Part shown: positions 1 to 64,000 of the stretch, in pieces
Layout: every line of letters starts with the position of its first letter
Position numbering within the stretch: the first letter of the stretch is position 1
Assembly (NCBI RefSeq): GCF_000959365.1
Contig: NZ_CP009556.1
Coordinates: forward strand, 930,001 to 994,000
Direction: 5' to 3'
Origin: Burkholderia oklahomensis C6786
GTDB lineage: Bacteria > Pseudomonadota > Gammaproteobacteria > Burkholderiales > Burkholderiaceae
DNA length: 64,000 nucleotides
Translations under genes and position numbers: made by a program
Notes under the pieces: generated by a model
What the model was told of the DNA's origin: nothing
Databases searched by the model: none
What the model saw: the letters and a program-made list of their open reading frames with translations, nothing else

Positions 1-185
1 GCGGGAACGGGGCGGCCGACGCGCATGATTCAGGGCAGAAGGTTCGAGCGTGGATAAAACGATAGCGTATACGAATGACCGGGCCGCGCGGCCCGGGTTC
101 CTTTCGCGCGCGTTCGCGAGCGGGAAAGCGGCGCGGCAGCGCGCGTGCGCCGGGACCTGTCGCCGGACCGAAGCGCGGGCGCCCG

Positions 186-1709
186 CTACGCGTGCTGTGC
201 GTCGCAGACGCGGTTTCGGCCCGTCGACTTCGCCTGGTACAGCGCGGCGTCGGCCATCTTGACGAGCGCCGTGTCGGAATGCATGGCGTTATCGTGCGAC
301 GTCACGAGTCCGATGCTGACGGTCACGCGCCGGTACGGGCTCTTCTCGTGCTCGATGTCGAGATCGTAGACCGCGCGGCGGAGGTGTTCGGCGATCGCGG
401 ACGCGCTCTTCGCATCGGTGTCCGGCAGCGTGATCACGAATTCCTCGCCGCCGTAGCGCGAAACGTCGTCGGCCGCGCGGCGCACGTTCAGTGCGAGGCA
501 GCGGGCGACTTCGCGCAGCACGTCGTCGCCCGCCTGATGGCCGTAGCAGTCGTTGTAGTTCTTGAACTGGTCGATGTCGACGAACAGCAGCGACAGCGGC
601 CGGCTGGAGCGCAGCGCGCGCGCCCATTCGCGGCGCAGGTTCTCGTCGAACGCGCGGCGGTTGCCGAGGCCCGTCAGCGAGTCGGTGCGCGCGAGGCGCT
701 GCAGGCGCAGTTCCGCGTGCCGCCGCCAGCGCAGCTCGCGCGACAGCAGCGCGGTACCGGTGACGATCACGACGCCGAACACGAGCATCAGCACGCCGAG
801 CCGCTGCGCGCGGATGTGCCATTGGACGAAGACGTGACGCTCGGCGGGCGACACGTCGACCACGATCGGCAGACCGGGCAGCCGCTTGTACACGTAGAGG
901 CGGCGCACCCCGTCGATCGACGCGACGCCGGTGAACGCGCCTTCGTCGTGCGCCGTCGCGTTCGCATAGAGCGTCGAATTGGCGATGCTGCGCCCGACCA
1001 TCTTCGTGTCGAACGGCAGCCGCGCGATCATCAGCCCGTTGGTCTCGAAGATTGCTGCGGTGCCGTCGGGGCCGACCGACAGGCCGTCGAGCAGCGCGCG
1101 AAAGTAGTCGATGCTGAGCGTGCCGGCGACGATGCCGCCGAACGAACCGTCGGGCCGCGTGATGCGCCGGCTCAGCGCGACCGTCAGCGCGCCGTGCCGC
1201 AAGCGCGCCGCGTACGGCTTGCTGATGTAGAGGCCGCCCGCAGGATGATCGCGCTGATAGACGAAGTAGTCGCGATACGCGAAGTTCGCGACGGGCGGCG
1301 GCTTCGGGAAATGCGAATCGAGCACGATGTCGCCGCGCTCGTTCATCACGTAGATCGTGCCGAGATACTTGCCGGTCGCCGCGCGGTCGAACAGCACCTT
1401 GCTGCGTATCGCGGGGTCGAGGGCCATGATGCGCGGATCGTTGACGCCGTCGACGACTGCCTGAAGCGACAGGTCGTAGAGCTCGATGTTGCGCGCGATG
1501 TCGCGTTCGAGCAGCAGCACGAGGTTGTTCGCGTTTTCTGTCGCACGCTGGTAGGCGTCCTCGCGCGACTCGTACAGCACGCGCGCGCAAAACAGCCAGA
1601 TCAGCGTGAGCAGCAGCGCGCCGCAAACGACTACGCCCGTCGGCGACATCAGGCCCTGCATCCAGGGCTGCAGGTAACGAGTCGTGAAGGAGGTCGAACG
1701 CTTGCGCAT
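186..1709 (-). CDS. Membrane diguanylate cyclase with periplasmic Cache-type sensor
   Basis: Predicted to make cyclic di-GMP from two GTP at the inner membrane. The 507-residue product has a short cytoplasmic start, a first membrane segment at about 24-43, a periplasmic region of about 260 residues of the dCache type, a second membrane segment near 305-327, and a C-terminal GGDEF domain from about 345. The active-site motif reads GGEEF at 420-424, and an inhibitory-site RxxD (RAAD, 411-414) lies exactly five residues before it, so the enzyme should be active and product-inhibited. No EAL domain follows. It stands alone, with more than 500 bp of non-coding DNA upstream. The sensor ligand cannot be read from the sequence; dCache domains usually bind small amino acids or organic acids. 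Confidence 0.9.
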   Translation of the reverse strand: MRKRSTSFTTRYLQPWMQGLMSPTGVVVCGALLLTLIWLFCARVLYESREDAYQRATENANNLVLLLERDIARNIELYDLSLQAVVDGVNDPRIMALDPAIRSKVLFDRAATGKYLGTIYVMNERGDIVLDSHFPKPPPVANFAYRDYFVYQRDHPAGGLYISKPYAARLRHGALTVALSRRITRPDGSFGGIVAGTLSIDYFRALLDGLSVGPDGTAAIFETNGLMIARLPFDTKMVGRSIANSTLYANATAHDEGAFTGVASIDGVRRLYVYKRLPGLPIVVDVSPAERHVFVQWHIRAQRLGVLMLVFGVVIVTGTALLSRELRWRRHAELRLQRLARTDSLTGLGNRRAFDENLRREWARALRSSRPLSLLFVDIDQFKNYNDCYGHQAGDDVLREVARCLALNVRRAADDVSRYGGEEFVITLPDTDAKSASAIAEHLRRAVYDLDIEHEKSPYRRVTVSIGLVTSHDNAMHSDTALVKMADAALYQAKSTGRNRVCDAQHA

Positions 1710-2250
1710 GACGTCGGGGGCCTGTCGGACGGTGAATCGGCGGCGTCCCGTTTCGCGGGCGCTGTTTGATCGGGCCGTCGTTTCGTCCGTCGCTTGGCGC
1801 AGGTTGCCGGCTCACGCGGGTGCGACGGTTATACGGGTTATCGTGCAATGCGGCATTTTCTTGAGCATTCGGGCGTCGCACAAGGGCATTCCCCATGTCG
1901 ATCCGGCAACGGCGGGCGATTCGGGCGTCGCGCGCCGGCCCGTCGTGGACGGCGCGCCGCGCGCGGTTTGCGCCGGTCGATTCGATCAGAGATTTTTACT
2001 TCGGAATATCGCGATCGTCGAGCACGGATTCGCGTTCCGACCTTTCGACGTCATTGCAGCGCCGCTCGATGACCGATGCGCCGACCACGCATGCGGCAAT
2101 CCGCTGCATGCACGCGTTGCGATGGCGTCGCGGGCGCGAGCGCATGACACGGCCGGTCAGTCGGGATGCCGCGTGCGGCGGGCCGGCGCGATTCTCTTGA
2201 TCTCGAGTTGGAAGGTCTGCGTCATGAGGCGCGAGATTACGTCGGCGTGA
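1710..2250. other. Intergenic region upstream of the diguanylate cyclase
   Basis: No convincing gene is seen. The reading frames here are open only because of GC bias and have no good ribosome-binding site or recognisable product. The promoter of the leftward diguanylate cyclase gene should lie in the first couple of hundred bases. Confidence 0.5.
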
Positions 2251-2278
2251 GCGATTCGTTGCGTATGCAACGAATCGC
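2251..2278. repeat. Perfect 12-bp inverted repeat
   Basis: Arms GCGATTCGTTGC (2251-2262) and GCAACGAATCGC (2267-2278) are exact complements around the 4-base loop GTAT. Neither flank has a T-tract, so it is not a standard intrinsic terminator on either strand. It could be a protein-binding palindrome or an RNA hairpin. It lies between the hydrolase terminator and the diguanylate cyclase. Confidence 0.75.
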
Positions 2279-2316
2279 GAGTGTGTTCAGCAAGCGTGAA
2301 CAATGGTGCGCACTAT

Positions 2317-2346
2317 AAAAAAACGCGCCGCACGAAAGGCGGCGCG
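2317..2346 (-). terminator. Rho-independent terminator of the SDR-BVMO-hydrolase operon
   Basis: On the minus strand an 8-bp GC stem (arms 2324-2331 and 2339-2346, CGCGCCGC on the plus strand) with a 7-nt loop is followed by a run of seven T (plus-strand A-run at 2317-2323). It lies about 70 nt past the hydrolase stop codon, the expected place for the end of that transcript. Confidence 0.85.
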
Positions 2347-2417
2347 CATCGCGCAAATCGGACGGCTTCGCAGCGCAATCACACGCGCTGCCCCGCCGTC
2401 CGTCGCAAACCGTCGGC

Positions 2418-3401
2418 TCAGCTTTCCGCGCTTTCCGTCACGCGCATGGGCTCGGCGGACACCGGGGTATCGGCGACTTCGAGCAGCCAGTCGGTCGTTT
2501 GCGCGGGCTGCGTGACGGGCAGCATGTGCCCGCCGTCGACGACCTTCAGGTTGACCGCGTCGAGCCGCTTCTTCAGCGCCTCGCCGTGACGCTGCCAGTT
2601 GAGGATCTGGTCGCCGCGGCCGTACAGCATGTCGACGGGCACGGTGAGCGACGCGTAGCGGCTTTCCATGTCGGGCAGGTCCTCCGGCGCCGCGACGAGG
2701 TCCGACGACGCCGAATAGAACGCGTGCGGTTGCAGCCCCAGCAGGCCGCCGCCCTTTACGCCGAAGTCGTGCGGCACCGCTTCGGGCGCGAAGACGAGTT
2801 CGACCGCCTTGCGATTCTGCAGCATCGCGACCGGAAGCCCGAGCGTGAGCGACACGAAGCGGCGCATCAGCGACGAGCGCAGCGCGAGACCGCGGAACGG
2901 GCCGGGCGGCTCGGTTTCGGTGTGCGTGAGCGGGGCGATCAGCGCGATGCGGCTCACGCTCTGCGGATGGTTGAGCGCGAGCGCGAGCGAGATCGCGCCG
3001 CCGAGCGAGTGGCCGACGACGATCGGCTTGTCGAGGCCGAGCGTCGCGATGAACATCGCGATCGTGCGTGCCTGCGCGTAGACGTTCGCGGTCGAGCGCG
3101 GGCCGCGCGTCGAGCGGCCGGAGCCGGGGCGATCGACGAGGATCACGCGATGCGACTTCGCGAGCCGCTGCAGGTCCAGGTACGCGAAGTTGCGCAACTG
3201 GCCGCAGAGGCCGTGCACGAACACGATCGGCGGACCTTCGCCGTATTCGACGTAATGCAGGCGGTCCGCGCCGACGTCGACGAACTTGCCTTCGGGCGGG
3301 AACATCTTCTTGATGCGGTGCGAGGTGAACAGCGTGAATGCAACGAGCGCGAGGGTCGCGTAAACGAGAAAGTGGAACAGCTTGATTATCATTGGGATCA
3401 C
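2418..3401 (-). CDS. Alpha/beta-fold hydrolase (probable esterase of the BVMO operon)
   Basis: A 327-residue serine hydrolase. An N-terminal hydrophobic segment (about 5-25) may anchor it in the membrane. The oxyanion motif HGL is at 63-65, the nucleophile elbow GHSLGG at 130-135 (Ser132), and a late DGGHM near residue 298 should supply the catalytic histidine. Its start codon overlaps the stop of the monooxygenase gene by 4 bp (ATGA), so the two are translationally coupled. Following an SDR and a Baeyer-Villiger monooxygenase, the likely role is to cleave the ester or lactone those enzymes produce. Substrate is unknown. It is followed by a good intrinsic terminator. Confidence 0.85.
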   Translation of the reverse strand: MIPMIIKLFHFLVYATLALVAFTLFTSHRIKKMFPPEGKFVDVGADRLHYVEYGEGPPIVFVHGLCGQLRNFAYLDLQRLAKSHRVILVDRPGSGRSTRGPRSTANVYAQARTIAMFIATLGLDKPIVVGHSLGGAISLALALNHPQSVSRIALIAPLTHTETEPPGPFRGLALRSSLMRRFVSLTLGLPVAMLQNRKAVELVFAPEAVPHDFGVKGGGLLGLQPHAFYSASSDLVAAPEDLPDMESRYASLTVPVDMLYGRGDQILNWQRHGEALKKRLDAVNLKVVDGGHMLPVTQPAQTTDWLLEVADTPVSAEPMRVTESAES

Positions 3402-4993
3402 CTTCCTTCGTAGGCGGGCTGACGGGTATCGTCACGTTCGGCGAGCGCCGGGCGGCGGCGTTCGAACCGCATCGCGCCGTCGGCAAGCGTGCCGAACCTG
3501 AATGTGGCGAAATCGCGCGCGTAGTTCTGGTAGGACTTCCACGGCTTTTTCGTGCCCTGCTTCGGCAGCACGCCGGCGGCGCGCTGGATATAGCCCGACG
3601 TCAGGTCGACGGCGGGTTCGAGCTCCATGCTGTCGGGTGCGAGCCTCGGCACGCAGACGTCGTAGCCGTGCGTGCGCATGTGGTCGAGCAGGCGACACAC
3701 GTATTGCGCGATCAGCTCGGCCTTCAGCGTCCACGACGCGTTCGTGTAGCCGAACGACGACGCGAGATTCGGCACGCCGCTATACATCATGCCTTTGTAC
3801 GACACGGTCTGCGACAGATCGACCGGGCGTCCGTCGACCGTCACGGCCGCGCCGCCCAGCATCTTCACCTTGAGGCCCGTCGCGGTGACGATCACGTCCG
3901 CGTCGAGGCGCTGGCCGCTCTTCAGGCGCAGGCCGGTCGGCGTGAAGCGCTCGATCTCGTCGGTGACGATCGACGCGCGGCCCGTGCGGATCGCCTTGAA
4001 GAGATCGCCGTTCGGCACGAGGCAGAGGCGCTGGTCCCACGGCTTGTAGCGCGGCGTCAGATGCTTGTTGACGTCGAACTGCGGGCCGAGCTGCTTGCCG
4101 GCCGCGCGGATGATGAACTTCTTCGTCGCGTCCGGTCGGCGGCGCGCAAGGTTGTAGAAGTACATCGTCAGCAGCACGTTCTTCAGTCGCACGAGCCGGT
4201 GCGCGAGCCCCGACGGCAGCCAGCGGCGCAGCGCGTTCGCGATCGCGTCGCGCGCGGGCAGCGACACGATGTAGGTCGGCGAGCGCTGCAGCATCGTCAC
4301 GTGGCGCGCGTCGCCCGCCATCGACGGCACGAGCGTGACCGCGGTCGCGCCGCTGCCGATCACGACGACGCGCTTGTCCTTGTAGTCGAGATCGCCCGGC
4401 CAGCGCTGCGGATGGACGACGCGGCCCTGGTACGCGTCCATGTCGGGCCAGGTCGGCGCGTAGCCCTCGTCATAGTCGTAGTAGCCGCTGCACATGTAGA
4501 GGAAGCGGCACGTGTAGACGGCTTCCTCGTGATGCGCGTCGCTCGTGCGCTGCACGCGCACGGTCCAGCGAGCGCTCGTCGAATCCCAGCTCGCCGCCGT
4601 CACCTTGTGGTTGAAGCGGATCGTCTTGTCGATGCCGAACGCGCGCGCGGTGTCCTTGATGTAGTCGAGGATCGTCTGGCCGTCCGAGATCGCCTTGTCG
4701 CTGTGCCAAGGCCGGAAGCTGAAGCCGAGCGTGAACATGTCGGAATCCGAACGGACGCCGGGGTAGCGGAACAGGTCCCACGTGCCGCCCATCGTCGCGC
4801 GGCTTTCGAGGATCGCGAATTTCGCGTCCGGGCAGCGCTCGCGCAGATAGTACGCGGCGCCGACGCCGGACAGTCCGGCGCCGACGATCAGCACGTCGAA
4901 GTCGGTCGTGGCGCGGGCGTCGCCGCCCGTCGCCGCATGCGGCGCGCGATCGTCCAGCGAGCGGGCGGCGTTCCAGTCTGTCGTCGAGCTCAT
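3398..4993 (-). CDS. Flavin-containing Baeyer-Villiger-type monooxygenase
   Basis: A 531-residue FAD/NADPH monooxygenase predicted to insert oxygen next to a ketone carbonyl, giving an ester or lactone. The FAD-binding Rossmann motif GAGLSG is at 38-43 and the NADPH motif GSGATA at 213-218. Between them lies the Baeyer-Villiger fingerprint, YQGRVVHPQRWP at 188-199, matching FxGxxxHxxxWP except for Tyr in place of Phe. The start at 4993 was chosen because it overlaps the SDR stop codon by 4 bp and begins the conserved domain after a normal N-terminal tail; an open frame continues upstream but only through the SDR gene. Middle gene of the SDR-BVMO-hydrolase operon. Confidence 0.9.
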   Translation of the reverse strand: MSSTTDWNAARSLDDRAPHAATGGDARATTDFDVLIVGAGLSGVGAAYYLRERCPDAKFAILESRATMGGTWDLFRYPGVRSDSDMFTLGFSFRPWHSDKAISDGQTILDYIKDTARAFGIDKTIRFNHKVTAASWDSTSARWTVRVQRTSDAHHEEAVYTCRFLYMCSGYYDYDEGYAPTWPDMDAYQGRVVHPQRWPGDLDYKDKRVVVIGSGATAVTLVPSMAGDARHVTMLQRSPTYIVSLPARDAIANALRRWLPSGLAHRLVRLKNVLLTMYFYNLARRRPDATKKFIIRAAGKQLGPQFDVNKHLTPRYKPWDQRLCLVPNGDLFKAIRTGRASIVTDEIERFTPTGLRLKSGQRLDADVIVTATGLKVKMLGGAAVTVDGRPVDLSQTVSYKGMMYSGVPNLASSFGYTNASWTLKAELIAQYVCRLLDHMRTHGYDVCVPRLAPDSMELEPAVDLTSGYIQRAAGVLPKQGTKKPWKSYQNYARDFATFRFGTLADGAMRFERRRPALAERDDTRQPAYEGR

Positions 4994-5901
4994 GCGAGGT
5001 CCTTGCTGATGGAGGAAGAGGGGGCGGGCTGCGCCGCGCCGTGCCGGCGGCGCGCGAGGTTGCGTTCGCGCGACTTGCGAACGAAGCGCAGCACGAAGAC
5101 CTGGTATGCGGAGCCGAACAGGCGCGCGAGCTTGTCGACGCGGCGCGCGTCGGCGCCGACGAGCACGCGCCGCGCATTGCGCTCGACGCCCGCGATGATC
5201 TGACGCGCGGCCGATTCGGGCGTCGTCACGTTGATGAGCCGGTTCGCCGCGCGGCGATGCGTTTCGATATCCTGACCGGTCAGCGTCGCGATGCTCGAAT
5301 CGATCCGCGACGCGGTCGCGATGTTGGTCGAGACGCCGCCCGGATGCACGCAGGTCACGCCGACGGGCGCGCCTTCGAGTTCGAGTTCCATCCTGAGCGC
5401 TTCGGTGAAGCCGCGCACCGCGAACTTCGTTGCGTTGTACGCGCTTTGCGTCGGCATCGCGACGAGGCCGAACAGGCTCGACGTGTTGATCACGTGGCCG
5501 TCGCCCGATTCGCGCAGATACGGCAGGAACGCCTGGGTGCCGTGCACGACGCCCCAGAAGTTGATTCCCATGATCCATTCGACATCTTCGATCCGCGCCG
5601 TCTCGGCGGGCGCCGAGAGCGACACGCCCGCGTTGTTGAAGATCAGGTTGACCTTGCCGTGCGCGTCGCGCGTCGCGCGCGCCCAGTCGAACACCGCGTC
5701 GCGCGACGACACGTCGAGCCGCTGCGACGTGATCGTCACGCCATGCGCCGCGCAGAACGCGACGGTCTGCGCGAGGCCGCTTTCGTTGACGTCGCTGAGC
5801 GCGAGATGGCAGCCGCGCCGCGCCAGCTCGACGGCCAGGCTGCGCCCCATGCCGGATCCCGCGCCGGTGATTGTCGCCACCTTGCCGGAAAAGTGCCTCA
5901 T
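4990..5901 (-). CDS. Short-chain dehydrogenase/reductase, first gene of BVMO operon
   Basis: A 303-residue classical SDR. The cofactor motif TGAGSGMG is at 12-19, NNAG at 89-92, and the catalytic residues are Ser141 or Ser142, Tyr155 and Lys159 (YNATK). The C-terminal tail of about 50 residues is rich in Arg. It probably oxidises a secondary alcohol to the ketone used by the downstream monooxygenase, although reduction is equally possible from sequence. It is divergent from the TetR gene, with a 30-bp palindromic operator between them. Start at 5901 fits the usual SDR N-terminus (KVATITGAG after six residues). Confidence 0.88.
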   Translation of the reverse strand: MRHFSGKVATITGAGSGMGRSLAVELARRGCHLALSDVNESGLAQTVAFCAAHGVTITSQRLDVSSRDAVFDWARATRDAHGKVNLIFNNAGVSLSAPAETARIEDVEWIMGINFWGVVHGTQAFLPYLRESGDGHVINTSSLFGLVAMPTQSAYNATKFAVRGFTEALRMELELEGAPVGVTCVHPGGVSTNIATASRIDSSIATLTGQDIETHRRAANRLINVTTPESAARQIIAGVERNARRVLVGADARRVDKLARLFGSAYQVFVLRFVRKSRERNLARRRHGAAQPAPSSSISKDLA

Positions 5902-5947
5902 CGGACGGCCCTCCCTAAGGGTGTCTCCATCTGACTTGCGTCAGCTT

Positions 5948-5977
5948 TTAATGTGGTGTTGGTCGTCACCACTTTAA
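5948..5977. promoter_or_regulatory. 30-bp palindromic operator for the divergent TetR regulator
   Basis: Half-sites TTAATGTGGTG (5948-5958) and CACCACTTTAA (5967-5977) are mirror complements except for one position each, around an 8-bp spacer. It lies in the 91-bp gap between the SDR start (5901) and the tetR start (5993), where it would cover both promoters. A second inverted repeat, TGACAT-N6-ATGTCA at 5981-5998, overlaps the tetR start codon and may be a second autoregulatory site. Confidence 0.8.
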
Positions 5978-5992
5978 TTTTGACATTGGCTG

Positions 5993-6661
5993 ATGTCAAA
6001 TAGCGAAATGGAGAACGTACTCGAACTCGACAAGAAGGGCCGTCCCTACGGCGGGGTGTCGCCCGAGGCGCGGGCGGCGGAGCGCCGCGACGCGCTGATC
6101 CGCGCGGGCACGCGCATCTTCGGGACGGTCGGCTTTCGCAAGGCGACCGTGCGCGCGATCTGCCAGGAGGCGAAGCTCAACGACCGCTATTTCTACGCGG
6201 CGTTCGACAGCGCCGACGAATTGCTGCGCTGCATCTACCAGCATCATGCGGAGCATCTGCGCGCGTCGGTGAAGCAGGCGATCGACGCGCTCGACGGCGC
6301 GCACGACGGGCTCGAAGCGCGGATCGACGCGGGGCTTGCCGCATTCTTCGCATTCCTGCGCGATACCTGCGCGGCGCGCGTGCTGCTGCTCGAAGTGATG
6401 GGCGTGAGCGCCGAGACCGACGCGACCTACCAGCGCAATCTGCGCGAGTTCGGCAAGATGATCGTGTCGCTCGTCGGCCCGGTGAGCGAAGACGCCGACG
6501 AGCGCGCGGACCAGCGGATCATCGGGTTCGCGCTCGTCGGCGCGATGACGAACGTCGGCGCGGCGTGGCTGCTGACCGGCTATCGCGATCCCGAGGAGAA
6601 GATGGTGCGCAATTGCCGGCAGGTGCTGCTCGGCACGTTGCGGTTTCTCGCGAAGCGGTGA
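5993..6661 (+). CDS. TetR/AcrR-family regulator of the BVMO operon
   Basis: A 222-residue repressor-type protein. An N-terminal helix-turn-helix lies at about 30-75 (ALIRAGTRIFGTVGF through LNDRYFYAAF), followed by an all-helical ligand and dimer domain. It is divergent from the SDR-BVMO-hydrolase operon and separated from it only by the palindromic operator, so it very likely represses that operon until a substrate or pathway intermediate binds. The start ATG at 5993 lies within an inverted repeat and has no strong Shine-Dalgarno sequence; an internal Met at residue 5 is an alternative. Confidence 0.88.
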   Translation: MSNSEMENVLELDKKGRPYGGVSPEARAAERRDALIRAGTRIFGTVGFRKATVRAICQEAKLNDRYFYAAFDSADELLRCIYQHHAEHLRASVKQAIDALDGAHDGLEARIDAGLAAFFAFLRDTCAARVLLLEVMGVSAETDATYQRNLREFGKMIVSLVGPVSEDADERADQRIIGFALVGAMTNVGAAWLLTGYRDPEEKMVRNCRQVLLGTLRFLAKR

Positions 6662-6956
6662 GCGGGGCGGAGGGCGTCGGCCGTGTTTCGTCCTTGGCCG
6701 TTCGTTGAGCGCCGGGTTCGCTCGGCTTGTCGAATCGGCGCGCGTTGCTTCGCCGATCGACGGATCGGCGTGCCGATGAAAGCGCCAGGCGGATGCTCGA
6801 CGCCATTTCCGGCGATCGCCTGAATCGCTTTTCGATCGATCGACGCGCGTTCGCTTTCAGGTTCGCATCCCGTGGATCTGCGGAAAAACGACTCGCCGGC
6901 GCGTGCGGGCAGGGCGCGGCGAGCAGGCCGGACGAAACGCATCGCGCGGCTTCGCG

Positions 6957-7856
6957 TCACGCCGCAAGCCGCGCCTTCAGCACGTCGATCAACGCCCGCA
7001 CCTTCGCGGACGGATGGCTCGTCGACGGAAACACCGCGTGGATGTCGCCGGGCGGAAACGACCAGTCCGGCAGCACGCGCACGAGCCGGCCGGCCGCGAC
7101 GTCGTCGGCGGTCGAGAAGCTCGTCGCGACGCCGAAGCCGCCGCCCGCGAGCACGGCCGCGCGGCACGCGGTCGCCGTGTTCGACGCGAACGCGCGCCTG
7201 CAGCGCACGCTCGCGCGCTCGCCGTGCGCGCGCTCGAGCTCGAGCGTCGTGCGCGGCACCGTCGACAGCATCACGTACGGCAGCGCGCCAAGCACGTCGG
7301 GCGCGGCCGGCGCGCCGTGGCGCGCGACGAACGCCGGGCTCGCGACGAGCCAGCGCTCGAAGCCGCCGATCTTCACCGCGCGATGGTTCGAATCGGCGAG
7401 CCGGCCGAGCCGGATCGCGACGTCGAGGTTGTCGCGGACGAGATCGACGACGCGGTCGTCGCACAGCAATTCGACGTCGAGCGCCGGATGCGCGTCGCGC
7501 AGCGCGACGAGCGCCGGCGCGACGACGAGCGAGCCGTAGTCGACGGGCGCGCTCACGCGCAGCGTGCCGCGCAGCGGCCCCGCGTCGCCGGCCGCCGCGG
7601 CGAGCGCCGCCTCCGTCGCGCGCAGGATGTCGCGGCACGCGTCGTAGAACGCGCGGCCCGCCTCCGTCACGTTGAGCCGCCGCGTGGTCCGCACGAGCAG
7701 GCTCGCGCCGATCTCCGCCTCGAGCCGCTGCATGTGCGCGCTCACCATCGTCTTCGCCAGGCCCAGCCGTTCGGCCGCCGCCGTCAGCGAGCCCGCCTCC
7801 ACCACCGCGACGAAGATCGCCAGCCGGTTCAAATTCACGTCGCGGATGTCCGCCAT
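6957..7856 (-). CDS. LysR-family transcriptional regulator
   Basis: A 299-residue LysR protein. The winged helix-turn-helix occupies residues 5-65 (NLNRLAIFVAVVEAGSLTAA onward), then comes a two-lobed periplasmic-binding-like effector domain from about 90 to 295. It is transcribed divergently from the glutathione transferase gene, the usual arrangement for a LysR activator and its target, with a 162-bp shared promoter region. The AT-rich part at 7860-7915 is the likely binding region. The inducer is unknown. Confidence 0.88.
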   Translation of the reverse strand: MADIRDVNLNRLAIFVAVVEAGSLTAAAERLGLAKTMVSAHMQRLEAEIGASLLVRTTRRLNVTEAGRAFYDACRDILRATEAALAAAAGDAGPLRGTLRVSAPVDYGSLVVAPALVALRDAHPALDVELLCDDRVVDLVRDNLDVAIRLGRLADSNHRAVKIGGFERWLVASPAFVARHGAPAAPDVLGALPYVMLSTVPRTTLELERAHGERASVRCRRAFASNTATACRAAVLAGGGFGVATSFSTADDVAAGRLVRVLPDWSFPPGDIHAVFPSTSHPSAKVRALIDVLKARLAA

Positions 7857-8018
7857 CGCCGATTGTCCATTAATGAAGGATTGTGTTTCGGAAATTATCC
7901 ATCTTATGTGAACGGAATGCGCACGCTACGCTGCGGGTGCCGGTGGCCGGATCGCCGCGGTCCGCCGCTTTCCGCCGCCGTTTTTCGTGTTCCGCTTTCG
8001 TTCGAGGAGTGCCGCCCC

Positions 8019-8663
8019 ATGCCCGCCGTCCAACCGCCCGCCGCGCCGATCCGGCTTCACATGAGCCCGCTGTCCGGCCACAGCCATCGCGTTCGATTGT
8101 TCCTGTCGCTGCTCGGCTTGCCGGTCGAGCTCGTCGAAATCGACATGCGCGGCGGCGCGAACCGCCGCCCCGAATTTCTCGCGCTCAATCGGTTCGGCCA
8201 GATACCGGTCATCGAGGACGGCGACACCGTGCTGTCCGATTCGAACGCGATCCTCGTCTATCTCGCGAAGCGCTATGGCGATCCGTCGTGGCTGCCCGAC
8301 GATCCGACCGGCGCCGCCGCCGTGCAGCGCTGGCTGTCGCTCGCGGCCGGGCCGATCGCGCACGGCCCGGCCGTCGCGCGCCTCGTCACGGTGTTCGGCG
8401 TGCCGCTCGATCATGCGGCCGCGGTGAAGATCGCGCAGCGGCTGTTCGACGTGATCGATCCCGAGCTCGCCGGCAAGCGCTTCGCGGCGGGCGACCATCC
8501 GACGATCGCCGACGTCGCCGCATATTCGTACCTCGCGCACGCGCCCGAGGGCGGCGTGTCGCTCGAGCCGTATCCGCATCTGCGCGCGTGGCTCGCGCGG
8601 ATCGAGGCGCTGCCGGGCTTCGTGCCGATGCCGGCGAGCCACGCGGGGCCGCACGCGGCCTGA
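8019..8663 (+). CDS. Glutathione S-transferase family protein
   Basis: A 214-residue GST. The thioredoxin-fold N-domain begins with RLHMSPLSGHSHRVRLFLSL (residues 12-31); NRFGQIPVIEDG (about 54-65) holds the cis-Pro, and SDSNAILVYLAKRYG (about 69-83) the Glu/Asp-Ser glutathione-gamma-glutamyl site, here Asp-Ser. The all-helical C-domain is shortened but complete. The start at 8019 follows a GAGGAG ribosome-binding site at about 8004. Two genes in the same direction, this one and the three-domain flavoprotein, are separated by only 52 bp and probably share a LysR-controlled promoter. Confidence 0.87.
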   Translation: MPAVQPPAAPIRLHMSPLSGHSHRVRLFLSLLGLPVELVEIDMRGGANRRPEFLALNRFGQIPVIEDGDTVLSDSNAILVYLAKRYGDPSWLPDDPTGAAAVQRWLSLAAGPIAHGPAVARLVTVFGVPLDHAAAVKIAQRLFDVIDPELAGKRFAAGDHPTIADVAAYSYLAHAPEGGVSLEPYPHLRAWLARIEALPGFVPMPASHAGPHAA

Positions 8664-8715
8664 CGCCGCGCTCGGTGAGCCGGCCCTAGCCGCATCCATC
8701 GTGAAGGAGAACGAC

Positions 8716-10890
8716 ATGACGCAGCCCGCGTCGACGGTGCTCGACGCACCGCCGCCATTCGCGCCGTTCCACGACGGCGAGCTCGCCGCGCAGCGGCGCG
8801 CGGGCGTCACGGAGGCGGCCGACGCGTCCGGCCGCCGCGGCATCCGCACGTTCATGCCCGATCAGCATCGCGCGTTCCATGCGCAGTTGCCGTTCTTCGT
8901 CGTCGGCGGCGTCGACGGAGGCGGCCAGCCGTGGGCGACGCTGCGCGTCGGCGCGCCGGGCTTCGTGTCGTCGCCGGAGCCGCGCACGCTCGATATCGCG
9001 GGCGGTGCGCTGCGCGACGATCCGCTTGCCGGCAGCTGGCGCGTCGGCAGCCTGCTCGGCGGGCTCGGCATCGAGCTGCACACGCGGCGGCGCAACCGGA
9101 TCAACGGCGTCGTCGCGTCGCTCGCGGGCGATGCGATGTCGGTGACGGTCGGCCAGAGCTTCGGCAATTGCGCGAAGTACATCCAGAGCCGCACGTCGAC
9201 GCCCGCGCCGCCGCAAGAAGCGGCCGCCGCAGCGCCGCAGCGCCGCGATACGCGGCTCGACGCCGACGACCGCGCACTGCTCGCGCGCGCCGACACGTTC
9301 TTCATCGCGAGCGCGAATACGGCGGAAGCGGCGGGCGGCGCGCGCGGCGTCGACGTGTCGCATCGCGGCGGGCCGCCCGGCTTCGTGCGTGTCGACGACG
9401 ACCGCACGCTGACCACGCCCGACTACGGCGGCAACCACTTCTTCAACACGATCGGCAACCTGCTGCACGATCCGCGCGCCGGCCTGCTGTTCGTCGACTT
9501 CGAGCGCGGCGATCTGCTGTACGTCGCGGCCGACGCGGAGATCGTCTGGGACGGGCCGGCGCTCGCCGCGTTCGAAGGCGCGCAGCGTCTCGTGCGGTTT
9601 CGGATTCGCGAAGTGCGGCGCAGCGCGGCGGCGCTGCCGTTTCGGTGGTCGCCTGCGCAGTTCGCGCCGCAGTTTGCCGGGCGGGATGGTTTGGTGTCTG
9701 CGCCTGCGGTTGCGGCTGCGCTTGCGTCGTCGGCATTGGCATCTGCATCTACGGCGGCGTTAGCATCGGCAACGGCAACGGCAACGGCCTTGGCGGTTGC
9801 GTCGCCGCCGGACGCGGGCTGGCGCGCGCTAGTCGTCGCGGCAGTATGCGACGAGACGCCGGACGTGCGCTCGTTCTATCTCGAAGCCGCGGACGCGCGG
9901 CCGCTCGCGCCGTTCGAACCGGGCCAGCATCTGACGATCCGGCTGCCCGCCGCCGGGCGATCTTCGCCGCCGATCCGCAGCTACACGCTGTCCGACGCGT
10001 TCGACGGCCGACGCTACCGGATCAGCGTCAAGCGCGACGGCGACGCGTCGTCGTGGCTGCACGACCACGCGTCGCCGGGCGTGCGGATCGACGCGATGGC
10101 GCCGCGCGGCGCGTTCACGCTCGATGCGGCGAGCCCGCGGCCGGTGGTGTTCGTGTCGGCGGGGATCGGCATCACGCCGATGATCGCGATGCTCGATGCG
10201 ATGCTCGCGCGTCGCGCCGCCGGCGCGCCCGCCGATGCGGGCGCGAAGCGGATTCACTTCGTGCACGGCGCGCGGCGCGGCAGCGAGCGGCCGTTCGCCG
10301 CGCATCTCGCCGCCGCTGCGCGTGCGCATCCGGCGTTGTCTGTGCACTTGTTCGACAGCCGGCCGGACCACGCATCGTGCGGCGCGTCGCCGGGGCGTGT
10401 GAGCGTCGATGCGCTGAAGCGCCTGCTGCCGTTCGACAGCTACGACTTCTATCTGTGCGGGCCGACGTCGTTCATGAAATCGCTGTACGACGGGCTGCGC
10501 GCGCTCGACGTGCCCGACGAGCGCATCCGCTTCGAAGCGTTCGGGCCGTCGAGCGTCCGGCGCGCGGCGTCGCGCGACGACGCGGCCGCCGCCTCGAACA
10601 CCGGCGCGCGCACCGCGACCGTCGTATTCAGCCGGTCGCGGCGCACGGTCGAATGGACGCCGCGCGACGGCACGCTGCTCGAGCTTGCGGAGGCGCGCGG
10701 CGTGCCGGCGGCGTCGAACTGCCGGTCGGGCGCGTGCGGGACGTGCGCGGCGCGCGTGCTCGGCGGGCGGGTTCGCCACGACGGCGCGATTGAGGCGGAC
10801 GTCGCGCCGGGGACGGCGCTCGTCTGCATGGCGACGCCGGATTGCGGCGGCGTGGAAGGCGAACGGCCCTGCGTGACGCTGGATCTGTAG
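8716..10890 (+). CDS. Three-module redox fusion: PNPOx-like, flavin reductase, 2Fe-2S ferredoxin
   Basis: A 724-residue fusion. Residues about 1-310 resemble the pyridoxamine 5'-phosphate oxidase/FMN-binding split-barrel family. A repeat-rich Ala/Ser/Thr linker (about 325-365) follows. Then a ferredoxin-NADP-reductase-like module carries the flavin-binding RSYTLSDA and GIGITPMIAML motifs, and the C-terminal plant-type ferredoxin holds the cluster motif CRSGACGTC (Cx4Cx2C) with a final Cys in VCMATP. It should pass electrons from NAD(P)H through flavin and the 2Fe-2S centre to the N-terminal flavin site. The start at 8716 has AAGGAG nine bases upstream; an in-frame GTG at 8701 lies within that region and is less likely. 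It follows the GST gene. Physiological substrate unknown. Confidence 0.88.
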   Translation: MTQPASTVLDAPPPFAPFHDGELAAQRRAGVTEAADASGRRGIRTFMPDQHRAFHAQLPFFVVGGVDGGGQPWATLRVGAPGFVSSPEPRTLDIAGGALRDDPLAGSWRVGSLLGGLGIELHTRRRNRINGVVASLAGDAMSVTVGQSFGNCAKYIQSRTSTPAPPQEAAAAAPQRRDTRLDADDRALLARADTFFIASANTAEAAGGARGVDVSHRGGPPGFVRVDDDRTLTTPDYGGNHFFNTIGNLLHDPRAGLLFVDFERGDLLYVAADAEIVWDGPALAAFEGAQRLVRFRIREVRRSAAALPFRWSPAQFAPQFAGRDGLVSAPAVAAALASSALASASTAALASATATATALAVASPPDAGWRALVVAAVCDETPDVRSFYLEAADARPLAPFEPGQHLTIRLPAAGRSSPPIRSYTLSDAFDGRRYRISVKRDGDASSWLHDHASPGVRIDAMAPRGAFTLDAASPRPVVFVSAGIGITPMIAMLDAMLARRAAGAPADAGAKRIHFVHGARRGSERPFAAHLAAAARAHPALSVHLFDSRPDHASCGASPGRVSVDALKRLLPFDSYDFYLCGPTSFMKSLYDGLRALDVPDERIRFEAFGPSSVRRAASRDDAAAASNTGARTATVVFSRSRRTVEWTPRDGTLLELAEARGVPAASNCRSGACGTCAARVLGGRVRHDGAIEADVAPGTALVCMATPDCGGVEGERPCVTLDL

Positions 10891-11081
10891 CGCGGCGGCG
10901 GCGAGCGGGACGGACGAAACACGTCGCGCGAACGTCGAAAGAACGTCGGGACGGCGCATTGCCGCAGCGCGCATGCGGCGTTCGCTTGCTTCGATGCGCG
11001 TTCGCGATAGACCGGCGTCGACCATCGATTGCAGGCGGGCATGCCGACGCCGTCGCGGCGGCGGATGCCGCGACGGCACAG

Positions 11082-11180
11082 GCGAACGAGCGAACGAGCG
11101 AACGAGCGAACGGGCGAACAGGCGAACAGGCGAACAGGCGAACAGGCGAACAGGCGAACAGGCGAACAGGCGAACAGGCG
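11082..11180. repeat. 8-bp tandem repeat (GCGAACAG/GCGAACGA), about 12 copies
   Basis: Consecutive 8-base units, first GCGAACGA then GCGAACAG, run for about 99 bp in the 627-bp gap between the redox fusion and nupC. The rest of the gap (10891-11081 and 11181-11517) has no supportable gene. Such repeats vary in copy number by slippage and are common in the B. pseudomallei group. Confidence 0.9.
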
Positions 11181-11517
11181 ACCTCGCGTCGCTGCGCCCG
11201 TCGCCGCAGGCGCAGCGACGCGGAGCGCTCGCGCGCTTCACGCCTTTCCTCGCGCCGGCGAGCCAGCATCGTCGCTCCGGGCCGCTGTTCGCTTACCTCG
11301 CCAAAATCCCGCTGACAATCCAAATCACGCACGGCGCTAGCGCCCGCACCTCTTTCGTTCCCCGATCGATCCGACCACTGGCGTTCGCCGTCCGCGCACG
11401 TTATGTTCTCGTCCGGCGAATGGACGGACTCGTCCGTCCGATCGAACCGGCCGGCGAGCCGGATCGGCCGCGCCGGCGACGGCGGCGGCCTCTCATTCCA
11501 TCACCCGAGGTACGTTC

Positions 11518-12792
11518 GTGGACATCTTGCGCAGCTTGTGTGGCATCGTGGTATTGCTCGGCGTCGGTTACGCGCTGTCGATCAACAGGCGGACGATCAG
11601 CGCCCGCACCGTCGTCACGGCGCTCGCGACGCAGCTCGTGATCGGCTCGCTCGTGCTGTTCGTGCCCGTCGGCCGCAACGCGCTCGCGGCGACCGCGCAC
11701 GCCGTCAACAGCGTGCTCGAGATGGGCCAGCACGGCGTCGCGTTCCTGTTCGCCGGCCTCGTCGGCGACAAGATGTTCGCGCTCTTCGGCGACGGCGGCT
11801 TCGCGTTCGCGCTGCGCGTGCTGCCGATGATCGTGTTCGTCACGTCGCTGATCGCGGTGCTGTACTACATCGGCGTGATGAAGTGGCTGATCGCGATCGT
11901 CGGCACGGCGATGGCGAAGCTGCTCGGCGTGAGCCGCATCGAAGCGTGCTCGGCCGTCGCGACGATCTTCCTCGGCCAGAGCGAGATGCCCGCGTTCGTG
12001 AAGCCGTTCATCCGGCGGATGAACGGAACCGAAGTGTTCGCGGTGATGTCGAGCGGCATGGCGTCGGTCGCGGGCTCGGTGCTCGCCGGCTACGCGGGGC
12101 TCGGCGTGAAGATGGAGTACCTGCTCGCCGCGTCGTTCATGGCGATCCCGGGCGGCCTCTTGTTCGGCAAGATGCTGTGCCCGACGACCGAGCCTTCCCG
12201 CGTCGTCGTCGATTCGCTCGAGTTCGACGAGAAGCGCGCGGCGAACGTGATCGAGGCGGCCGCGTCCGGCGCGGGCGTCGGGATGCGGATCGCCGTGAAC
12301 GTCGGTACGATGCTGATCGCGTTCATCGGGCTGATCGCGCTCTTGAACGCGATGGTCGGTCTCGTCGCCGGCTGGCTCGGCTTTGCCGGCGTCACGCTGC
12401 AATCGCTGCTCGGCGCGCTGTTCTCGCCGCTCGCGTGGCTGATCGGCGTGCCGTGGCAGGATGCGTCGGTGGCCGGCAGCTTCATCGGCCAGAAGCTGAT
12501 CCTGAACGAGTTCGTCGCGTACGGCGCGCTGTCGCCTTATCTGAAGGACGCCGCGCAGGTCGCCGCAGCCGGGCTGCCCGTGCTCGCGCCGAAGACGATC
12601 GCGATCGTGTCGTTCGCGCTGTGCGGCTTCGCGAACTTCTCGTCGATCGCGATCCTGACGGGCGGCTTCACTGCGGTCGAGCCGGATCTGCGTTCCCACG
12701 TCGCGCGCTACGGAATGCGCGCGCTCGCGGCCGCGACACTGTCGAACCTGATGAGCGCGACGATCGCCGGCCTGTTCCTGTCCCTTTCCTGA
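11518..12792 (+). CDS. nupC: Concentrative nucleoside transporter (NupC/CNT family)
   Basis: A 424-residue inner-membrane symporter that imports nucleosides using an ion gradient. The CNT order is visible: N-terminal helices, gating domain, [14 protein letters not shown] (about 158-171) on the first re-entrant hairpin, and the family signature [13 protein letters not shown] (about 324-336), which forms the nucleoside site. It starts with GTG after the AGG of CCGAGGTACGTTC, so initiation is weak. deoC follows 13 bp downstream, and deoA and cdd come later, so this operon imports nucleosides and feeds their sugar and base into central metabolism. Confidence 0.92.
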
Positions 12793-12805
12793 ACGAGGTG
12801 CTCGC

Positions 12806-13588
12806 ATGGAGCTTTCGCTGAATCGCAACCAATTGACCGAGGCGGCGCTGAAGGCGCTGCATCTGATCGATCTCACGTCGCTCAACGACGACGACACCGA
12901 CGAGAAGATCGCCGCGCTCGCCGCGTCGGCCGACACGCCGGTCGGCACGCCCGCCGCGCTGTGCGTGTATCCGCGCTTCGTCGGCGTCGCGCACGCGGCG
13001 CTCGCCGCGCGCGGGCTCGTGCTGCCTGTGGCGACCGTCACGAATTTTCCGCACGGCGCGGCCGATCCTGACGCGGCCGCGCGCGAGACGGCCGACGCGG
13101 TCGCGCTCGGCGCGAACGAGATCGACGTCGTGTTTCCGTATCGCGCGCTGCTCGCGGGCGACGAGCGGGTCGGGCGCGAGCTTGTCGCGCAATGCCGCGC
13201 GGCGGCGGGGAGCCAGTGCCTGAAGGTGATCCTCGAGACCGGCGAGCTGCGCGGCGCGGCGGCGATCCGGCTGGCGAGCGAGATCGCGATCGAGGCGGGC
13301 GCGGATTTTCTGAAGACGTCGACGGGCAAGGTCGCGGTGAACGCGACGCTCGACGCGGCGGCCGTGATGCTCGCGACGATCCGCGAAGGGGGGCGCACGG
13401 TCGGCTTCAAGGCGGCGGGCGGCGTGCGCACCGCGCAGGATGCGGCGCAGTATCTGTCGCTCGCCGAGCGCGAACTCGGGGCCGGCTATCTGACGAGCGC
13501 GACGTTCCGCTTCGGCGCGTCGGGGCTGCTCGGCAATCTGCTCGAGACGCTCGGTCATCGGGCGGGGGCGACGCGCGGCGCTTATTGA
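12806..13588 (+). CDS. deoC: Deoxyribose-phosphate aldolase
   Basis: Cleaves 2-deoxyribose 5-phosphate to glyceraldehyde 3-phosphate and acetaldehyde. The 260-residue class I aldolase keeps the Schiff-base Lys170 in DFLKTSTGK, the following Lys175, the second active-site Lys202 in [10 protein letters not shown], and Asp107 of EIDVV. It is 13 bp after nupC with a GAGGTG ribosome-binding site, so it is in the same transcript. Acetaldehyde produced here could be handled by one of the window's alcohol dehydrogenases (inference). Confidence 0.95.
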
Positions 13589-13637
13589 GCGATGCGCGGT
13601 GGCACGTGCGGGCACGCGGGGCGCGGTCGAGATCGAA

Positions 13638-13659
13638 GGCGAGCGGCGCGCCGCTCGCC
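13638..13659. repeat. 22-bp perfect palindrome after deoC
   Basis: GGCGAGCGGCG followed immediately by its complement CGCCGCTCGCC, 50 bp past the deoC stop. It would form a strong RNA hairpin and may terminate the nupC-deoC transcript or protect its 3' end, but there is no T-tract. From here to 14085 no gene is supported. Confidence 0.6.
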
Positions 13660-14085
13660 GGCGGCGAAGCCGAAGCCCGAGGTTGGGCCAACGCGCGGCC
13701 ATCGAGCGGGCCGGGGCATCGGCTGTCGATGCTGCGGCGAAGATGCAGGTTGCGTTTCCTGATGGGCGGAGAGAAAGCGCCGCAAGCCGTGATTGCAATG
13801 CGCCCGCAATGGTATCGGCGCTGCGTTGGTCGTCCGGGTCGCGCTTTGCGTCAGAGGCGGATGCACGCGCGACAGGCGCGACACGTTAGCGTGGATCTTC
13901 GATCGATACGCTGCAATTGCGCGAGACTCGCCCGATCCGAAGACCGAGCAACCAGTGACATGGCCGTGGTTCAACGCGAAGCGGGCGTTGCCCGTATCGA
14001 AAGCCGCGTTCCCGGCTGCTCGCGCCTTCCCGAGACGTAGCAGGCGATGCGGCGCGAAGAACGGCCACTTCGCGCGCCGACAAAG

Positions 14086-14265
14086 TCAATGAACCGGCGC
14101 GTAGCCGAGCTTCTCGACCCCATACGTCTCCATCCAGTCTTCTCGATCGTCGAATCCCATCGCCTTGGCGAGATGGTCGGCCATGTCCTCGGGTGTCGGC
14201 GTCACCGGCGAATCGTAGTAGCCCAGTGGTGCTTCCGCTTTCGGCATCAAGATGGCGTAGAGCAT
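14086..14265 (-). CDS. Small hypothetical protein (59 aa)
   Basis: A 59-residue acidic frame starting MLYAILMPKAEAPLGYYDSP and ending GYAPVH. It has a perfect AGGAGG ribosome-binding site seven bases before the ATG, the best in this stretch, and an ordinary amino-acid composition, so it is probably real despite its length. Features include an aromatic Gly-Tyr-Tyr turn, PTPEDMADHLAKAMGF, which looks like a short amphipathic helix, and DDREDWMETYG. I do not recognise the family. It lies in the islet between deoC and deoA, opposite to both. Confidence 0.55.
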   Translation of the reverse strand: MLYAILMPKAEAPLGYYDSPVTPTPEDMADHLAKAMGFDDREDWMETYGVEKLGYAPVH

Positions 14266-16313
<2,048 letters not shown>

Positions 16314-16400
16314 GCGCGCGCATCGGACACGTCGGAACGTCACACATGTCGCGTCGCGATGCGCGTTTGCGCAAGAGCGCACGCGAACGCAGACTGGTCG

Positions 16401-16460
16401 CGACGTGCGACGTGCGACGTGCGACGTGCGACGTGCGACGTGCGACGTGCGACGTGCGAC
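16401..16460. repeat. 7-bp tandem repeat CGACGTG, about 8.5 copies
   Basis: Eight exact consecutive CGACGTG units plus a partial one, in the 211-bp gap between deoA and cdd. Copy number is likely to vary between strains; it would change the deoA-cdd spacing. Confidence 0.92.
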
Positions 16461-16524
16461 GCCGCGCATCGCGGAACAAGAACGGATCCACGCCACATCG
16501 AATCAACGAACGAGGTAACACGAC

Positions 16525-16917
16525 ATGACGCACCACGCATTGATCGAAGCCGCAAAGGCCGCGCGCGAAAAAGCCTACGCGCCGTATTCGAACTTCAAGG
16601 TCGGCGCGGCGCTCGCGACGAAGGACGGCAAGGTCTTCCACGGCTGCAACGTCGAGAACGCGTCGTACGGGCTGTGCAACTGCGCGGAGCGCACCGCGTT
16701 GTTCTCGGCGCTCGCGGCCGGCTATCGGCCGGGCGAGTTCGCGACGATCGCGGTCGTCGGCGAGACGGACGGGCCGATCGCGCCATGCGGCGCGTGCCGG
16801 CAGGTGATGATCGAGCTCGGCAAGCCGACGCTCGAAGTCGTGCTGACGAACATGAAGGGCGACGTGCGCGTGACGAACGCGGGCGACTTGCTGCCGGACG
16901 CGTTCTATCTGGAATGA
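16525..16917 (+). CDS. cdd: Cytidine deaminase
   Basis: Deaminates cytidine and deoxycytidine to the uridine forms. A 130-residue tetrameric-type enzyme with zinc ligands Cys53, Cys88 and Cys91 (CAE and PCGAC) and the proton-transfer Glu55. Length and motif spacing are normal for the short bacterial class. A GAGGTAAC ribosome-binding site lies about 9 bases upstream. It closes the nupC-deoC-deoA-cdd salvage cluster; the 7-bp repeat separates it from deoA. Confidence 0.95.
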   Translation: MTHHALIEAAKAAREKAYAPYSNFKVGAALATKDGKVFHGCNVENASYGLCNCAERTALFSALAAGYRPGEFATIAVVGETDGPIAPCGACRQVMIELGKPTLEVVLTNMKGDVRVTNAGDLLPDAFYLE

Positions 16918-17074
16918 CGCGCGGCGTGAAATCGCCGGGGGCGTGCGCGAATCGTCGCGCCGCCCGGCGTTTCCCGCATTTCTCCGCATTGCTCCGCGTT
17001 TTCCTGCGATTTTCCGCGTTTCGCCGGCCGCTCTCCGGTCGCGGCTCGCGCATTCCTCTGTCGTTTTCCCTTCA

Positions 17075-17088
17075 TTGACGCGCGTCAA
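17075..17088. promoter_or_regulatory. FNR/Anr box upstream of the first BON gene
   Basis: TTGACGCGCGTCAA, a perfect TTGA-N6-TCAA palindrome. Its centre at 17081.5 predicts transcription starting near 17123 if activated at -41.5, 68 nt before the BON gene start. Confidence 0.8.
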
Positions 17089-17190
17089 GGTCCGCGCCGC
17101 GCAATGCGCGATGCTGGATTGCGTGCGCCGCCGCGCAGCTTTTTCGCTGCGGGCGGCCGCTTGACGAAACCGGTTGGCGAGGAGACGACG

Positions 17191-17838
17191 ATGAAATCCG
17201 ATGCTGTGCTCAGGCAAGATGTCGAACAGGAACTGTATTGGGATCCGTCGCTGGATGCGCGGCAGATCGACGTGTCGGTGCACGACCGCATCGTGACGCT
17301 GCGCGGCTTCGTGCCGAGCTGGGCGCAGAAGTACGCGGCGCAGAAGGCCGCGCAGCGCATCGCCGGCGCGCGGGCGCTCGTGCTCGAGCTGAAGGTGCTG
17401 CCTCGCGAATCGCCTCGCGACGACGAAGCGCTCGCCGCCGCGATCGTGTCTGCGCTCGCGTGGCAGGAAGGGCTCGCGGGGCAGGAGATTCACGTCGACG
17501 TCGACGAGGGCTGCGTGACGCTCACGGGCGAGGTCGACTTCGGCTATCAGCGGCAGGCGGCAGAAACGGTCGTGAGCCGGATGCGCGGCGTGATCGGCGT
17601 CGTCAACCGGATCGACGTGCACTTGCGCGACGCGGGCGAGACCGTGCGCGAGCGCGTCGCGGATGCGCTCGCGCGGCGCGCGCAGCGCGAGGCCATGCAT
17701 ATCGACGTCGATGAGCGCGACGGCGTCGTCACGCTGTCCGGCATCGTCGATTCGCTCGTCGAGCGGCGCGCGGCGTGCGGCGCCGCATGGTCGGTCAAGG
17801 GCGTGCGCGAGGTCGTCGATCATCTGAGCGTCGCGTAG
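17191..17838 (+). CDS. Triple-BON-domain protein (first copy)
   Basis: A 215-residue protein of three consecutive BON modules of about 70 residues: roughly 3-70, 76-145 and 148-215. Each shows the beta-alpha core with the conserved Gly (VSVHDRIVTLRGFV, VDVDEGCVTLTGEV, IDVDERDGVVTLSGIV). BON domains bind phospholipid or other surfaces in envelope-stress proteins such as OsmY, but no signal peptide is visible here, so the location is unclear. GAGGAG precedes the ATG at 17191. A perfect FNR box lies about 100 bp upstream. A close paralogue of the same architecture is at 51823-52473. Confidence 0.85.
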   Translation: MKSDAVLRQDVEQELYWDPSLDARQIDVSVHDRIVTLRGFVPSWAQKYAAQKAAQRIAGARALVLELKVLPRESPRDDEALAAAIVSALAWQEGLAGQEIHVDVDEGCVTLTGEVDFGYQRQAAETVVSRMRGVIGVVNRIDVHLRDAGETVRERVADALARRAQREAMHIDVDERDGVVTLSGIVDSLVERRAACGAAWSVKGVREVVDHLSVA

Positions 17839-17896
17839 GCGCGGCGGCGGCGCGCGGCGCTTGCGCGTCGTGCGCCCGGTGCTCGACACTGACCGG

Positions 17897-18111
17897 CGGC
17901 AAGCGGCAAGCGGCAAGCGGCAAGCGGCAAGCGGCAAGCGGCAAGCGGCAAGCGGCCAGCGGCAAGCGGCCAGCGGCCAGCGGCCAGCGGCCAACGGCCA
18001 ACGGCCAACGGCCAACGGCCAACGGCCAACGGCCAACGGCCAACGGCCAACGGCCAACGGCCAACGGCCAACGGCCAACGGCCAACGGCCAACGGCCAAC
18101 GGCCAACGGCC
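17897..18111. repeat. 7-bp mosaic tandem repeat, about 30 copies
   Basis: About 215 bp of 7-base units that change along the array: CGGCAAG at the left, mixed CGGCAAG and CGGCCAG in the middle, then a long homogeneous run of CGGCCAA. It fills the gap between the BON gene and the PfkB-type kinase gene. The ordered change of unit type is a record of repeated slippage and point change. Confidence 0.93.
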
Positions 18112-18230
18112 GTGGACACGCGCCGGAGCCGACAGTTCGACGCCAACCCGCACAGGTGCGACGCGGCGCGCGACTTCCGCCGCCGCGTTCGATTTTCCCG
18201 TTACCTTTCCGTTGCGAACCTTTTTGCACG

Positions 18231-19172
18231 ATGACCGAAATCGTCACCATCACGCCGAATCCCGCAGTCGACGTCGCGACGTCCGTCGACCGCGTGACCG
18301 ACACCCGCAAGCTGCGCTGCGGACCCGCGCGGCGCGACCCGGGCGGCGGCGGGATCAACGTCGCGCGCGTGCTGACGCGCCTCGGCGCCGATTGCGCGGC
18401 GCTCTATCTCGCGGGCGGCGACACAGGTCGCGCGCTGCGCGGCCTGCTCGCCGACGAGCGAATGCGCGCGAGCGGCGTCGACGTGGCCGACGAGACGCGA
18501 GAGAACTTTTCGGTGCTTGAAACGTCGACGGGGCGCGAGTTCCGCTTCGTGCTGCCGGGGCCGACGCTCGCGCCCGACGAATGGCCGAGCTGCATCGACG
18601 CGCTCGCGCGGCTCGCCGACGCGTCGCGCTTTCTGGTGATGAGCGGCAGCCTGCCGCCCGGGATGCCGGACGATTGCTACGCCCGCCTCGCGCGGCTCGC
18701 GAACGCGCGCGGCGCGCGGACGGTCGTCGATACGTCGGGGCCGGCGCTCGCGGCGGCGCTCGATGCGGGCGTCTATCTGGTCAAGCCGAGCTTGGGCGAG
18801 CTGCGCGCGCTGACCGGCCTGCCGCTCGACGACGACGCCGAGCGCCTCGCGGCCGCGCGCGCGATCGTCGGCAGCGGACGCGCGCAGATCGTCGCGCTGA
18901 CGCTCGGCGACGCCGGCGCGCTCGTCGTATCGCGCGACGACGCGGTGCGGCTGCCGGGCGCGCGCGTCGCGGTGCGCAGCGCGATCGGCGCGGGCGACAG
19001 CTTCGTCGCGGGGCTCGTCGACGCGCTCAATCGCGGCGCGAGCGTCGCCGATGCGTCGCGTTACGCGCTCGCCGCCGCGTCGGCGTCGCTGCTGAGCGCG
19101 GGCACCGCGTTGTGCACGAAGGACGACGTCGAGCGGATCTATCGGGAATTGCCGGGGACGGTCGAGGCCTGA
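18231..19172 (+). CDS. PfkB-family sugar-phosphate kinase (6-phosphofructokinase-2/1-phosphofructokinase type)
   Basis: A 313-residue ribokinase-superfamily kinase. The N-terminus ITPNPAVDVATSVDRV and the GGGGINVARVLTRLG substrate motif (about 39-53) are those of the hexose-phosphate (PfkB/FruK/LacC) branch. The catalytic Asp lies in GAGDSFVAGLVDAL (about 250-263), and KPSLGEL is present. The likely reaction is ATP-dependent phosphorylation of fructose 6-phosphate or fructose 1-phosphate; substrate is not decidable from sequence. No clear FNR box and no strong ribosome-binding site precede it. The long 7-bp repeat occupies the upstream region and could affect expression. Confidence 0.85.
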   Translation: MTEIVTITPNPAVDVATSVDRVTDTRKLRCGPARRDPGGGGINVARVLTRLGADCAALYLAGGDTGRALRGLLADERMRASGVDVADETRENFSVLETSTGREFRFVLPGPTLAPDEWPSCIDALARLADASRFLVMSGSLPPGMPDDCYARLARLANARGARTVVDTSGPALAAALDAGVYLVKPSLGELRALTGLPLDDDAERLAAARAIVGSGRAQIVALTLGDAGALVVSRDDAVRLPGARVAVRSAIGAGDSFVAGLVDALNRGASVADASRYALAAASASLLSAGTALCTKDDVERIYRELPGTVEA

Positions 19173-19542
19173 CGCCTGCGCGCCCGGTGCCCTTTCGGCA
19201 TCCTCGTTCCGGACCGCGCCTTGCGATTCGGCACCGCGCATACGCGATCGCTTGCATGGGCGTCAGAGGGCCGATTCGCGACATGCAGCGCGACCCGCGG
19301 AAATGCCCGTGGCCGTGGCGGCTGCACCGGGCGATTGCTCGTGTGCTCGTTCGAAAGCCCGGAAGCAAGCGTCCGATCGCCGAGACGCCGCCCGGCACCG
19401 TCGCGTGACACGCGACGTGCAGCGCAGCGCGTCACGCGACGCGGATCAGGCGGACGATCCGCGCATCCCGCTCCGGCATGATGCGCATCGGACGGGAGGG
19501 CGACCCGAAGAACCCGAAGAACCGCCCACCCGGTCCGCGCGC
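19173..19542. other. Gap between convergent kinase and ackA genes
   Basis: 370 bp between two convergent genes. No supportable gene, intrinsic terminator or regulatory palindrome is seen; a short direct repeat of GAACCCGAA occurs at about 19507-19522. Confidence 0.4.
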
Positions 19543-20721
19543 TCACGCATGCAGGACCGACGCCGCGTCCCGCGCGATCACCTGTTCCTCGTCGGTCGGC
19601 ACGACGAGCACCGCGATGCGGCTCGCGTCGCGGCTGACGATCTCCGCGTTGCGCGCGTTCGCATCGGCATCGAGCTCGACGCCGAGCCAGCGCAGCCGCT
19701 CGCACACCGCGGCGCGCGTTTCGGGCTGATGCTCGCCGATGCCCGCGGTGAACACGAGCGCGTCGAGGCCGCCGAGCGTCGCCGAAAGCCGCGCGGTTTC
19801 GCCGGCGATCCGGAACGCGAACAGATCGAGCGCGTCGCGCGCGCCGTCCGAGCGATCGGCGAGCAGCACGCGCGCGTCGCCGCTCACGCCTGATACGCCG
19901 AGCAATCCCGAGCGGTGATACAGCATCTGCTCGACCGCATCGACCGAATAGCCGAGCATCTTTTGAAGATGCAGCACGACGCCCGCGTCGAGCGCGCCGC
20001 AGCGCGTCGCCATCGGAATTCCGTCGAGCGTCGAGAAGCCCATGCTCGTGTCGCGGCTCACGCCGGCGTCGAGCGCGCACAGGCTCGCGCCACTGCCGAG
20101 GTGCGCGGCGACGACCTTGCCGCGCGCGAGCGCCGGATGCCGCTCGCGCAGCCGCCCGGCGACGTATCGGTAAGACAGCCCATGAAAACCGTAGCGCTTG
20201 ACGCCTTCGTCGAACAGCGCGCGCGGCAGCGCGAAGCGCCGCACGAGATCGGACTGCGTCCGGTGGAACGCGGTGTCGAACGACGCGACCTGCGGCAGAC
20301 GCGGACGCAGATGACGCAGCGCGCGAATCAGGCGCACGCTCTGCGGCTGATGCAGCGGCGCGAGCGGCACGAGCGCGGCGATCGCGTCGAGCGTGCGATC
20401 GTCGATGCGGACCGGCCCGTCGAACGCGTCGCCGCCGTGCACGACGCGATGGCCGACCGACACGAGCTCGTGCAGCGACAGATGCGCGGCGATCCAGTCG
20501 AGCGCCTCGTCGAGCACTTCGTGCAGATCGTCGGTGACGGGCGCGGCGAGCGCAACGGTGTGCGCGTCGCCGCCGTTCGAGTATTCGAACTGCAGCGGCG
20601 TCCGGTTGAAGTCGATCTTGCCGCGTCCGAGCGGCGCGGGCTCGCCGTTCGCGACGCTGTAGAGGCCGATCTTCAGCGTCGACGAACCGGCGTTGAACGT
20701 CAGCAGCAGCGGCTCGCTCAT
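19543..20721 (-). CDS. ackA: Acetate kinase
   Basis: Interconverts acetyl phosphate plus ADP with acetate plus ATP, so it can generate ATP in fermentation. The 392-residue product opens with LLTFNAGSSTLKIGL (Asn10, Ser13 region), has the substrate-binding HRVVHGGD (about 120-127), GFHGLSYRYV, and the ATP-binding GIGEHQPETRA near the C-terminus. The start at 20721 overlaps the stop of the phosphotransacetylase gene by 4 bp (ATGA). A long open frame upstream is the antisense or shifted frame of that gene. It is the last gene of phaC-pta-ackA and should use acetyl phosphate made by the preceding enzyme. Confidence 0.95.
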   Translation of the reverse strand: MSEPLLLTFNAGSSTLKIGLYSVANGEPAPLGRGKIDFNRTPLQFEYSNGGDAHTVALAAPVTDDLHEVLDEALDWIAAHLSLHELVSVGHRVVHGGDAFDGPVRIDDRTLDAIAALVPLAPLHQPQSVRLIRALRHLRPRLPQVASFDTAFHRTQSDLVRRFALPRALFDEGVKRYGFHGLSYRYVAGRLRERHPALARGKVVAAHLGSGASLCALDAGVSRDTSMGFSTLDGIPMATRCGALDAGVVLHLQKMLGYSVDAVEQMLYHRSGLLGVSGVSGDARVLLADRSDGARDALDLFAFRIAGETARLSATLGGLDALVFTAGIGEHQPETRAAVCERLRWLGVELDADANARNAEIVSRDASRIAVLVVPTDEEQVIARDAASVLHA

Positions 20722-22121
20722 GATGCGAGCGCGCGGGCGCGCGTCCTCTCGGCGACGAGCTTCGCGAGCGCGGCGGACGCGATCCGCACGCGCAGGCTGT
20801 CCGCGCGGCTCGTCAGGATGATCGGCAGCCGCGCGCCGAGCACGAGGCCCGCGGCGTCGGCGCCCGCGAAGTACATCAGCTGCTTCGCGAGCATGTTGCC
20901 CGCTTCGAGGTCGGGCACGAGCAGGATGTCGGCCTGGCCCGCGACGGGCGATGTGATGTCCTTCAACTGCGCGGCGATCGCGCTCACCGCGTTGTCGAAC
21001 GCGAGCGGCCCGTCGACGATCGCGCCCGCGATCTGCCCGCGCGCGGCCATCACGGTGAGCGCGGCCGCGTCGAGCGTCGACGGCATCTTCGAGTTGACGG
21101 TCTCGACCGCCGCGAGCACCGCGACGCGCGGTCGATCGATGCCGAGCACGTGCAGCAGGTCGACCGCGTTCTGGCAGATGTCGCGCTTCTGTTCGAGCGT
21201 CGGCGCGATGTTGATCGCCGCGTCGGTGATGAGGAGCGGCTTCGGATACGCGGGCACGTCCATCGCGTAGACATGGCTGATGCGCCGCTCGGTGCGCAGC
21301 AGCGACGCCGGACCGACGACCGCGGCGAGCAGCTCGTCGGTATGCAGGCTGCCCTTCATCAGCGCGGCGACCTGGCCCGTGCCGCCCAGCTCGACCGCGC
21401 GCGCGGCGGCCGCATGGCTGTGCTCGACCGCTTCGATCGGCACGCCCGCGAGATTCACGCCGGCCGCTTCGGCCGCCGCGCGGATCTTCGCTTCGGGGCC
21501 GATCAGGATCGGATCGATCAGGTTCTCGTCGCGCGCGTCGATCGCCGCGCGGATCGCGTCCGGCGAGCACGGATGGACGACCGCGGTGCGCAGCGGCGGC
21601 TGCTCGCGCGCGTCGCGCACGAACGTCTCGTAGCGGTCGTGGCGGCGCACGGCGACGTCCGGCGCCGGCACGCGCTCCCACGCGATCGGCTTGTCGGGCG
21701 CGATCACGGTCGCGGTGCCGCGCAGCACGACCTGGCCGTCCTGGTTCGTGCAGCGCGTGTCGAGCAGCACGATCCGCTTCTCCGATTGCTTCTCCTTGAC
21801 GGTCACGGTCGCCGTGACCGTGTCGCCCGGCGCGACCGGATGCCGGAACTCGAGCGTCTGGTCGAGATAGATCGTGCCCGGCCCCGGCAGCTTCGTGCCG
21901 AGCACCGCGGACACGAGCGCGCCCGTCCACATCCCGTGGACGACGACGTGGCCGAACAGATCGTGCGCGGCGAACGCCGCGTCGAGGTGCGCGGGGTTCA
22001 CGTCGCCGGACATCGCGGCGAACAGGTCGATGTCGTCGCGCGACGCGAGGCGCACGAGCGATGCGCTGTCGCCGATCGCGAGCGATTCGAACGGTCGGTT
22101 CTGCAGGATTTCGCGATCCAC
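20718..22121 (-). CDS. Bifunctional MaoC-type enoyl-CoA hydratase / phosphate acetyl(butyryl)transferase
   Basis: A 467-residue fusion. Residues about 8-150 form a MaoC hot-dog domain with the hydratase pair Asp40 and His45 (GDVNPAH). From about 165 to 460 lies the PTA/PTB domain that exchanges CoA for phosphate on an acyl group. The start is a GTG at 22121, chosen because AAGGAG lies just upstream and inside the end of phaC; a longer frame reading back into phaC lacks a start signal. It could hydrate crotonyl-CoA-type intermediates for PHB metabolism while making acyl phosphate for AckA. It sits between phaC and ackA in one transcript. Confidence 0.88.
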   Translation of the reverse strand: MDREILQNRPFESLAIGDSASLVRLASRDDIDLFAAMSGDVNPAHLDAAFAAHDLFGHVVVHGMWTGALVSAVLGTKLPGPGTIYLDQTLEFRHPVAPGDTVTATVTVKEKQSEKRIVLLDTRCTNQDGQVVLRGTATVIAPDKPIAWERVPAPDVAVRRHDRYETFVRDAREQPPLRTAVVHPCSPDAIRAAIDARDENLIDPILIGPEAKIRAAAEAAGVNLAGVPIEAVEHSHAAAARAVELGGTGQVAALMKGSLHTDELLAAVVGPASLLRTERRISHVYAMDVPAYPKPLLITDAAINIAPTLEQKRDICQNAVDLLHVLGIDRPRVAVLAAVETVNSKMPSTLDAAALTVMAARGQIAGAIVDGPLAFDNAVSAIAAQLKDITSPVAGQADILLVPDLEAGNMLAKQLMYFAGADAAGLVLGARLPIILTSRADSLRVRIASAALAKLVAERTRARALAS

Positions 22122-22131
22122 GCGGCGCTCC

Positions 22132-23925
22132 TTATTTCTGAAACACATAGGTGCCCGGCGCATCGCCGAGCGTTTCCGCGCCCGGCTTGCCGAGCCGCGG
22201 CGGCGCGACGCGCTGCGCGCTCGAATGCTCGGCGAGCCACGCATGCCACGCGGGCCACCACGAGCCTTCGCAGTCGGTCGCGCCGGCGAGCCATTCGTCG
22301 GGCGAGATGCTCGGCGCGTCGGCGGCCGTGAGCTTCGTCCGATAACGGCGCTTCGGATGGCCGGGCTCGCTGACGATGCCCGCGTTGTGGCCGCCCGCCG
22401 TCAGCACGAACGTCACGTCGCTGTCGGTCAGGTAGTGGATCTTGTAGACCGAGCGCCACGGCGCGATGTGGTCGTGCTCGGTGCCGACGACGAAGAACGG
22501 CGCGCGGATGTTGTGCACCGACACCGTCTGCCCGTCGATCACGTAGCGGTTCGTCGCGAGATCGTTGTCGAGGAACAAGTGGCGCAGATACTCGGAGTGC
22601 ATCCGGTACGGCATCCGCGTCGAGTCGGCGTTCCACGCCATCAGGTCGATCATCGGCGTGCGCTCGCCGAGCAGGTAGTCGTGGATCATGCGCGACCAGA
22701 TCAGGTCGTTCGACATCAGCAGCTGGAACGATCCCGCCATCTGGTGCGCGCCGAGAAACCCGCGCTCCCACATCATGCTTTCGAGGAAGTAGATCTCGCT
22801 TTCGTCGATGAAGAGCTGCAGCTCGCCCGGCTCGGTGAAGTCCGTTTGCGCGGCGAGCAGCGTGATCGACGCGAAGCGCTCGTCGCCCGCGTTCGCCATC
22901 GCCGCGGCCGCGATCGACAGCAGCGTGCCGCCGAGACAGTAGCCGGTCGCATGGATCTTCGCGCCGGGCACGATCTTGCCGATCGTGTCGAGCGCGTCCA
23001 TCACGCCGAGCCGGCGGTAGTCGTCGAGGCTCAGATCGCGGTCGCTCGCGTCGACGTTGCGCCACGAGATGCAGAACACCGTGTGCCCCTCGCCGACCAG
23101 ATAGCGGATGAGCGAATTGTGGGGCGACAGATCGAGAATGTAGTACTTCATGATCCACGCGGGCACGATGAGGATCGGCTCCGCGTAGACATCGGGCGTC
23201 GCCGGGCCGTACTGCAGCAGCTCGATCAGATGATTGCGGAACACGACGCGGCCGGGCGCCGTCGCGACGTCCTTGCCGACCTGGAAGCGCTCGACGCCCG
23301 CGGGCGGCAGCTTCGTCATCAGGCGCCGGACGTCGTCCAGATAATTCCACACGCCCTGCGCAAGGTTCGTGCCGCACGACAGCGCGGTGCGCTGCGCGAC
23401 CTCCGGATTCGTCACGACGTAGTTCGCCGGCGCGAACGTGTCGAGCATCTGCCGCGCGGAGAACGCGACGACGTCCTCGTGATGGCGCGACACGCCGGGC
23501 ACTTCGTGGGTCGCCGCGCGCCACCATTGCTCGGCGAGCAGGAACGCCTGGCACCAGAAGCGGTACGGCTCGAGCTGCCACGCGCTCGCGTGGAAGCGCC
23601 GGTCGCCGGGCGACGGCTGGGCGGGCGCCGCGGGCGTGTGCCCGGTCGCCGCTTCGAACAGGTATTCGGTGAGCTGCGCGGCATGCTTCATCGCGAGCGA
23701 CGCGAGCTCGGCGCGCTTGCCGGGCGCGGCCGCGAGGTGAATCAGCCAGTCGGACAGCGCAAGCTGCAGCGCGGCGGGCGACAGGCCCGACGTCAGCTTC
23801 GCGAGCGATGCTTCCTTCGCGAAATCGAATACGCGGTACGGGCTTTCCTGCTCGTACGACGCGGGCGGGTGGGCGGGCGGCGGCGCTGCGGGCGCGCCGG
23901 GTTCGGCGGTATGGCGTGTGTCCAT
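22132..23925 (-). CDS. phaC: Class I polyhydroxyalkanoate synthase
   Basis: Polymerises (R)-3-hydroxyacyl-CoA into storage polyester on granules. The 597-residue enzyme has an N-terminal PhaC_N region and an alpha/beta core. The lipase-box variant GYCLGG at 328-333 carries the nucleophile Cys330; the Asp lies in GTEHDHIAPW and the His in GGHNAGI, completing the triad. The start at 23925 (MDTRHTAEPG) follows GAAGGAAG; the frame continues upstream into the control region without a better site. First gene of phaC-pta-ackA, divergent from the N-ATPase operon across a 359-bp region with two FNR-like boxes. phbB lies 35 kb away in this window. Confidence 0.93.
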   Translation of the reverse strand: MDTRHTAEPGAPAAPPPAHPPASYEQESPYRVFDFAKEASLAKLTSGLSPAALQLALSDWLIHLAAAPGKRAELASLAMKHAAQLTEYLFEAATGHTPAAPAQPSPGDRRFHASAWQLEPYRFWCQAFLLAEQWWRAATHEVPGVSRHHEDVVAFSARQMLDTFAPANYVVTNPEVAQRTALSCGTNLAQGVWNYLDDVRRLMTKLPPAGVERFQVGKDVATAPGRVVFRNHLIELLQYGPATPDVYAEPILIVPAWIMKYYILDLSPHNSLIRYLVGEGHTVFCISWRNVDASDRDLSLDDYRRLGVMDALDTIGKIVPGAKIHATGYCLGGTLLSIAAAAMANAGDERFASITLLAAQTDFTEPGELQLFIDESEIYFLESMMWERGFLGAHQMAGSFQLLMSNDLIWSRMIHDYLLGERTPMIDLMAWNADSTRMPYRMHSEYLRHLFLDNDLATNRYVIDGQTVSVHNIRAPFFVVGTEHDHIAPWRSVYKIHYLTDSDVTFVLTAGGHNAGIVSEPGHPKRRYRTKLTAADAPSISPDEWLAGATDCEGSWWPAWHAWLAEHSSAQRVAPPRLGKPGAETLGDAPGTYVFQK

Positions 23926-24098
23926 CGGGCTTCCTTCGGCGGGCGCTACGCGGGCGACGACATGACGAACCGAGGCAGCCGGTGCGGCCGGCCGAGCGCG
24001 AAGCCGCGCGTTGGGCGTAGTCGCCCGCCGCGCGCTTCGACGGCATGCGTCGACGATCACTGACACGGCCACTGTAGCGACGCATAGATCTGTGGAAT

Positions 24099-24112
24099 CT
24101 GATTTGCATCAA
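24099..24112. promoter_or_regulatory. FNR-like box in the phaC / N-ATPase intergenic region
   Basis: CTGATTTGCATCAA: one mismatch from TTGA-N6-TCAA and close to the TTGAT-N4-ATCAA consensus. It is nearly midway between the divergent starts (23925 and 24285). Activation of phaC from it would put the transcript start near 24064. Confidence 0.6.
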
Positions 24113-24208
24113 TGGAAGCCGCTCGAATCGCGTAACGGCCGCGCAATCGTCGCGCATTGCGCCGCGCACGGATTCCGAGCGCGGATTCATCTGGCGATTT
24201 CCCGTTTG

Positions 24209-24222
24209 TTGACCGAGATCAG
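24209..24222. promoter_or_regulatory. FNR-like box before the N-ATPase operon
   Basis: TTGACCGAGATCAG, one mismatch from the perfect box. Its centre at 24215.5 predicts a transcript start near 24257, 28 nt before the atpD start, so it is well placed to activate the ATPase operon. Confidence 0.6.
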
Positions 24223-24251
24223 CCGGCATGCGGCGCGCGCCGTTATGGTGA

Positions 24252-26525
<2,274 letters not shown>

Positions 26526-26529
<4 letters not shown>

Positions 26530-26921
26530 CGAAGCCGCCCGCGCCCGACGCGAAGCGCGACGGCGAGCCCGGCGCACGGCGCGCGGCCCGATCCGACGCG
26601 CAGCCGGCCGCGCGGCCCGACGCGCACGGCCCGGCCGCCGACCGCGTCGAGCAGGCGGCGCGCACGGCCGCGCGGCGGGCGGCGCGCGGCGTGCGCGATC
26701 CGGAGCCGTCGCTCGGCAGGCGCCTCGCGCAGATCGGCGTGCTCGGCTGGACGATCCTCGCGCCGACGCTCGCCGCGCTCGCGCTCGGCCGCTGGCTCGA
26801 TCGCGTGTTCGCGTCGCGCGTGTTCTTCTCCGCGCCGCTCTTGATGCTCGGCGCGGCGCTCGGCTTCTGGCTCGCATGGCGCTGGATGAAGGATCAACAA
26901 GACGGAGATCGCGATGACTGA
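26526..26921 (+). CDS. atpQ: N-ATPase accessory membrane protein AtpQ (AtpI/AtpZ-like)
   Basis: A 131-residue protein: an Ala/Arg/Asp-rich soluble N-terminal half (1-65), then two membrane helices at about 70-90 and 100-120 (IGVLGWTILAPTLAALALG and APLLMLGAALGFWLAW). Position between atpC and atpR and the two-helix topology identify it as the operon's AtpQ, related to AtpI/AtpZ proteins implicated in assembling the c-ring or in cation transport. Starts inside the ATGA overlap with atpC. Confidence 0.82.
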
Positions 26922-27222
26922 AATTTGGGAAACCGCGCGCGCGTCGCTCGACGGCATCGCCGTCGCGATCGGGCTCGCCGCCGGACTCGCGACGGGCGCG
27001 TGCCATTTCGTGTCGCTCGGCTGGAACAGCCGCCTGTTCGTCGAAGGCCGCGCGGGCGCGGCGCTCGTGCTGCAGCTGGTGCGGATCGCGCTCACGGTCG
27101 CGGTGCTCGTCGTGCTCGCGCGCATCGGCGTCGACGCGCTCGTCGCCGGCTCGGCGGGGCTGTTCGTCGCGCGCACGTTCGCGATCCGCTGGGCGGGCGA
27201 ATTGACGGGAGCGCGGCGATGA
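26914..27222 (+). CDS. atpR: N-ATPase accessory membrane protein AtpR
   Basis: A 102-residue protein with three predicted membrane helices (about 13-33, 47-68, 72-92). The second and third carry Arg residues facing the membrane (VLQLVRIALT and FVARTFAIRW), a known peculiarity of AtpR, proposed to interact with the Na+-binding Glu of subunit c during ring assembly. It overlaps atpQ by 8 bp and atpB by ATGA. AtpR occurs only in N-ATPase operons, so it is diagnostic for the type. Confidence 0.85.
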   Translation: MTEIWETARASLDGIAVAIGLAAGLATGACHFVSLGWNSRLFVEGRAGAALVLQLVRIALTVAVLVVLARIGVDALVAGSAGLFVARTFAIRWAGELTGARR

Positions 27223-27920
27223 ACGCGTCGCCGCTGTCGACCGTGCCGATGTTCTCGATCGGCCCCGTCGGCATCTCGGAGCCCGTGCTCGCGACGTGGG
27301 GGATCATGGCCGTGCTCGTCGCGCTCGCGCTCTTCGCGCGCAAGCGGCTGAGCGTCGACGCGCCGTCGCGGCTGCAGAGCGTGCTCGAGCTGTTCGTGTC
27401 GACGATCGACGCGCAGATCGTCGACACGATGCAGACGCCGCCCGCGCGCTACCGCGCGCTGATCGGCACGATCTTCGCGCTCGTGTTCTGCGCGAACAGC
27501 GCATCGCTCGTGCCGGGCGTCGAGCCGCCGACCGCGCATCTCGAGACCGACGCCGCGCTCGCGCTCATCGTGCTCGCCGCGACGCTCTATTACGGCGTGC
27601 GCGTGCGCGGCCTGCGCGGCTATCTCGCGACGTTCGCGGAGCCGACGTGGGTGATGATTCCGCTCAACGTCGTCGAGCAGCTGACGCGCACGTTCTCGCT
27701 GATCGTGCGTCTGTTCGGCAACGTGATGAGCGGCGTATTCGTGATCGGCATCGTGCTGTCGCTCGCCGGTCTGTTCGTGCCGATTCCGCTGATGGCGCTC
27801 GATCTGCTGACGGGCACCGTGCAGGCGTACATCTTCATGGTGCTGTCGATGGTGTTCATCGGCGCGGCCGTGTCCGGTGACGAAATTTCCGCGCCGCGGC
27901 GCGGGCAGGAGAACTCATGA
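27219..27920 (+). CDS. atpB: N-ATPase subunit a
   Basis: A 233-residue membrane stator subunit that forms the ion half-channels. Around residues 145-175 is the helix with the essential Arg (LTRTFSLIVRLFGNVMSG), preceded by the PLNVVEQL sequence typical of subunit a. Shorter than E. coli subunit a (271), normal for N-ATPases. Overlaps atpR and atpE by ATGA at each end, indicating tight translational coupling. Confidence 0.9.
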   Translation: MNASPLSTVPMFSIGPVGISEPVLATWGIMAVLVALALFARKRLSVDAPSRLQSVLELFVSTIDAQIVDTMQTPPARYRALIGTIFALVFCANSASLVPGVEPPTAHLETDAALALIVLAATLYYGVRVRGLRGYLATFAEPTWVMIPLNVVEQLTRTFSLIVRLFGNVMSGVFVIGIVLSLAGLFVPIPLMALDLLTGTVQAYIFMVLSMVFIGAAVSGDEISAPRRGQENS

Positions 27921-28165
27921 ACAATCTCATCGAAGTGGTCAGCATCGCGGCGGCCGCGCTCGCGGTGTCGTTCGGCGCGATCGGTCCCGCGCTCGCCGAA
28001 GGGCGCGCGGTCGGCGCGGCGATGGACGCGATCGCGCGGCAGCCGGACGCGTCCGGCACCGTGTCGCGCACGCTGTTCGTCGGGCTCGCGATGATCGAGA
28101 CGATGGCGATCTACTGCCTCGTCGTCGCGCTGCTGCTGCTGTTCGCGAACCCGTTCGTCAAGTGA
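27917..28165 (+). CDS. atpE: N-ATPase subunit c with Na+-binding residues
   Basis: An 82-residue two-helix proteolipid forming the rotor ring. Aligned by eye with the Na+ c-subunit of Ilyobacter, helix 1 has Glu28 (PALAEGRAVG) where that protein has Gln32, and helix 2 has Glu61, Thr62 and Tyr66 (IETMAIY) where it has Glu65, Ser66 and Tyr70. The loop ARQPDASG is the conserved polar loop. These ligands support Na+ rather than H+ coordination, as reported for N-ATPases. The ion is inferred. Confidence 0.92.
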   Translation: MNNLIEVVSIAAAALAVSFGAIGPALAEGRAVGAAMDAIARQPDASGTVSRTLFVGLAMIETMAIYCLVVALLLLFANPFVK

Positions 28166-28178
28166 CGAGGGGGCCGCG

Positions 28179-28928
28179 ATGCGAATCGACTGGTCCACGC
28201 TCGCGTTGCAGGCGATCAACGTCGTCGTGCTCGTGTGGCTGCTGTCGCGCTTCCTGTTTCGTCCGGTCAGCGACATCATCGCGAAGCGCCAGGCCGCCGC
28301 GCGCAAGCTGATCGACGATGCGACGCACGAGCGCGACGCCGCGCGCGCCGAGCACGAGCGCGTGCATGCCGAGCGCGCGTCGCTCGCCGCGGCGCGCGAC
28401 GACGCATTGAAGGCGGCACTCGCGCAGGCGGCCGCCGAGCGCGAGCGCTTGATCGAGCAAGCGCGCGCCGATGCGCAGGCGCTGCGCGACGCGGCGCGCG
28501 CACAGGCGGAAGCCGACGCCGCGCAGCGCGCGAAAGAGCTCGACGCGCGCGCGACGCGCCTCGCGGTCGACATCGCCGCGAAGCTGCTCGCGCGCTTGCC
28601 CGACAGCGCGCGCGTCGCGGGCTTCGTCGACGGCGTCGCGGCGTCGCTCGCGCAGCTGCCGGCCGACGTGCGCGCGGCGCTCGCCGCCGACGACGCGCAA
28701 GTCCAGCTCGTCGCGCCGCGCGCATTGACCGCGCAGGAAGCGGCCGCATGCCGCGCGGCGTTCACGGCGAGCGTCGGACGACCGCTCGAGCCGGACGTGC
28801 GCGTCGATCCGGCGCTGATCGCGGGGCTCGAGCTCGAATCGAAATACGCGAACGTGCGCAACAGCCTGCGCCAGGATCTCGCGACCATCGAGGCGGCATT
28901 GCTGAGCGACGATGACGGCGACCACTGA
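28179..28928 (+). CDS. atpF: N-ATPase subunit b with delta-like C-terminal part
   Basis: A 249-residue peripheral-stalk protein, about 90 residues longer than a usual b subunit. One membrane helix at 5-27, then a long Ala/Arg-rich coiled coil to about 130, then a globular part (about 135-249). That part includes [20 protein letters not shown], which resembles the C-terminal strand region of subunit delta (DPxLIGGxxxxxxxxxxDxS). The operon has no separate delta gene, so this domain probably attaches the stalk to alpha. It overlaps atpA by 17 bp. Confidence 0.88.
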
Positions 28929-30723
28929 CGCAACCGATGCAGCCTGGCTCGCGCGTCGCCGCGATGCGCTCGCGCGAGTGGCGCTCGCGCCCGTCGCGCA
29001 GGCGGTCGGACGCGTCGAGCGCGTCGCGGACGGAATCGCATTCGTGTCCGGGCTGCAGGACGCGATGCTCAACGAAGTGCTGCGCTTCGACGGCGGCGTC
29101 GCGGGCTTCGCGCATACGCTCGACGAGGATCTGATCAGCGTCGTGCTGCTCGATCCGGACGCGAGCGTCGAAGCGCAGGCGGCCGTCACGCGCACGGGCG
29201 CGGTGCTCGAAGTACCGGTCGGCCCGCAACTGCTCGGACGCGTCGTCGATCCGCTCGGCCGTCCGCTCGACGACGGCGCGCCGCTCGGCACGACGGACAC
29301 GCTGCCGATCGAGCGCCCCGCGCCCGCGATCATCGACCGCGATCTCGTCAGCGAGCCGCTCGACACCGGCGTGCTGATCGTCGACGCGCTCTTCACGATC
29401 GGGCGCGGCCAGCGCGAGCTGATCATCGGCGATCGCGCGACGGGCAAGACGTCGCTCGCGATCGACGCGATCGTCAACCAGCGGCATTCGAACGTGATCT
29501 GCGTGTACATCGCGATCGGCCAGCGCGCGAGCGCGGTGCGGCGCGTGATCGACGCGGTGCGCCGCTACGGCGCGCCCGAGCGCTGCATCTTCGTTGTCGC
29601 GCCGGCCGCGTCGGCGCCGGGGCTGCAATGGATCGCGCCGTTCGCGGGCTTTTCGATCGCCGAGTATTTCCGGGATCGCGGGCAGCACGCGCTCGTCGTC
29701 GTCGACGATCTGACGAAGCACGCGGCGACGCACCGCGAGCTCGCGCTCCTGACGCGCGAGCCGCCCGGCCGCGAAGCGTATCCGGGCGACATCTTCTACG
29801 TGCACGCGCGCCTGCTCGAACGCGCGGCGAAGCTGTCCGCGAAGCTCGGCGGCGGGTCGCTTTCCGCGCTGCCGGTCGCGGAAACCGACGCGGGCAATCT
29901 CGCCGCGTACATCCCGACGAACCTGATCTCGATCACCGACGGGCAGATCGTGCTCGACTCGGCGCTGTTCGCCGCGAACCAGCGGCCGGCGGTCGACGTC
30001 GGCCTGAGCGTGAGCCGCGTCGGCGGCAAGGCGCAGCATCCGGCGCTGCGCAGCGCGTCGGGGCGCTTGCGGCTCGACTACGCGCAGTTCCTCGAACTGG
30101 AGGCGTTCACGCGCTTCGGCGGGCTCACCGACGCGCGGCTGCGCGCGCAGATCACGCGCGGCGAGCGGATTCGCGCGTTGATCACGCAGCCGCGCTTCCG
30201 CGCGCTGCGCACGCTCGACGAAGTCGTGTTGCTGAAGGCGCTTGCGGCGGGCGTGCTCGATGCGATGTCGACGGATCGCGTCGCGCCGCTGCGCGACCGG
30301 CTGCCGTCGTGGCTCGACGCGCGGGTCGCGGCGCTGTCGCCGGCGGGCGCGCCGCCGCGTGACTGGCTCGCGGACGACGCGGCGCTCGCGACGCTCGCGG
30401 AGTCGGTCGGCGAGCTGGTCGAACGGATCACGGCCGATGCGGCGGATCGCGCGGCGGGACACATGCGCGCGGAAGACGCGGCGGGCGACGTCGGCGGCGC
30501 GCCCGATCGTTCGTTCGATCGTTCGCTCGACCGCTCGCTCGATGGCGACGCCGGAACCGAAGCCGAAGGCGACGCTGAAGCCGACGCCAACGCGAAAGCC
30601 AACGCCGACGCGAAAGCCAAACCCGAAGCCAAGCCCGAAGCCAAACCCGAAGCCAAACCCGAAGCCAAACCCGAAGCCAAACCCGAAGCCAAACCCGAAG
30701 CCGACCCGGAGCGCAAGCGATGA
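28912..30723 (+). CDS. atpA: N-ATPase subunit alpha with KPEA-repeat tail
   Basis: A 603-residue F1 alpha subunit, about 90 longer than normal. The regulatory P-loop GDRATGKTS is at about 170-178 and the conserved RQxxxxTG-region equivalents are present; the fold ends near 515. The tail is acidic and low in complexity: Asp/Ser repeats ([10 protein letters not shown]), then Ala/Asp/Glu, then seven KPEA units. Because beta also has a long tail, the F1 head of this enzyme must carry six flexible extensions. Overlaps atpF at its start and atpG at its end (ATGA). Confidence 0.93.
30619..30702 (+). repeat. 12-bp in-frame tandem repeat, 7 copies (KPEA units in AtpA)
   Basis: Seven consecutive AAACCCGAAGCC units, one with AAG for AAA. 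Each encodes Lys-Pro-Glu-Ala. A 12-base unit keeps the reading frame whatever the copy number, so tail length can change without harming the enzyme. Confidence 0.95.
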
Positions 30724-31571
30724 GCGACAAGCTCGCCGCGATCGAAGCGCGCACCGACACCGCGCGCCAGTTGCAGACGGTGATCGGCGCGATGCAGGGC
30801 GTCGCCGCCGCGCGCGCGCACGAGGCGCAGCAGCGCTTGCCGGGGATCCGCGCATCGGCGGCGACGGTCGGCGCGGCGATCGGCGATGCGCTGTCGGCCG
30901 GCGCGCCTTCGCTCGAAGCCGCGGCCGCGCGACGCGGCGCCCCGCGCGCGCGGCTCGTCATCGTGCTGTGCAGCGAGCAGGGCTTCGTCGGCGCGTACAA
31001 CGCGCAGCTGATCGAATATGCGACGCGGCCCGATGCGGCGGCCGCGACGCGCGAATACATGATGGTCGGCACGCGCGGCGCGATGCTCGCCGAGGCGGGC
31101 GGCGTGCCGCTCGTCTGGAGCACGCCGATGGCGTCGCACGCGGACGACGTCGTGCACCTCGCGAACCGGATCACCGACGCGCTGTACGCGCATCTCGCCG
31201 AGCGCGGCGCGCAGCCGGTGTCGATCGTCCACGCGATGCCGGCCGCGGCGCAGCGGCTCGACGTGATCGAGCGCCGCCTGCTGCCGTTCGACTACACGCG
31301 CTTCGACACCGAGCCGCGCGCACAGCCGCCGCTCGTGCATCTGCCGCCCGCGACGCTGCTCGCGGAGCTCGCGCAGGCATACGTGTTCGTCGAGCTGTGC
31401 GATGCGGCGATGCTCGCGTTCGCGGCGGAGAACGAAGCGCGCACGCGCGCGATGATCGCCGCGCGCGAATCGGTCGAGCGCACGCTCGGCGAGCTGTTGC
31501 AGGCCTACCGGATCGCACGGCAGGACGAGATCACGGCGGACATCGTCGAATTGGCGTCGAGCGCGTTGTGA
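30720..31571 (+). CDS. atpG: N-ATPase subunit gamma
   Basis: A 283-residue rotor shaft. The N-terminal coiled coil (residues 4-35, [20 protein letters not shown]) and the C-terminal helix (about 220-283, [20 protein letters not shown]) that insert into alpha3beta3 are clear, with a Rossmann-like centre between them ([15 protein letters not shown]). Last gene of the operon; no intrinsic terminator is seen after it. Confidence 0.9.
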
Positions 31572-31798
31572 ATGCGGTTGCGCCGCGCCCGCGCCCCGCG
31601 CGCTGAAACGACCGGCGTCCGTGGCTGAGCGCGACGCATGCACGTGCGCGGTGAGCGCTGCGCGCGACGCGGGCGCGCGCATGCACGGCGAACGGCCGCA
31701 CGCCCACCGGATCGCGGGCCGCCGCGCGCGACTGCGCGCGGCGACATCCCGCAACGGGAGCGAATCGTCAACGAGACCGCGCGGCGCGCCGGGCGCGG

Positions 31799-31812
31799 TT
31801 GACGCACGTCAA
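31799..31812. promoter_or_regulatory. FNR/Anr box upstream of the adhP-type gene
   Basis: TTGACGCACGTCAA, a perfect box. Its centre at 31805.5 predicts transcription from about 31847, 25 nt before the ATG at 31872: ideal class II activator geometry. The preceding 31572-31798 holds no gene. Confidence 0.85.
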
Positions 31813-31871
31813 TGACCGGCGCCATGCGTGATCGATACTCGATCGGTCATCGAACCAACCAGGAGCGACTG

Positions 31872-32897
31872 ATGGCGCAATACATGAAAGCGGCGGTGGT
31901 GCATGAATTCGGCGAACCGCTTCGCATCGAGGAAGTCCCCGTGCCGACGCCCGGACCGGGCCAGATTCTCGTGAACATCAAGGCATCGGGCGTGTGCCAC
32001 ACCGATCTGCACGCGGCCGACGGCGACTGGCCCGTCAAGCCGACGCTGCCGTTCATTCCGGGACACGAGGGCGTCGGCTTCGTCGCGGCGGTGGGCGAAG
32101 GCGTCAAGCACGTGAAGGAGGGCGATCGCGTCGGCGTGCCGTGGCTCTATACCGCGTGCGGCCATTGCGAGTATTGCCAGACCGGCTGGGAGACGCTGTG
32201 CCACGAGCAGCAGAACACCGGCTATTCGGTGAACGGCAGCTACGCGGAGTACGTGGTCGCCGATCCGAACTACGTCGGCCATTTGCCGAGCAACGTCGCG
32301 TTCGACGAGATCGCGCCGATCCTGTGCGCGGGCGTGACCGTCTACAAGGGCATTCGCGTGACCGACACGCGCCCCGGCCAATGGATCGCGATTTCGGGGA
32401 TCGGCGGGCTCGGGCACGTCGCGGTCCAGTATGCGAACGCGATGGGGCTGCACGTCGTGGCGGTCGACGTCGCGCCGGAGAAGCTCGAGCTCGCACGCAA
32501 GCTCGGCGCGAAGTTCGTCGTCGACGCGTCGACGAGCGATCCCGCCGCGGTGATCCAGAAGGAAATCGGCGGCGTGCACGGCGTGCTGGTGACGGCCGTG
32601 TCGCGCGGCGCGTTCGCGCAGGCGCTCGGGATGGTGCGGCGCGGCGGGACGGTCGCGCTGAACGGGCTGCCGCCCGGCGATTTTCCGCTGCCGATCTTCT
32701 CGACGGTGCTGAACGGCATCACGGTGCGCGGCTCGATCGTCGGCACGCGACGCGATCTGCAGGAGTCGCTCGATTTCGCGGCCGAAGGGCTCGTTCGCGC
32801 GCATATCCATCGCGACAAGCTCGAGAACATCAACGACATATTCGCGTCGCTGCGGGCGGGGAAGGTTGACGGACGGATCGTGTTGACCGGGGAGTGA
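31872..32897 (+). CDS. adhP: Zinc alcohol dehydrogenase, AdhP type
   Basis: A 341-residue NAD-dependent medium-chain alcohol dehydrogenase, interconverting ethanol (and similar alcohols) with acetaldehyde. Catalytic-zinc ligands Cys42 and His65 with Glu66 (GHEGVG); structural-zinc cysteines in [15 protein letters not shown]; the cofactor motif GIGGLG near 172. Length and all motifs match AdhP. AGGAG precedes the ATG by seven bases. The perfect FNR box just upstream points to induction under low oxygen, where ethanol formation would re-oxidise NADH. Confidence 0.93.
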
Positions 32898-33265
32898 GGT
32901 GAACGGCGCGGGCGGCGGGACCGCCTGCGCTGGACGGATCGGGCATCGCCTCGGATTTTGCGCCTCCTCTGGCGCCTGTCGTGGCGCAAGCCGGAGCGTT
33001 TCGCGAGGACGCTCGGCATCGGGATGAGATGAAGGCGTGAAGAATCGAGGCGAAGCTTCCCGGGCATTCGATCATGATGGCGTCGCGGGACAAGCGGAAA
33101 TAAAATGATCAATTGACGGCGGCGCACTACGCGATGCGCGCGCAGTGCGCCGCTTTCGATGCCGGATCGACGATTGCCGCCCGAGCGGCAGGCGTTCGAG
33201 CGATGACGAGGGTGTAACGAGTCGGCGCTGCTTGTCGATACTGCCGACGAACAATTCAAAAAAAC
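32898..33265. other. Gene-free gap entering an AT-richer segment
   Basis: 368 bp without a supportable gene. G+C falls from about 33080 onward. A near-miss to an FNR half-site (TGATCAATTGACGG, 33107-33120) was checked and is not palindromic. Confidence 0.4.
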
Positions 33266-33703
33266 ATGTGCCAAATAAGAATCCATGTCGACCAGCGCAC
33301 GCTGGCGTTTTACGGGGTGAGTCACGCGGAATTCGAGAGAAGATTGCGCGACGAACTTGCTTTCACCGAATCGATGGGTTGCGAGATCGACGTCGTACCG
33401 GATGCCCGGGATACGGATCACATTCAGTTTCCGGAAGCATGCACGATGATTTCTGCACTCGGAATCGCGCCGGAAGATCTGGAGGAATTGAAGCGCGGCG
33501 TTCATCGCGCGTGGGAAGGCATTCCGAAGACATTCTCGCAAGGCGGGGCGCGGTACCGAATCCTGCCGGCGGCGGACGGCGGTTGCGCAATCATTGACGA
33601 GACGCGACCCGAAGCCCCGATTTTCGCGGGCGCGTGGTACCACGTCGTGCGATTCCTGCGATTGACGTTCGCGCGCTCCGGACATCAGGACGATTCTCGC
33701 TAG
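33266..33703 (+). CDS. Hypothetical protein (145 aa), atypical composition
   Basis: A 145-residue cytoplasmic-looking protein with no signal peptide or membrane helix. N-terminus MCQIRIHVDQRTLAFYGVSH; a central acidic part (DVVPDARDTDHIQFPEA); then GIAPEDLEELKRGVHRAWEG, probably helical. I do not recognise the family. The DNA is less GC-rich than the surroundings, and the start has an A-run rather than a Shine-Dalgarno sequence, both suggesting acquired DNA. Codon choice and length support its being real. Confidence 0.6.
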   Translation: MCQIRIHVDQRTLAFYGVSHAEFERRLRDELAFTESMGCEIDVVPDARDTDHIQFPEACTMISALGIAPEDLEELKRGVHRAWEGIPKTFSQGGARYRILPAADGGCAIIDETRPEAPIFAGAWYHVVRFLRLTFARSGHQDDSR

Positions 33704-33838
33704 ACCGCCGTATCTGGCGGACGCCGTCACGAAGGACGGGCTGCGCCCGTCGTCCGGGGCATGCCGCGCGGCGCATCGTCGGCGCGCGGTGCGCTTCGGC
33801 ATGCGCGCGGGCTCGTCGTCGCGGCGTTCCGCTTCGTA

Positions 33839-34348
33839 TCAAGGAAAGGCGGGAATAGTCGGATCGGTCCCTTCCAGATGGGCATCCGGATGATGCTGCT
33901 TGATCAGCGCCTCGATTTCCTCGACGCGGTCGCGGTGGACGTCGATCATCATCAGCAATTCGCCATTCTCGACGGCGTCCTCGAAGTGTTTCAGCCGGGT
34001 ATTCGGCACACTCACGCCGATCATCGTGCCGACCCACGCGCCGAACCCCGCGCCGGCGATCGCAAACGCGACTACCGCGCCGCCCGCGATCGTGAGGCCG
34101 GCGGGCGGAAACGCGATCGCGGCCAAGCCCGCGAGCGCGCCGGTGACGCCGCCGGCAGCGGTTCCACGAGCGAGCGCGGGCAGCAGATCGCTGCTTTGGG
34201 CGATCGACGCTTCGGGCAGATTCTCCAGCGGAATCCTGTCGTTCGCGACGACGTGAATGCGCCGCCATTCGATGCGCTTGAGCAACAGTTCGTCGACGAT
34301 CATTCGTGCCGTGTCCGCGTCGGGCAGCAGGAAATAGATCCGTCTCAT
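33839..34348 (-). CDS. DUF1269-like protein with glycine-rich membrane hairpin
   Basis: A 169-residue protein. N-terminal alpha/beta part (1-60) containing RIYFLLPDADTARMIVDELL. Then comes a Gly/Ala-rich hydrophobic hairpin (about 65-115; GTAAGGVTGALAGLAAIAF and AFAIAGAGFGAWVGTMIGV), followed by a polar C-terminal part (HFEDAVENGELLMMIDVHRD). This resembles the DUF1269 family, often found beside stress genes; assignment is from memory of the pattern. It could sit in or at the membrane. Function unknown. Confidence 0.7.
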   Translation of the reverse strand: MRRIYFLLPDADTARMIVDELLLKRIEWRRIHVVANDRIPLENLPEASIAQSSDLLPALARGTAAGGVTGALAGLAAIAFPPAGLTIAGGAVVAFAIAGAGFGAWVGTMIGVSVPNTRLKHFEDAVENGELLMMIDVHRDRVEEIEALIKQHHPDAHLEGTDPTIPAFP

Positions 34349-34783
34349 GATGACCTCTGTCAGGGTTCGCCTGAACGCATGCGTCGGACCTGTGATTTCG
34401 ATGACGTTCTACCCGGCGAGCCGCCTGCGCGATAGGCTTGTTTTTTCGTGGTTTATGTAACGAAGTCTAGGTGAAACGCAAGCTTCGGCAAGGCTCGTGC
34501 TGCGCGGTTGCCGGGCACGCAGGAGCGTGCCGGCGCGCCCGGTTTGCGTCGCGCGTTCCGGCGATTTGTCGAGTTCTTCGTAGATCTGCGGGGAGACGAA
34601 GGTCGCTTATCGGTCCACATCGGCACTTCATCGCGGATCCGTACCGGTGAGTGATTGAATTCGCCATAGAAAACGGACCTTCATCCCTCCCCGATTCGCG
34701 TAGACTGCATCGGATCTCCCGTTCGCTCATTCTTTTGCTTGTGGCGACGGTCGAAGCTCCCGTTATGCAAGGAGGCGTCACGC
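34349..34783. other. Gap between DUF1269-like gene and Rieske gene
   Basis: 435 bp containing the divergent promoters of the two neighbours. No small gene or FNR box is seen. G+C is lower around 34400-34480. Confidence 0.4.
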
Positions 34784-35932
34784 ATGCATGCAGGCCCTTT
34801 GCTGGATAGCAGCGCCATCGATCCGGTCGCCAGCGCACCCGTGCGCGACTTGCGCCGCGTGCCTATCCATCCCGATCACTGGTATCCACTGGCGTGGTCG
34901 AATGAGGTCAAGCGGGGCAAGGCCCTCGGGGTGCACTTTGCCGGCGATCCGATCGTGCTGGTGCGTACCCGGTCCGGCACGATATTCGCGCTGGAAGACC
35001 GTTGCGCACACCGACAGGTTCCGCTGCACGCGGGCGTGGTGGAAGGCGAGTCCATCCGCTGCGGCTATCACGGCTGGACCTATGACTGCAGCGGCCACTG
35101 CGTCGACGTGCCATACATTGGCCGAGCGCGCCTGCCCAACGGCGTGCGTGCCTATCCGTGCCGCGAGGCGCACGGTCTGATCTTTGTCTTTCCCGGTGAT
35201 GCGGCGCTTGCCGAAGAGCGGCCGCTGCCCGCGCTGGCTTCGGCGGCGGACAAGGCGTACAAGACGCGCCGTTTTGGCCGCGAGGTCAAGTGCCACTACT
35301 CGTTCATGCACGAGAACCTGATGGATATGAACCACCAGTTCCTGCACCGGCGGCGGATGGGTCAGATGCGCGCGCGTTCCCTCGGCCGCAGTCGCGGCGA
35401 GGACTGGGTGGAAGTGAAGTACACGTTCGCGCGCATGGCAGGCAAGCAGCCAGTGGGCGAGGCGCTGGTGTTTGGCGCCAGCAAGCAGCGCGGCGAGCAG
35501 GACGACAAGGACGTGATGACGGTGCGCACCGGCTATCCGTACCAGACCCTGCAGATCCGCTCGGGCGACGGCACGTTGGTGATGGACCTGTGGATCGTCT
35601 ATGTACCGCTCGATGCGGCGCAGCGCACCAACCGCACGTTTGGCCTGCTTTCCATCCGCAAGCCCGGCATTCCGTTTGTGCTGGACCTGGCATGGCCGCT
35701 GCTGGTCTGGTTCACGGAACGCATCTTCGAGGAGGACCGCTGGATCGTCGAGCGCGAGCAGGAGGCCCACGACAGGCAGGGCGCGGACTGGAACCACGAG
35801 GTGTTTCCGGTCATCAACGAGTTGCGCGACCTGCTGCGCAATTGCGGCGGGCGCACCGTGATACCGATCCGAGAGGCGGCGACACGGCCTGACGCCGAGG
35901 CCAATGTGGCAGTGAGGGCGAATGACGCCTGA
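34784..35932 (+). CDS. Rieske 2Fe-2S aromatic-ring oxygenase (large-subunit type)
   Basis: A 382-residue oxygenase of the VanA/phthalate-4,5-dioxygenase type. The Rieske cluster is in CAHRQVPLHAG ... CGYHGW (CxH-X17-CxxH, about residues 68-91). The catalytic iron site is expected near ENLMDMNHQFLHRR (about 182-195), with His residues of the NxxDxxHxxxxH type. It probably hydroxylates or demethylates an aromatic or steroid-like substrate using a reductase encoded elsewhere; no reductase or ferredoxin gene adjoins it. A perfect AAGGAGG precedes the ATG at 34784. Codon use (CTG, GCC, AGC, TTT preferred) differs from neighbouring genes, which favour CTC, GCG and TCG: a sign of lateral gain. Confidence 0.87.
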   Translation: MHAGPLLDSSAIDPVASAPVRDLRRVPIHPDHWYPLAWSNEVKRGKALGVHFAGDPIVLVRTRSGTIFALEDRCAHRQVPLHAGVVEGESIRCGYHGWTYDCSGHCVDVPYIGRARLPNGVRAYPCREAHGLIFVFPGDAALAEERPLPALASAADKAYKTRRFGREVKCHYSFMHENLMDMNHQFLHRRRMGQMRARSLGRSRGEDWVEVKYTFARMAGKQPVGEALVFGASKQRGEQDDKDVMTVRTGYPYQTLQIRSGDGTLVMDLWIVYVPLDAAQRTNRTFGLLSIRKPGIPFVLDLAWPLLVWFTERIFEEDRWIVEREQEAHDRQGADWNHEVFPVINELRDLLRNCGGRTVIPIREAATRPDAEANVAVRANDA

Positions 35933-36053
35933 TGGCCGGTCACGCTTAGCTGGCGCACAAGTTTCATACGCCGCCGCTTACCCACCGGGCAGCCGTCCCT
36001 TGCTTCGAGAAGGATCGCCCGTCAAAAAGCGAACGGATGGTGGTGGGCGGCGT

Positions 36054-36218
36054 TCAGCTTTTTCTCGACGTCTTTGCGACAAACGGCGTCGGTATGTGTT
36101 GAACCTGTTCGCTTCCGCACTTGGGGCAGTTCGGATGAGCGGTTTCATGCTCCGCGAGATGTTCAACGTGTTCGAACGTCTCGCCGCACTTCTCGCAACG
36201 GTATTGGTAAGTCGGCAT
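36054..36218 (-). CDS. FmdB-family zinc-ribbon protein
   Basis: A 54-residue protein with the FmdB regulator-type zinc ribbon: MPTYQYRCEKCG then CPKCG, giving Cys8, Cys11, Cys31 and Cys34 as the zinc site. A GGAGAG site precedes the ATG at 36218; the frame remains open upstream but without the family's conserved start. Function of small FmdB proteins is uncertain. It lies convergent to the Rieske gene in the same accessory stretch. Confidence 0.8.
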   Translation of the reverse strand: MPTYQYRCEKCGETFEHVEHLAEHETAHPNCPKCGSEQVQHIPTPFVAKTSRKS

Positions 36219-36529
36219 GGCATCTCTCCAGCACGGAACCTGCACGTGCTGCGACGGACGAAGCCCGGATGGCGCGCAGCACCCCAACGGAACATTGTAG
36301 TGCTGGAGATGGTGCAACACTAATCGTTCATTCGTGGTTGGCCTCGGCCTGTCGTCGAGGGGGGTACGTGACCCGTTGCTGCCTGTCGAGCCGTCACATT
36401 TTCAATGGCAGGTGGAGTGTAGGAAACTGGCCGAACCCAGCCCACAACCGCCTCGCGCCCCCAGCGAACACCGCCAACCATTCCTTAGCATCTTCACCGC
36501 ATTCCCCAACAACCCTCGCCGATCCTTCT
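36219..36529. other. Gap between FmdB gene and export operon
   Basis: 311 bp. No gene supported. It holds one copy of GTAGGAAA at 36419-36426, an element that recurs elsewhere in the window (53313-53381). Confidence 0.4.
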
Positions 36530-37654
36530 CTAAGCCATCTGCCCAATCGTCTTCCGAAACCGCTTCAACGACAGCAGAAACAGCACAGTCCCGATCACCG
36601 CGAGAAGCAGGAACTGCCGCCACACGGTCTCGATCCCCGCGCCGCGATAGAGAATCGCCTGGCCGATCTCGACGAAGTGCGTCGTCGGCGCGGCGAGCAT
36701 GATGTTCTGCACCGCGAACGGCATGCTCTCGCGCGGCGTCAGGCTGCCCGACAGCAATTGCAGCGGCAGCAGCACCAGCACCAGCAGCATCCCGAACTGC
36801 GGCATGCTGCGCACGAGCGTCGCAAGAAAGATCCCCATCGACGTCGTCGCGAACAGGTGAATCGCCATCCCCACGACGAACAGCGCGACCGAGCCCTCGA
36901 TCGGCACGTGCAGCGCGCCGCGCACGACGAACGTCAGCGAAAACACCGCCGCGCACGCGACGACGAGCCCCATCGACCACACCTTCGCCATCATGATCTC
37001 GCCCGGCGTCACCGGCATCACGAGCAGGTGCTCGATCGTCCCGTGCTCGCGCTCGCGAATCAGCGCCGCGCCCGTGAGCACCATCGACAGCAGCGTCACG
37101 TTGTTGATCACTTCCATCAGCGAGCCGAACCACGTCTGGTCGAGGTTCGGGTTGAAGCGCATGTGCATCGCGATGTCGACGGGCGGCGTCGCGTTCGTCC
37201 GGTAGCGCCGCACGAAGTCGTCGATCTCGCCGCTCACGATCTGCTGCACGTAGCCGTTGCCCGTGAACGCCTGGCTCATCCGCGTCGCGTCGACGTTCAG
37301 CTGGATCTGCGCGGGCCGCCCCGCGAGCACGTCGCGCTGGAAGTTCGGCGGGATGTCGAGCGCGAACGTGAAGTCGCCCGCGTCCATCCCGCGGTCCGCC
37401 TCCGCGAGCGTCACCATCTTCGGCAGCGCGAACTGCGGCGGAAAGAACGCCGACGCGATCCGCGCGGACAGCGGCGACGCGTCCTCGTCGATGATCGCGA
37501 TCGGCGCCATGTGCAGCGTGTCCGGGCGCGCGGTCGCGGCCGAGTAGATCGACACGGTGAACGTATAGGCGATCAGCACGAGCAGGATCGGGTCGCGCAC
37601 GAGGCTCCACAGTTCCTTGACGCCGAGACGGTAGACAATCGCGAGGCGCTGCAT
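36530..37654 (-). CDS. ABC-2 type export permease (YhhJ-like)
   Basis: A 374-residue inner-membrane permease: one membrane helix near 20-40, a periplasmic domain of about 130 residues (to about 180), then five helices in the C-terminal half, the standard ABC-2 layout. ENEARG-like loop is replaced by REREHGTIEHLLVMPV (about 219-234), typical of this family. It is the last gene of a leftward operon of four and starts 2 bp after the stop of the ATPase-permease fusion gene. Comparable to E. coli yhhJ in yhiI-rbbA-yhhJ. Confidence 0.88.
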   Translation of the reverse strand: MQRLAIVYRLGVKELWSLVRDPILLVLIAYTFTVSIYSAATARPDTLHMAPIAIIDEDASPLSARIASAFFPPQFALPKMVTLAEADRGMDAGDFTFALDIPPNFQRDVLAGRPAQIQLNVDATRMSQAFTGNGYVQQIVSGEIDDFVRRYRTNATPPVDIAMHMRFNPNLDQTWFGSLMEVINNVTLLSMVLTGAALIREREHGTIEHLLVMPVTPGEIMMAKVWSMGLVVACAAVFSLTFVVRGALHVPIEGSVALFVVGMAIHLFATTSMGIFLATLVRSMPQFGMLLVLVLLPLQLLSGSLTPRESMPFAVQNIMLAAPTTHFVEIGQAILYRGAGIETVWRQFLLLAVIGTVLFLLSLKRFRKTIGQMA

Positions 37655-37656
37655 GA

Positions 37657-40600
37657 TCAGCGTTCCTGTTTTTTCAAGAGCAGTATGGTCGCGCCGAGGA
37701 TCACCGGCACCGATGCGGCGAGCGGCCAGAACTGCGAGTAGAGATCGGGGAGCGACAGCGCCTTGTTGAACACGCCGCGGCTGATCGACAGCATGTAGGT
37801 CGCCGGATAGACGAGGCCGATGAAGCGCCCGGTGCCCTCGAGCGACGACAGCGGCGTCAGCAGGCCCGCGAACTGCACGGTCGGAATCATCGTGCCGATG
37901 ATCGTCATTACGATTGCGGCGACCTGGCTGCGCGTGAACGTCGATGCGAGGAGGCCGATGCCCGTCGCGACGACGTTGAAGATCAGCACCGCGAGCAGCA
38001 GCGTCATGAAGCTGCCCTTGACCGGCACGTCGAACGCGATCCGCGCGAGCACCGTCATCAGCAGGAAGTTCAGCATCGCGAGCACGACGTACGGCACCTG
38101 CTTGCCGATCAGGAATTCCGTGCGCGTGACGGGCGTCACGTACAGGTTCAGGATCGAGCCGAGCTCGCGCTCGCGGACGACGGCGAGCGCCGTCAGCATC
38201 GCGGGCAGCATCAGCAGGAGGAGCGGCATCACGGCGGGGATCATCGCGGGCAGGCTCTTCACGTCCGGGTTGTAGCGATAGCGCGTGATGATGTCCGCGC
38301 GCGGCGCGGGCGTCATGCCGAGGCGATGCCGCGCCTGGTCGTAGAGCCACATCGTGTGCATGCCGATCGCGTAGCCGCGGATCGTCTCCGCGCGCTGCGG
38401 CATCGCGCCGTCGATCCACATGCCGATCTGCACGGGCGCGCCGCGTTCGACGTCGCGCGCGAAGTTCGGCGGGATCTCGATCGCGAGCGACAGCTCGCCG
38501 TTGCGCATCCGGCGATCGAGCTCCGCGTAGTCGGACAGCGTCGGCCGCTCGACGAAGTAGCGCGAGCCGGACAGGTTCAGCGCGTAGTCGTGGCTCAGCT
38601 CGGTCTGGTCGCGGTCGAGCACGGCGTAGGTCAGGTCCTCGACGTCGAGGCTGATGCCGATGCCGATCACGCACATCAGCACGAGCGAGCCGATCAGCGC
38701 GAGCGTCGCGCGAACCGGATCGCGGCGCAGTTCGAGCATCTCGCGCCACATGTAGCTAAGCGCGCGCTGGGCGCTGAAGGCGCGATGGGGCGGGTCGTTC
38801 GCGTCGGGTTCGGATGGCGGCGAAGCGACGAGCGGGGCGGGGGCGTCGGGGGCTCCGGATATGGCGCGTGACGCGGCGCCGGCTCCGTTTCGGGTTTGGG
38901 TTTCGAGTTCGATTCCGGCGCCGGCGACGGCATCGCCGCCGGCCGAGGTGACGGCATCGTGACGGGCGTGGGCATCGCCGCCGGCCACGGTTTTTGCTTT
39001 CGCTCCCGTTTCGACGCCGACTTCGGCTCCGGATTCGGCTCCCGTTTCGGTTTCGCCGCGGATTTCGCCTTCGGCTCCGGCATCGGCGCGGTCCTTTATT
39101 TCGTCTCCGACCGGAGCTTTGGCCCGGGCGCTTGCTTCGTCTGCCGCGCCGATGTCGGCCGCGCGCTTCACGTCGGCTCGACCGCCGACCGCGCCGCCGG
39201 CTCGCGCGCCGGCTCTTGCGTTCGCATCGGCGCGAGTATCGGCATCGGCATCGGCATCGGCATCGACATCGGCATCGACATCGGCATTCGCGCCGGCCGC
39301 GCGTTGCGGATGCGCGGAACTCGCCCCTCCCGCCGCGTCGCCGCCGTCCTGCGCCTCCGCCGACGCGTCGACGAGATACCCGATGAACGCGTCTTCGAGC
39401 GTCGCCGCGCCGCGCGCGCGCACGAGCTCCGCGGGCGAGTCGCTCGCGAGCACGCGGCCCGCGTGCATCAGCGAGATCCGGTCGCAGCGCTCCGCTTCGT
39501 TCATGAAGTGCGTCGAGATGAAGATCGTCACCTGATCGCGGCGTGCGAGATCGATCATCAATTGCCAGAAGCCGTCGCGCGCGATGGGATCGACGCCCGA
39601 CGTCGGCTCGTCGAGGATCAGCAGCTCCGGCTTGTGGACCATCGCGACCGCGAGCGACAGCCGCTGACGCATCCCGAGCGGCAAGCTGTCGGGCAGCGTG
39701 TCGTAGATGTCGGTGAGGCCGAAGCGGCGCGCCATCTCGTCGACGCGTGCGCCGATGCCGGCGGCCGGCACGCCGAAGAGGCGCGCGTGCAGCACGAGGT
39801 TCTGCCGCACCGTCAGCTCGCTGTAGAGCGAAAACGCCTGCGACATGTAGCCGACGCGCCGGCGCGTGTTGATGTCCTTCGGATCGACCGGCTTGCCGAA
39901 CAACTGCGCGTCGCCTTCGGTCGCGGGCAGGAGGCCCGTGAGCATCTTCATCGTCGTCGATTTGCCGCAGCCGTTCGAGCCGAGGAAGCCGAAGATCTCG
40001 CCGCGGCGGATCCGGAAGCTCACGTGATCGACCGCGGTGAAGTCGCCGAAGCGCATCGTCAGGCCGCGCGCTTCGATCGCGATGCCCGCCTGCGCGTCGG
40101 CGCGCAGCGGCTCGATCTTCACCGGCTTGTGATCGCGCCGCTTGTCCTCGGGCAAGAGCGCGATGAACGCCGCTTCGAGCGTGTCGCAGCCGGTGCGCGC
40201 GAGCAGCTCGGCGGGCGCGCCCGTCGCGAGCACGCGGCCCGCGTCCATCGCGATCAGCCAGTCGAAGCGCTGCGCCTCGTCCATGTACGCGGTCGCGACG
40301 ATCACGCTCATCGTCGGCCGCTCCGAGCGGATCCGCGCGATCAGATCCCAGAACTGCGCGCGCGCGAGCGGATCGACGCCCGTCGTCGGCTCGTCGAGGA
40401 TCAGCAGGTCGGGATCGTGGATCAGCGCGCAGCACAGGCCGAGCTTCTGCTTCATCCCGCCCGACAGCTTGCCCGCCGGCCGCGACAGGAACGGCAAGAG
40501 GCCCGTGCTCTGCGTGAGCGCATCGATCCGGCGGCGGCGCTCGCCGGCGTCGTGGCCGAACAGGCGTGCGAAGAACTGCAGGTTCTCCTCGACCGACAGC

Positions 40601-40890
40601 GTCGGATACAGATTCTTGCCGAGCCCCTGCGGCATGTATGCGATGCGCCGGCACACGCGCTCGCGATGGCGGCGCGAGCGCATGTCGCCGTCGAGCGCAT
40701 CGACGCCGCCCGTCTGCAGCGCGCGCGCGCCGGACGCGAGCGCGAGCAGGCTCGACTTGCCGACGCCGTCCGGCCCGATCAGGCCGATCGTGAGGCCGGC
40801 GGGGACGTCGAGCGTGATCCGGTCGAGCGCGACCGTCTTGCCGTAGCGCAGGCTGACGTCCGTGAATCGAACGACGCTCGGCGTGCTCAC
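37657..40890 (-). CDS. Double-ATPase plus permease fusion (RbbA-like) with 200-residue linker
   Basis: A 1077-residue ABC exporter half. First ATPase: Walker A GPDGVGKS 39-46, signature LSGGMKQ 142-148, Walker B LLILDEPT 162-169. Second ATPase: Walker [10 protein letters not shown] 304-312, Walker B LLILDEPT 423-430, with a degenerate signature LPLGMRQ (403-409) in place of LSGG. Then an unusual Ala/Asp/Glu/Gly-rich linker of about 200 residues (510-708), then an ABC-2 permease domain. GTG start at 40890 overlaps the HlyD stop codon. E. coli RbbA, the nearest type, is about 911 residues and lacks such a long linker. Confidence 0.88.
39235..39288. repeat. 6-bp repeat coding part of the RbbA-like linker
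   Basis: Repeated GGCATC units (with GACATC variants) on the plus strand, encoding the Asp-Ala-Asp-Val run of the linker on the minus strand. Being 6 bp, it changes length in frame. Confidence 0.85.
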
Positions 40891-41960
40891 TGCGGAACCT
40901 TGACCATCAATTGCGCGGGCCACGGCTTGCTCTGGTCGACGCGGACCCACGCGACGCCGGGCAGCCCGGTCTTCACGAGCTTCAGATGTTTTTGCAGCAG
41001 CTCGCGGTCGATCCGCGCCTTCACTCGGAACATCAGCTTTTGCCGCTCGTTCGCGGTCTCGACGGTCTTCGGCGTGAACTGCGCGGTGCTCGCGACGAAC
41101 GACACGGTCGCGGGAATCACGTAGTTCGGCGCGGCGTCGAGGATGATCCGCGCATCGGCGCCGAGCGCGACCTTGCCGACGACCGTCTCCGGCAGGAAGA
41201 ACGTCATGTAGACGTCGGACAGATCGACGAGATTCAGCACCTTGCCGCCCGCGGGCAGCACTTCGCCCGGCTGCGCGACGCGGTATTGAACGCGGCCGTC
41301 GCGCGGCGACACGAGCTCGCTGTCATTGATGTCGGCCTGCACGCGCGCGACGGTCGCATCGGCCGCCGTCACCGCCGAATGCGCGGCGACGAGCTGCGCT
41401 TCGGTCGCCTCGATCGCGGCCTGCGCGGCGGCGGCCTGCGCGGCCGCCGCGGACACGGCCGCTTGCGCGCTGCGGCTGCGCGCGCGATCGTCGTCGAGCT
41501 CCTGCATCGACGACGCGCCTTCGCGCGACAACGTCTCCGACCGCACGAGCCGGCGCTTCGCGGCGTCGAGCTCGCTCTCGCGCAGCACGACCATCGCCTG
41601 CGCGGCCACCTTGTCGCTCCGGCGCTGCGCGACCTGCGACTCGATGCCGGCCGCCGTGTTCAGCGCGCGCTGCCGCTGCGCGGTCGCTTCGTCGTACTGC
41701 GCGTGCAGCACCTGGATCTCCATCTTCGCGAGCGGCTGGCCCGCCTTCACGAAATCGCCTTCGTCGACGAGGATGTCGTCGATGCGGCCGGGCAGCTTCG
41801 TCGCGACATCGATCTCGGTGGCCTCGATGCGGCCGTTGCCGCTCGCGAAGCCGTTGCCCGGGCCCTGATGGCGCAACAGCGTCCAGCCGTAGTAACCGCC
41901 GAGCGCGACCGCGACGACGGCGGACGCGGCGACGATCTGCTTCCTGGTGACCTGGATCAT
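40887..41960 (-). CDS. HlyD-family membrane fusion protein (YhiI-like)
   Basis: A 357-residue periplasmic adaptor. N-terminal anchor helix (about 9-27, [18 protein letters not shown]), lipoyl half-motif ([20 protein letters not shown]), a long Ala/Gln-rich coiled coil (about 85-225), the second lipoyl half ([18 protein letters not shown]) and a beta-barrel part. It bridges the inner-membrane ABC exporter to the outer-membrane channel encoded just upstream. Stop codon overlaps the GTG of the fusion gene. Confidence 0.9.
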
Positions 41961-41971
41961 GACAACGGACC

Positions 41972-43486
41972 TTATTTCACTGAGGGTTCGGTGGAGGAGG
42001 ACGATGGCGCGGCGTCGCGCGCGGGCTCGGCTAGATTGCCGCCGAGCGCCGAGTACAGCGCGACGCGGCTCGACAGCAGCGCGCGGCGCGTCTGCACGAG
42101 CTGCTGCTGCGCGCTCAGCAAGTCGCGCTGCGCGTCGAGCACTTCGAGAAAGCGCGCGGCGCCGCTGTCGTAGCGCAGCTTCGCGAGCCGTGCGCGCTCG
42201 GACTGCGTCGCGAGCGTGTCCTGCGCGATGCGGACCTGATCGGCGAGCCAGTGGCGCGCGGCGAGCGCGTCGGCGACGTCGCGAAACGCCGACTGGATCG
42301 TCTTCTCGTACTGCGCGACCGCTTCTTCGCGGCGCGCCTTCGCGAGCTTCAGGTTGCCGATGTTGCGGCCCGCGTCGAAGATCGGCATCGACAGATTCGG
42401 AATGAAGTTCCACGCGGTCGTGCCGGACGCGAACAGGTTGTGCAGCTCGGTGCTGCCGGTGCCGATCGAGCTCGTCAGCGCGATGCGCGGGAAGAACGCC
42501 GCGCGTGCGGCGCCGATGTTCGCGTGGGCGGCGCGCAGCTGATACTCGGCTGCGACGACGTCGGGGCGGTTCGCCAGCAGCGCCGACGGCAGGCCGGGCG
42601 CGAGGTTCGGCGCGATGCTCGCGTCGACGAGCGACGCGGGCGTCTGCGCCGGCGCGCTCGCGCCGACGAGCAGATCGAGCGCATGCTGCTGCACGTCGCG
42701 CGCCTGCTGAAGCTGCGAGCCGAGCGTCTGCGCCTGCTGCAGCAGGATTTCCGATTGCGTCAGATCGAGTTTCGAGATCGCGCCTTCCTCGTAGCGGCGC
42801 CGGAAGATCCGCAGCGAATCGCGGCGGCTCGCGATCGTCTCGTTCGTCAGCGCGAGGCGCTCGTCGTACGCGCAAAGCGACAGATACGCATCGGCGACCT
42901 GGCCGATCAGGCTGATCGTCACCGCGCGGCGCGACGCGTCGCTCGCGAGGAACGAATCGAGCGCGGCGGCCTTCAGGTTGCGCACGCGGCCCCAGAAGTC
43001 GATCTCCCACTGGACTTCGCTGAGCGACGCCGAATACAGCTCGCCGAGGATCGGGTTCGGCAGCAGCAGGCCGCCCGGCTCGCGGAAGCGGATGTACGCG
43101 GCGTTCGCGGTGATCGTCGGAAACTGGTCCGCGCGGCGGATCCCGTACATCGCGCGCGCTTCCTCGACGCGCTGCGTCGCGATCCGCAGATCGCGGTTGT
43201 TCGCGAGCGCGGTTTCGATCAGCGCTTGCAGCCGCGGATCGACGAAATACTGGCGCCAGTCGAATTGGTCGAGCGCGCGCGCATCGGCGCCCGTCGGGTC
43301 GGCCGGATAGGCCGGATAGGCAGCGGGCACGGGCGGCGGCTGGCGCGCGTAGTCGGGCGCGAGAGACAGGCAGCCCGACACGGCCGCGCACAGCGCGAGC
43401 GCGGCGGCATGCCGCGACACGCGGTGCGCGATGCGGTGTCGCCGCTGATGCCGTTCGTCGTGGCGCGCATCGTTGCGCATGGTCAT
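41972..43486 (-). CDS. Outer-membrane efflux lipoprotein (OprM/NodT type)
   Basis: A 504-residue TolC-like channel. A long basic N-terminal region leads to a lipoprotein signal ending AAVSGC, so the mature protein begins at Cys near residue 38; two OEP repeats follow. The start at 43486 (MTMRNDARHD) was chosen over an upstream Met (43552) because it gives a shorter, more plausible signal region; the choice is not certain. First gene of the operon, 11 bp before the HlyD gene, and divergent from a TetR gene. Confidence 0.87.
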   Translation of the reverse strand: MTMRNDARHDERHQRRHRIAHRVSRHAAALALCAAVSGCLSLAPDYARQPPPVPAAYPAYPADPTGADARALDQFDWRQYFVDPRLQALIETALANNRDLRIATQRVEEARAMYGIRRADQFPTITANAAYIRFREPGGLLLPNPILGELYSASLSEVQWEIDFWGRVRNLKAAALDSFLASDASRRAVTISLIGQVADAYLSLCAYDERLALTNETIASRRDSLRIFRRRYEEGAISKLDLTQSEILLQQAQTLGSQLQQARDVQQHALDLLVGASAPAQTPASLVDASIAPNLAPGLPSALLANRPDVVAAEYQLRAAHANIGAARAAFFPRIALTSSIGTGSTELHNLFASGTTAWNFIPNLSMPIFDAGRNIGNLKLAKARREEAVAQYEKTIQSAFRDVADALAARHWLADQVRIAQDTLATQSERARLAKLRYDSGAARFLEVLDAQRDLLSAQQQLVQTRRALLSSRVALYSALGGNLAEPARDAAPSSSSTEPSVK

Positions 43487-43607
43487 ATCCTCGGTGGTCG
43501 ATGAAGCCGACTGTTCTTCGTGGACGCCGCGCGCGCTCCCGAAAATGCTCACCGTCGCGCGACGCTCTCTCGTGTCCCTTTATATCCGACGATTACCGTG
43601 TCTTATC

Positions 43608-43641
43608 TTGATCTGAGTCAGTGAGATACCGACTGGTCAGT
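43608..43641. promoter_or_regulatory. Control region of the export operon: FNR-like box and TetR-type palindrome
   Basis: TTGATCTGAGTCAG at 43608-43621 is one mismatch from an FNR box. Next to it, ACCGACTGGTCAGT (43628-43641) is an imperfect palindrome centred on GACTGGTC, eight bases before the first possible tetR start, and a reasonable operator. The region between the divergent genes is only 162 bp. Confidence 0.5.
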
Positions 43642-43648
43642 TTTTAAG

Positions 43649-44632
43649 ATGTCGCCATGCCCGATTCGGGTGCGCCCGCCGCGCGGACGTCGCGCATCGC
43701 GAAACGAAACGACACAACGAACGGCCGCCCGCAGGGCGGCGAAGCGGCGACGGACCATGCGAAACCGGAACGGCATCGAGCAGGCGGCGACGGCGCGCGA
43801 AGCGGCACCGGCCAGGCCGCCGCGCTGCCGGCTGCCAGCCGACGTGCGCGTCAACCAGATCCTCGACGCGGCGCTGGCCGAGTTTTCCGCGAGCGGCTTC
43901 GCGGGCGCGCGGATCGACGACATCGCCGCGCGCGCGGGGATGTCGAAGGGCGGCGTCTACACGCACTTCGGCAGCAAGGACGAGATTTTCGACGCGCTGA
44001 TCGAGCGCTCGCTGATGCCGCCGCTGCCGGCGACTTCGAAGGCAGCGAAGGCGTCGCAGGCATGGAAGACGGCGCGGTCGGCGCGCCGGTCGGCGGGCGC
44101 GCGGAAGCCGGGCATCGCGAACGCGCAACGCGCGGCGTACGCGCAGGGCCTTTACGCGCAGGGTCCTGTGAGCGGATCGAACGCGGCCGACGCACACAAT
44201 GAGCCGAGCGCGTCGCGTCCGCCGGCCGCGTCGAATTCGCCGGCGGCTTCGTTCGCGCCGGCCGGGCCCGCTTCGCTCGCGGCGATCGTCGATCTGCTCG
44301 CGGGCGATCTCTATGCGTGGTCGACGAGCGAGCCCGTGATCGCGACGCTGCGTCTGTTGATCGCCGAAAGCCGGCGCGCGCCGCATGCGGTCGAGCGCTG
44401 GCGGAAGCGGGTCGAGCGCGCGGTCGCGACGGCCGTTGGCCGGCTCGTGCGGCGAGGCGTCGAGGCGGGCGAGTTTCGCGACGGCGTCGCCACGCGCACG
44501 CCGCTTCTGCTCGTCGCGCCGCTCACGCACGCGTGCCTGCGGCAGGCGCTGCGCGCGGCGCCCGCGACCCGGCGCGAGGTTGCTGCGTCGCGGCGCGACT
44601 ACGCGCGTTTCATCGAGGAGCTGTTGACCTGA
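43649..44632 (+). CDS. TetR-family regulator of the export operon, with low-complexity insert
   Basis: Up to 327 residues. The helix-turn-helix is at about 65-115 (VNQILDAALAEFSASGFAGA to MSKGGVYTHFGSKDEIFDAL). A non-conserved insert of about 80 residues, rich in Ala, Ser and Arg (about 128-210), separates it from the C-terminal helical domain, making the protein longer than the usual 190-230. The true start is uncertain: 43649 or an internal Met at 43757, neither with a clear ribosome-binding site. It probably represses the divergent tripartite exporter. Confidence 0.82.
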   Translation: MSPCPIRVRPPRGRRASRNETTQRTAARRAAKRRRTMRNRNGIEQAATAREAAPARPPRCRLPADVRVNQILDAALAEFSASGFAGARIDDIAARAGMSKGGVYTHFGSKDEIFDALIERSLMPPLPATSKAAKASQAWKTARSARRSAGARKPGIANAQRAAYAQGLYAQGPVSGSNAADAHNEPSASRPPAASNSPAASFAPAGPASLAAIVDLLAGDLYAWSTSEPVIATLRLLIAESRRAPHAVERWRKRVERAVATAVGRLVRRGVEAGEFRDGVATRTPLLLVAPLTHACLRQALRAAPATRREVAASRRDYARFIEELLT

Positions 44633-44668
44633 CGAAATGCACGAATCCGGATGCCGCGCGGCGGAAGC

Positions 44669-44682
44669 TTGACGGAAGTCAA
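44669..44682. promoter_or_regulatory. FNR/Anr box upstream of the stress protein and second export operon
   Basis: TTGACGGAAGTCAA, a perfect box. Centre 44675.5 predicts transcription from about 44717, leaving a leader of about 130 nt before the universal stress protein gene. Confidence 0.8.
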
Positions 44683-44849
44683 CTTTCCGTGCGCAGAACC
44701 CCCCGATCATGAACTCATGTTTTCGGCATCCCGAACGGTTCCTCGCAACGATGGAGGATTCCGATGCGAACGGCGGTTTTTCTCGATGCGCCCGAAAGCG
44801 CCGGATCGCCGGATCGCCGAAACGACATCGACTTGAATCAGGAGGTTTT

Positions 44850-45320
44850 ATGTATCAGAAGATCATGGTGGCGCTCGACGGCAGCGACATCTCGAAGCGC
44901 GGCCTCGACGAAGCGATCAAGATCGCGAAGGCGACGGGCGGACGGGTTCATGCGGTGTACGTCGTCGACAAGTCGGTGGTGTTCAGCTACGCGGGCCATT
45001 TCGACCCGAACGCGCTTCTCGAAGGTTTTCGCGACGACGGCCGCAAGGCGCTCGGCGAAGCGGAAAAGGTGATGGAGGCCGCGCAGGTGAAGGGCGAAGC
45101 GGAGCTGTTCGAGACGGCCGGCATCGGCGAGGAAATCGCCCAGGCGCTCGAGCGCTGCGTGAAGCAGAACGGCGCGGATCTCGTCGTATTGGGCACGCAC
45201 GGTCGCCGCGGCGTGCGGCGCGTCGTGCTCGGCAGCGTCGCCGAGCGCTTCCTGCGCACGTCGCACTGCCCGGTCCTGCTCGTGCGGGGCGAGGAAGCCG
45301 AGCGTCAAGTGGAATTGTGA
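44850..45320 (+). CDS. Universal stress protein (UspA family)
   Basis: A 156-residue single-domain Usp. N-terminal MYQKIMVALDGSDISKRGLD and the ATP-binding G-2x-G-9x-G-S motif (GTHGRRGVRRVVLGS, about 123-137) are complete, so it is of the nucleotide-binding class. AGGAGG lies seven bases before the ATG. Usp proteins help survival in growth arrest and anoxia. A perfect FNR box upstream and close spacing (36 bp) to the following gene suggest it leads an anaerobic operon. Confidence 0.92.
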   Translation: MYQKIMVALDGSDISKRGLDEAIKIAKATGGRVHAVYVVDKSVVFSYAGHFDPNALLEGFRDDGRKALGEAEKVMEAAQVKGEAELFETAGIGEEIAQALERCVKQNGADLVVLGTHGRRGVRRVVLGSVAERFLRTSHCPVLLVRGEEAERQVEL

Positions 45321-45356
45321 GCGCGTTTCGCGCGCCCCGAGAACAAGGAGAACGAC

Positions 45357-45608
45357 ATGACGCATCCTGACCGCAAGGCGATCGCTTCGACCGTCGCCGT
45401 GTTCGCTTCGCAAGTCGGCCTGATCGCCGCGGTACGCGGGTTGTTCGTCGCCGACGGCTCGGCCCCGTACTTCGTGCTGTTCGCGATCGTGGCGGGCGGG
45501 CTCGGCTTCGTCGATCTGTATTACCGGCCGATCTTCGCCCCCGCGTTCGCGCGGCAGCGCGTCGCGTTCGTCCATCGTCGCCGGGGAGCTGCGCGCGACG
45601 CATCGTGA
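45357..45608 (+). CDS. Small two-helix membrane protein
   Basis: An 83-residue protein with two hydrophobic segments (about 9-28 and 36-53, the latter APYFVLFAIVAGGLGFVDLY) and a very basic tail (ARQRVAFVHRRRGAARDAS). AAGGAG precedes its ATG. Its stop overlaps the GTG of the permease gene by 4 bp, so it belongs to the export operon. No family recognised; it could be an accessory of the exporter. Confidence 0.75.
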   Translation: MTHPDRKAIASTVAVFASQVGLIAAVRGLFVADGSAPYFVLFAIVAGGLGFVDLYYRPIFAPAFARQRVAFVHRRRGAARDAS

Positions 45609-46741
45609 ACGGGATCCTCAGGCTCGCGTTCAAGCTGCTCGTCAACGACAGCGCGAAGTTCACCGCGCTGATCGTCGGGATCACGTTTGCCGTGTTCCTG
45701 ATGGTCGAGATGACGTCGCTGTTCGCAGGGATCCTGAACAAGTCGTCGTCGACCGTCATCAACATCGGCTCGAAGGTGTGGGTGATGGATCCGGGCGTGC
45801 AGACGATCGCGAGCAGCATCGGGATGCCGGATTACGTGCTCGACGCGGTGCGCAGCATCGACGGCGTCAAGTACGCGGTGCCGATCTATTCGGGTGGCGC
45901 GCTCGTCAAGCTCGGCGACGGCACTTACCAGGCCGTCACCGTGATCGGCCTCGACGACACGAGCCTGCTCGGCCGCCCGACGATGAAGGCGGGCCGCATC
46001 GAGGACATCTACGCGGAAAACGGCTTCATCGCGATCGACGACGCCGAGTTCCCGAAGCTGAAGAACCCGGCGCTCGGCACGACGTTCGAGCTGAACGACA
46101 ACCGCGGCGTGATCGTCGGCATCGCGAAGGTCGCGAGCAGCGGCCTGTTCGGCACGCCGACGCTCTACACGACCTACGCGCGCGCGACGCGCTACATCCC
46201 GTCGACGCGCTACACGACGTCGTACATCCTCGTCGAGCCGAAGTCGGAGCCGGACATCGCGCACATCAAGCAGGCGGTCGCCGCGCTCGGCTATCGCGCA
46301 TATACCAAAGAAGAATTCATGAAGCACATCTCGGACTTCTACAAGTACGAGACGGGCGTCGGCACGAACATCCTGCTGATGACCGCGATCAGCTTCATCG
46401 TCGGGCTGTCGATCTCGGGCCAGACGTTCTACACGTTCATCCTCGAGAACCTCGAGAAATTCGGCGCGCTGAAGGCGATCGGCGCGAAGAACCGCGAGCT
46501 CGTCGCGATGATCCTGTTCCAGGCGACGTTCACCGCGCTCACCGGCTATGGCCTGGGCGTCGGTCTTTGCACCGTGCTCATCAGCATCGCGCGGCTGCGC
46601 CTGCCGAGCTACGCGGCGCTCATTACTTACGGCAATCTCGCGCTCGCGTTCGGCATGGTCGTCGTGATCGCCGGGCTGTCGAGCTATCTCGGCGTGCGTC
46701 GCGTGTTGCGGATCGAGCCGTTCGACATTTTCAGGGGATGA
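45605..46741 (+). CDS. DevC/FtsX-type ABC transporter permease
   Basis: A 378-residue permease of the MacB/FtsX class: first helix about 17-40, a periplasmic domain of about 200 residues, then three helices from about 255. The C-terminal LENLEKFGALKAIGAKNREL (about 279-298) is the conserved FtsX cytoplasmic loop. GTG start overlapping the preceding stop. Resembles DevC of the DevBCA heterocyst glycolipid exporter and related tripartite pumps. Works with the ATPase, HlyD and outer-membrane genes that follow. Confidence 0.88.
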   Translation: MNGILRLAFKLLVNDSAKFTALIVGITFAVFLMVEMTSLFAGILNKSSSTVINIGSKVWVMDPGVQTIASSIGMPDYVLDAVRSIDGVKYAVPIYSGGALVKLGDGTYQAVTVIGLDDTSLLGRPTMKAGRIEDIYAENGFIAIDDAEFPKLKNPALGTTFELNDNRGVIVGIAKVASSGLFGTPTLYTTYARATRYIPSTRYTTSYILVEPKSEPDIAHIKQAVAALGYRAYTKEEFMKHISDFYKYETGVGTNILLMTAISFIVGLSISGQTFYTFILENLEKFGALKAIGAKNRELVAMILFQATFTALTGYGLGVGLCTVLISIARLRLPSYAALITYGNLALAFGMVVVIAGLSSYLGVRRVLRIEPFDIFRG

Positions 46742-47442
46742 CGATGGCGGGGCTGGCGATCGATGCGCGCGGGCTCACCAAGTGGTTCGGTGAGGGCGAG
46801 GCGCGCACGCGCGCGCTCTTCGACGTATCGGTGCAGGCGCGCTTCGGCGAGATGCTGCTGATCGTCGGGCCGTCGGGCAGCGGCAAGACGACCCTGCTCA
46901 GCGTGATGTCCGGCATCCTGCGGCCGGACGAAGGCAGCGTGATCGTCGATGGCGTCGATCTGTGGGCGCAGGACAACGACGCGATCGCCGAATTCCGGCT
47001 CAACCGGATCGGCTTCGTATTTCAGGACTACCATCTGTTTCCGCGCCTGACGACGGCCGAGAACGTCGCGATTCCGCTGATCCTGAAGCGTCGCGAGTGG
47101 AGCCTCGCGATCGACGCGGCGCACGAATATCTCGACGTCGTCGGCCTGGGAAACCGCGCGACGCTGCCGCCCGTGAAGCTGTCGGGCGGCGAGCAGCAGC
47201 GTGTCGCGATCGCGCGCGCGATCGTCAGCCAGCCCGACATCCTGATCCTCGACGAGCCGACCGCGTCGCTCGACGGCGACACGGGCCGCACGATCATCGA
47301 CTTCGTCAAGCACAAGGTGCTCAACGACAAGCGCTGCATCGTGATCGTCACGCACGACAGCCGCATCTTCGACTACGCGGACCGCATCCTGCGGATGGAG
47401 GACGGCAAGCTCATGGCGATCGAGAACGGAGGTGGCGAGTGA
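46738..47442 (+). CDS. ABC transporter ATPase (DevA/LolD type)
   Basis: A 234-residue ATPase: Walker A GPSGSGKT (about 43-50), Q-loop FQDYHLFP (about 96-103), signature LSGGEQQR (about 142-149), Walker B ILILDEPTASLDGD (about 162-175), H-loop THDSR. Placed in the MacB/LolD/DevA branch by the GEGEARTRALFDVS opening. Start at 46738 makes an ATGA overlap with the permease stop; an in-frame ATG at 46744 is also possible. Confidence 0.92.
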   Translation: MTMAGLAIDARGLTKWFGEGEARTRALFDVSVQARFGEMLLIVGPSGSGKTTLLSVMSGILRPDEGSVIVDGVDLWAQDNDAIAEFRLNRIGFVFQDYHLFPRLTTAENVAIPLILKRREWSLAIDAAHEYLDVVGLGNRATLPPVKLSGGEQQRVAIARAIVSQPDILILDEPTASLDGDTGRTIIDFVKHKVLNDKRCIVIVTHDSRIFDYADRILRMEDGKLMAIENGGGE

Positions 47443-48524
47443 AGCAGCGGCTCGTCTTCCTGATCGCGATCGTGGGGTTTCTCGCGAGCGTCGTCGCCGC
47501 GTGGGTCTACAGCATCCAGGAGCCGCCGCAGCCGCCCGTGTTCAAGCCGGCGTCGAATCCGTACACGCGCGGCGTCTATGCGACGGGCATCGTCGAGAGC
47601 GACCAGACGTCCGGCGCGAACGTCAACCTCTATCCGGACGTCACCGGCGCGGTCACGCAGATCTTCGTGCGCGAGGGCGACGCGGTGAAGGCGGGCGACG
47701 CGCTCCTCGCGCTCGACGATTCGGTGCAGAAGGCGACCGCCGCGCAGCTCGCCGCGCAAGCGGATGCCGCGCAGTCGATGCTCGACGAACTGAACGCGCA
47801 GCCGCGCCGCGAGACGCTCGACGTCGCCGCCGCGCAGGTCGACGCGGCCGCCGCGAGCCTGAAGACCGCGCAGGACCAGTACGACAAGCAGCAGCGCGCG
47901 TTCGCGATCGATCCGAAGACGGTGAGCCGCGACGCGCTCGACAACGCGTCGAACGGCGTGAAGGTCGCGCGCGCGAACCTCGACGTGGTCACGCGCCAGT
48001 ATCGGCTGACGCGCGCGGGCGCATGGGTCTACGACGTCCGCAATCAGGAGAGGCAGGTCGCCGCGCTGCGCAAGGCGGCCGACGCGTCGGCCGCGCTCCT
48101 CGCGCACTACACGCTGCGCGCGCCCGCGGACGGCGTCGTGCTCGCGATGAACGCGGCGGTCGGCTCGTATCTGTCGCCGCAGGGCATGTACGACACGTAC
48201 ACGCAGGGCGCCGCGCCCGCAATCGTGGTCGGCTCGTCGGCGAACCGCCTGCAGGTGCGCTGCTACGTCGACGAGATCCTGATCAGCCGGCTGCCGGCCG
48301 GCAAGATGCCGAAAGCGCACATGTCGGTGCGCGGCACGCCGACCGAGGCGGATCTCGAGTTCGTTCGCGTGCAGCCTTACGTGACGCCGAAAATTCAGTT
48401 GTCCGATCAGCGGGCCGAGCGTGTCGACGTGCGCGTGCTGCCCGTGATCTTCCGCGTCGTGCCGCACAAGGATCTGCGGCTGTTCCCGGGGCAGATCGTC
48501 GATGTGTACATCGCGTCCGATTAG
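47439..48524 (+). CDS. HlyD/DevB-type membrane fusion protein
   Basis: A 361-residue adaptor: anchor helix at about 6-24, lipoyl motif (VTQIFVREGDAVKAGDALLA, about 75-94), coiled coil (about 105-225), and beta-barrel region. GTG start embedded in the TGA of the ATPase gene. Forms the periplasmic link between the permease and the outer-membrane lipoprotein that follows. Confidence 0.9.
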   Translation: MKQRLVFLIAIVGFLASVVAAWVYSIQEPPQPPVFKPASNPYTRGVYATGIVESDQTSGANVNLYPDVTGAVTQIFVREGDAVKAGDALLALDDSVQKATAAQLAAQADAAQSMLDELNAQPRRETLDVAAAQVDAAAASLKTAQDQYDKQQRAFAIDPKTVSRDALDNASNGVKVARANLDVVTRQYRLTRAGAWVYDVRNQERQVAALRKAADASAALLAHYTLRAPADGVVLAMNAAVGSYLSPQGMYDTYTQGAAPAIVVGSSANRLQVRCYVDEILISRLPAGKMPKAHMSVRGTPTEADLEFVRVQPYVTPKIQLSDQRAERVDVRVLPVIFRVVPHKDLRLFPGQIVDVYIASD

Positions 48525-49986
48525 CCGCGCACGCCGGTGCCGGCTGCGCTTCGCGGCGATCGCGCTCGGCGGCGCGTCGCTCGTCGCCGGTTGTGCGGTC
48601 GGCCCCGACTTCGTCCGGCCCGAGCCGCCGCACGTCGACGCATTCGTGCCGGACGGCGCCGCGCGCACGAGCTTCACCGCGAGCGGTGCGACGCAGACGT
48701 TCGCGCCCGATGCGCCGTTGCCCGATGCGTGGTGGCGTCTGTTCGGCTCGCCCGAGATCGACGCGGCCGTCGACGACGCATTCGCCGGCAGCGCGACGCT
48801 CGCCGGCGCGCAGGCGACGCTCAGACGCAGCGAGCACGAGCTGATGGCGGGCGCGGGCGTGTTCTATCCGCAGGTCGATGCGCAGGCGGGCGCGTCGCGG
48901 CAGCGCTACGTGCCGCTGCGCACGGGCGCGAATCTGCCCGCGTCGATCTTCAACTTGTTCACGCTGTCGACGACGATCAGCTACGCGCTCGACATCTGGG
49001 GCGGCGAGCGGCGCGGCGTCGAAGGGCTCGCCGCGCAGGCGGACGCGCAGCGTCACGCGCTCGCGGCGGCGCGCCTGACGCTCGCGTCGAACGTCGTCAA
49101 CACGATGATTGCGCGCGCCGCCTATGCGGACGAGATCGCGGTCACGCGCGAACTGATCGCGCTGACGGACGAGCAGATCCGCCTCACGCGCGCGCAGGTG
49201 AGCGCCGGCACGAGCGCGTACTCGGCCGTGCTGGCGCTCGACGCGTCGCGCGCGTCGCTCGATGCGTCGCTGCCCGCGCTCGAGCAGAAGATCGGTCAGG
49301 CGGACGATCTGCTCGCGACGCTCGCGGGCCGCTATCCGGCCGAGCGGGCGCCGCCGAAGCTGTCGCTCGCCGACATCGCGTTGCCGCCGCGGCTGCCGCA
49401 GACGGTGCCGTCGGAGCTCGTGCGCCGCCGGCCCGACATCCTGCAGGCCGAGGCCGCGCTGCATGCGGCAAGCGCGAACATCGGCGTCGTGACGGCGGCG
49501 CTGTTTCCGAGCGTCACGCTGTCGGCGTCGGGCGGCTTCGACGCGACGCGGCTGCCGTCGCTGTTCAACGCGGCGGGCAAGACGTGGAGCGTCGGAGCGG
49601 GGATCACCGCGCCACTCTTTCATGGCGGCGCGCTGTGGTATCAGCGCAAGGCCGCGATCGACGCATTCGACGAATCGAGCGCCGCGTATCGGCAAGTGGT
49701 GCTGAGTGCGTTTGCTCAGGTCGCCGATACGTTGCGCGCGCTCGATCACGACGCGGCGGGGCTCGACGCGCAGGCGCGCGCGATGGATGCGGCGCATGAG
49801 GCGCTGCGGCTCGTGGCGATCGAATACGAGACGGGCACGGCCGGTTATCTGCAGGTGCTGACCGCCGATCAGCAATACCGGCAGGCGCGGCTCGCGTGGG
49901 TGCAGGCGAGCGCGCAGCGGCTGCAGGATACGGTCGCGCTGTATGCGGCGCTGGGCGGCGGGTGGGACGAACCTGCGGGGCGGTGA
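48502..49986 (+). CDS. Outer-membrane efflux lipoprotein (NodT type) of the second exporter
   Basis: A 494-residue TolC-like lipoprotein. The signal ends SLVAGC (Cys about 31); two OEP repeats follow, with conserved ALDIWGGERRGVEG and the RRPDILQAEAALHAASANIG motif (about 311-330). The ATG at 48502 lies 23 bp inside the HlyD gene. It completes a self-contained inner-to-outer-membrane pump. Cargo unknown; related pumps export lipids, glycolipids or drugs. Confidence 0.9.
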   Translation: MCTSRPISRARRCRLRFAAIALGGASLVAGCAVGPDFVRPEPPHVDAFVPDGAARTSFTASGATQTFAPDAPLPDAWWRLFGSPEIDAAVDDAFAGSATLAGAQATLRRSEHELMAGAGVFYPQVDAQAGASRQRYVPLRTGANLPASIFNLFTLSTTISYALDIWGGERRGVEGLAAQADAQRHALAAARLTLASNVVNTMIARAAYADEIAVTRELIALTDEQIRLTRAQVSAGTSAYSAVLALDASRASLDASLPALEQKIGQADDLLATLAGRYPAERAPPKLSLADIALPPRLPQTVPSELVRRRPDILQAEAALHAASANIGVVTAALFPSVTLSASGGFDATRLPSLFNAAGKTWSVGAGITAPLFHGGALWYQRKAAIDAFDESSAAYRQVVLSAFAQVADTLRALDHDAAGLDAQARAMDAAHEALRLVAIEYETGTAGYLQVLTADQQYRQARLAWVQASAQRLQDTVALYAALGGGWDEPAGR

Positions 49987-50214
49987 CGGGGGTGGTCGAT
50001 GGCGCGTGTTTCGAACGCCGTCGGGCGCGACGCGATCGCCGTGCCTTGCAGGGCGCGCGTGTCTTTTGCGGCGGCCTCGCCAGTGCAGGGCACTTTGCGG
50101 ATACCGCCGCGGTTCGCGAGCTGGGCGGCTACGCCGATCCTGATCGCCGCGCCGATCACGCCGGCATCGCCGTCCCCGTCGACTCCATTTACCCGCTCGC
50201 CGCTGCCGGTCGTA

Positions 50215-51051
50215 TCATCGCCGCGCGGCTTCCTCGCGCTCTTCCGAGGTCTTCGCGAGCAGCCGCCGCAGCACGGGCGGCGTGCATTCCTCGACCATCA
50301 GAAAGCGCGGCAGCGTGAGAAGCGGCGTGTCGAGCCGGATCTTGCTCGGCTCGAGCGTGAAGCCGGCCACGTAGCCGGCTTCGCGCGCAAGCGTGCCGAG
50401 CTCGCTGTCGAACGCGCCGAACGGCCACGCGAGCAGGTCGACCTTGTTGCCGATTTCGCGCTCGATGCGCGTGCGCGCCTGTTCAAACTGCGCGCGCGTC
50501 GCGTCGCGAAACGCCTCGGACGACCGGTGCATGGCGTTCAGATCGGGATGCCACCACGCATGCGACTGAACGTCGAACCAGCCGGTCTTGTGCAGCACGC
50601 GCAGCTGATGCCAGGTGAGCGAGCCGGGCGCGTCGCCCACCGCCGACGGATAGACGAACAGCGTGATCGGCACTTGCTCGCGCAGCGCGATCATCCTTGC
50701 CCATTCGAAGATCGACGCGTGTCCTTCGTCGATCGTCAGGGCGACCGCCTTCGGCGGCAGCACGACGTGCTCGCCGCGCAGCCATCGAACGATGTCGCGC
50801 AGCGGAACGATCCGGTAGCCGAGGCGGCGCAGGTACGCGAGCTGCGCTTCGAACGTCGCGGTGCTGATCGTCATCGGATCGGAGCGGGACGCGTTCGAGA
50901 AGCGGTGATAGACGAGCACCGCGACGTCGGTCGGCGGCGTGACGACGGAGGGCGCGCCCGTCGACGCGTCGGCAGCGACGATCCGCGAGACGGGCCGGAA
51001 GCCGGGGCCGAAGACGGCCATGCGCCAAGTGAACCGGGAACGAGGTGACAT
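50215..51051 (-). CDS. Polysaccharide deacetylase-family protein with altered NodB motif
   Basis: A 278-residue NodB-fold protein of the PgaB-like subgroup (LVYHRFSNASRSDPMTISTA near residue 46 is typical). Motif 1, normally TFDDG, reads TIDEGH (about 105-110), so the first catalytic Asp is kept and the metal-binding Asp is replaced by Glu. Motif 2, normally SHTxxH, reads SHAWWH. A possible N-terminal hydrophobic segment is weak. It probably deacetylates a surface polysaccharide or is a degenerate relative. Upstream are two FNR boxes. Confidence 0.82.
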   Translation of the reverse strand: MSPRSRFTWRMAVFGPGFRPVSRIVAADASTGAPSVVTPPTDVAVLVYHRFSNASRSDPMTISTATFEAQLAYLRRLGYRIVPLRDIVRWLRGEHVVLPPKAVALTIDEGHASIFEWARMIALREQVPITLFVYPSAVGDAPGSLTWHQLRVLHKTGWFDVQSHAWWHPDLNAMHRSSEAFRDATRAQFEQARTRIEREIGNKVDLLAWPFGAFDSELGTLAREAGYVAGFTLEPSKIRLDTPLLTLPRFLMVEECTPPVLRRLLAKTSEEREEAARR

Positions 51052-51268
51052 GATGATGTTCGTCGCTGGGTTGTCGGGACCGGCATTGCGCCGGCTGCAT
51101 GCGGGCCGCGGTCGGAGGCTGGACGCGAACGTTCGTCTCGGCGCGGGGAGAGCGGTGTCGGCGCATCGGATCTCCGGCGGAGCGGCGCTTGACGCACGAA
51201 CGTGCGAGCCTCATCGGCAGCACGCGAAGCATCTTTTTTATAGGATGCGCTACGCATGCCTGCGCGCG

Positions 51269-51282
51269 TTGAGCCAAGTCAA
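51269..51282. promoter_or_regulatory. FNR/Anr box, probably for the deacetylase
   Basis: TTGAGCCAAGTCAA, a perfect box. For the leftward deacetylase it predicts a transcript start near 51234 and a leader of about 180 nt. It could also act on the rightward gene. Confidence 0.7.
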
Positions 51283-51355
51283 CGCAGTCGCACCAATGCA
51301 GGGCGCCACTATAGGCCGATGACGCGGAAGCGGCGGACGGTCGCACGCATGATTG

Positions 51356-51369
51356 TTGACGTGCGTCAA
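51356..51369. promoter_or_regulatory. FNR/Anr box for the 54-aa membrane microprotein
   Basis: TTGACGTGCGTCAA, a perfect box. Its centre at 51362.5 predicts a transcript start near 51404, 20 nt before the ATG at 51424. Confidence 0.82.
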
Positions 51370-51423
51370 ATCCGCGCGGCTTTATGCGTTCGGCATGATT
51401 CGTGCGGTTTGCGGGGATGAGCG

Positions 51424-51588
51424 ATGCGACATCCGAGCTTCGCATGGGTGGCTTGTCTGCTGGCGGTGACGATCTCGTTCGCGCTGATTCGCATGACGAA
51501 GTTCGAGCGCTGGATGATCGAGATCACCGAGATGAACGGCGTCGAGGCGAAGCTCGCGCCGATCCTGGCATTCGACGCAACCGACTGA
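51424..51588 (+). CDS. Single-helix membrane microprotein (54 aa)
   Basis: A 54-residue frame: MRHPSFAWVACLLAVTISFA forms a hydrophobic helix (about 6-22), followed by a charged amphipathic part (MTKFERWMIEITEMNGVEAK) and LAPILAFDATD. GGGGAT lies six bases before the ATG. The perfect FNR box at the exact activator distance is the strongest evidence that this short frame is expressed. Family not recognised. It resembles small inner-membrane regulators of envelope or respiratory complexes in size and shape only. Confidence 0.65.
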   Translation: MRHPSFAWVACLLAVTISFALIRMTKFERWMIEITEMNGVEAKLAPILAFDATD

Positions 51589-51734
51589 AGAATGCAGGCG
51601 AGTCCGATGAAGTCCGAAACGCGCGGCGCTTCCGCGCGCGGCATCGAATGCGTCGCCGCGATCGCGAACCCTGTCGCGCGGACGGCGTGCGTCCCGATCT
51701 TCTGGCCACCGCGTCGCGACGTGCCGAATCGCAC

Positions 51735-51748
51735 TTGACGTGCATCAG
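51735..51748. promoter_or_regulatory. FNR-like box upstream of the second BON gene
   Basis: TTGACGTGCATCAG, one mismatch. Centre 51741.5 gives a predicted start near 51783, 40 nt before the BON gene ATG. Confidence 0.7.
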
Positions 51749-51822
51749 AAATCCCGCATCGCGCGTATGCAAAGCTGTCCTGAAGCGGCGGATTCGCGCC
51801 GTGTTTTCAGGTGGAGCAAGCG

Positions 51823-52473
51823 ATGAAAACCGATAGGCAGATCAAGCAGGAAGTCGAAGAGGAACTGACGGGCAATCCGATGATCGACGTCGCGCATTTC
51901 AACGTCGACGTCGCCGGACACATCGTCACGTTGACGGGCCATCCGTCGAGCTACGCGGAAAAGCTCGCGGCCGAGAAGGCGGCGAACCGGGTCGCGGGCG
52001 TGCGGGCGGTCGTCGTCGACGTGCAGGTGCGGCTGCCGCAAGACGACGTCCGTTCCGACGAGGAGATCGCCGACGCCGCGCGCTCGATCCTGCACTGGAC
52101 CGTGGGGCTGCACGACGCGGCCGTCCAGGTGCAGGTCGAATCGGGCTGGGTGACGGTGTCGGGCAAGGTCGACTGGGCGTATCAGAGTCACGTCGCGGTC
52201 CGCGCGATTGCGCAGATGCGCGGCGTGACCGGCGTGACGAACGAGATCGCGATTCTCGGCGACGTCAGCGCCGACGAGATCGCGGGCGGCATCCGGCGCG
52301 CGATGCAGCGCCATGCGGAGCGCGAGGCGAAGCACATCGACGTGACGGTCAAGGACGGCACCGTCACGCTGACGGGCAAGGTCGACTCGTATGCGGAGCG
52401 TGCGGTCGCGCGCGGCGCCGCGTGGTCGATGCGCGGCGTGCGGGCGGTCGTCGACGATCTGATCGTCGAGTGA
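51823..52473 (+). CDS. Triple-BON-domain protein (second copy)
   Basis: A 216-residue paralogue of the protein at 17191-17838: same start pattern (MKTDRQIKQEVEEEL against MKSDAVLRQDVEQEL), same three BON modules (about 3-70, 77-146, 149-216), same end (VRAVVDDLIVE). GTGGAG lies upstream of the ATG at 51823. Both copies have FNR-type boxes at activator distance. Likely envelope or phospholipid-associated stress proteins. Confidence 0.86.
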   Translation: MKTDRQIKQEVEEELTGNPMIDVAHFNVDVAGHIVTLTGHPSSYAEKLAAEKAANRVAGVRAVVVDVQVRLPQDDVRSDEEIADAARSILHWTVGLHDAAVQVQVESGWVTVSGKVDWAYQSHVAVRAIAQMRGVTGVTNEIAILGDVSADEIAGGIRRAMQRHAEREAKHIDVTVKDGTVTLTGKVDSYAERAVARGAAWSMRGVRAVVDDLIVE

Positions 52474-52916
52474 CGGAAGCGATGCCGGGCGGCGCGGACG
52501 GGATGCGCGCGCTGCACGCGCGTCGCGTTTGATGCGCCGCGCCGGCCACCACGCGCAACGTTCGAAGCGCGCCGCGCGGCAAATGCGATGCCGCGTGACG
52601 CGCACGCCGCCGCCGGCCGCTGCGCGCCGCGTGGATTCACGAACGATCGAGTCGGAAGAAAAGACGCTCGCGAGCGCGCGGGAGGATGAAGCTGCGCATG
52701 GCTCGCGAGACGAAAAGAGACGAAAGCGAACGTAGACGACCGCGGAGGCGGCTGGACGAAACGAAGCCGCGCGAGCGGCCCGGCTAACGGCAGCCGGACG
52801 CGTAGCGGCGCGACGCGGAATGGGTGCGGCGGCTGCGGGCACGGGCGGTCGCCGCGCGCGGAACGCGCGCGTTGCGACACCGCGAGCAGCACGCCGGATT
52901 GGCGCAGGCGAGCATG
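52474..52916. other. Gap between BON gene and small hypothetical gene
   Basis: 443 bp between convergent genes. Frames here are strongly Arg/Ala-biased with no ribosome-binding sites; no gene or terminator is supported. Confidence 0.4.
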
Positions 52917-53195
52917 TCAGCGGTCTCCGTCGAGCAGTGATTGTTCGAGCGCGCTCGCAAAGCGCATCAGCGATGCGAGGGAGCCTGCAACGCTCTGATA
53001 GCGTTCGCGGCCGATCTGCCCGTCGAGCGTGACGAGCATCCCCGCTTTGCGCGCGAGCGCGAGCAGCGCGTCGGCCCGGTCGGCCGACGCTGCCGGCTGC
53101 GTTCGCGCGGCGCGCTCCGATGCGGCGGCGGGCGCGGCTTCGTCGCGACCAAAAGCGAGGTGGCCCGATTCGGTGTAGGCGTCTTGGTATGACAT
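52917..53195 (-). CDS. Hypothetical protein (92 aa)
   Basis: A 92-residue soluble protein: MSYQDAYTESGHLAFGRDEA, an Ala-rich middle, then two helices (ADALLALARKAGMLVTLDGQ and YQSVAGSLASLMRFASALEQ). A perfect AGGAGG precedes the ATG at 53195. Family not recognised. Its upstream region carries three copies of the GTAGGAAA element in place of an FNR box. Confidence 0.65.
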   Translation of the reverse strand: MSYQDAYTESGHLAFGRDEAAPAAASERAARTQPAASADRADALLALARKAGMLVTLDGQIGRERYQSVAGSLASLMRFASALEQSLLDGDR

Positions 53196-53312
53196 GGCGG
53201 CCTCCTGATTGCGGTGGAGCGATTCTTGTTGCGCGCGTCGCGTGATGCGTGCCTGCAATGACAGTATCGGGCGGCGCACGGTGCGCTCCAAGCAGCGCAC
53301 ACCGAGCTTGTC

Positions 53313-53381
53313 GTAGGAAATGCGGCGGGGCTATCGGTGTTTTCCTACAACCGGTATGCGCGCTTTCGCCGACGTAGGAAA
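53313..53381. promoter_or_regulatory. Triple GTAGGAAA / TTTCCTAC element
   Basis: GTAGGAAA at 53313-53320, its complement TTTCCTAC at 53341-53348, and GTAGGAAA again at 53374-53381, alternately oriented with 20- and 25-bp gaps. They are 118-186 bp upstream of the leftward 92-aa gene. The same element recurs as an inverted repeat at 58759-58780 and singly at 36419. Probably a transcription-factor site; the factor is unknown. Confidence 0.55.
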
Positions 53382-53461
53382 GCGCCTTACGGAGGAACCC
53401 GCGGGACCGGGCGCGGATGCGGAGACGCCTTACGTGAGAACCCTGAATCCGGGCCGCGCGC

Positions 53462-54403
53462 TCACGCGGAACGATGCGGACCGCCGATCGCCGCCCAGAT
53501 CTCGTCGGCGGTTTCGCAGAATCGGAACAGCTCGACGTCGCGCGGATCGATCATCCCTTCGTCGACGAGAAACGCGAAATCGACCGCCGCGCGCCAGAAT
53601 GCGCGGCCGACCAGCACGACGGGCAGGGGTGCGATCTTGCGGGTCTGCAGCAACGTCAGCACTTCGAACAGTTCGTCGCAGGTGCCGTAGCCGCCGGGAA
53701 AGAACACGGCGGCTTTCGCGCGTTCGAGCAGGTGCAGCTTGCGGATCGCGAAATAGTGGAAGCGAAAGCACAGCTCCGGCGTCACGTACGGGTTGGGGAA
53801 TTGCTCGCGCGGCAGCGTGATGTTGAGCCCGATGCTGGGCGCGCCCGTTTCGTGCGCGCCGCGATTGGCGGCTTCCATGATGCCAGGGCCGCCGCCCGTG
53901 ATGATCGTGAGGCGGCGCGGATGCGGCGCGCGCGCGGTCTCGCCGACGAGCCGGCCGAGGTCGCGCGCGACGCCGTAGTATTGGCTGCGCTCGAGCAGAC
54001 GCACCGCGACCCGGACCGCATGCCGCCGTTCGGGATCGTTCGGATGCGCGGCGAGCCGGTGCTGCGCGTCGGCGAGCCGGGCGCGCGCGGCGGCGGGCGC
54101 GACGATCCGCGTGCTGCCGTAGACGACGACCGTATCGCTGATCCCGAAGCGCTGCAGCGTTTCTTCGGTCTTCCAATAATCGAGCTGCAGCCGCACGCCG
54201 CACATCTCGGGACGCTGGAGGAACGCGAGATCTTCGCCGGCCTGCCGGTACGTCGGGCTCGACACGAGCCGCTCGACGGCGGCCGACAGCGGCGGGCGGC
54301 TCTTCGGCGCGGCGCGTGTGCGGCGCAGCGGCGCGCGCCGTCCGATGGCGCGTGCGGCGGAAGCCGAGCGCCGCTTCACGCGTGGAGTCGTCGGTTTTTT
54401 CAT
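53462..54403 (-). CDS. LOG-family protein (nucleotide phosphoribohydrolase)
   Basis: A 313-residue protein of the former lysine-decarboxylase-like family, now known as LOG: releases a base from nucleoside 5'-monophosphates. Both signatures are present: GGGPGIMEAANRGA (about 171-184) and PGGYGTCDELFE (about 238-249; the usual PGGxGTxxE with its catalytic Glu and Arg partner). An N-terminal basic extension of about 40 residues is unusual; the start at 54403 is the first Met. A perfect FNR box lies 28 nt upstream of the predicted leader. Confidence 0.87.
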   Translation of the reverse strand: MKKPTTPRVKRRSASAARAIGRRAPLRRTRAAPKSRPPLSAAVERLVSSPTYRQAGEDLAFLQRPEMCGVRLQLDYWKTEETLQRFGISDTVVVYGSTRIVAPAAARARLADAQHRLAAHPNDPERRHAVRVAVRLLERSQYYGVARDLGRLVGETARAPHPRRLTIITGGGPGIMEAANRGAHETGAPSIGLNITLPREQFPNPYVTPELCFRFHYFAIRKLHLLERAKAAVFFPGGYGTCDELFEVLTLLQTRKIAPLPVVLVGRAFWRAAVDFAFLVDEGMIDPRDVELFRFCETADEIWAAIGGPHRSA

Positions 54404-54465
54404 CGCGCTGTCCGGATGCGGAAAATCGGGTCGACACCACGTTAAGCCGGATCGGTGCGCGCCGA

Positions 54466-54479
54466 TTGATCGCGGTCAA
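54466..54479. promoter_or_regulatory. FNR/Anr box for the LOG gene
   Basis: TTGATCGCGGTCAA, a perfect box. For the leftward gene, the centre at 54472.5 predicts a start near 54431 and a 28-nt leader. Confidence 0.82.
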
Positions 54480-54579
54480 CGCGGCTCGACAAAGCCGGTG
54501 TGACGATGCGCGGCTGCGCGGCGAAGTCGATGCGCATCGGGACCGTCGGTGAGCGGCGCGTCCGATATCGGCCTCACGC

Positions 54580-54593
54580 TTGACGCATGTCAA
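54580..54593. promoter_or_regulatory. FNR/Anr box for the hibernation-factor-like gene
   Basis: TTGACGCATGTCAA, a perfect box. Centre 54586.5 predicts a start near 54628, about 80 nt before the ATG at 54710. Only 101 bp from the LOG box, so the two divergent genes have separate sites. Confidence 0.82.
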
Positions 54594-54709
54594 GCGGCGT
54601 CCGTCGAAGAACCGGAAGATGCTAATCAGGCGCCCCAAGGATGGACGCAATACTTAGCGCTCCGGCATGTCATTCGCTTTGCCGTATGAGCGCCAGGGGA
54701 GAAAGGATC

Positions 54710-55009
54710 ATGGGAATTGGAATGCAGATCGCCTATTTCGGCTTTGCCGGATCAGCGCAACTCGAAGCCGAGGCGAGCATCCAATTGATCCGTCTGGAGC
54801 GATACAGCGCGCGCCTCGCCGGTTGCCACCTCGCGATCGAGGCGCTCGGCGCCGGCACCTCGGACCCGACGTACGACGTCCGCCTCGATCTGATCACGCG
54901 CGACTACGAGCTGAAGCCGATTCCGCACATGATGGGCGACGATCCGCTCGCGGCGATCCGGAACGCATTCGACGCCGCCGAGCGAGAGCTTGCTGCGACG
55001 TTCGCCTGA
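54710..55009 (+). CDS. Ribosome hibernation-promoting-factor-like protein (HPF/RaiA fold)
   Basis: A 99-residue protein with the beta-alpha-beta-beta-beta-alpha pattern of the S30AE/HPF family. QIAYFGFAGSAQLEAEASIQ (strand plus helix 1), LERYSARLAGCHLAIEAL (typical helix end and strand), YDVRLDLITRDYEL (strand), and DPLAAIRNAFDAAERELA (final helix, the most conserved part). It lacks the C-terminal dimerisation domain of long HPF. It would silence ribosomes when growth stops. AGAAAGGA precedes the ATG. FNR-box control suggests use under anoxia. Family call is from pattern, so moderately certain. Confidence 0.72.
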   Translation: MGIGMQIAYFGFAGSAQLEAEASIQLIRLERYSARLAGCHLAIEALGAGTSDPTYDVRLDLITRDYELKPIPHMMGDDPLAAIRNAFDAAERELAATFA

Positions 55010-55217
55010 CAGTCGAGCGAATCGAGCGAATCGACGAGCGAACTGGCCGGCGAACCGGAGGATGATCGAACCGGTGAACGATCGGAGCTGCGATTCCGCG
55101 GGCAGGCGAATCGGCGAATCGGAGAACAATCGATTCCGCAAATTCGATGAACGCGTCAGACCCGACCGCCCCGGCGCGCGTCGACCGACGACGCCCGCGC
55201 ATGCCACGCCCATCCGC

Positions 55218-55592
55218 TCAGGACTCCTCGCGCCCCGTGAACAGTTCGTGCTCGGCGGTTGCGACGGTGTTGTCGACGCATTGCACGTGCCACTCTCCGA
55301 CGATGGGCGCGTGATGCGCGTGCCGGTACCAGCGGGCCGCGCCCGTCTCGCCTTCGAACGGGCCTTGCTTCGCGCCGAGATCGAGGCCTTCGAGCACGCA
55401 CAGCGAATGCGCGTCGTCGGCGCCCGTCACGCGGGTCGTGCCGCCCTGGCAGACGATGTTGCCCCACTCGGGCAGCTCGACGCCCGCATGGCCTTCGCGC
55501 GACCATCTGTGCTCCGCCGTGTCGATCCACAGGATCGCGTAGGAGGCCGGATCAGTGGACGCGAACGTATCGAGATGAATGGTGATGCGCAC
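55218..55592 (-). CDS. DUF3564-like protein
   Basis: A 124-residue soluble protein starting VRITIHLDTFASTDPASYAI and ending EHELFTGREES, with WSREGHAGVELPEWGNIVCQ and VGEWHVQCVD as its most distinctive parts. It resembles the Burkholderia family DUF3564 (from memory). GTG start at 55592 with AAGGAG upstream. It follows the cytochrome c gene by 35 bp in the same direction, so it is probably on the same FNR-controlled transcript. Confidence 0.7.
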   Translation of the reverse strand: MRITIHLDTFASTDPASYAILWIDTAEHRWSREGHAGVELPEWGNIVCQGGTTRVTGADDAHSLCVLEGLDLGAKQGPFEGETGAARWYRHAHHAPIVGEWHVQCVDNTVATAEHELFTGREES

Positions 55593-55627
55593 GACTGACT
55601 CCTTGCAAAATGCGCGGCGACGCCGCG

Positions 55628-55975
55628 CTACTGGCTCATGACCCATTGGATCAAAGTATGCGCGTCTTCGTTCGACAGCGGGCCGCCGCGTTCCGGGGCG
55701 GTCGGCATCGGCGTGTCGCCCCAGTGCGCGCGCCCGCCGCGACGCAGCTTTTGCTCGAGCATCTCGGCGGCGTTCGGCACGTCGCGATAGCGTTCCGCGA
55801 TCTGATGGAACGACGGCGCGAGGAACGGCATGTTCGGCGCATGGCAGAACATGCAATGCTGCTGGTCGACGAGCTCGGTCGGCTCGCGCACCTGCGCGCG
55901 GGCCGCGTCGGCCGCGACCATGCAGAACGCGCTCAGCATGCACGCGAGCGCGAGATTCGGCAGACTGTTCATCAT
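55628..55975 (-). CDS. Periplasmic monohaem cytochrome c (class I)
   Basis: A 115-residue protein with a signal peptide (cleavage near AARAQ, residue 28). Haem attachment CMFCH (Cys41, Cys44, His45) and a likely Met90 axial ligand (TPMP). About 85 mature residues, of the small c551 type. It should carry electrons in the periplasm, for example to a low-oxygen terminal reductase. A perfect FNR box lies at -41.5 from its predicted start. Confidence 0.9.
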   Translation of the reverse strand: MMNSLPNLALACMLSAFCMVAADAARAQVREPTELVDQQHCMFCHAPNMPFLAPSFHQIAERYRDVPNAAEMLEQKLRRGGRAHWGDTPMPTAPERGGPLSNEDAHTLIQWVMSQ

Positions 55976-56032
55976 GGCGCAACCCTCGATCGGATGCTCG
56001 GTTCGAGTCTAAGCGGCGAGCGCGAGCGACCG

Positions 56033-56046
56033 TTGACGCAGGTCAA
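56033..56046. promoter_or_regulatory. FNR/Anr box for cytochrome c - DUF3564 genes
   Basis: TTGACGCAGGTCAA, a perfect box. Centre 56039.5 predicts a leftward start near 55998, 23 nt before the ATG at 55975. Confidence 0.85.
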
Positions 56047-56166
56047 CGGGGCCGGGGCATGGACGCCGCAGGCCGTCGCCCCGGCGCGCCGGACGCGGCG
56101 TGAATCGCGCGGTGCTGCGGCAGCGGAGCGGCCGTGCGCGTCGGCTCGGCGGCGAACCGACGACGC

Positions 56167-56180
56167 TTGATGCAAGTCAA
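56167..56180. promoter_or_regulatory. FNR/Anr box for the DUF3562-like gene and alcohol dehydrogenase
   Basis: TTGATGCAAGTCAA, a perfect box. Centre 56173.5 predicts a rightward start near 56215, 49 nt before the ATG at 56264. Confidence 0.85.
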
Positions 56181-56263
56181 GCCGAGCCCGCGACGCCGGG
56201 TTTCAATCGATGATGAAGCATCTACGCTGGAATCGTCGGATTCGACGACAGACAGGAACGCGC

Positions 56264-56494
56264 ATGCACCAGGACACGCTTTACGACTCGCTGCTCGCCG
56301 CCGCGCAGCGCCGCTCGATCACGGAGGGAGAATTGATGCACATGCTCGATGACGAAATCGCGCGCCTTGCGGACGGCGCGCGCGTCCACGACTACCTGCG
56401 CGTGATCGCGATCCGCCGCGTGCGCGATCGCATCGCGTCGCCCGCGCACGTGGCGGACGACACGCCGCGTAAGCGGCGCCCGGGAGCGCGCTGA
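56264..56494 (+). CDS. Small DUF3562-like protein
   Basis: A 76-residue, mostly helical protein (MHQDTLYDSLLAAAQRRSIT; GELMHMLDDEIARLADGARV; HDYLRVIAIRRVRDRI) with a basic tail. The pattern recalls DUF3562 of Burkholderia (from memory). CAGGAA precedes the ATG; an upstream in-frame Met at 56210 lies at the promoter and is unlikely. Its stop overlaps the alcohol dehydrogenase ATG by one base, so translation is coupled. It may be a small partner or regulator of that enzyme. Confidence 0.7.
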   Translation: MHQDTLYDSLLAAAQRRSITEGELMHMLDDEIARLADGARVHDYLRVIAIRRVRDRIASPAHVADDTPRKRRPGAR

Positions 56495-57480
56495 TGCGCG
56501 CGATGGTGTTCGACGGCGGCGCGCCGCGGCTGCGCGAAGCGGCGCTGCCGGATCCGGTGCCGGCGGCGGGGCAGTTGCTGATCGACGTGCACGCGTGCGG
56601 CGTGTGCCGGACCGATCTGCACGTCGTCGACGGCGACCTGCGCGACCCGAAGCGGCCGGTGATCCCGGGGCACGAGATCGTCGGCACGGTCGCCGCGCTC
56701 GGCGCGGGCGCGGCGGGCTTCGCGATCGGCGATCGCGTCGGCGTGCCGTGGCTCGGCCGCACGTGCGGCCACTGCGCATATTGCACGAGCGGCCGCGAGA
56801 ACCTGTGCGACGCCCCCGGCTTTACCGGCTACACGATCGACGGCGGCTACGCGGAGCGCACGGTCGCCGATGCGCGCTACTGCGTGCACCTGCCGCGCCG
56901 CTACGACGACGTCCATGCGGCGCCGCTGCTGTGCGCGGGCCTCATCGGCTATCGGACGCTGAAGATGGCGGGCCCCGCGCGCCGCATCGGCCTGTACGGC
57001 TTCGGCGCGGCCGCGCATCTCGTCGCGCAGATCGCGCGCTTTCAGGGACGCACCGTCTACGCGTTCACGCGGCAGGGCGATACCGCCGCGCAGCAGCTCG
57101 CGCGCCGGCTCGGCGCGGCATGGGCGGGCGGCAGCGACGAAGCTGCGCCGGAGCCGCTCGATGCCGCGTTGATCTTCGCATCGGTCGGCGCGCTCGTGCC
57201 GGCCGCGCTCGCGGCGGTCGTGAAGGGCGGTGTCGTCGTTTGCGGCGGGATCCACATGTCGGACATCCCGTCGTTTTCGTATGACCTGTTGTGGGGAGAG
57301 CGGCGGATCGTGTCGGTCGCGAACCTGACGCGCGACGACGCGGCGGAGTTCATGCGGATTGCGAACGACGTGCAGCTCGAAGTCGAGGCGACGCCGTATC
57401 CGCTCGCGCAGGCGAACCAGGCGCTCGACGATCTGCGCGCGGGGCGCCTGACGGGCGCGGCGGTGCTGACGATGCGCTGA
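56494..57480 (+). CDS. Zinc-dependent alcohol dehydrogenase (second)
   Basis: A 328-residue medium-chain dehydrogenase. Zinc ligands Cys38 (CRTDLH) and His60 with Glu61 (GHE); structural zinc motif CGHCAYCTSGRENLC. The nucleotide motif is GFGAAAH (about 169-175), shorter than GxGxxG. About 30% shorter insertions than AdhP and clearly a different subfamily from the gene at 31872. Preceded by the small DUF3562-like gene, FNR box upstream. Likely NADH re-oxidation with an aldehyde under anoxia (inference). Confidence 0.88.
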   Translation: MRAMVFDGGAPRLREAALPDPVPAAGQLLIDVHACGVCRTDLHVVDGDLRDPKRPVIPGHEIVGTVAALGAGAAGFAIGDRVGVPWLGRTCGHCAYCTSGRENLCDAPGFTGYTIDGGYAERTVADARYCVHLPRRYDDVHAAPLLCAGLIGYRTLKMAGPARRIGLYGFGAAAHLVAQIARFQGRTVYAFTRQGDTAAQQLARRLGAAWAGGSDEAAPEPLDAALIFASVGALVPAALAAVVKGGVVVCGGIHMSDIPSFSYDLLWGERRIVSVANLTRDDAAEFMRIANDVQLEVEATPYPLAQANQALDDLRAGRLTGAAVLTMR

Positions 57481-57603
57481 TGCGGCGTCGATGCGCGGCG
57501 CGCGCGCCCGCGCGCCGCCCGCAAGCGGACCCGTCGACGACGTGTGCAGCCTGCTACGCGGCCGGCGCGTTCATTACGCGCCGCGCATCGCGTCCGCGAC
57601 GCG

Positions 57604-58386
57604 TCACACGCGCGCGAGCCCTTGCGGATCGGTGATGCGGATCTGCTTGCCGCGCGGCGAGATCAGCTTGTCGCGCTGGAACTTCGACAGCATCCGGCTG
57701 ACGGTCTCGAGCTTCATCCCGAGATAGCAGCCGATTTCCTCGCGCGTCATCCGCAGATTGAACTCCGACGCCGAATAGCCGCGTTTCTGGAAACGCTCGG
57801 AGATGTTGAGCAGGAACGCGGCGACGCGCTGCTCGGCCGTCATCGTGCCGAGCAGCATCATCAGGCTCGATTCGCGGACGATCTCGCCGCTCATCAACTG
57901 ATGGACGTGGTGTTGCATCGGCTTCACTTCGCGGCAGACGGCTTCGAGCTGCGCGAACGGAATGATGCAGACGGTGCTGTCCTCGAGCGCGATCGCGTCG
58001 CTGTTGTGACAGCCGCTGCACACGCCGTCGAGCCCGAGCGTCTCGCCGACGATCTGGAAGCCCGTCACCTGCTCGCGGCCGTCGCGGTGCATGACGACCG
58101 TCTTGAACGAGCCGGTGCGCACCGCATAGATGCTCTGGAATGTGTCGTGCGTGCGAAACAATGCTTCGCCGCGTTTGACGTGGCGCGTCGTGCACACCAT
58201 CGCGTCGAGACGGGCGAATTCGCTCGGCGTGAGGCTGGCCGGCATGCACACGTCGCGTATCGCGCAGGTCGAACAGCGGGTCGCTGGCTGCTTCGGCGCG
58301 TCGTTGGCCGCGACGGGATGCAACGGGAACACGGATCGTTGCGGCACGACGGAAGGCGCAACTTCATTGACTGAGGCGGTCAGCAT
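57604..58386 (-). CDS. fnr: FNR/Anr-type oxygen-sensing regulator
   Basis: A 260-residue Crp/Fnr-family activator. N-terminal cysteines Cys38, Cys41 and Cys47 (CX2CX5C) with Cys123 or Cys126 as the fourth ligand give the oxygen-labile [4Fe-4S] cluster of FNR. Cyclic-nucleotide-type roll to about 165, dimer helix, then the DNA-recognition helix in EEIGCYLGMKLETVSRMLSK, with Glu, Ser and Arg in the FNR positions that read TTGA. This is exactly the half-site found at ten places in the window. AAGGAG precedes the ATG at 58386. Two strong hairpins lie in its leader. Confidence 0.92.
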   Translation of the reverse strand: MLTASVNEVAPSVVPQRSVFPLHPVAANDAPKQPATRCSTCAIRDVCMPASLTPSEFARLDAMVCTTRHVKRGEALFRTHDTFQSIYAVRTGSFKTVVMHRDGREQVTGFQIVGETLGLDGVCSGCHNSDAIALEDSTVCIIPFAQLEAVCREVKPMQHHVHQLMSGEIVRESSLMMLLGTMTAEQRVAAFLLNISERFQKRGYSASEFNLRMTREEIGCYLGMKLETVSRMLSKFQRDKLISPRGKQIRITDPQGLARV

Positions 58387-58402
58387 AATCGGCTCCTTTC
58401 AT

Positions 58403-58464
58403 GCGGCGAAGCTCGATTGGCACGATCGAGCTTCGCCGCGGCGTGGCGCGGCACGAAGTGCCGC
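58403..58464. promoter_or_regulatory. Two adjacent hairpins in the leader of the fnr gene
   Basis: First: GCGGCGAAGCTCGAT (58403-58417) and its exact complement at 58425-58439 with a 7-base loop, a 15-bp stem starting 17 bp before the fnr ATG. Second: GCGGCAC-GAA-GTGCCGC (58448-58464). In the fnr mRNA the large stem comes just before the Shine-Dalgarno sequence. No T-tract follows, so it is not a classic terminator. Confidence 0.7.
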
Positions 58465-58758
58465 ATTGCGCGACGGCGTCGACGAAGCGATCGACATGCG
58501 TCGCGAGGCATGCCGGACAACGTGTGCAAACCGCAGGAACTGCCGTCCGGGAGCTCGGCTCGCATGTCATCGTGCGCAATCCGCCGTTTCGTTTCGATGA
58601 CCGAATCGACTGAGGCAAGCCTGCCCGCTATGAGCATAGTCGACGAAACGCGGGTCGGAGCGATCATCGACGGACTGCCCCTATGGTTGCTAGTATGGAA
58701 CGCGAACTGCTGCATCGAAATCGGCGAACGTTGAAGATCGGGTAAGCATCAGCGTAGC

Positions 58759-58780
58759 GCTGTAGGGTGTTTCCTACAGC
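58759..58780. promoter_or_regulatory. Inverted repeat GCTGTAGG-N6-CCTACAGC
   Basis: Perfect 8-bp arms (58759-58766 and 58773-58780) around GTGTTT. It contains the TGTAGG/CCTACA core of the GTAGGAAA element seen at 53313-53381. It lies 30 bp before the FNR box of the phbB promoter region. Confidence 0.65.
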
Positions 58781-58809
58781 AGCAGCGTGGACTCGTGCCG
58801 TGCCGCCGT

Positions 58810-58823
58810 TTGACCCATGTCAA
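58810..58823. promoter_or_regulatory. FNR/Anr box upstream of phbB
   Basis: TTGACCCATGTCAA, a perfect box. Centre 58816.5 predicts a rightward start near 58858 and a leader of about 200 nt before phbB at 59061. No separate small gene is supported in that leader. Confidence 0.78.
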
Positions 58824-59060
58824 CGGATCGGGTGAGTGCGCGCTTACAGTAAAGCGCGTTAGCTTTGCGGAGTTTCACGCAGCGTCGCGGCAACCGGCTT
58901 CGGCATGTTGCCGCGCATACGAGTCGGCGCGCGTTCTTCGTGGCGCGCTGCAAGCAGCATTTTTTCTCAACCCCTGCCCGGATCATGACCGCGCGATGCC
59001 GCCTGGCGGCCGCGCGGCGCGGCGTCGATGCCGCACCGGGCACCTCATCAGGAGGCCGTG

Positions 59061-59807
59061 ATGGAAGCAAAACGCGTGGCGTTTGTGACGGGCGGTATGG
59101 GCGGATTGGGCGCGGCGGTCAGCAGGCGGCTGCATGACGCCGGCATGGCCGTGGCGGTATCGCACTCGGAGCGCAACGATCATGTGTCGACGTGGCTCAT
59201 GCACGAACGCGACGCCGGGCGCGACTTCAAGGCATACGGCGTCGACGTCGCCGACTTCGAGTCGTGCGAGCGTTGCGCGGAGAAGGTGCTCGCGGATTTC
59301 GGCAGGGTCGATGTGCTGATCAACAACGCGGGGATCACGCGCGACGCGACGTTCCTGAAGATGACGAAGGGCGACTGGGACACCGTGATGCGCACCGATC
59401 TCGATGCGATGTTCAATGTGACGAAACAGTTCATCGCCGGGATGGTCGAGCGGCGCTTCGGACGCATCGTCAACATCGGTTCGGTGAACGGCTCGCGCGG
59501 CGCGTTCGGTCAGGCGAACTACGCATCGGCGAAGGCGGGCATCCACGGCTTCACGAAGACGCTCGCGCTCGAGACGGCGAAGCGCGGGATCACGGTCAAC
59601 ACCGTGTCGCCCGGCTATCTCGCGACCGCGATGGTCGAAGCGATGCCGCAGGACGTGCTCGAAGCGAAGATTCTTCCGCAGATTCCGGTGGGCCGGCTCG
59701 GCAAGCCCGACGAAGTGGCCGCGCTCATCGCGTTCCTGTGCTCGGACGACGCGGCGTTCGTCACCGGCGCCGATCTCGCGATCAACGGCGGGATGCACAT
59801 GTATTGA
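59061..59807 (+). CDS. phbB: Acetoacetyl-CoA reductase
   Basis: NADPH-dependent reduction of acetoacetyl-CoA to (R)-3-hydroxybutyryl-CoA, the monomer for PHB. A 248-residue SDR with TGGMGGLG (10-17), NNAG (88-91) and catalytic Ser141, Tyr154 and Lys158. NGSRGAFGQANYASAKAGIH is the PhaB-type active-site region. AGGAGG lies upstream of the ATG at 59061. Supplies PhaC (22132-23925); both are preceded by FNR-type boxes. Confidence 0.92.
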   Translation: MEAKRVAFVTGGMGGLGAAVSRRLHDAGMAVAVSHSERNDHVSTWLMHERDAGRDFKAYGVDVADFESCERCAEKVLADFGRVDVLINNAGITRDATFLKMTKGDWDTVMRTDLDAMFNVTKQFIAGMVERRFGRIVNIGSVNGSRGAFGQANYASAKAGIHGFTKTLALETAKRGITVNTVSPGYLATAMVEAMPQDVLEAKILPQIPVGRLGKPDEVAALIAFLCSDDAAFVTGADLAINGGMHMY

Positions 59808-60252
59808 TCGAGTCCGCGCCGCCGTTCGCGCGGCGGCGCGCGCTTCGTTGCCGCGCGGCGCGGCGTCGGGCCGTGTCGTGTCGTGCCGTGTGTGCGGATG
59901 TCGGGCGCGTTGCTCATGCGACGCGTCGCGCGGCCCGAGATGTAACGTTCCTCTCCGTCGTTTCTCCGATACGCAGTTTCTTTCGCAGCCACTCGGCATC
60001 CGACCCAGCCCGTTCGCGGTCGCTCGATCGCTCGCTCGATTCTCGCGATCGTTTAGTGTGCCGAAACATCGAAGCCCGTTCGCGAACGCGGCGGATCGCG
60101 GGCGATGTATTCATCAGCATATTCATCGCGCCGATCTCGACGATTCGACGCGCATCGCTTCGCTTTCCAATCGATTCGTCCGATTCGTTCGACGCGTACG
60201 GCATGCCGAAGCGCCGGGCAGGCCTGCCTACCCGGCGCCCCGTTCGTCTCGT
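59808..60252. other. Gap between convergent phbB and RNase genes
   Basis: 445 bp between convergent genes. No gene or clear terminator supported; contains short GATCGCTCGCTCG-type direct repeats near 60020-60050. Confidence 0.4.
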
Positions 60253-61632
60253 TCACTTCGCACGCGCGGGCGCGTCCTCCAGCTCGACCGACTCGAGATA
60301 GGACGGCACTTCGCAGTGCCAATGCAGCGACTCTTCGATCCGGCGACGCAGCGCGTCGGCCGCCGCGGGCTCGCCGTGCGTGACGAAGGTGCGCGCGGGC
60401 GCGCTCGATTGCGCGCGGAGCCATGCGAGGATCTCGTTGTAGTCCGCATGCGCGGACAGCGACGAGATCATCTCGACCTGCGCGCGCACGCGCACGTATT
60501 CGCCGTGGATCTTCACCGTCGGCTCGTGCGCGGCGAGCGCCGCGCCGCGCGTGCCCGCCGCCTGGTAGCCGACGAGCAGGATCGTGTTGCGGCTGTCGGG
60601 CGCGTAGCGTTCGATGTGATGCAGCACGCGGCCGCCCGTCGCCATCCCGCTGCCCGCGATGATCACCATCGGCCCGTTGTGATCGGCGATCGCCTTCGAT
60701 TGCTCGACGGTGCGCACCATCGTCGCCGCATGGCCGATCGCGTCCGCATCGGACATCGTGAGCCGATGATCGCTCAGGCGCCGCCGGTAGATCTCGGTGA
60801 CGCTCGTCGCCATCGGACTGTCGAGGTAGACGGGCACGTGCGGCATCCGGCCCGTCTTCTTCAACTGGGCGATGTAGTGGAGGATCTCCTGCGCGCGCCC
60901 GACCGTGAAGCACGGCATCACGACCACGCCGCCGCGCGCGAACGTCTTTGAGAACACGTCGGCGAGCTCGGCCTCGGGATCGCTCGCGTCGTGCAGCCGG
61001 TCGCCGTACGTCGATTCGACGACGAGATAATCCGCATGAACGGGCGGCACGGGCGCGCGCATGATCGGATCGTGCGGGCGGCCGAGATCGCCCGAGAACG
61101 CGAGCAGCGTGTGCCGCCAGCAGACGACCACGCTCGCCGCGCCGAGAATGTGCCCGGCCGGCAGGAAACGGAAGTGCAGGTTGCCCGCGAGCGGCGTCGG
61201 CGCGTCGAATTCGCGCGGCGCGAGACGCTGCAGCGCGCGCTGCGCGTCGTCGACGGTGTAGAGCGGCAACGCCGGATGGTGCTTCGAATAGCCGTGGCGG
61301 TTTGCGAAGTCGGCTTCTTCCTCGAGGAGCCGCGCGCTGTCCATCAGCATGATCTCGGCGAGCTCCGCGGTGCCGTGCGTGCAATAGACCTGCCCGCGGA
61401 AGCCTTCGCGCACGAGCACGGGCAGATAGCCGCTGTGATCGAGATGCGCGTGCGTGAGCACGACGGCGTCGATCGAGTCGGCGGGCACGGGCAGCGGACT
61501 CCAGTTGCGCAGCCGCAGCTTCTTCGTGCCCTGGAACAGCCCGCAGTCGATCAGGACGCGTGTCCCGGCGTCCTCGAGCAGATACTTCGAGCCCGTGACG
61601 GTTTCCGTCGCGCCGAGGAACGTCAGTTTCAT
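60253..61632 (-). CDS. MBL-fold beta-CASP ribonuclease (CPSF73/Ysh1-like)
   Basis: A 459-residue metallo-beta-lactamase RNase. Zinc motif HAHLDH at 61-66, GH and SGD further on (AGHILGAA, FSGDLGR), STYGDR, and the C-terminal SAHADY; motifs A-C of the beta-CASP cap are visible (VVMPCFTVGRAQEI and MVIIAGSGMATGG). These mark an RNA-cutting enzyme like the archaeal/eukaryotic CPSF group, widespread in proteobacteria but with unclear role. The start at 61632 gives the conserved MKLTFLGA. An FNR-like box lies 30 nt beyond the predicted leader. Confidence 0.9.
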   Translation of the reverse strand: MKLTFLGATETVTGSKYLLEDAGTRVLIDCGLFQGTKKLRLRNWSPLPVPADSIDAVVLTHAHLDHSGYLPVLVREGFRGQVYCTHGTAELAEIMLMDSARLLEEEADFANRHGYSKHHPALPLYTVDDAQRALQRLAPREFDAPTPLAGNLHFRFLPAGHILGAASVVVCWRHTLLAFSGDLGRPHDPIMRAPVPPVHADYLVVESTYGDRLHDASDPEAELADVFSKTFARGGVVVMPCFTVGRAQEILHYIAQLKKTGRMPHVPVYLDSPMATSVTEIYRRRLSDHRLTMSDADAIGHAATMVRTVEQSKAIADHNGPMVIIAGSGMATGGRVLHHIERYAPDSRNTILLVGYQAAGTRGAALAAHEPTVKIHGEYVRVRAQVEMISSLSAHADYNEILAWLRAQSSAPARTFVTHGEPAAADALRRRIEESLHWHCEVPSYLESVELEDAPARAK

Positions 61633-61696
61633 AAGCCCCCCTGAGAAGCGTGTGATGTGGGATGCGTCCATTGCACTACACGCAACGCGCGCATCG

Positions 61697-61710
61697 CTGA
61701 CGTGGATCAA
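61697..61710. promoter_or_regulatory. FNR-like box for the beta-CASP RNase
   Basis: CTGACGTGGATCAA, one mismatch. Centre 61703.5 predicts a leftward start near 61662, 30 nt before the ATG at 61632. Confidence 0.62.
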
Positions 61711-62218
61711 TTTGCACGGCGACACATTCGGACGCGCGGCAAAAATGAGCACGGGCCGATGAGTGGGCGAGCGCGTCGTTCGTGCGTCGCCGCGGATCGT
61801 GCGCGTCGGCGCGGACGTGACGATGCGTGCGAGCATGTTGCGGCGCGGTGCGGTGCGGTGCGGTGTGGCACGGCACGGCGAACGCGACGTCGACGCGAGC
61901 GTGCGAGCGCCTTCGCGCGATGCGCGGCGCATCTCGCGTCCGGTGCCCGGGGATTGGCGCAATGCGGATTGTGCGGTGCGAGAACGCGCGTCGGCGACCG
62001 CCGCGGCAGACCGCCCGGCGTCTTCGCGGCGCCATCCGTGCGCGCCGTTCGGCACGCGTGATTACCGTTTGAAGGAAGCGCTCGGGCATGACCGCGGGCC
62101 GCGCAACCCGCGTGCGGACGGGGCGGGCGCGCGCGCGGCGGAGGATTCTGCAACGACGAGCATGTTCTTTGCGTGAAGTCGTCCTTGCGCAGACTTGGAA
62201 CCTCTCCTATGATGACAT
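61711..62218. other. Gap upstream of the metal-dependent hydrolase gene
   Basis: 508 bp. No convincing gene; a short GCGGT-rich tandem array occurs at 61845-61866. Confidence 0.4.
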
Positions 62219-62243
62219 CCATCAATGTAACGTTGATTGATGG
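62219..62243. promoter_or_regulatory. Operator-like palindrome CCATCAAT-N9-ATTGATGG
   Basis: Exact 8-bp arms at 62219-62226 and 62236-62243 around GTAACGTTG, itself part-palindromic (AACGTT). It is about 90-105 bp upstream of the hydrolase start, in the promoter position. The binding protein is not encoded nearby. Confidence 0.6.
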
Positions 62244-62332
62244 TTTGATGTGAGATTGCGACCGCGCCCTAATTCCCAAATCGAGCCATCGGGGGCGTTG
62301 CATCGAGTCGCACCGACGTCCCGTCACGGGAC

Positions 62333-63238
62333 ATGGAGACAAACACTGTGAATGCTATCGTTCGCCGCGATATCCGCTTCGCCCTGCCGCCCGACCGCAT
62401 CTGCGACTGGCATACCGAAGGCGTGGGCGTGACGCACCTGTTCAACGCGCTGTCGCTGCTGTTCCCGGCGGGCGAGCGCTTCTTCATGGATTCGGTCCGC
62501 AATTACCGCGACCGGATCGACGAACCCAACCTGAAGCGCGACATCGCCGGCTTCATCGGCCAGGAAGCGATGCACACGCGTGAGCACATCGAGTTCAACG
62601 ACCTGCTGCAGGCGGCCGGCATGCCGGCGCACAAGCTCGACAAGCGCTTGTGGGCGGTGCTCGGCTGGTTCAAGAAGGTGCTGCCGCATTCGGTGCAGCT
62701 CGCGATCACGATGGCGCTCGAGCACTACACCGCGATGTTCACGGGCCTCGTGCTCGCGAACCGCATCACGGTCAGCGATGTCGACGGCTACCGCCAGATG
62801 TGGATGTGGCACTCGATGGAGGAAACCGAGCACAAGGCGGTCGCATACGACGTGTGGCGCACCGTGATGAAGCCGAATGCGAAGAACTATCTGCTGCGCA
62901 CGGGCGCGATGATGTTCGTCACGATCGCGTTCTGGGCGATGCTGTTCTACTTCAACACGAGCCTCCTGATCTCGCATCGCCGCCGCATCGGCAAGGGCCT
63001 CGGCATCGGCAAGCTGGTCAAGTATCTGTGGAGCCCGAAGAGCGGCATCTTCGCGCAGATCGCGCGCGAATGGATCGACTACTTCCGGCCGGGCTTCCAT
63101 CCGTGGGACCACGACAACAGCGTGCATCTGGAGCGTCTCGACGATCTGATCGCCGAGATCGACGCGAGCAACGCGCGCCAGGCGGCGAAGGCCGCGCCGC
63201 GCCGGGTGCCGCTGCATCCGGTGCCGCAGGCGGTGTAA
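62333..63238 (+). CDS. Metal-dependent hydrolase (Pfam Metal_hydrol type)
   Basis: A 301-residue protein with His/Glu-rich helices resembling a di-metal site: QEAMHTREH (about 82-90), EHYTAMFTG (about 139-147) and EETEHKAVAYD (about 166-176). A membrane segment follows (about 195-215). The family is described as predicted metal-dependent hydrolases; actual chemistry unknown. Two starts are possible: ATG 62333, or GTG 62348 with GGAGA upstream, the latter giving VNAIVRRDIRFALPPDRI. Followed by a strong terminator. Confidence 0.78.
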   Translation: METNTVNAIVRRDIRFALPPDRICDWHTEGVGVTHLFNALSLLFPAGERFFMDSVRNYRDRIDEPNLKRDIAGFIGQEAMHTREHIEFNDLLQAAGMPAHKLDKRLWAVLGWFKKVLPHSVQLAITMALEHYTAMFTGLVLANRITVSDVDGYRQMWMWHSMEETEHKAVAYDVWRTVMKPNAKNYLLRTGAMMFVTIAFWAMLFYFNTSLLISHRRRIGKGLGIGKLVKYLWSPKSGIFAQIAREWIDYFRPGFHPWDHDNSVHLERLDDLIAEIDASNARQAAKAAPRRVPLHPVPQAV

Positions 63239-63270
63239 TGCAGGATTAGCAGGCAAATCAGGGAGAAGAG

Positions 63271-63301
63271 AAGGGCCGCTACGAGCGGCCCTTCCGTTTT
63301 T
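63271..63301 (+). terminator. Rho-independent terminator of the metal-dependent hydrolase gene
   Basis: Exact 10-bp stem AAGGGCCGCT (63271-63280) and AGCGGCCCTT (63284-63293) with an ACG loop, then CCG and TTTTT (63297-63301). It lies 32 bp past the stop codon. Confidence 0.95.
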
Positions 63302-63587
63302 GGGGGCGCCGCAGGCGCGTCCGATCGCGGCGCGTCCGTGCGTTGTGCGTCGCAGCGAACAGGCGGCGTTTGAGAAATCATCATACTTTTCGATGCCGCG
63401 CTGCATCGGACGAGCGCCCGCTCGCGATGCGCGACCGCGAGCCCCGAGTCGCGGCGTTCTGCGCGCAACCCATTGATCGGCAAAGCGTTTTGCTCACGGC
63501 GATCTTGCGCGCCGCAGCACGTCATGTTGCAGGCGACGTCTGACGAATCGGGTAGAATCCGCGCTGCGCAAAAAATGCGTGCGGCGC

Positions 63588-63618
63588 GGCGCGCCCGGTC
63601 GGCACCGGGCGGCGCGCC
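63588..63618 (+). other. GC-rich hairpin in the lysP leader
   Basis: Two stacked 6-bp stems (63588-63593 with 63613-63618, 63594-63599 with 63604-63609) separated by a 3-nt bulge, loop CGGC. A TAGAAT -10-like box at 63553-63558 is upstream, so the hairpin would be in the 5' leader, about 85 nt before the lysP ATG. No lysine-riboswitch core is recognisable. Confidence 0.5.
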
Positions 63619-63703
63619 GCAGATCGTCCCGGGGACGCGCCGAATCCGGCGTCCTGCCCGGCGCGGCGTCGAACCGTCGCCCGCCGCTCCTTGCCAGCCC
63701 GTT

Positions 63704-64000
63704 ATGTCACCACACCCGAATTCCGACCGCTCGACCGCACAATCGAATCCTCCTCAGCTGCGCCGCAGCCTGAAAGCCCGTCACTTGACGATGATCGCGA
63801 TCGGCGGCTCGATCGGCACGGGCCTCTTCGTCGCGTCCGGCGCGTCCATCTCGCAGGCGGGCCCCGGCGGCGCGATGCTCGCGTACCTGCTGATCGGCGT
63901 GATGGTCTACTGCCTGATGATGAGCCTGGGCGAGATGGCCGCGTTCATGCCGGTGTCCGGCTCGTTCGCGACCTACGGCGCGAAATACGTCGAAGAGGGC
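63704..64000 (+). CDS. lysP: Lysine-specific permease (partial, runs off the window)
   Basis: The first 99 residues of an APC-family amino-acid permease. After a 23-residue polar N-terminus come LKARHLTMIAIGGSIGTGLF and ASISQAGPGGAMLAYLLIGV, nearly identical to E. coli LysP, with two membrane helices complete and the third begun (EMAAFMPVSGSFATYGAKYV). The family is about 490-500 residues, so about four fifths lie beyond the end. ATG at 63704. Confidence 0.88.
   Translation, partial: MSPHPNSDRSTAQSNPPQLRRSLKARHLTMIAIGGSIGTGLFVASGASISQAGPGGAMLAYLLIGVMVYCLMMSLGEMAAFMPVSGSFATYGAKYVEEG

What the first reader, a model, noticed from the sequence alone, without database searches (positions are those of the whole stretch)
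17075..61710. Window-wide low-oxygen (FNR/Anr) regulon with at least ten perfect boxes
Perfect TTGA-N6-TCAA sites occur at 17075, 31799, 44669, 51269, 51356, 54466, 54580, 56033, 56167 and 58810, with one-mismatch sites at 24099, 24209, 43608, 51735 and 61697. Most are at the distance expected for activation (box centre about 41.5 bp before a start with a short leader). A regulator with the right cysteines and recognition helix is encoded at 57604-58386. The set resembles the lxa low-oxygen locus of B. cenocepacia (known). What looks less described is the joint inclusion of the N-ATPase, phaC-pta-ackA and two export systems.
Basis: partly seen in the sequence, partly recalled or inferred. Interest (0 to 1): 0.8.

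Follow-up and report, generated by a model that had tools for sequence, protein, structure and literature searches.

The report
Low-oxygen gene island with N-ATPase
A stretch of what looks like a Burkholderia chromosome carries a cluster of conserved low-oxygen-type switches before storage-polymer, fermentation, export and stress genes and before a poorly understood second ATP-driven ion pump, which hints that this pump belongs to life with little oxygen.

Summary
Ten perfect TTGA-N6-TCAA sites stand against 0.19 expected. All 15 cited sites keep their half-sites in the nearest held genome: 0 of 120 bases changed, 12.6 expected. -10-like hexamers peak 21 bp downstream. The regulator at 57604-58386 aligns with a solved FNR, cysteines and recognition helix included.

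The island matches the lxa type of low-oxygen island; 8 of 10 FNR loci fetched from related genomes show it. Both exporters carry conserved boxes: perfect in 18 of 18, degenerate in 27 of 27 loci.

The part I found no print for is the N-ATPase. Of 94 N-ATPase operons, 25 have a perfect box within 400 bp upstream; permuted half-sites give 0-2. Ordinary ATP synthase operons of the same genomes give 0 of 23. In a second family, probably Rhodobacteraceae, 14 of 55 N-ATPases lie within 10 kb of a PHA synthase; 0.56 expected.

Oxygen dependence is not shown; published B. thailandensis data partly contradict it. Which FNR paralogue reads the boxes is open, and the proposed energy role is inference.

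The parts
17075..17088 (+). perfect FNR-type box before BON-domain (OsmY-like) gene 17191-17838
18231..19172 (+). PfkB-type hexose/phosphofructokinase
19543..20721 (-). acetate/propionate kinase (ackA)
   Evidence: NF005462 above cut-off
20718..22121 (-). bifunctional enoyl-CoA hydratase/phosphate acetyltransferase (pta)
   Evidence: NF006045 above cut-off
22132..23925 (-). PHA synthase (phaC), nearest to class I (TIGR01838, 530 bits, below its cut-off of 622.65)
24099..24112 (-). one-mismatch FNR box with -10-like TACAGT 22 bp on, towards phaC
24209..24222 (+). one-mismatch FNR box with -10-like TATGGT 21 bp on, towards N-ATPase atpD
24285..31571 (+). nine-gene N-type ATPase operon atpDCQRBEFAG (starts of single genes are my calls)
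   Evidence: order as given in PMC9927469
31799..31812 (+). perfect FNR box before adhP (31872-32897)
36530..43480 (-). exporter 1: ABC-2 permease, RbbA-like double ATPase, HlyD-type adaptor, outer-membrane factor
43608..43621 (.). degenerate FNR box of exporter 1 / divergent TetR-type gene; a related box in 27 of 27 loci of relatives
44669..44682 (+). perfect FNR box before universal stress protein gene (44850-45320) and exporter 2
45605..49986 (+). exporter 2: DevCA-like ABC transporter, HlyD-type adaptor, NodT-family outer-membrane factor
51269..51282 (-). perfect FNR box, best -10 towards polysaccharide deacetylase-like gene 50215-51021
51356..51369 (+). perfect FNR box, downstream gene uncertain
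51735..51748 (+). one-mismatch FNR box before second BON-domain gene (51823-52473); its -10 is weak
54466..54479 (-). perfect FNR box towards TIGR00730 (LOG-like) gene 53462-54379
54580..54593 (+). perfect FNR box towards small gene 54722-55009 (no family found)
56033..56046 (-). perfect FNR box towards cytochrome c gene 55628-55975
56167..56180 (+). perfect FNR box towards DUF3562 gene and alcohol dehydrogenase (56264-57480)
57604..58386 (-). FNR-family regulator
58810..58823 (+). perfect FNR box towards acetoacetyl-CoA reductase phbB (59061-59807)
61697..61710 (-). one-mismatch FNR box towards beta-CASP metallohydrolase gene 60253-61632

Best explanation
The region is an FNR-family (Fnr/Anr) regulon island, the B. 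pseudomallei-group form of the Burkholderia low-oxygen (lxa-type) island. When oxygen falls, an FNR protein with its iron-sulfur cluster intact binds the TTGA-N6-TCAA boxes and activates class II promoters. The genes form an anoxic-survival set: PfkB and Pta-AckA make ATP without respiration, the dehydrogenases and PhbB-PhaC take up surplus reducing power, and the N-ATPase spends or recovers ATP to hold the membrane gradient while the respiratory chain is idle; stress proteins and two exporters complete it. Shown here: the boxes, their conservation and -10 spacing, the regulator's key residues, and enrichment of boxes before N-ATPase and phaC operons elsewhere. Inferred: oxygen dependence, which FNR acts, and every step of the energy role.
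For: Box excess and clustering in G001. 15 of 15 sites conserved with 0 of 120 half-site changes, P 1.6e-6. -10 peak at 21 bp. FNR cysteines and ETxSR residues aligned with the solved FNR of PDB 5cvr/9qll. Same island in 8 of 10 FNR loci fetched from 9 related genomes, 46 boxes in 156 kb. Exporter 2: perfect box in 18 of 18 usable loci; exporter 1: degenerate box in 27 of 27. N-ATPase: 25 of 94 perfect and 53 of 94 within one mismatch, against 0-2 and 0-21 for 11 permuted half-sites; F-type operons of the same genomes 0 of 23 within 1,500 bp (Fisher 7e-5 against 11 of 22). phaC: 31 of 77 against 0-1. N-ATPase and phaC linked in a second family. Published co-behaviour: in B. pseudomallei lacking GvmR, BPSS1945-1953 (an F0F1-type cluster, by order this N-ATPase), 1944 (adhA), 1955 (pta), 1956 (ackA) and 1957 (pfk) rise together while the chromosome-1 ATPase does not (PMC5964159); BPSS1934 (USP), 1932, 1929 and 1924 are raised along with nitrate-respiration genes in a high biofilm former, where BPSS1917 is discussed too (PMC4474458).
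Against: B. thailandensis, static against shaken stationary cultures: PhaC (BTH_II0418) protein and BTH_II0447 mRNA fall under oxygen limitation, PHA granules are absent, and the sections and passages I read report no N-ATPase induction (PMC3966863); six universal stress genes, none of them BTH_II0442, also fall. Its N-ATPase genes were lower at 37 than at 28 degrees together with nar, nos and usp genes. GvmR is a LysR-type regulator and that set was measured in exponential minimal-medium cultures, so other control exists. In the window the N-ATPase and phaC boxes each have one mismatch. 69 of 94 N-ATPase operons have no perfect box. Among boxes before N-ATPases, -10 scores towards atpD do not clearly beat the opposite direction (p 0.10). 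In Dinoroseobacter shibae FnrL and DnrD repress F0F1-ATP synthase genes, and the two passages I saw name no N-ATPase (PMC5398030).
Confidence: 0.7

Rival explanations
1. The boxes are real FNR-family sites but are read mainly by another paralogue (BPSS0031-type FNR, BPSS1163-type, or a Dnr), the local FNR being redundant or specialised.
For: G001 has paralogues of 98, 81 and 56% identity, like the three described in B. pseudomallei (PMC8191878). In B. cenocepacia H111 the double anr mutant cannot survive anoxia and a single anr2 mutant still can in part (PMC9104464). FNR and Dnr sites look alike (recalled).
Against: The FNR gene sits inside the island in related genomes, and an FNR-like gene lies within about 12 kb of the N-ATPase in G006, G204, G093 and G069 (only 51-52% identical in the last two).
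Confidence: 0.4
2. The N-ATPase is an acid-stress proton pump for life in phagosomes; the boxes serve its divergent neighbour only, so the ATPase is in the island by position.
For: Proposed for B. pseudomallei from the c17 proton-binding ring and virulence genes nearby (PMC5376962). The window's c-subunit has ETMAIY in place of ESTxxY.
Against: Boxes recur before N-ATPases in other genera and another family, with and without the sodium motif (12 of 41 without, 13 of 51 with, Fisher p 0.81), and the window has a separate box with a -10 facing atpD.
Confidence: 0.15
3. The island answers to stationary phase, growth rate or carbon status, and FNR-type binding there modulates or represses rather than activates.
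For: B. thailandensis data and the GvmR effect in minimal medium.
Against: The -10 spacing fits activation; [quoted passage not shown] cenocepacia J2315 (PMC9104464).
Confidence: 0.12
4. The sites are chance matches in GC-rich DNA.
For: None beyond the simplicity of the motif.
Confidence: 0.01

Closest known systems
lxa low-oxygen-activated locus of Burkholderia cenocepacia (BCAM0275-0323)
   Same: An island with universal stress protein, phosphofructokinase and metabolic genes (PMC6127331; PMC9104464); eight related genomes with this kind of content carry dense boxes.
   Different: The papers I read give six universal stress proteins and an alpha-crystallin; among the genes I scanned here (15-63 kb) there is one universal stress protein and no alpha-crystallin. 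Those passages name no N-ATPase in lxa, and the Anr they discuss (BCAM0049) lies outside it by number; here an FNR gene and an N-ATPase are inside.
B. pseudomallei BPSS1917-BPSS1957 / B. thailandensis BTH_II0418-0447
   Same: Same order by locus number and product: phaC II0418, N-ATPase II0419-0427, USP II0442, TolC-like II0447; ATPase BPSS1945-1953, adhA 1944, pta-ackA-pfk 1955-1957, rbbA 1938, USP 1934, regulator 1917.
   Different: Not described as one FNR regulon in the passages I saw. The match is by order and product, not by alignment to those genomes.
phaC clusters with FNR/FixK-type boxes in other Proteobacteria
   Same: 31 of 77 phaC genes have an upstream perfect box; 17 of these 31 also have pta and ackA nearby.
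   Different: Only 6 of the 80 phaC loci show an N-ATPase subunit (some contigs are short).
N-type ATPases (PMC5376962; PMC11738941; PMC4154653)
   Same: Operon order, atpQ/atpR-like genes, found beside an F-type enzyme in 23 of 23 genomes looked at.
   Different: The passages I read propose salt, acid and ion-gradient roles; low-oxygen control is not among them.

Membership tests
FNR (iron-sulfur oxygen sensor of the CRP/FNR superfamily) | CRP-like sensor and HTH domains | tested here: met
   cNMP_binding, HTH_Crp_2, Crp above gathering scores
FNR (iron-sulfur oxygen sensor of the CRP/FNR superfamily) | Three N-terminal cysteines plus one central cysteine | tested here: met
   C-x2-C-x5-C and the central VC align with the solved FNR
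FNR (iron-sulfur oxygen sensor of the CRP/FNR superfamily) | ETxSR recognition helix | tested here: met
   LETVSR against VETISR
FNR (iron-sulfur oxygen sensor of the CRP/FNR superfamily) | NCBIfam Fnr model NF008365 | tested here: inconclusive
   best model, 225.7 bits, just under its cut-off of 228
FNR (iron-sulfur oxygen sensor of the CRP/FNR superfamily) | Oxygen-labile [4Fe-4S] cluster and binding to these boxes | not testable with these tools
   needs purified protein
FNR regulon | Conserved TTGA-N6-TCAA sites at class II spacing | tested here: met
FNR regulon | Transcription depends on oxygen and FNR | not testable with these tools
   published data mixed
lxa-type low-oxygen island | Shared gene content in the genus | tested here: met
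Named case: B. pyrrocinia NZ_CP150851.1, FNR with three USP genes, cytochrome c and alcohol dehydrogenase, 4 boxes in 47 kb
lxa-type low-oxygen island | Alignment with BCAM0275-0323 itself | not tested
   I did not look for the J2315 record
N-type ATPase | atpD and atpC first, two extra genes, no separate delta gene | tested here: met
   beta, epsilon, ATPase_gene1, F1F0_chp_2 (67.3 bits, cut-off 55.5), a, c, b, alpha, gamma
N-type ATPase | Diagnostic epsilon subunit model over cut-off | tested here: met
   TIGR03166 146.6 bits, cut-off 100.1
N-type ATPase | 'Alternate F1F0' models of the other subunits over cut-off | tested here: not met
   beta TIGR03305 594 of 752 (general atpD TIGR01039 scores 608), a TIGR03306 192 of 302, c TIGR03322 117 of 131, b TIGR03321 105 of 225, alpha TIGR03324 573 of 751, gamma TIGR03323 82 of 282. 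These are NCBI 'exception' models; operon order, the two extra genes and epsilon fit, and the B. pseudomallei operon of this order is called N-type in PMC5376962, so I read this as narrow cut-offs

The most novel reading that the evidence does not exclude
Across Proteobacteria a large class of N-ATPases, with and without the sodium motif, are low-oxygen bioenergetic machines under FNR-family control, working with PHA synthase and Pta-AckA as one module that keeps membrane gradients and redox balance when respiration stops, rather than being primarily salt or acid pumps.
Probability: 0.5. Interest if true: 0.8.

Novelty: new variant of a known kind. Interest (0 to 1): 0.62.

Why it matters
The cellular functions of N-ATPases are called largely unexplored (PMC5376962 abstract). 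A shared oxygen-type switch before N-ATPase operons in separate genera and families, absent from the ordinary ATP synthase operons of 23 of the same genomes, gives a concrete condition and partner pathway in which to look, and offers an alternative to the phagosome-acid proposal. It would also unite the lxa locus, the BPSS1917-1957 region and boxed phaC clusters as versions of one theme.

Tried and rejected
Gene starts: my coding model picks 17191, not 17104, for the BON gene; with the box at 17075 a start at 17104 would precede the expected transcript start. Chance origin of the boxes: rejected. Class-wide search with the beta subunit found one close match (G001, 97%); all others listed were 57% or less and were not used. 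Rotor ion motif as explanation of box presence: no link (92 loci classed by my own rule E[S/T]TxxY, two of 94 without a c-subunit hit; one classed motif was unreadable). -10 orientation before N-ATPases: not significant. Species of the window: not settled; its acetoacetyl-CoA reductase differs at nine of 247 residues from PDB 3gk3, which I recall as the B. pseudomallei enzyme, so I take the window as a close relative of B. pseudomallei rather than that species. Genus and family names of the unnamed G genomes are my inference.

Rows dropped: L109 (atpD off the contig, wrong hit) and L120 (no upstream) from the first-family N-ATPase set; G001 and the window counted apart. still included L109 (23); one search has 22+17+55 = 94; three of the 17 belong to the second family. 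One of the 25 boxes (L237) lies only 4 bp from the start. In the first run for exporter 1 only 3 of 27 loci passed my start filter; one search uses all 27, but its control counted perfect permuted sites only (0), not one-mismatch ones. For exporter 2 one of 19 loci (a fragment) failed the filter. Searches (28 of 76; 31 of 77) use slightly different phaC starts. The 80 phaC loci are the best 80 of 585. One F-type locus (L312) has a box on its other flank.

Literature: the ten searches found no paper joining N-ATPases with FNR boxes or low-oxygen control. Most lists were capped: the nearest tests are one paper, holding N-ATPase and polyhydroxy but no Fnr box; no listed paper holds both 'low-oxygen-activated' and N-ATPase; searches list 30 of 3,306 and 15 of 2,379. 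The library lacks most subscription papers; the DOI I tried for the original lxa paper was not held. Supplements could not be read, so S2 Table of PMC8191878, which may settle FNR dependence of BPSS1917-1957, is unread. Seen of papers: passages by term only for PMC6127331, PMC8191878, PMC4154653, PMC9104464, PMC3759415, PMC4474458, PMC5964159, PMC4057154, PMC12889130, PMC9927469, PMC5398030, PMC11738941; abstract, passages and named sections for PMC3966863 and PMC5376962. Other papers: search listing only.

Full report
Observation. None of the 15 named sites lies inside one of my gene calls. The window's own assembly is not held. In the nearest held genome, G001, 84 perfect sites occur in 6.6 Mb and the reversed control pattern 27 times; ten of the 84 lie in the 51.8 kb homologous to 17-59 kb of the window, 17 times the density of the rest. 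In 65 genomes of the genus the motif exceeds its reversed control in 64 (G1281 is the exception, 29 against 54).

Conservation and spacing. Aligned to G001, all ten perfect sites stay perfect and all five named one-mismatch sites are identical: 0 of 120 half-site bases differ where flanking identity predicts 12.6, while 4 of 90 spacer bases differ. Of the eight other one-mismatch sites, the one at 5986 is perfect in G001, the one at 62212 keeps its half-sites, and six lie in coding sequence and tell little (one of these lost a half-site base, one had no alignment). -10-like hexamers peak 21 bp after the box; the either-strand score was not reached in 20,000 draws of random intergenic positions. 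That spacing is the class II geometry of FNR (recalled). The per-gap profile used directions assigned with the same score, so the either-strand test is the fair one.

Regulator. The 260-residue protein has CRP-type domains above gathering scores, scores best with the NCBIfam Fnr model just under its cut-off (225.7 of 228), and aligns to the solved FNR of PDB 5cvr and 9qll with three N-terminal cysteines, the central cysteine and the ETxSR helix in register. G001 has three such proteins, 98%, 81% and 56% identical. B. pseudomallei has BPSS1917, BPSS1163 and BPSS0031 (PMC8191878).

What the island is. Family scans give, in order: thymidine phosphorylase, cytidine deaminase, BON protein, PfkB, AckA, enoyl-CoA hydratase-Pta fusion, PhaC, nine-gene N-ATPase, AdhP, a Rieske-type oxygenase-like protein, exporter 1, a TetR-type regulator, universal stress protein, exporter 2, a deacetylase, BON protein, LOG-like protein, cytochrome c, DUF3562, alcohol dehydrogenase, FNR, PhbB and a beta-CASP hydrolase; several small genes matched nothing. 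The order matches BTH_II0418-0447 and BPSS1957-1917 by locus number and product. I fetched ten FNR loci from nine related genomes; eight show the same island, with 3 to 9 boxes each, 46 in 156 kb. Diverged ackA (48-54%) occurs in most of these, and diverged phaC (52-53%) and pta (58-61%) in some, and exporter 2 in G006 (L133); so those are wider members of the island. A named case is the B. pyrrocinia record NZ_CP150851.1.

Exporters. The DevC-like gene is found in 19 of 65 genomes of the genus; of the 18 loci that passed my filters all have a perfect box within 1 kb upstream, none a permuted control. In three near species this is the box before the universal stress protein, about 930 bp away; in the other 15 it lies 290-385 bp away. 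Exporter 1: in the 27 best outer-membrane loci a degenerate box of the form (C/G/A)TGA-N6-TCAA lies 79-162 bp upstream in 27 of 27, and 15 of 27 also have a perfect box within 700 bp. Orthology of the more distant ones (63-71%) is likely but not proven.

N-ATPase. The epsilon model TIGR03166 is over cut-off in 25 of 249 sampled genomes of the family, 18 of 398 of the phylum and 54 of 295 of a second family centred on G847 (its name, Rhodobacteraceae, is my inference). In 94 operons with usable upstream sequence a perfect box lies within 400 bp of atpD in 25 (11 of 22, 3 of 17 and 11 of 55 by set; without L109) and one within one mismatch in 53; eleven permuted half-sites give 0-2 and 0-21. F-type operons of 23 of the first-family genomes have 0 boxes within 1,500 bp upstream of atpB. 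The window and G001 have two one-mismatch boxes between divergent phaC and atpD, each with a well-placed -10 facing one gene; G204 keeps two and G132 two boxes in the corresponding stretch. Box presence does not follow the rotor's ion motif (12 of 41 without it, 13 of 51 with it). The 22 first-family rotors classed all lack the sodium motif.

Linkage. Of 77 usable phaC upstream regions 31 have a perfect box (controls 0-1). pta and ackA both lie near phaC in 37 of 80 loci, and 17 of the 31 boxed ones have them. In 55 N-ATPase loci of the second family 14 lie within 10 kb of phaC; 0.56 expected from the phaC counts of the 53 genomes. FNR-like genes lie beside phaC and N-ATPase in G093 and G069 and near the N-ATPase in G006 and G204.

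Published expression. For: the lxa locus is raised in low oxygen (PMC9104464, PMC6127331). In B. pseudomallei without GvmR the BPSS1945-1953 ATPase, adhA, pta, ackA and pfk rise together and the chromosome-1 ATPase does not (PMC5964159). BPSS1924, 1929, 1932 and 1934 are up in a high biofilm former along with nitrate-respiration genes; BPSS1917 is discussed there without a fold value in the passage (PMC4474458). Against: B. thailandensis in static culture has less PhaC protein, half the BTH_II0447 mRNA, no PHA granules and no N-ATPase induction in the parts I read (PMC3966863); the authors note that they compared stationary cells. The N-ATPase did vary with temperature together with nar, nos and usp genes.

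Mechanism. I propose activation by an FNR-family protein at low oxygen. PfkB and Pta-AckA would supply ATP without respiration, PhbB-PhaC and the dehydrogenases would take up reducing power, and the N-ATPase would hold the membrane gradient. The reported c17 ring moves 5.7 ions per ATP (PMC5376962), which suits either a pump that spends little ATP per proton or synthesis at a low gradient. These functional steps are inference; only the DNA-level links are shown.

Novelty. The lxa-type island and FNR control of anoxic genes are known. A systematic FNR-box link of N-ATPases was not found in my ten paper searches, whose lists were mostly capped (see Tried and rejected). I rate it a new variant of a known kind with one general, testable novelty. 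On rechecking, confidence in the best explanation was set from 0.72 to 0.70, because pta-ackA follow phaC in only about half of the loci and the Fnr model falls just under its cut-off.

Noticed in passing
5986-5999: A one-mismatch box in the window is perfect in G001 (TTGACTGATGTCAA), between a divergent SDR-like gene and the gene at 6008; a possible further member.
   Followed up: partly
G001 C2:1075073-1097885, 1447050-1474846, 2641427-2660540: Three further clusters of perfect boxes on the second contig of the nearest genome; their genes were not examined.
   Followed up: no
20718-22121: Pta is fused to an N-terminal enoyl-CoA hydratase-like part (NF006045), next to phaC; the fusion may feed hydroxyacyl-CoA to PHA synthesis.
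   Followed up: no
32931-36530: Variable segment: 3.6 kb here, about 13.7 kb in G001, between adhP and exporter 1.
   Followed up: no
L115, L117 (genus g19): FNR-like gene, phaC and N-ATPase adjacent on one strand, without a box of up to one mismatch between phaC and atpD.
   Followed up: partly
24285-31571: Six subunits fall below the cut-offs of NCBI's 'alternate F1F0' models although order, epsilon and the two extra genes fit N-type; this form may be under-annotated.
   Followed up: partly
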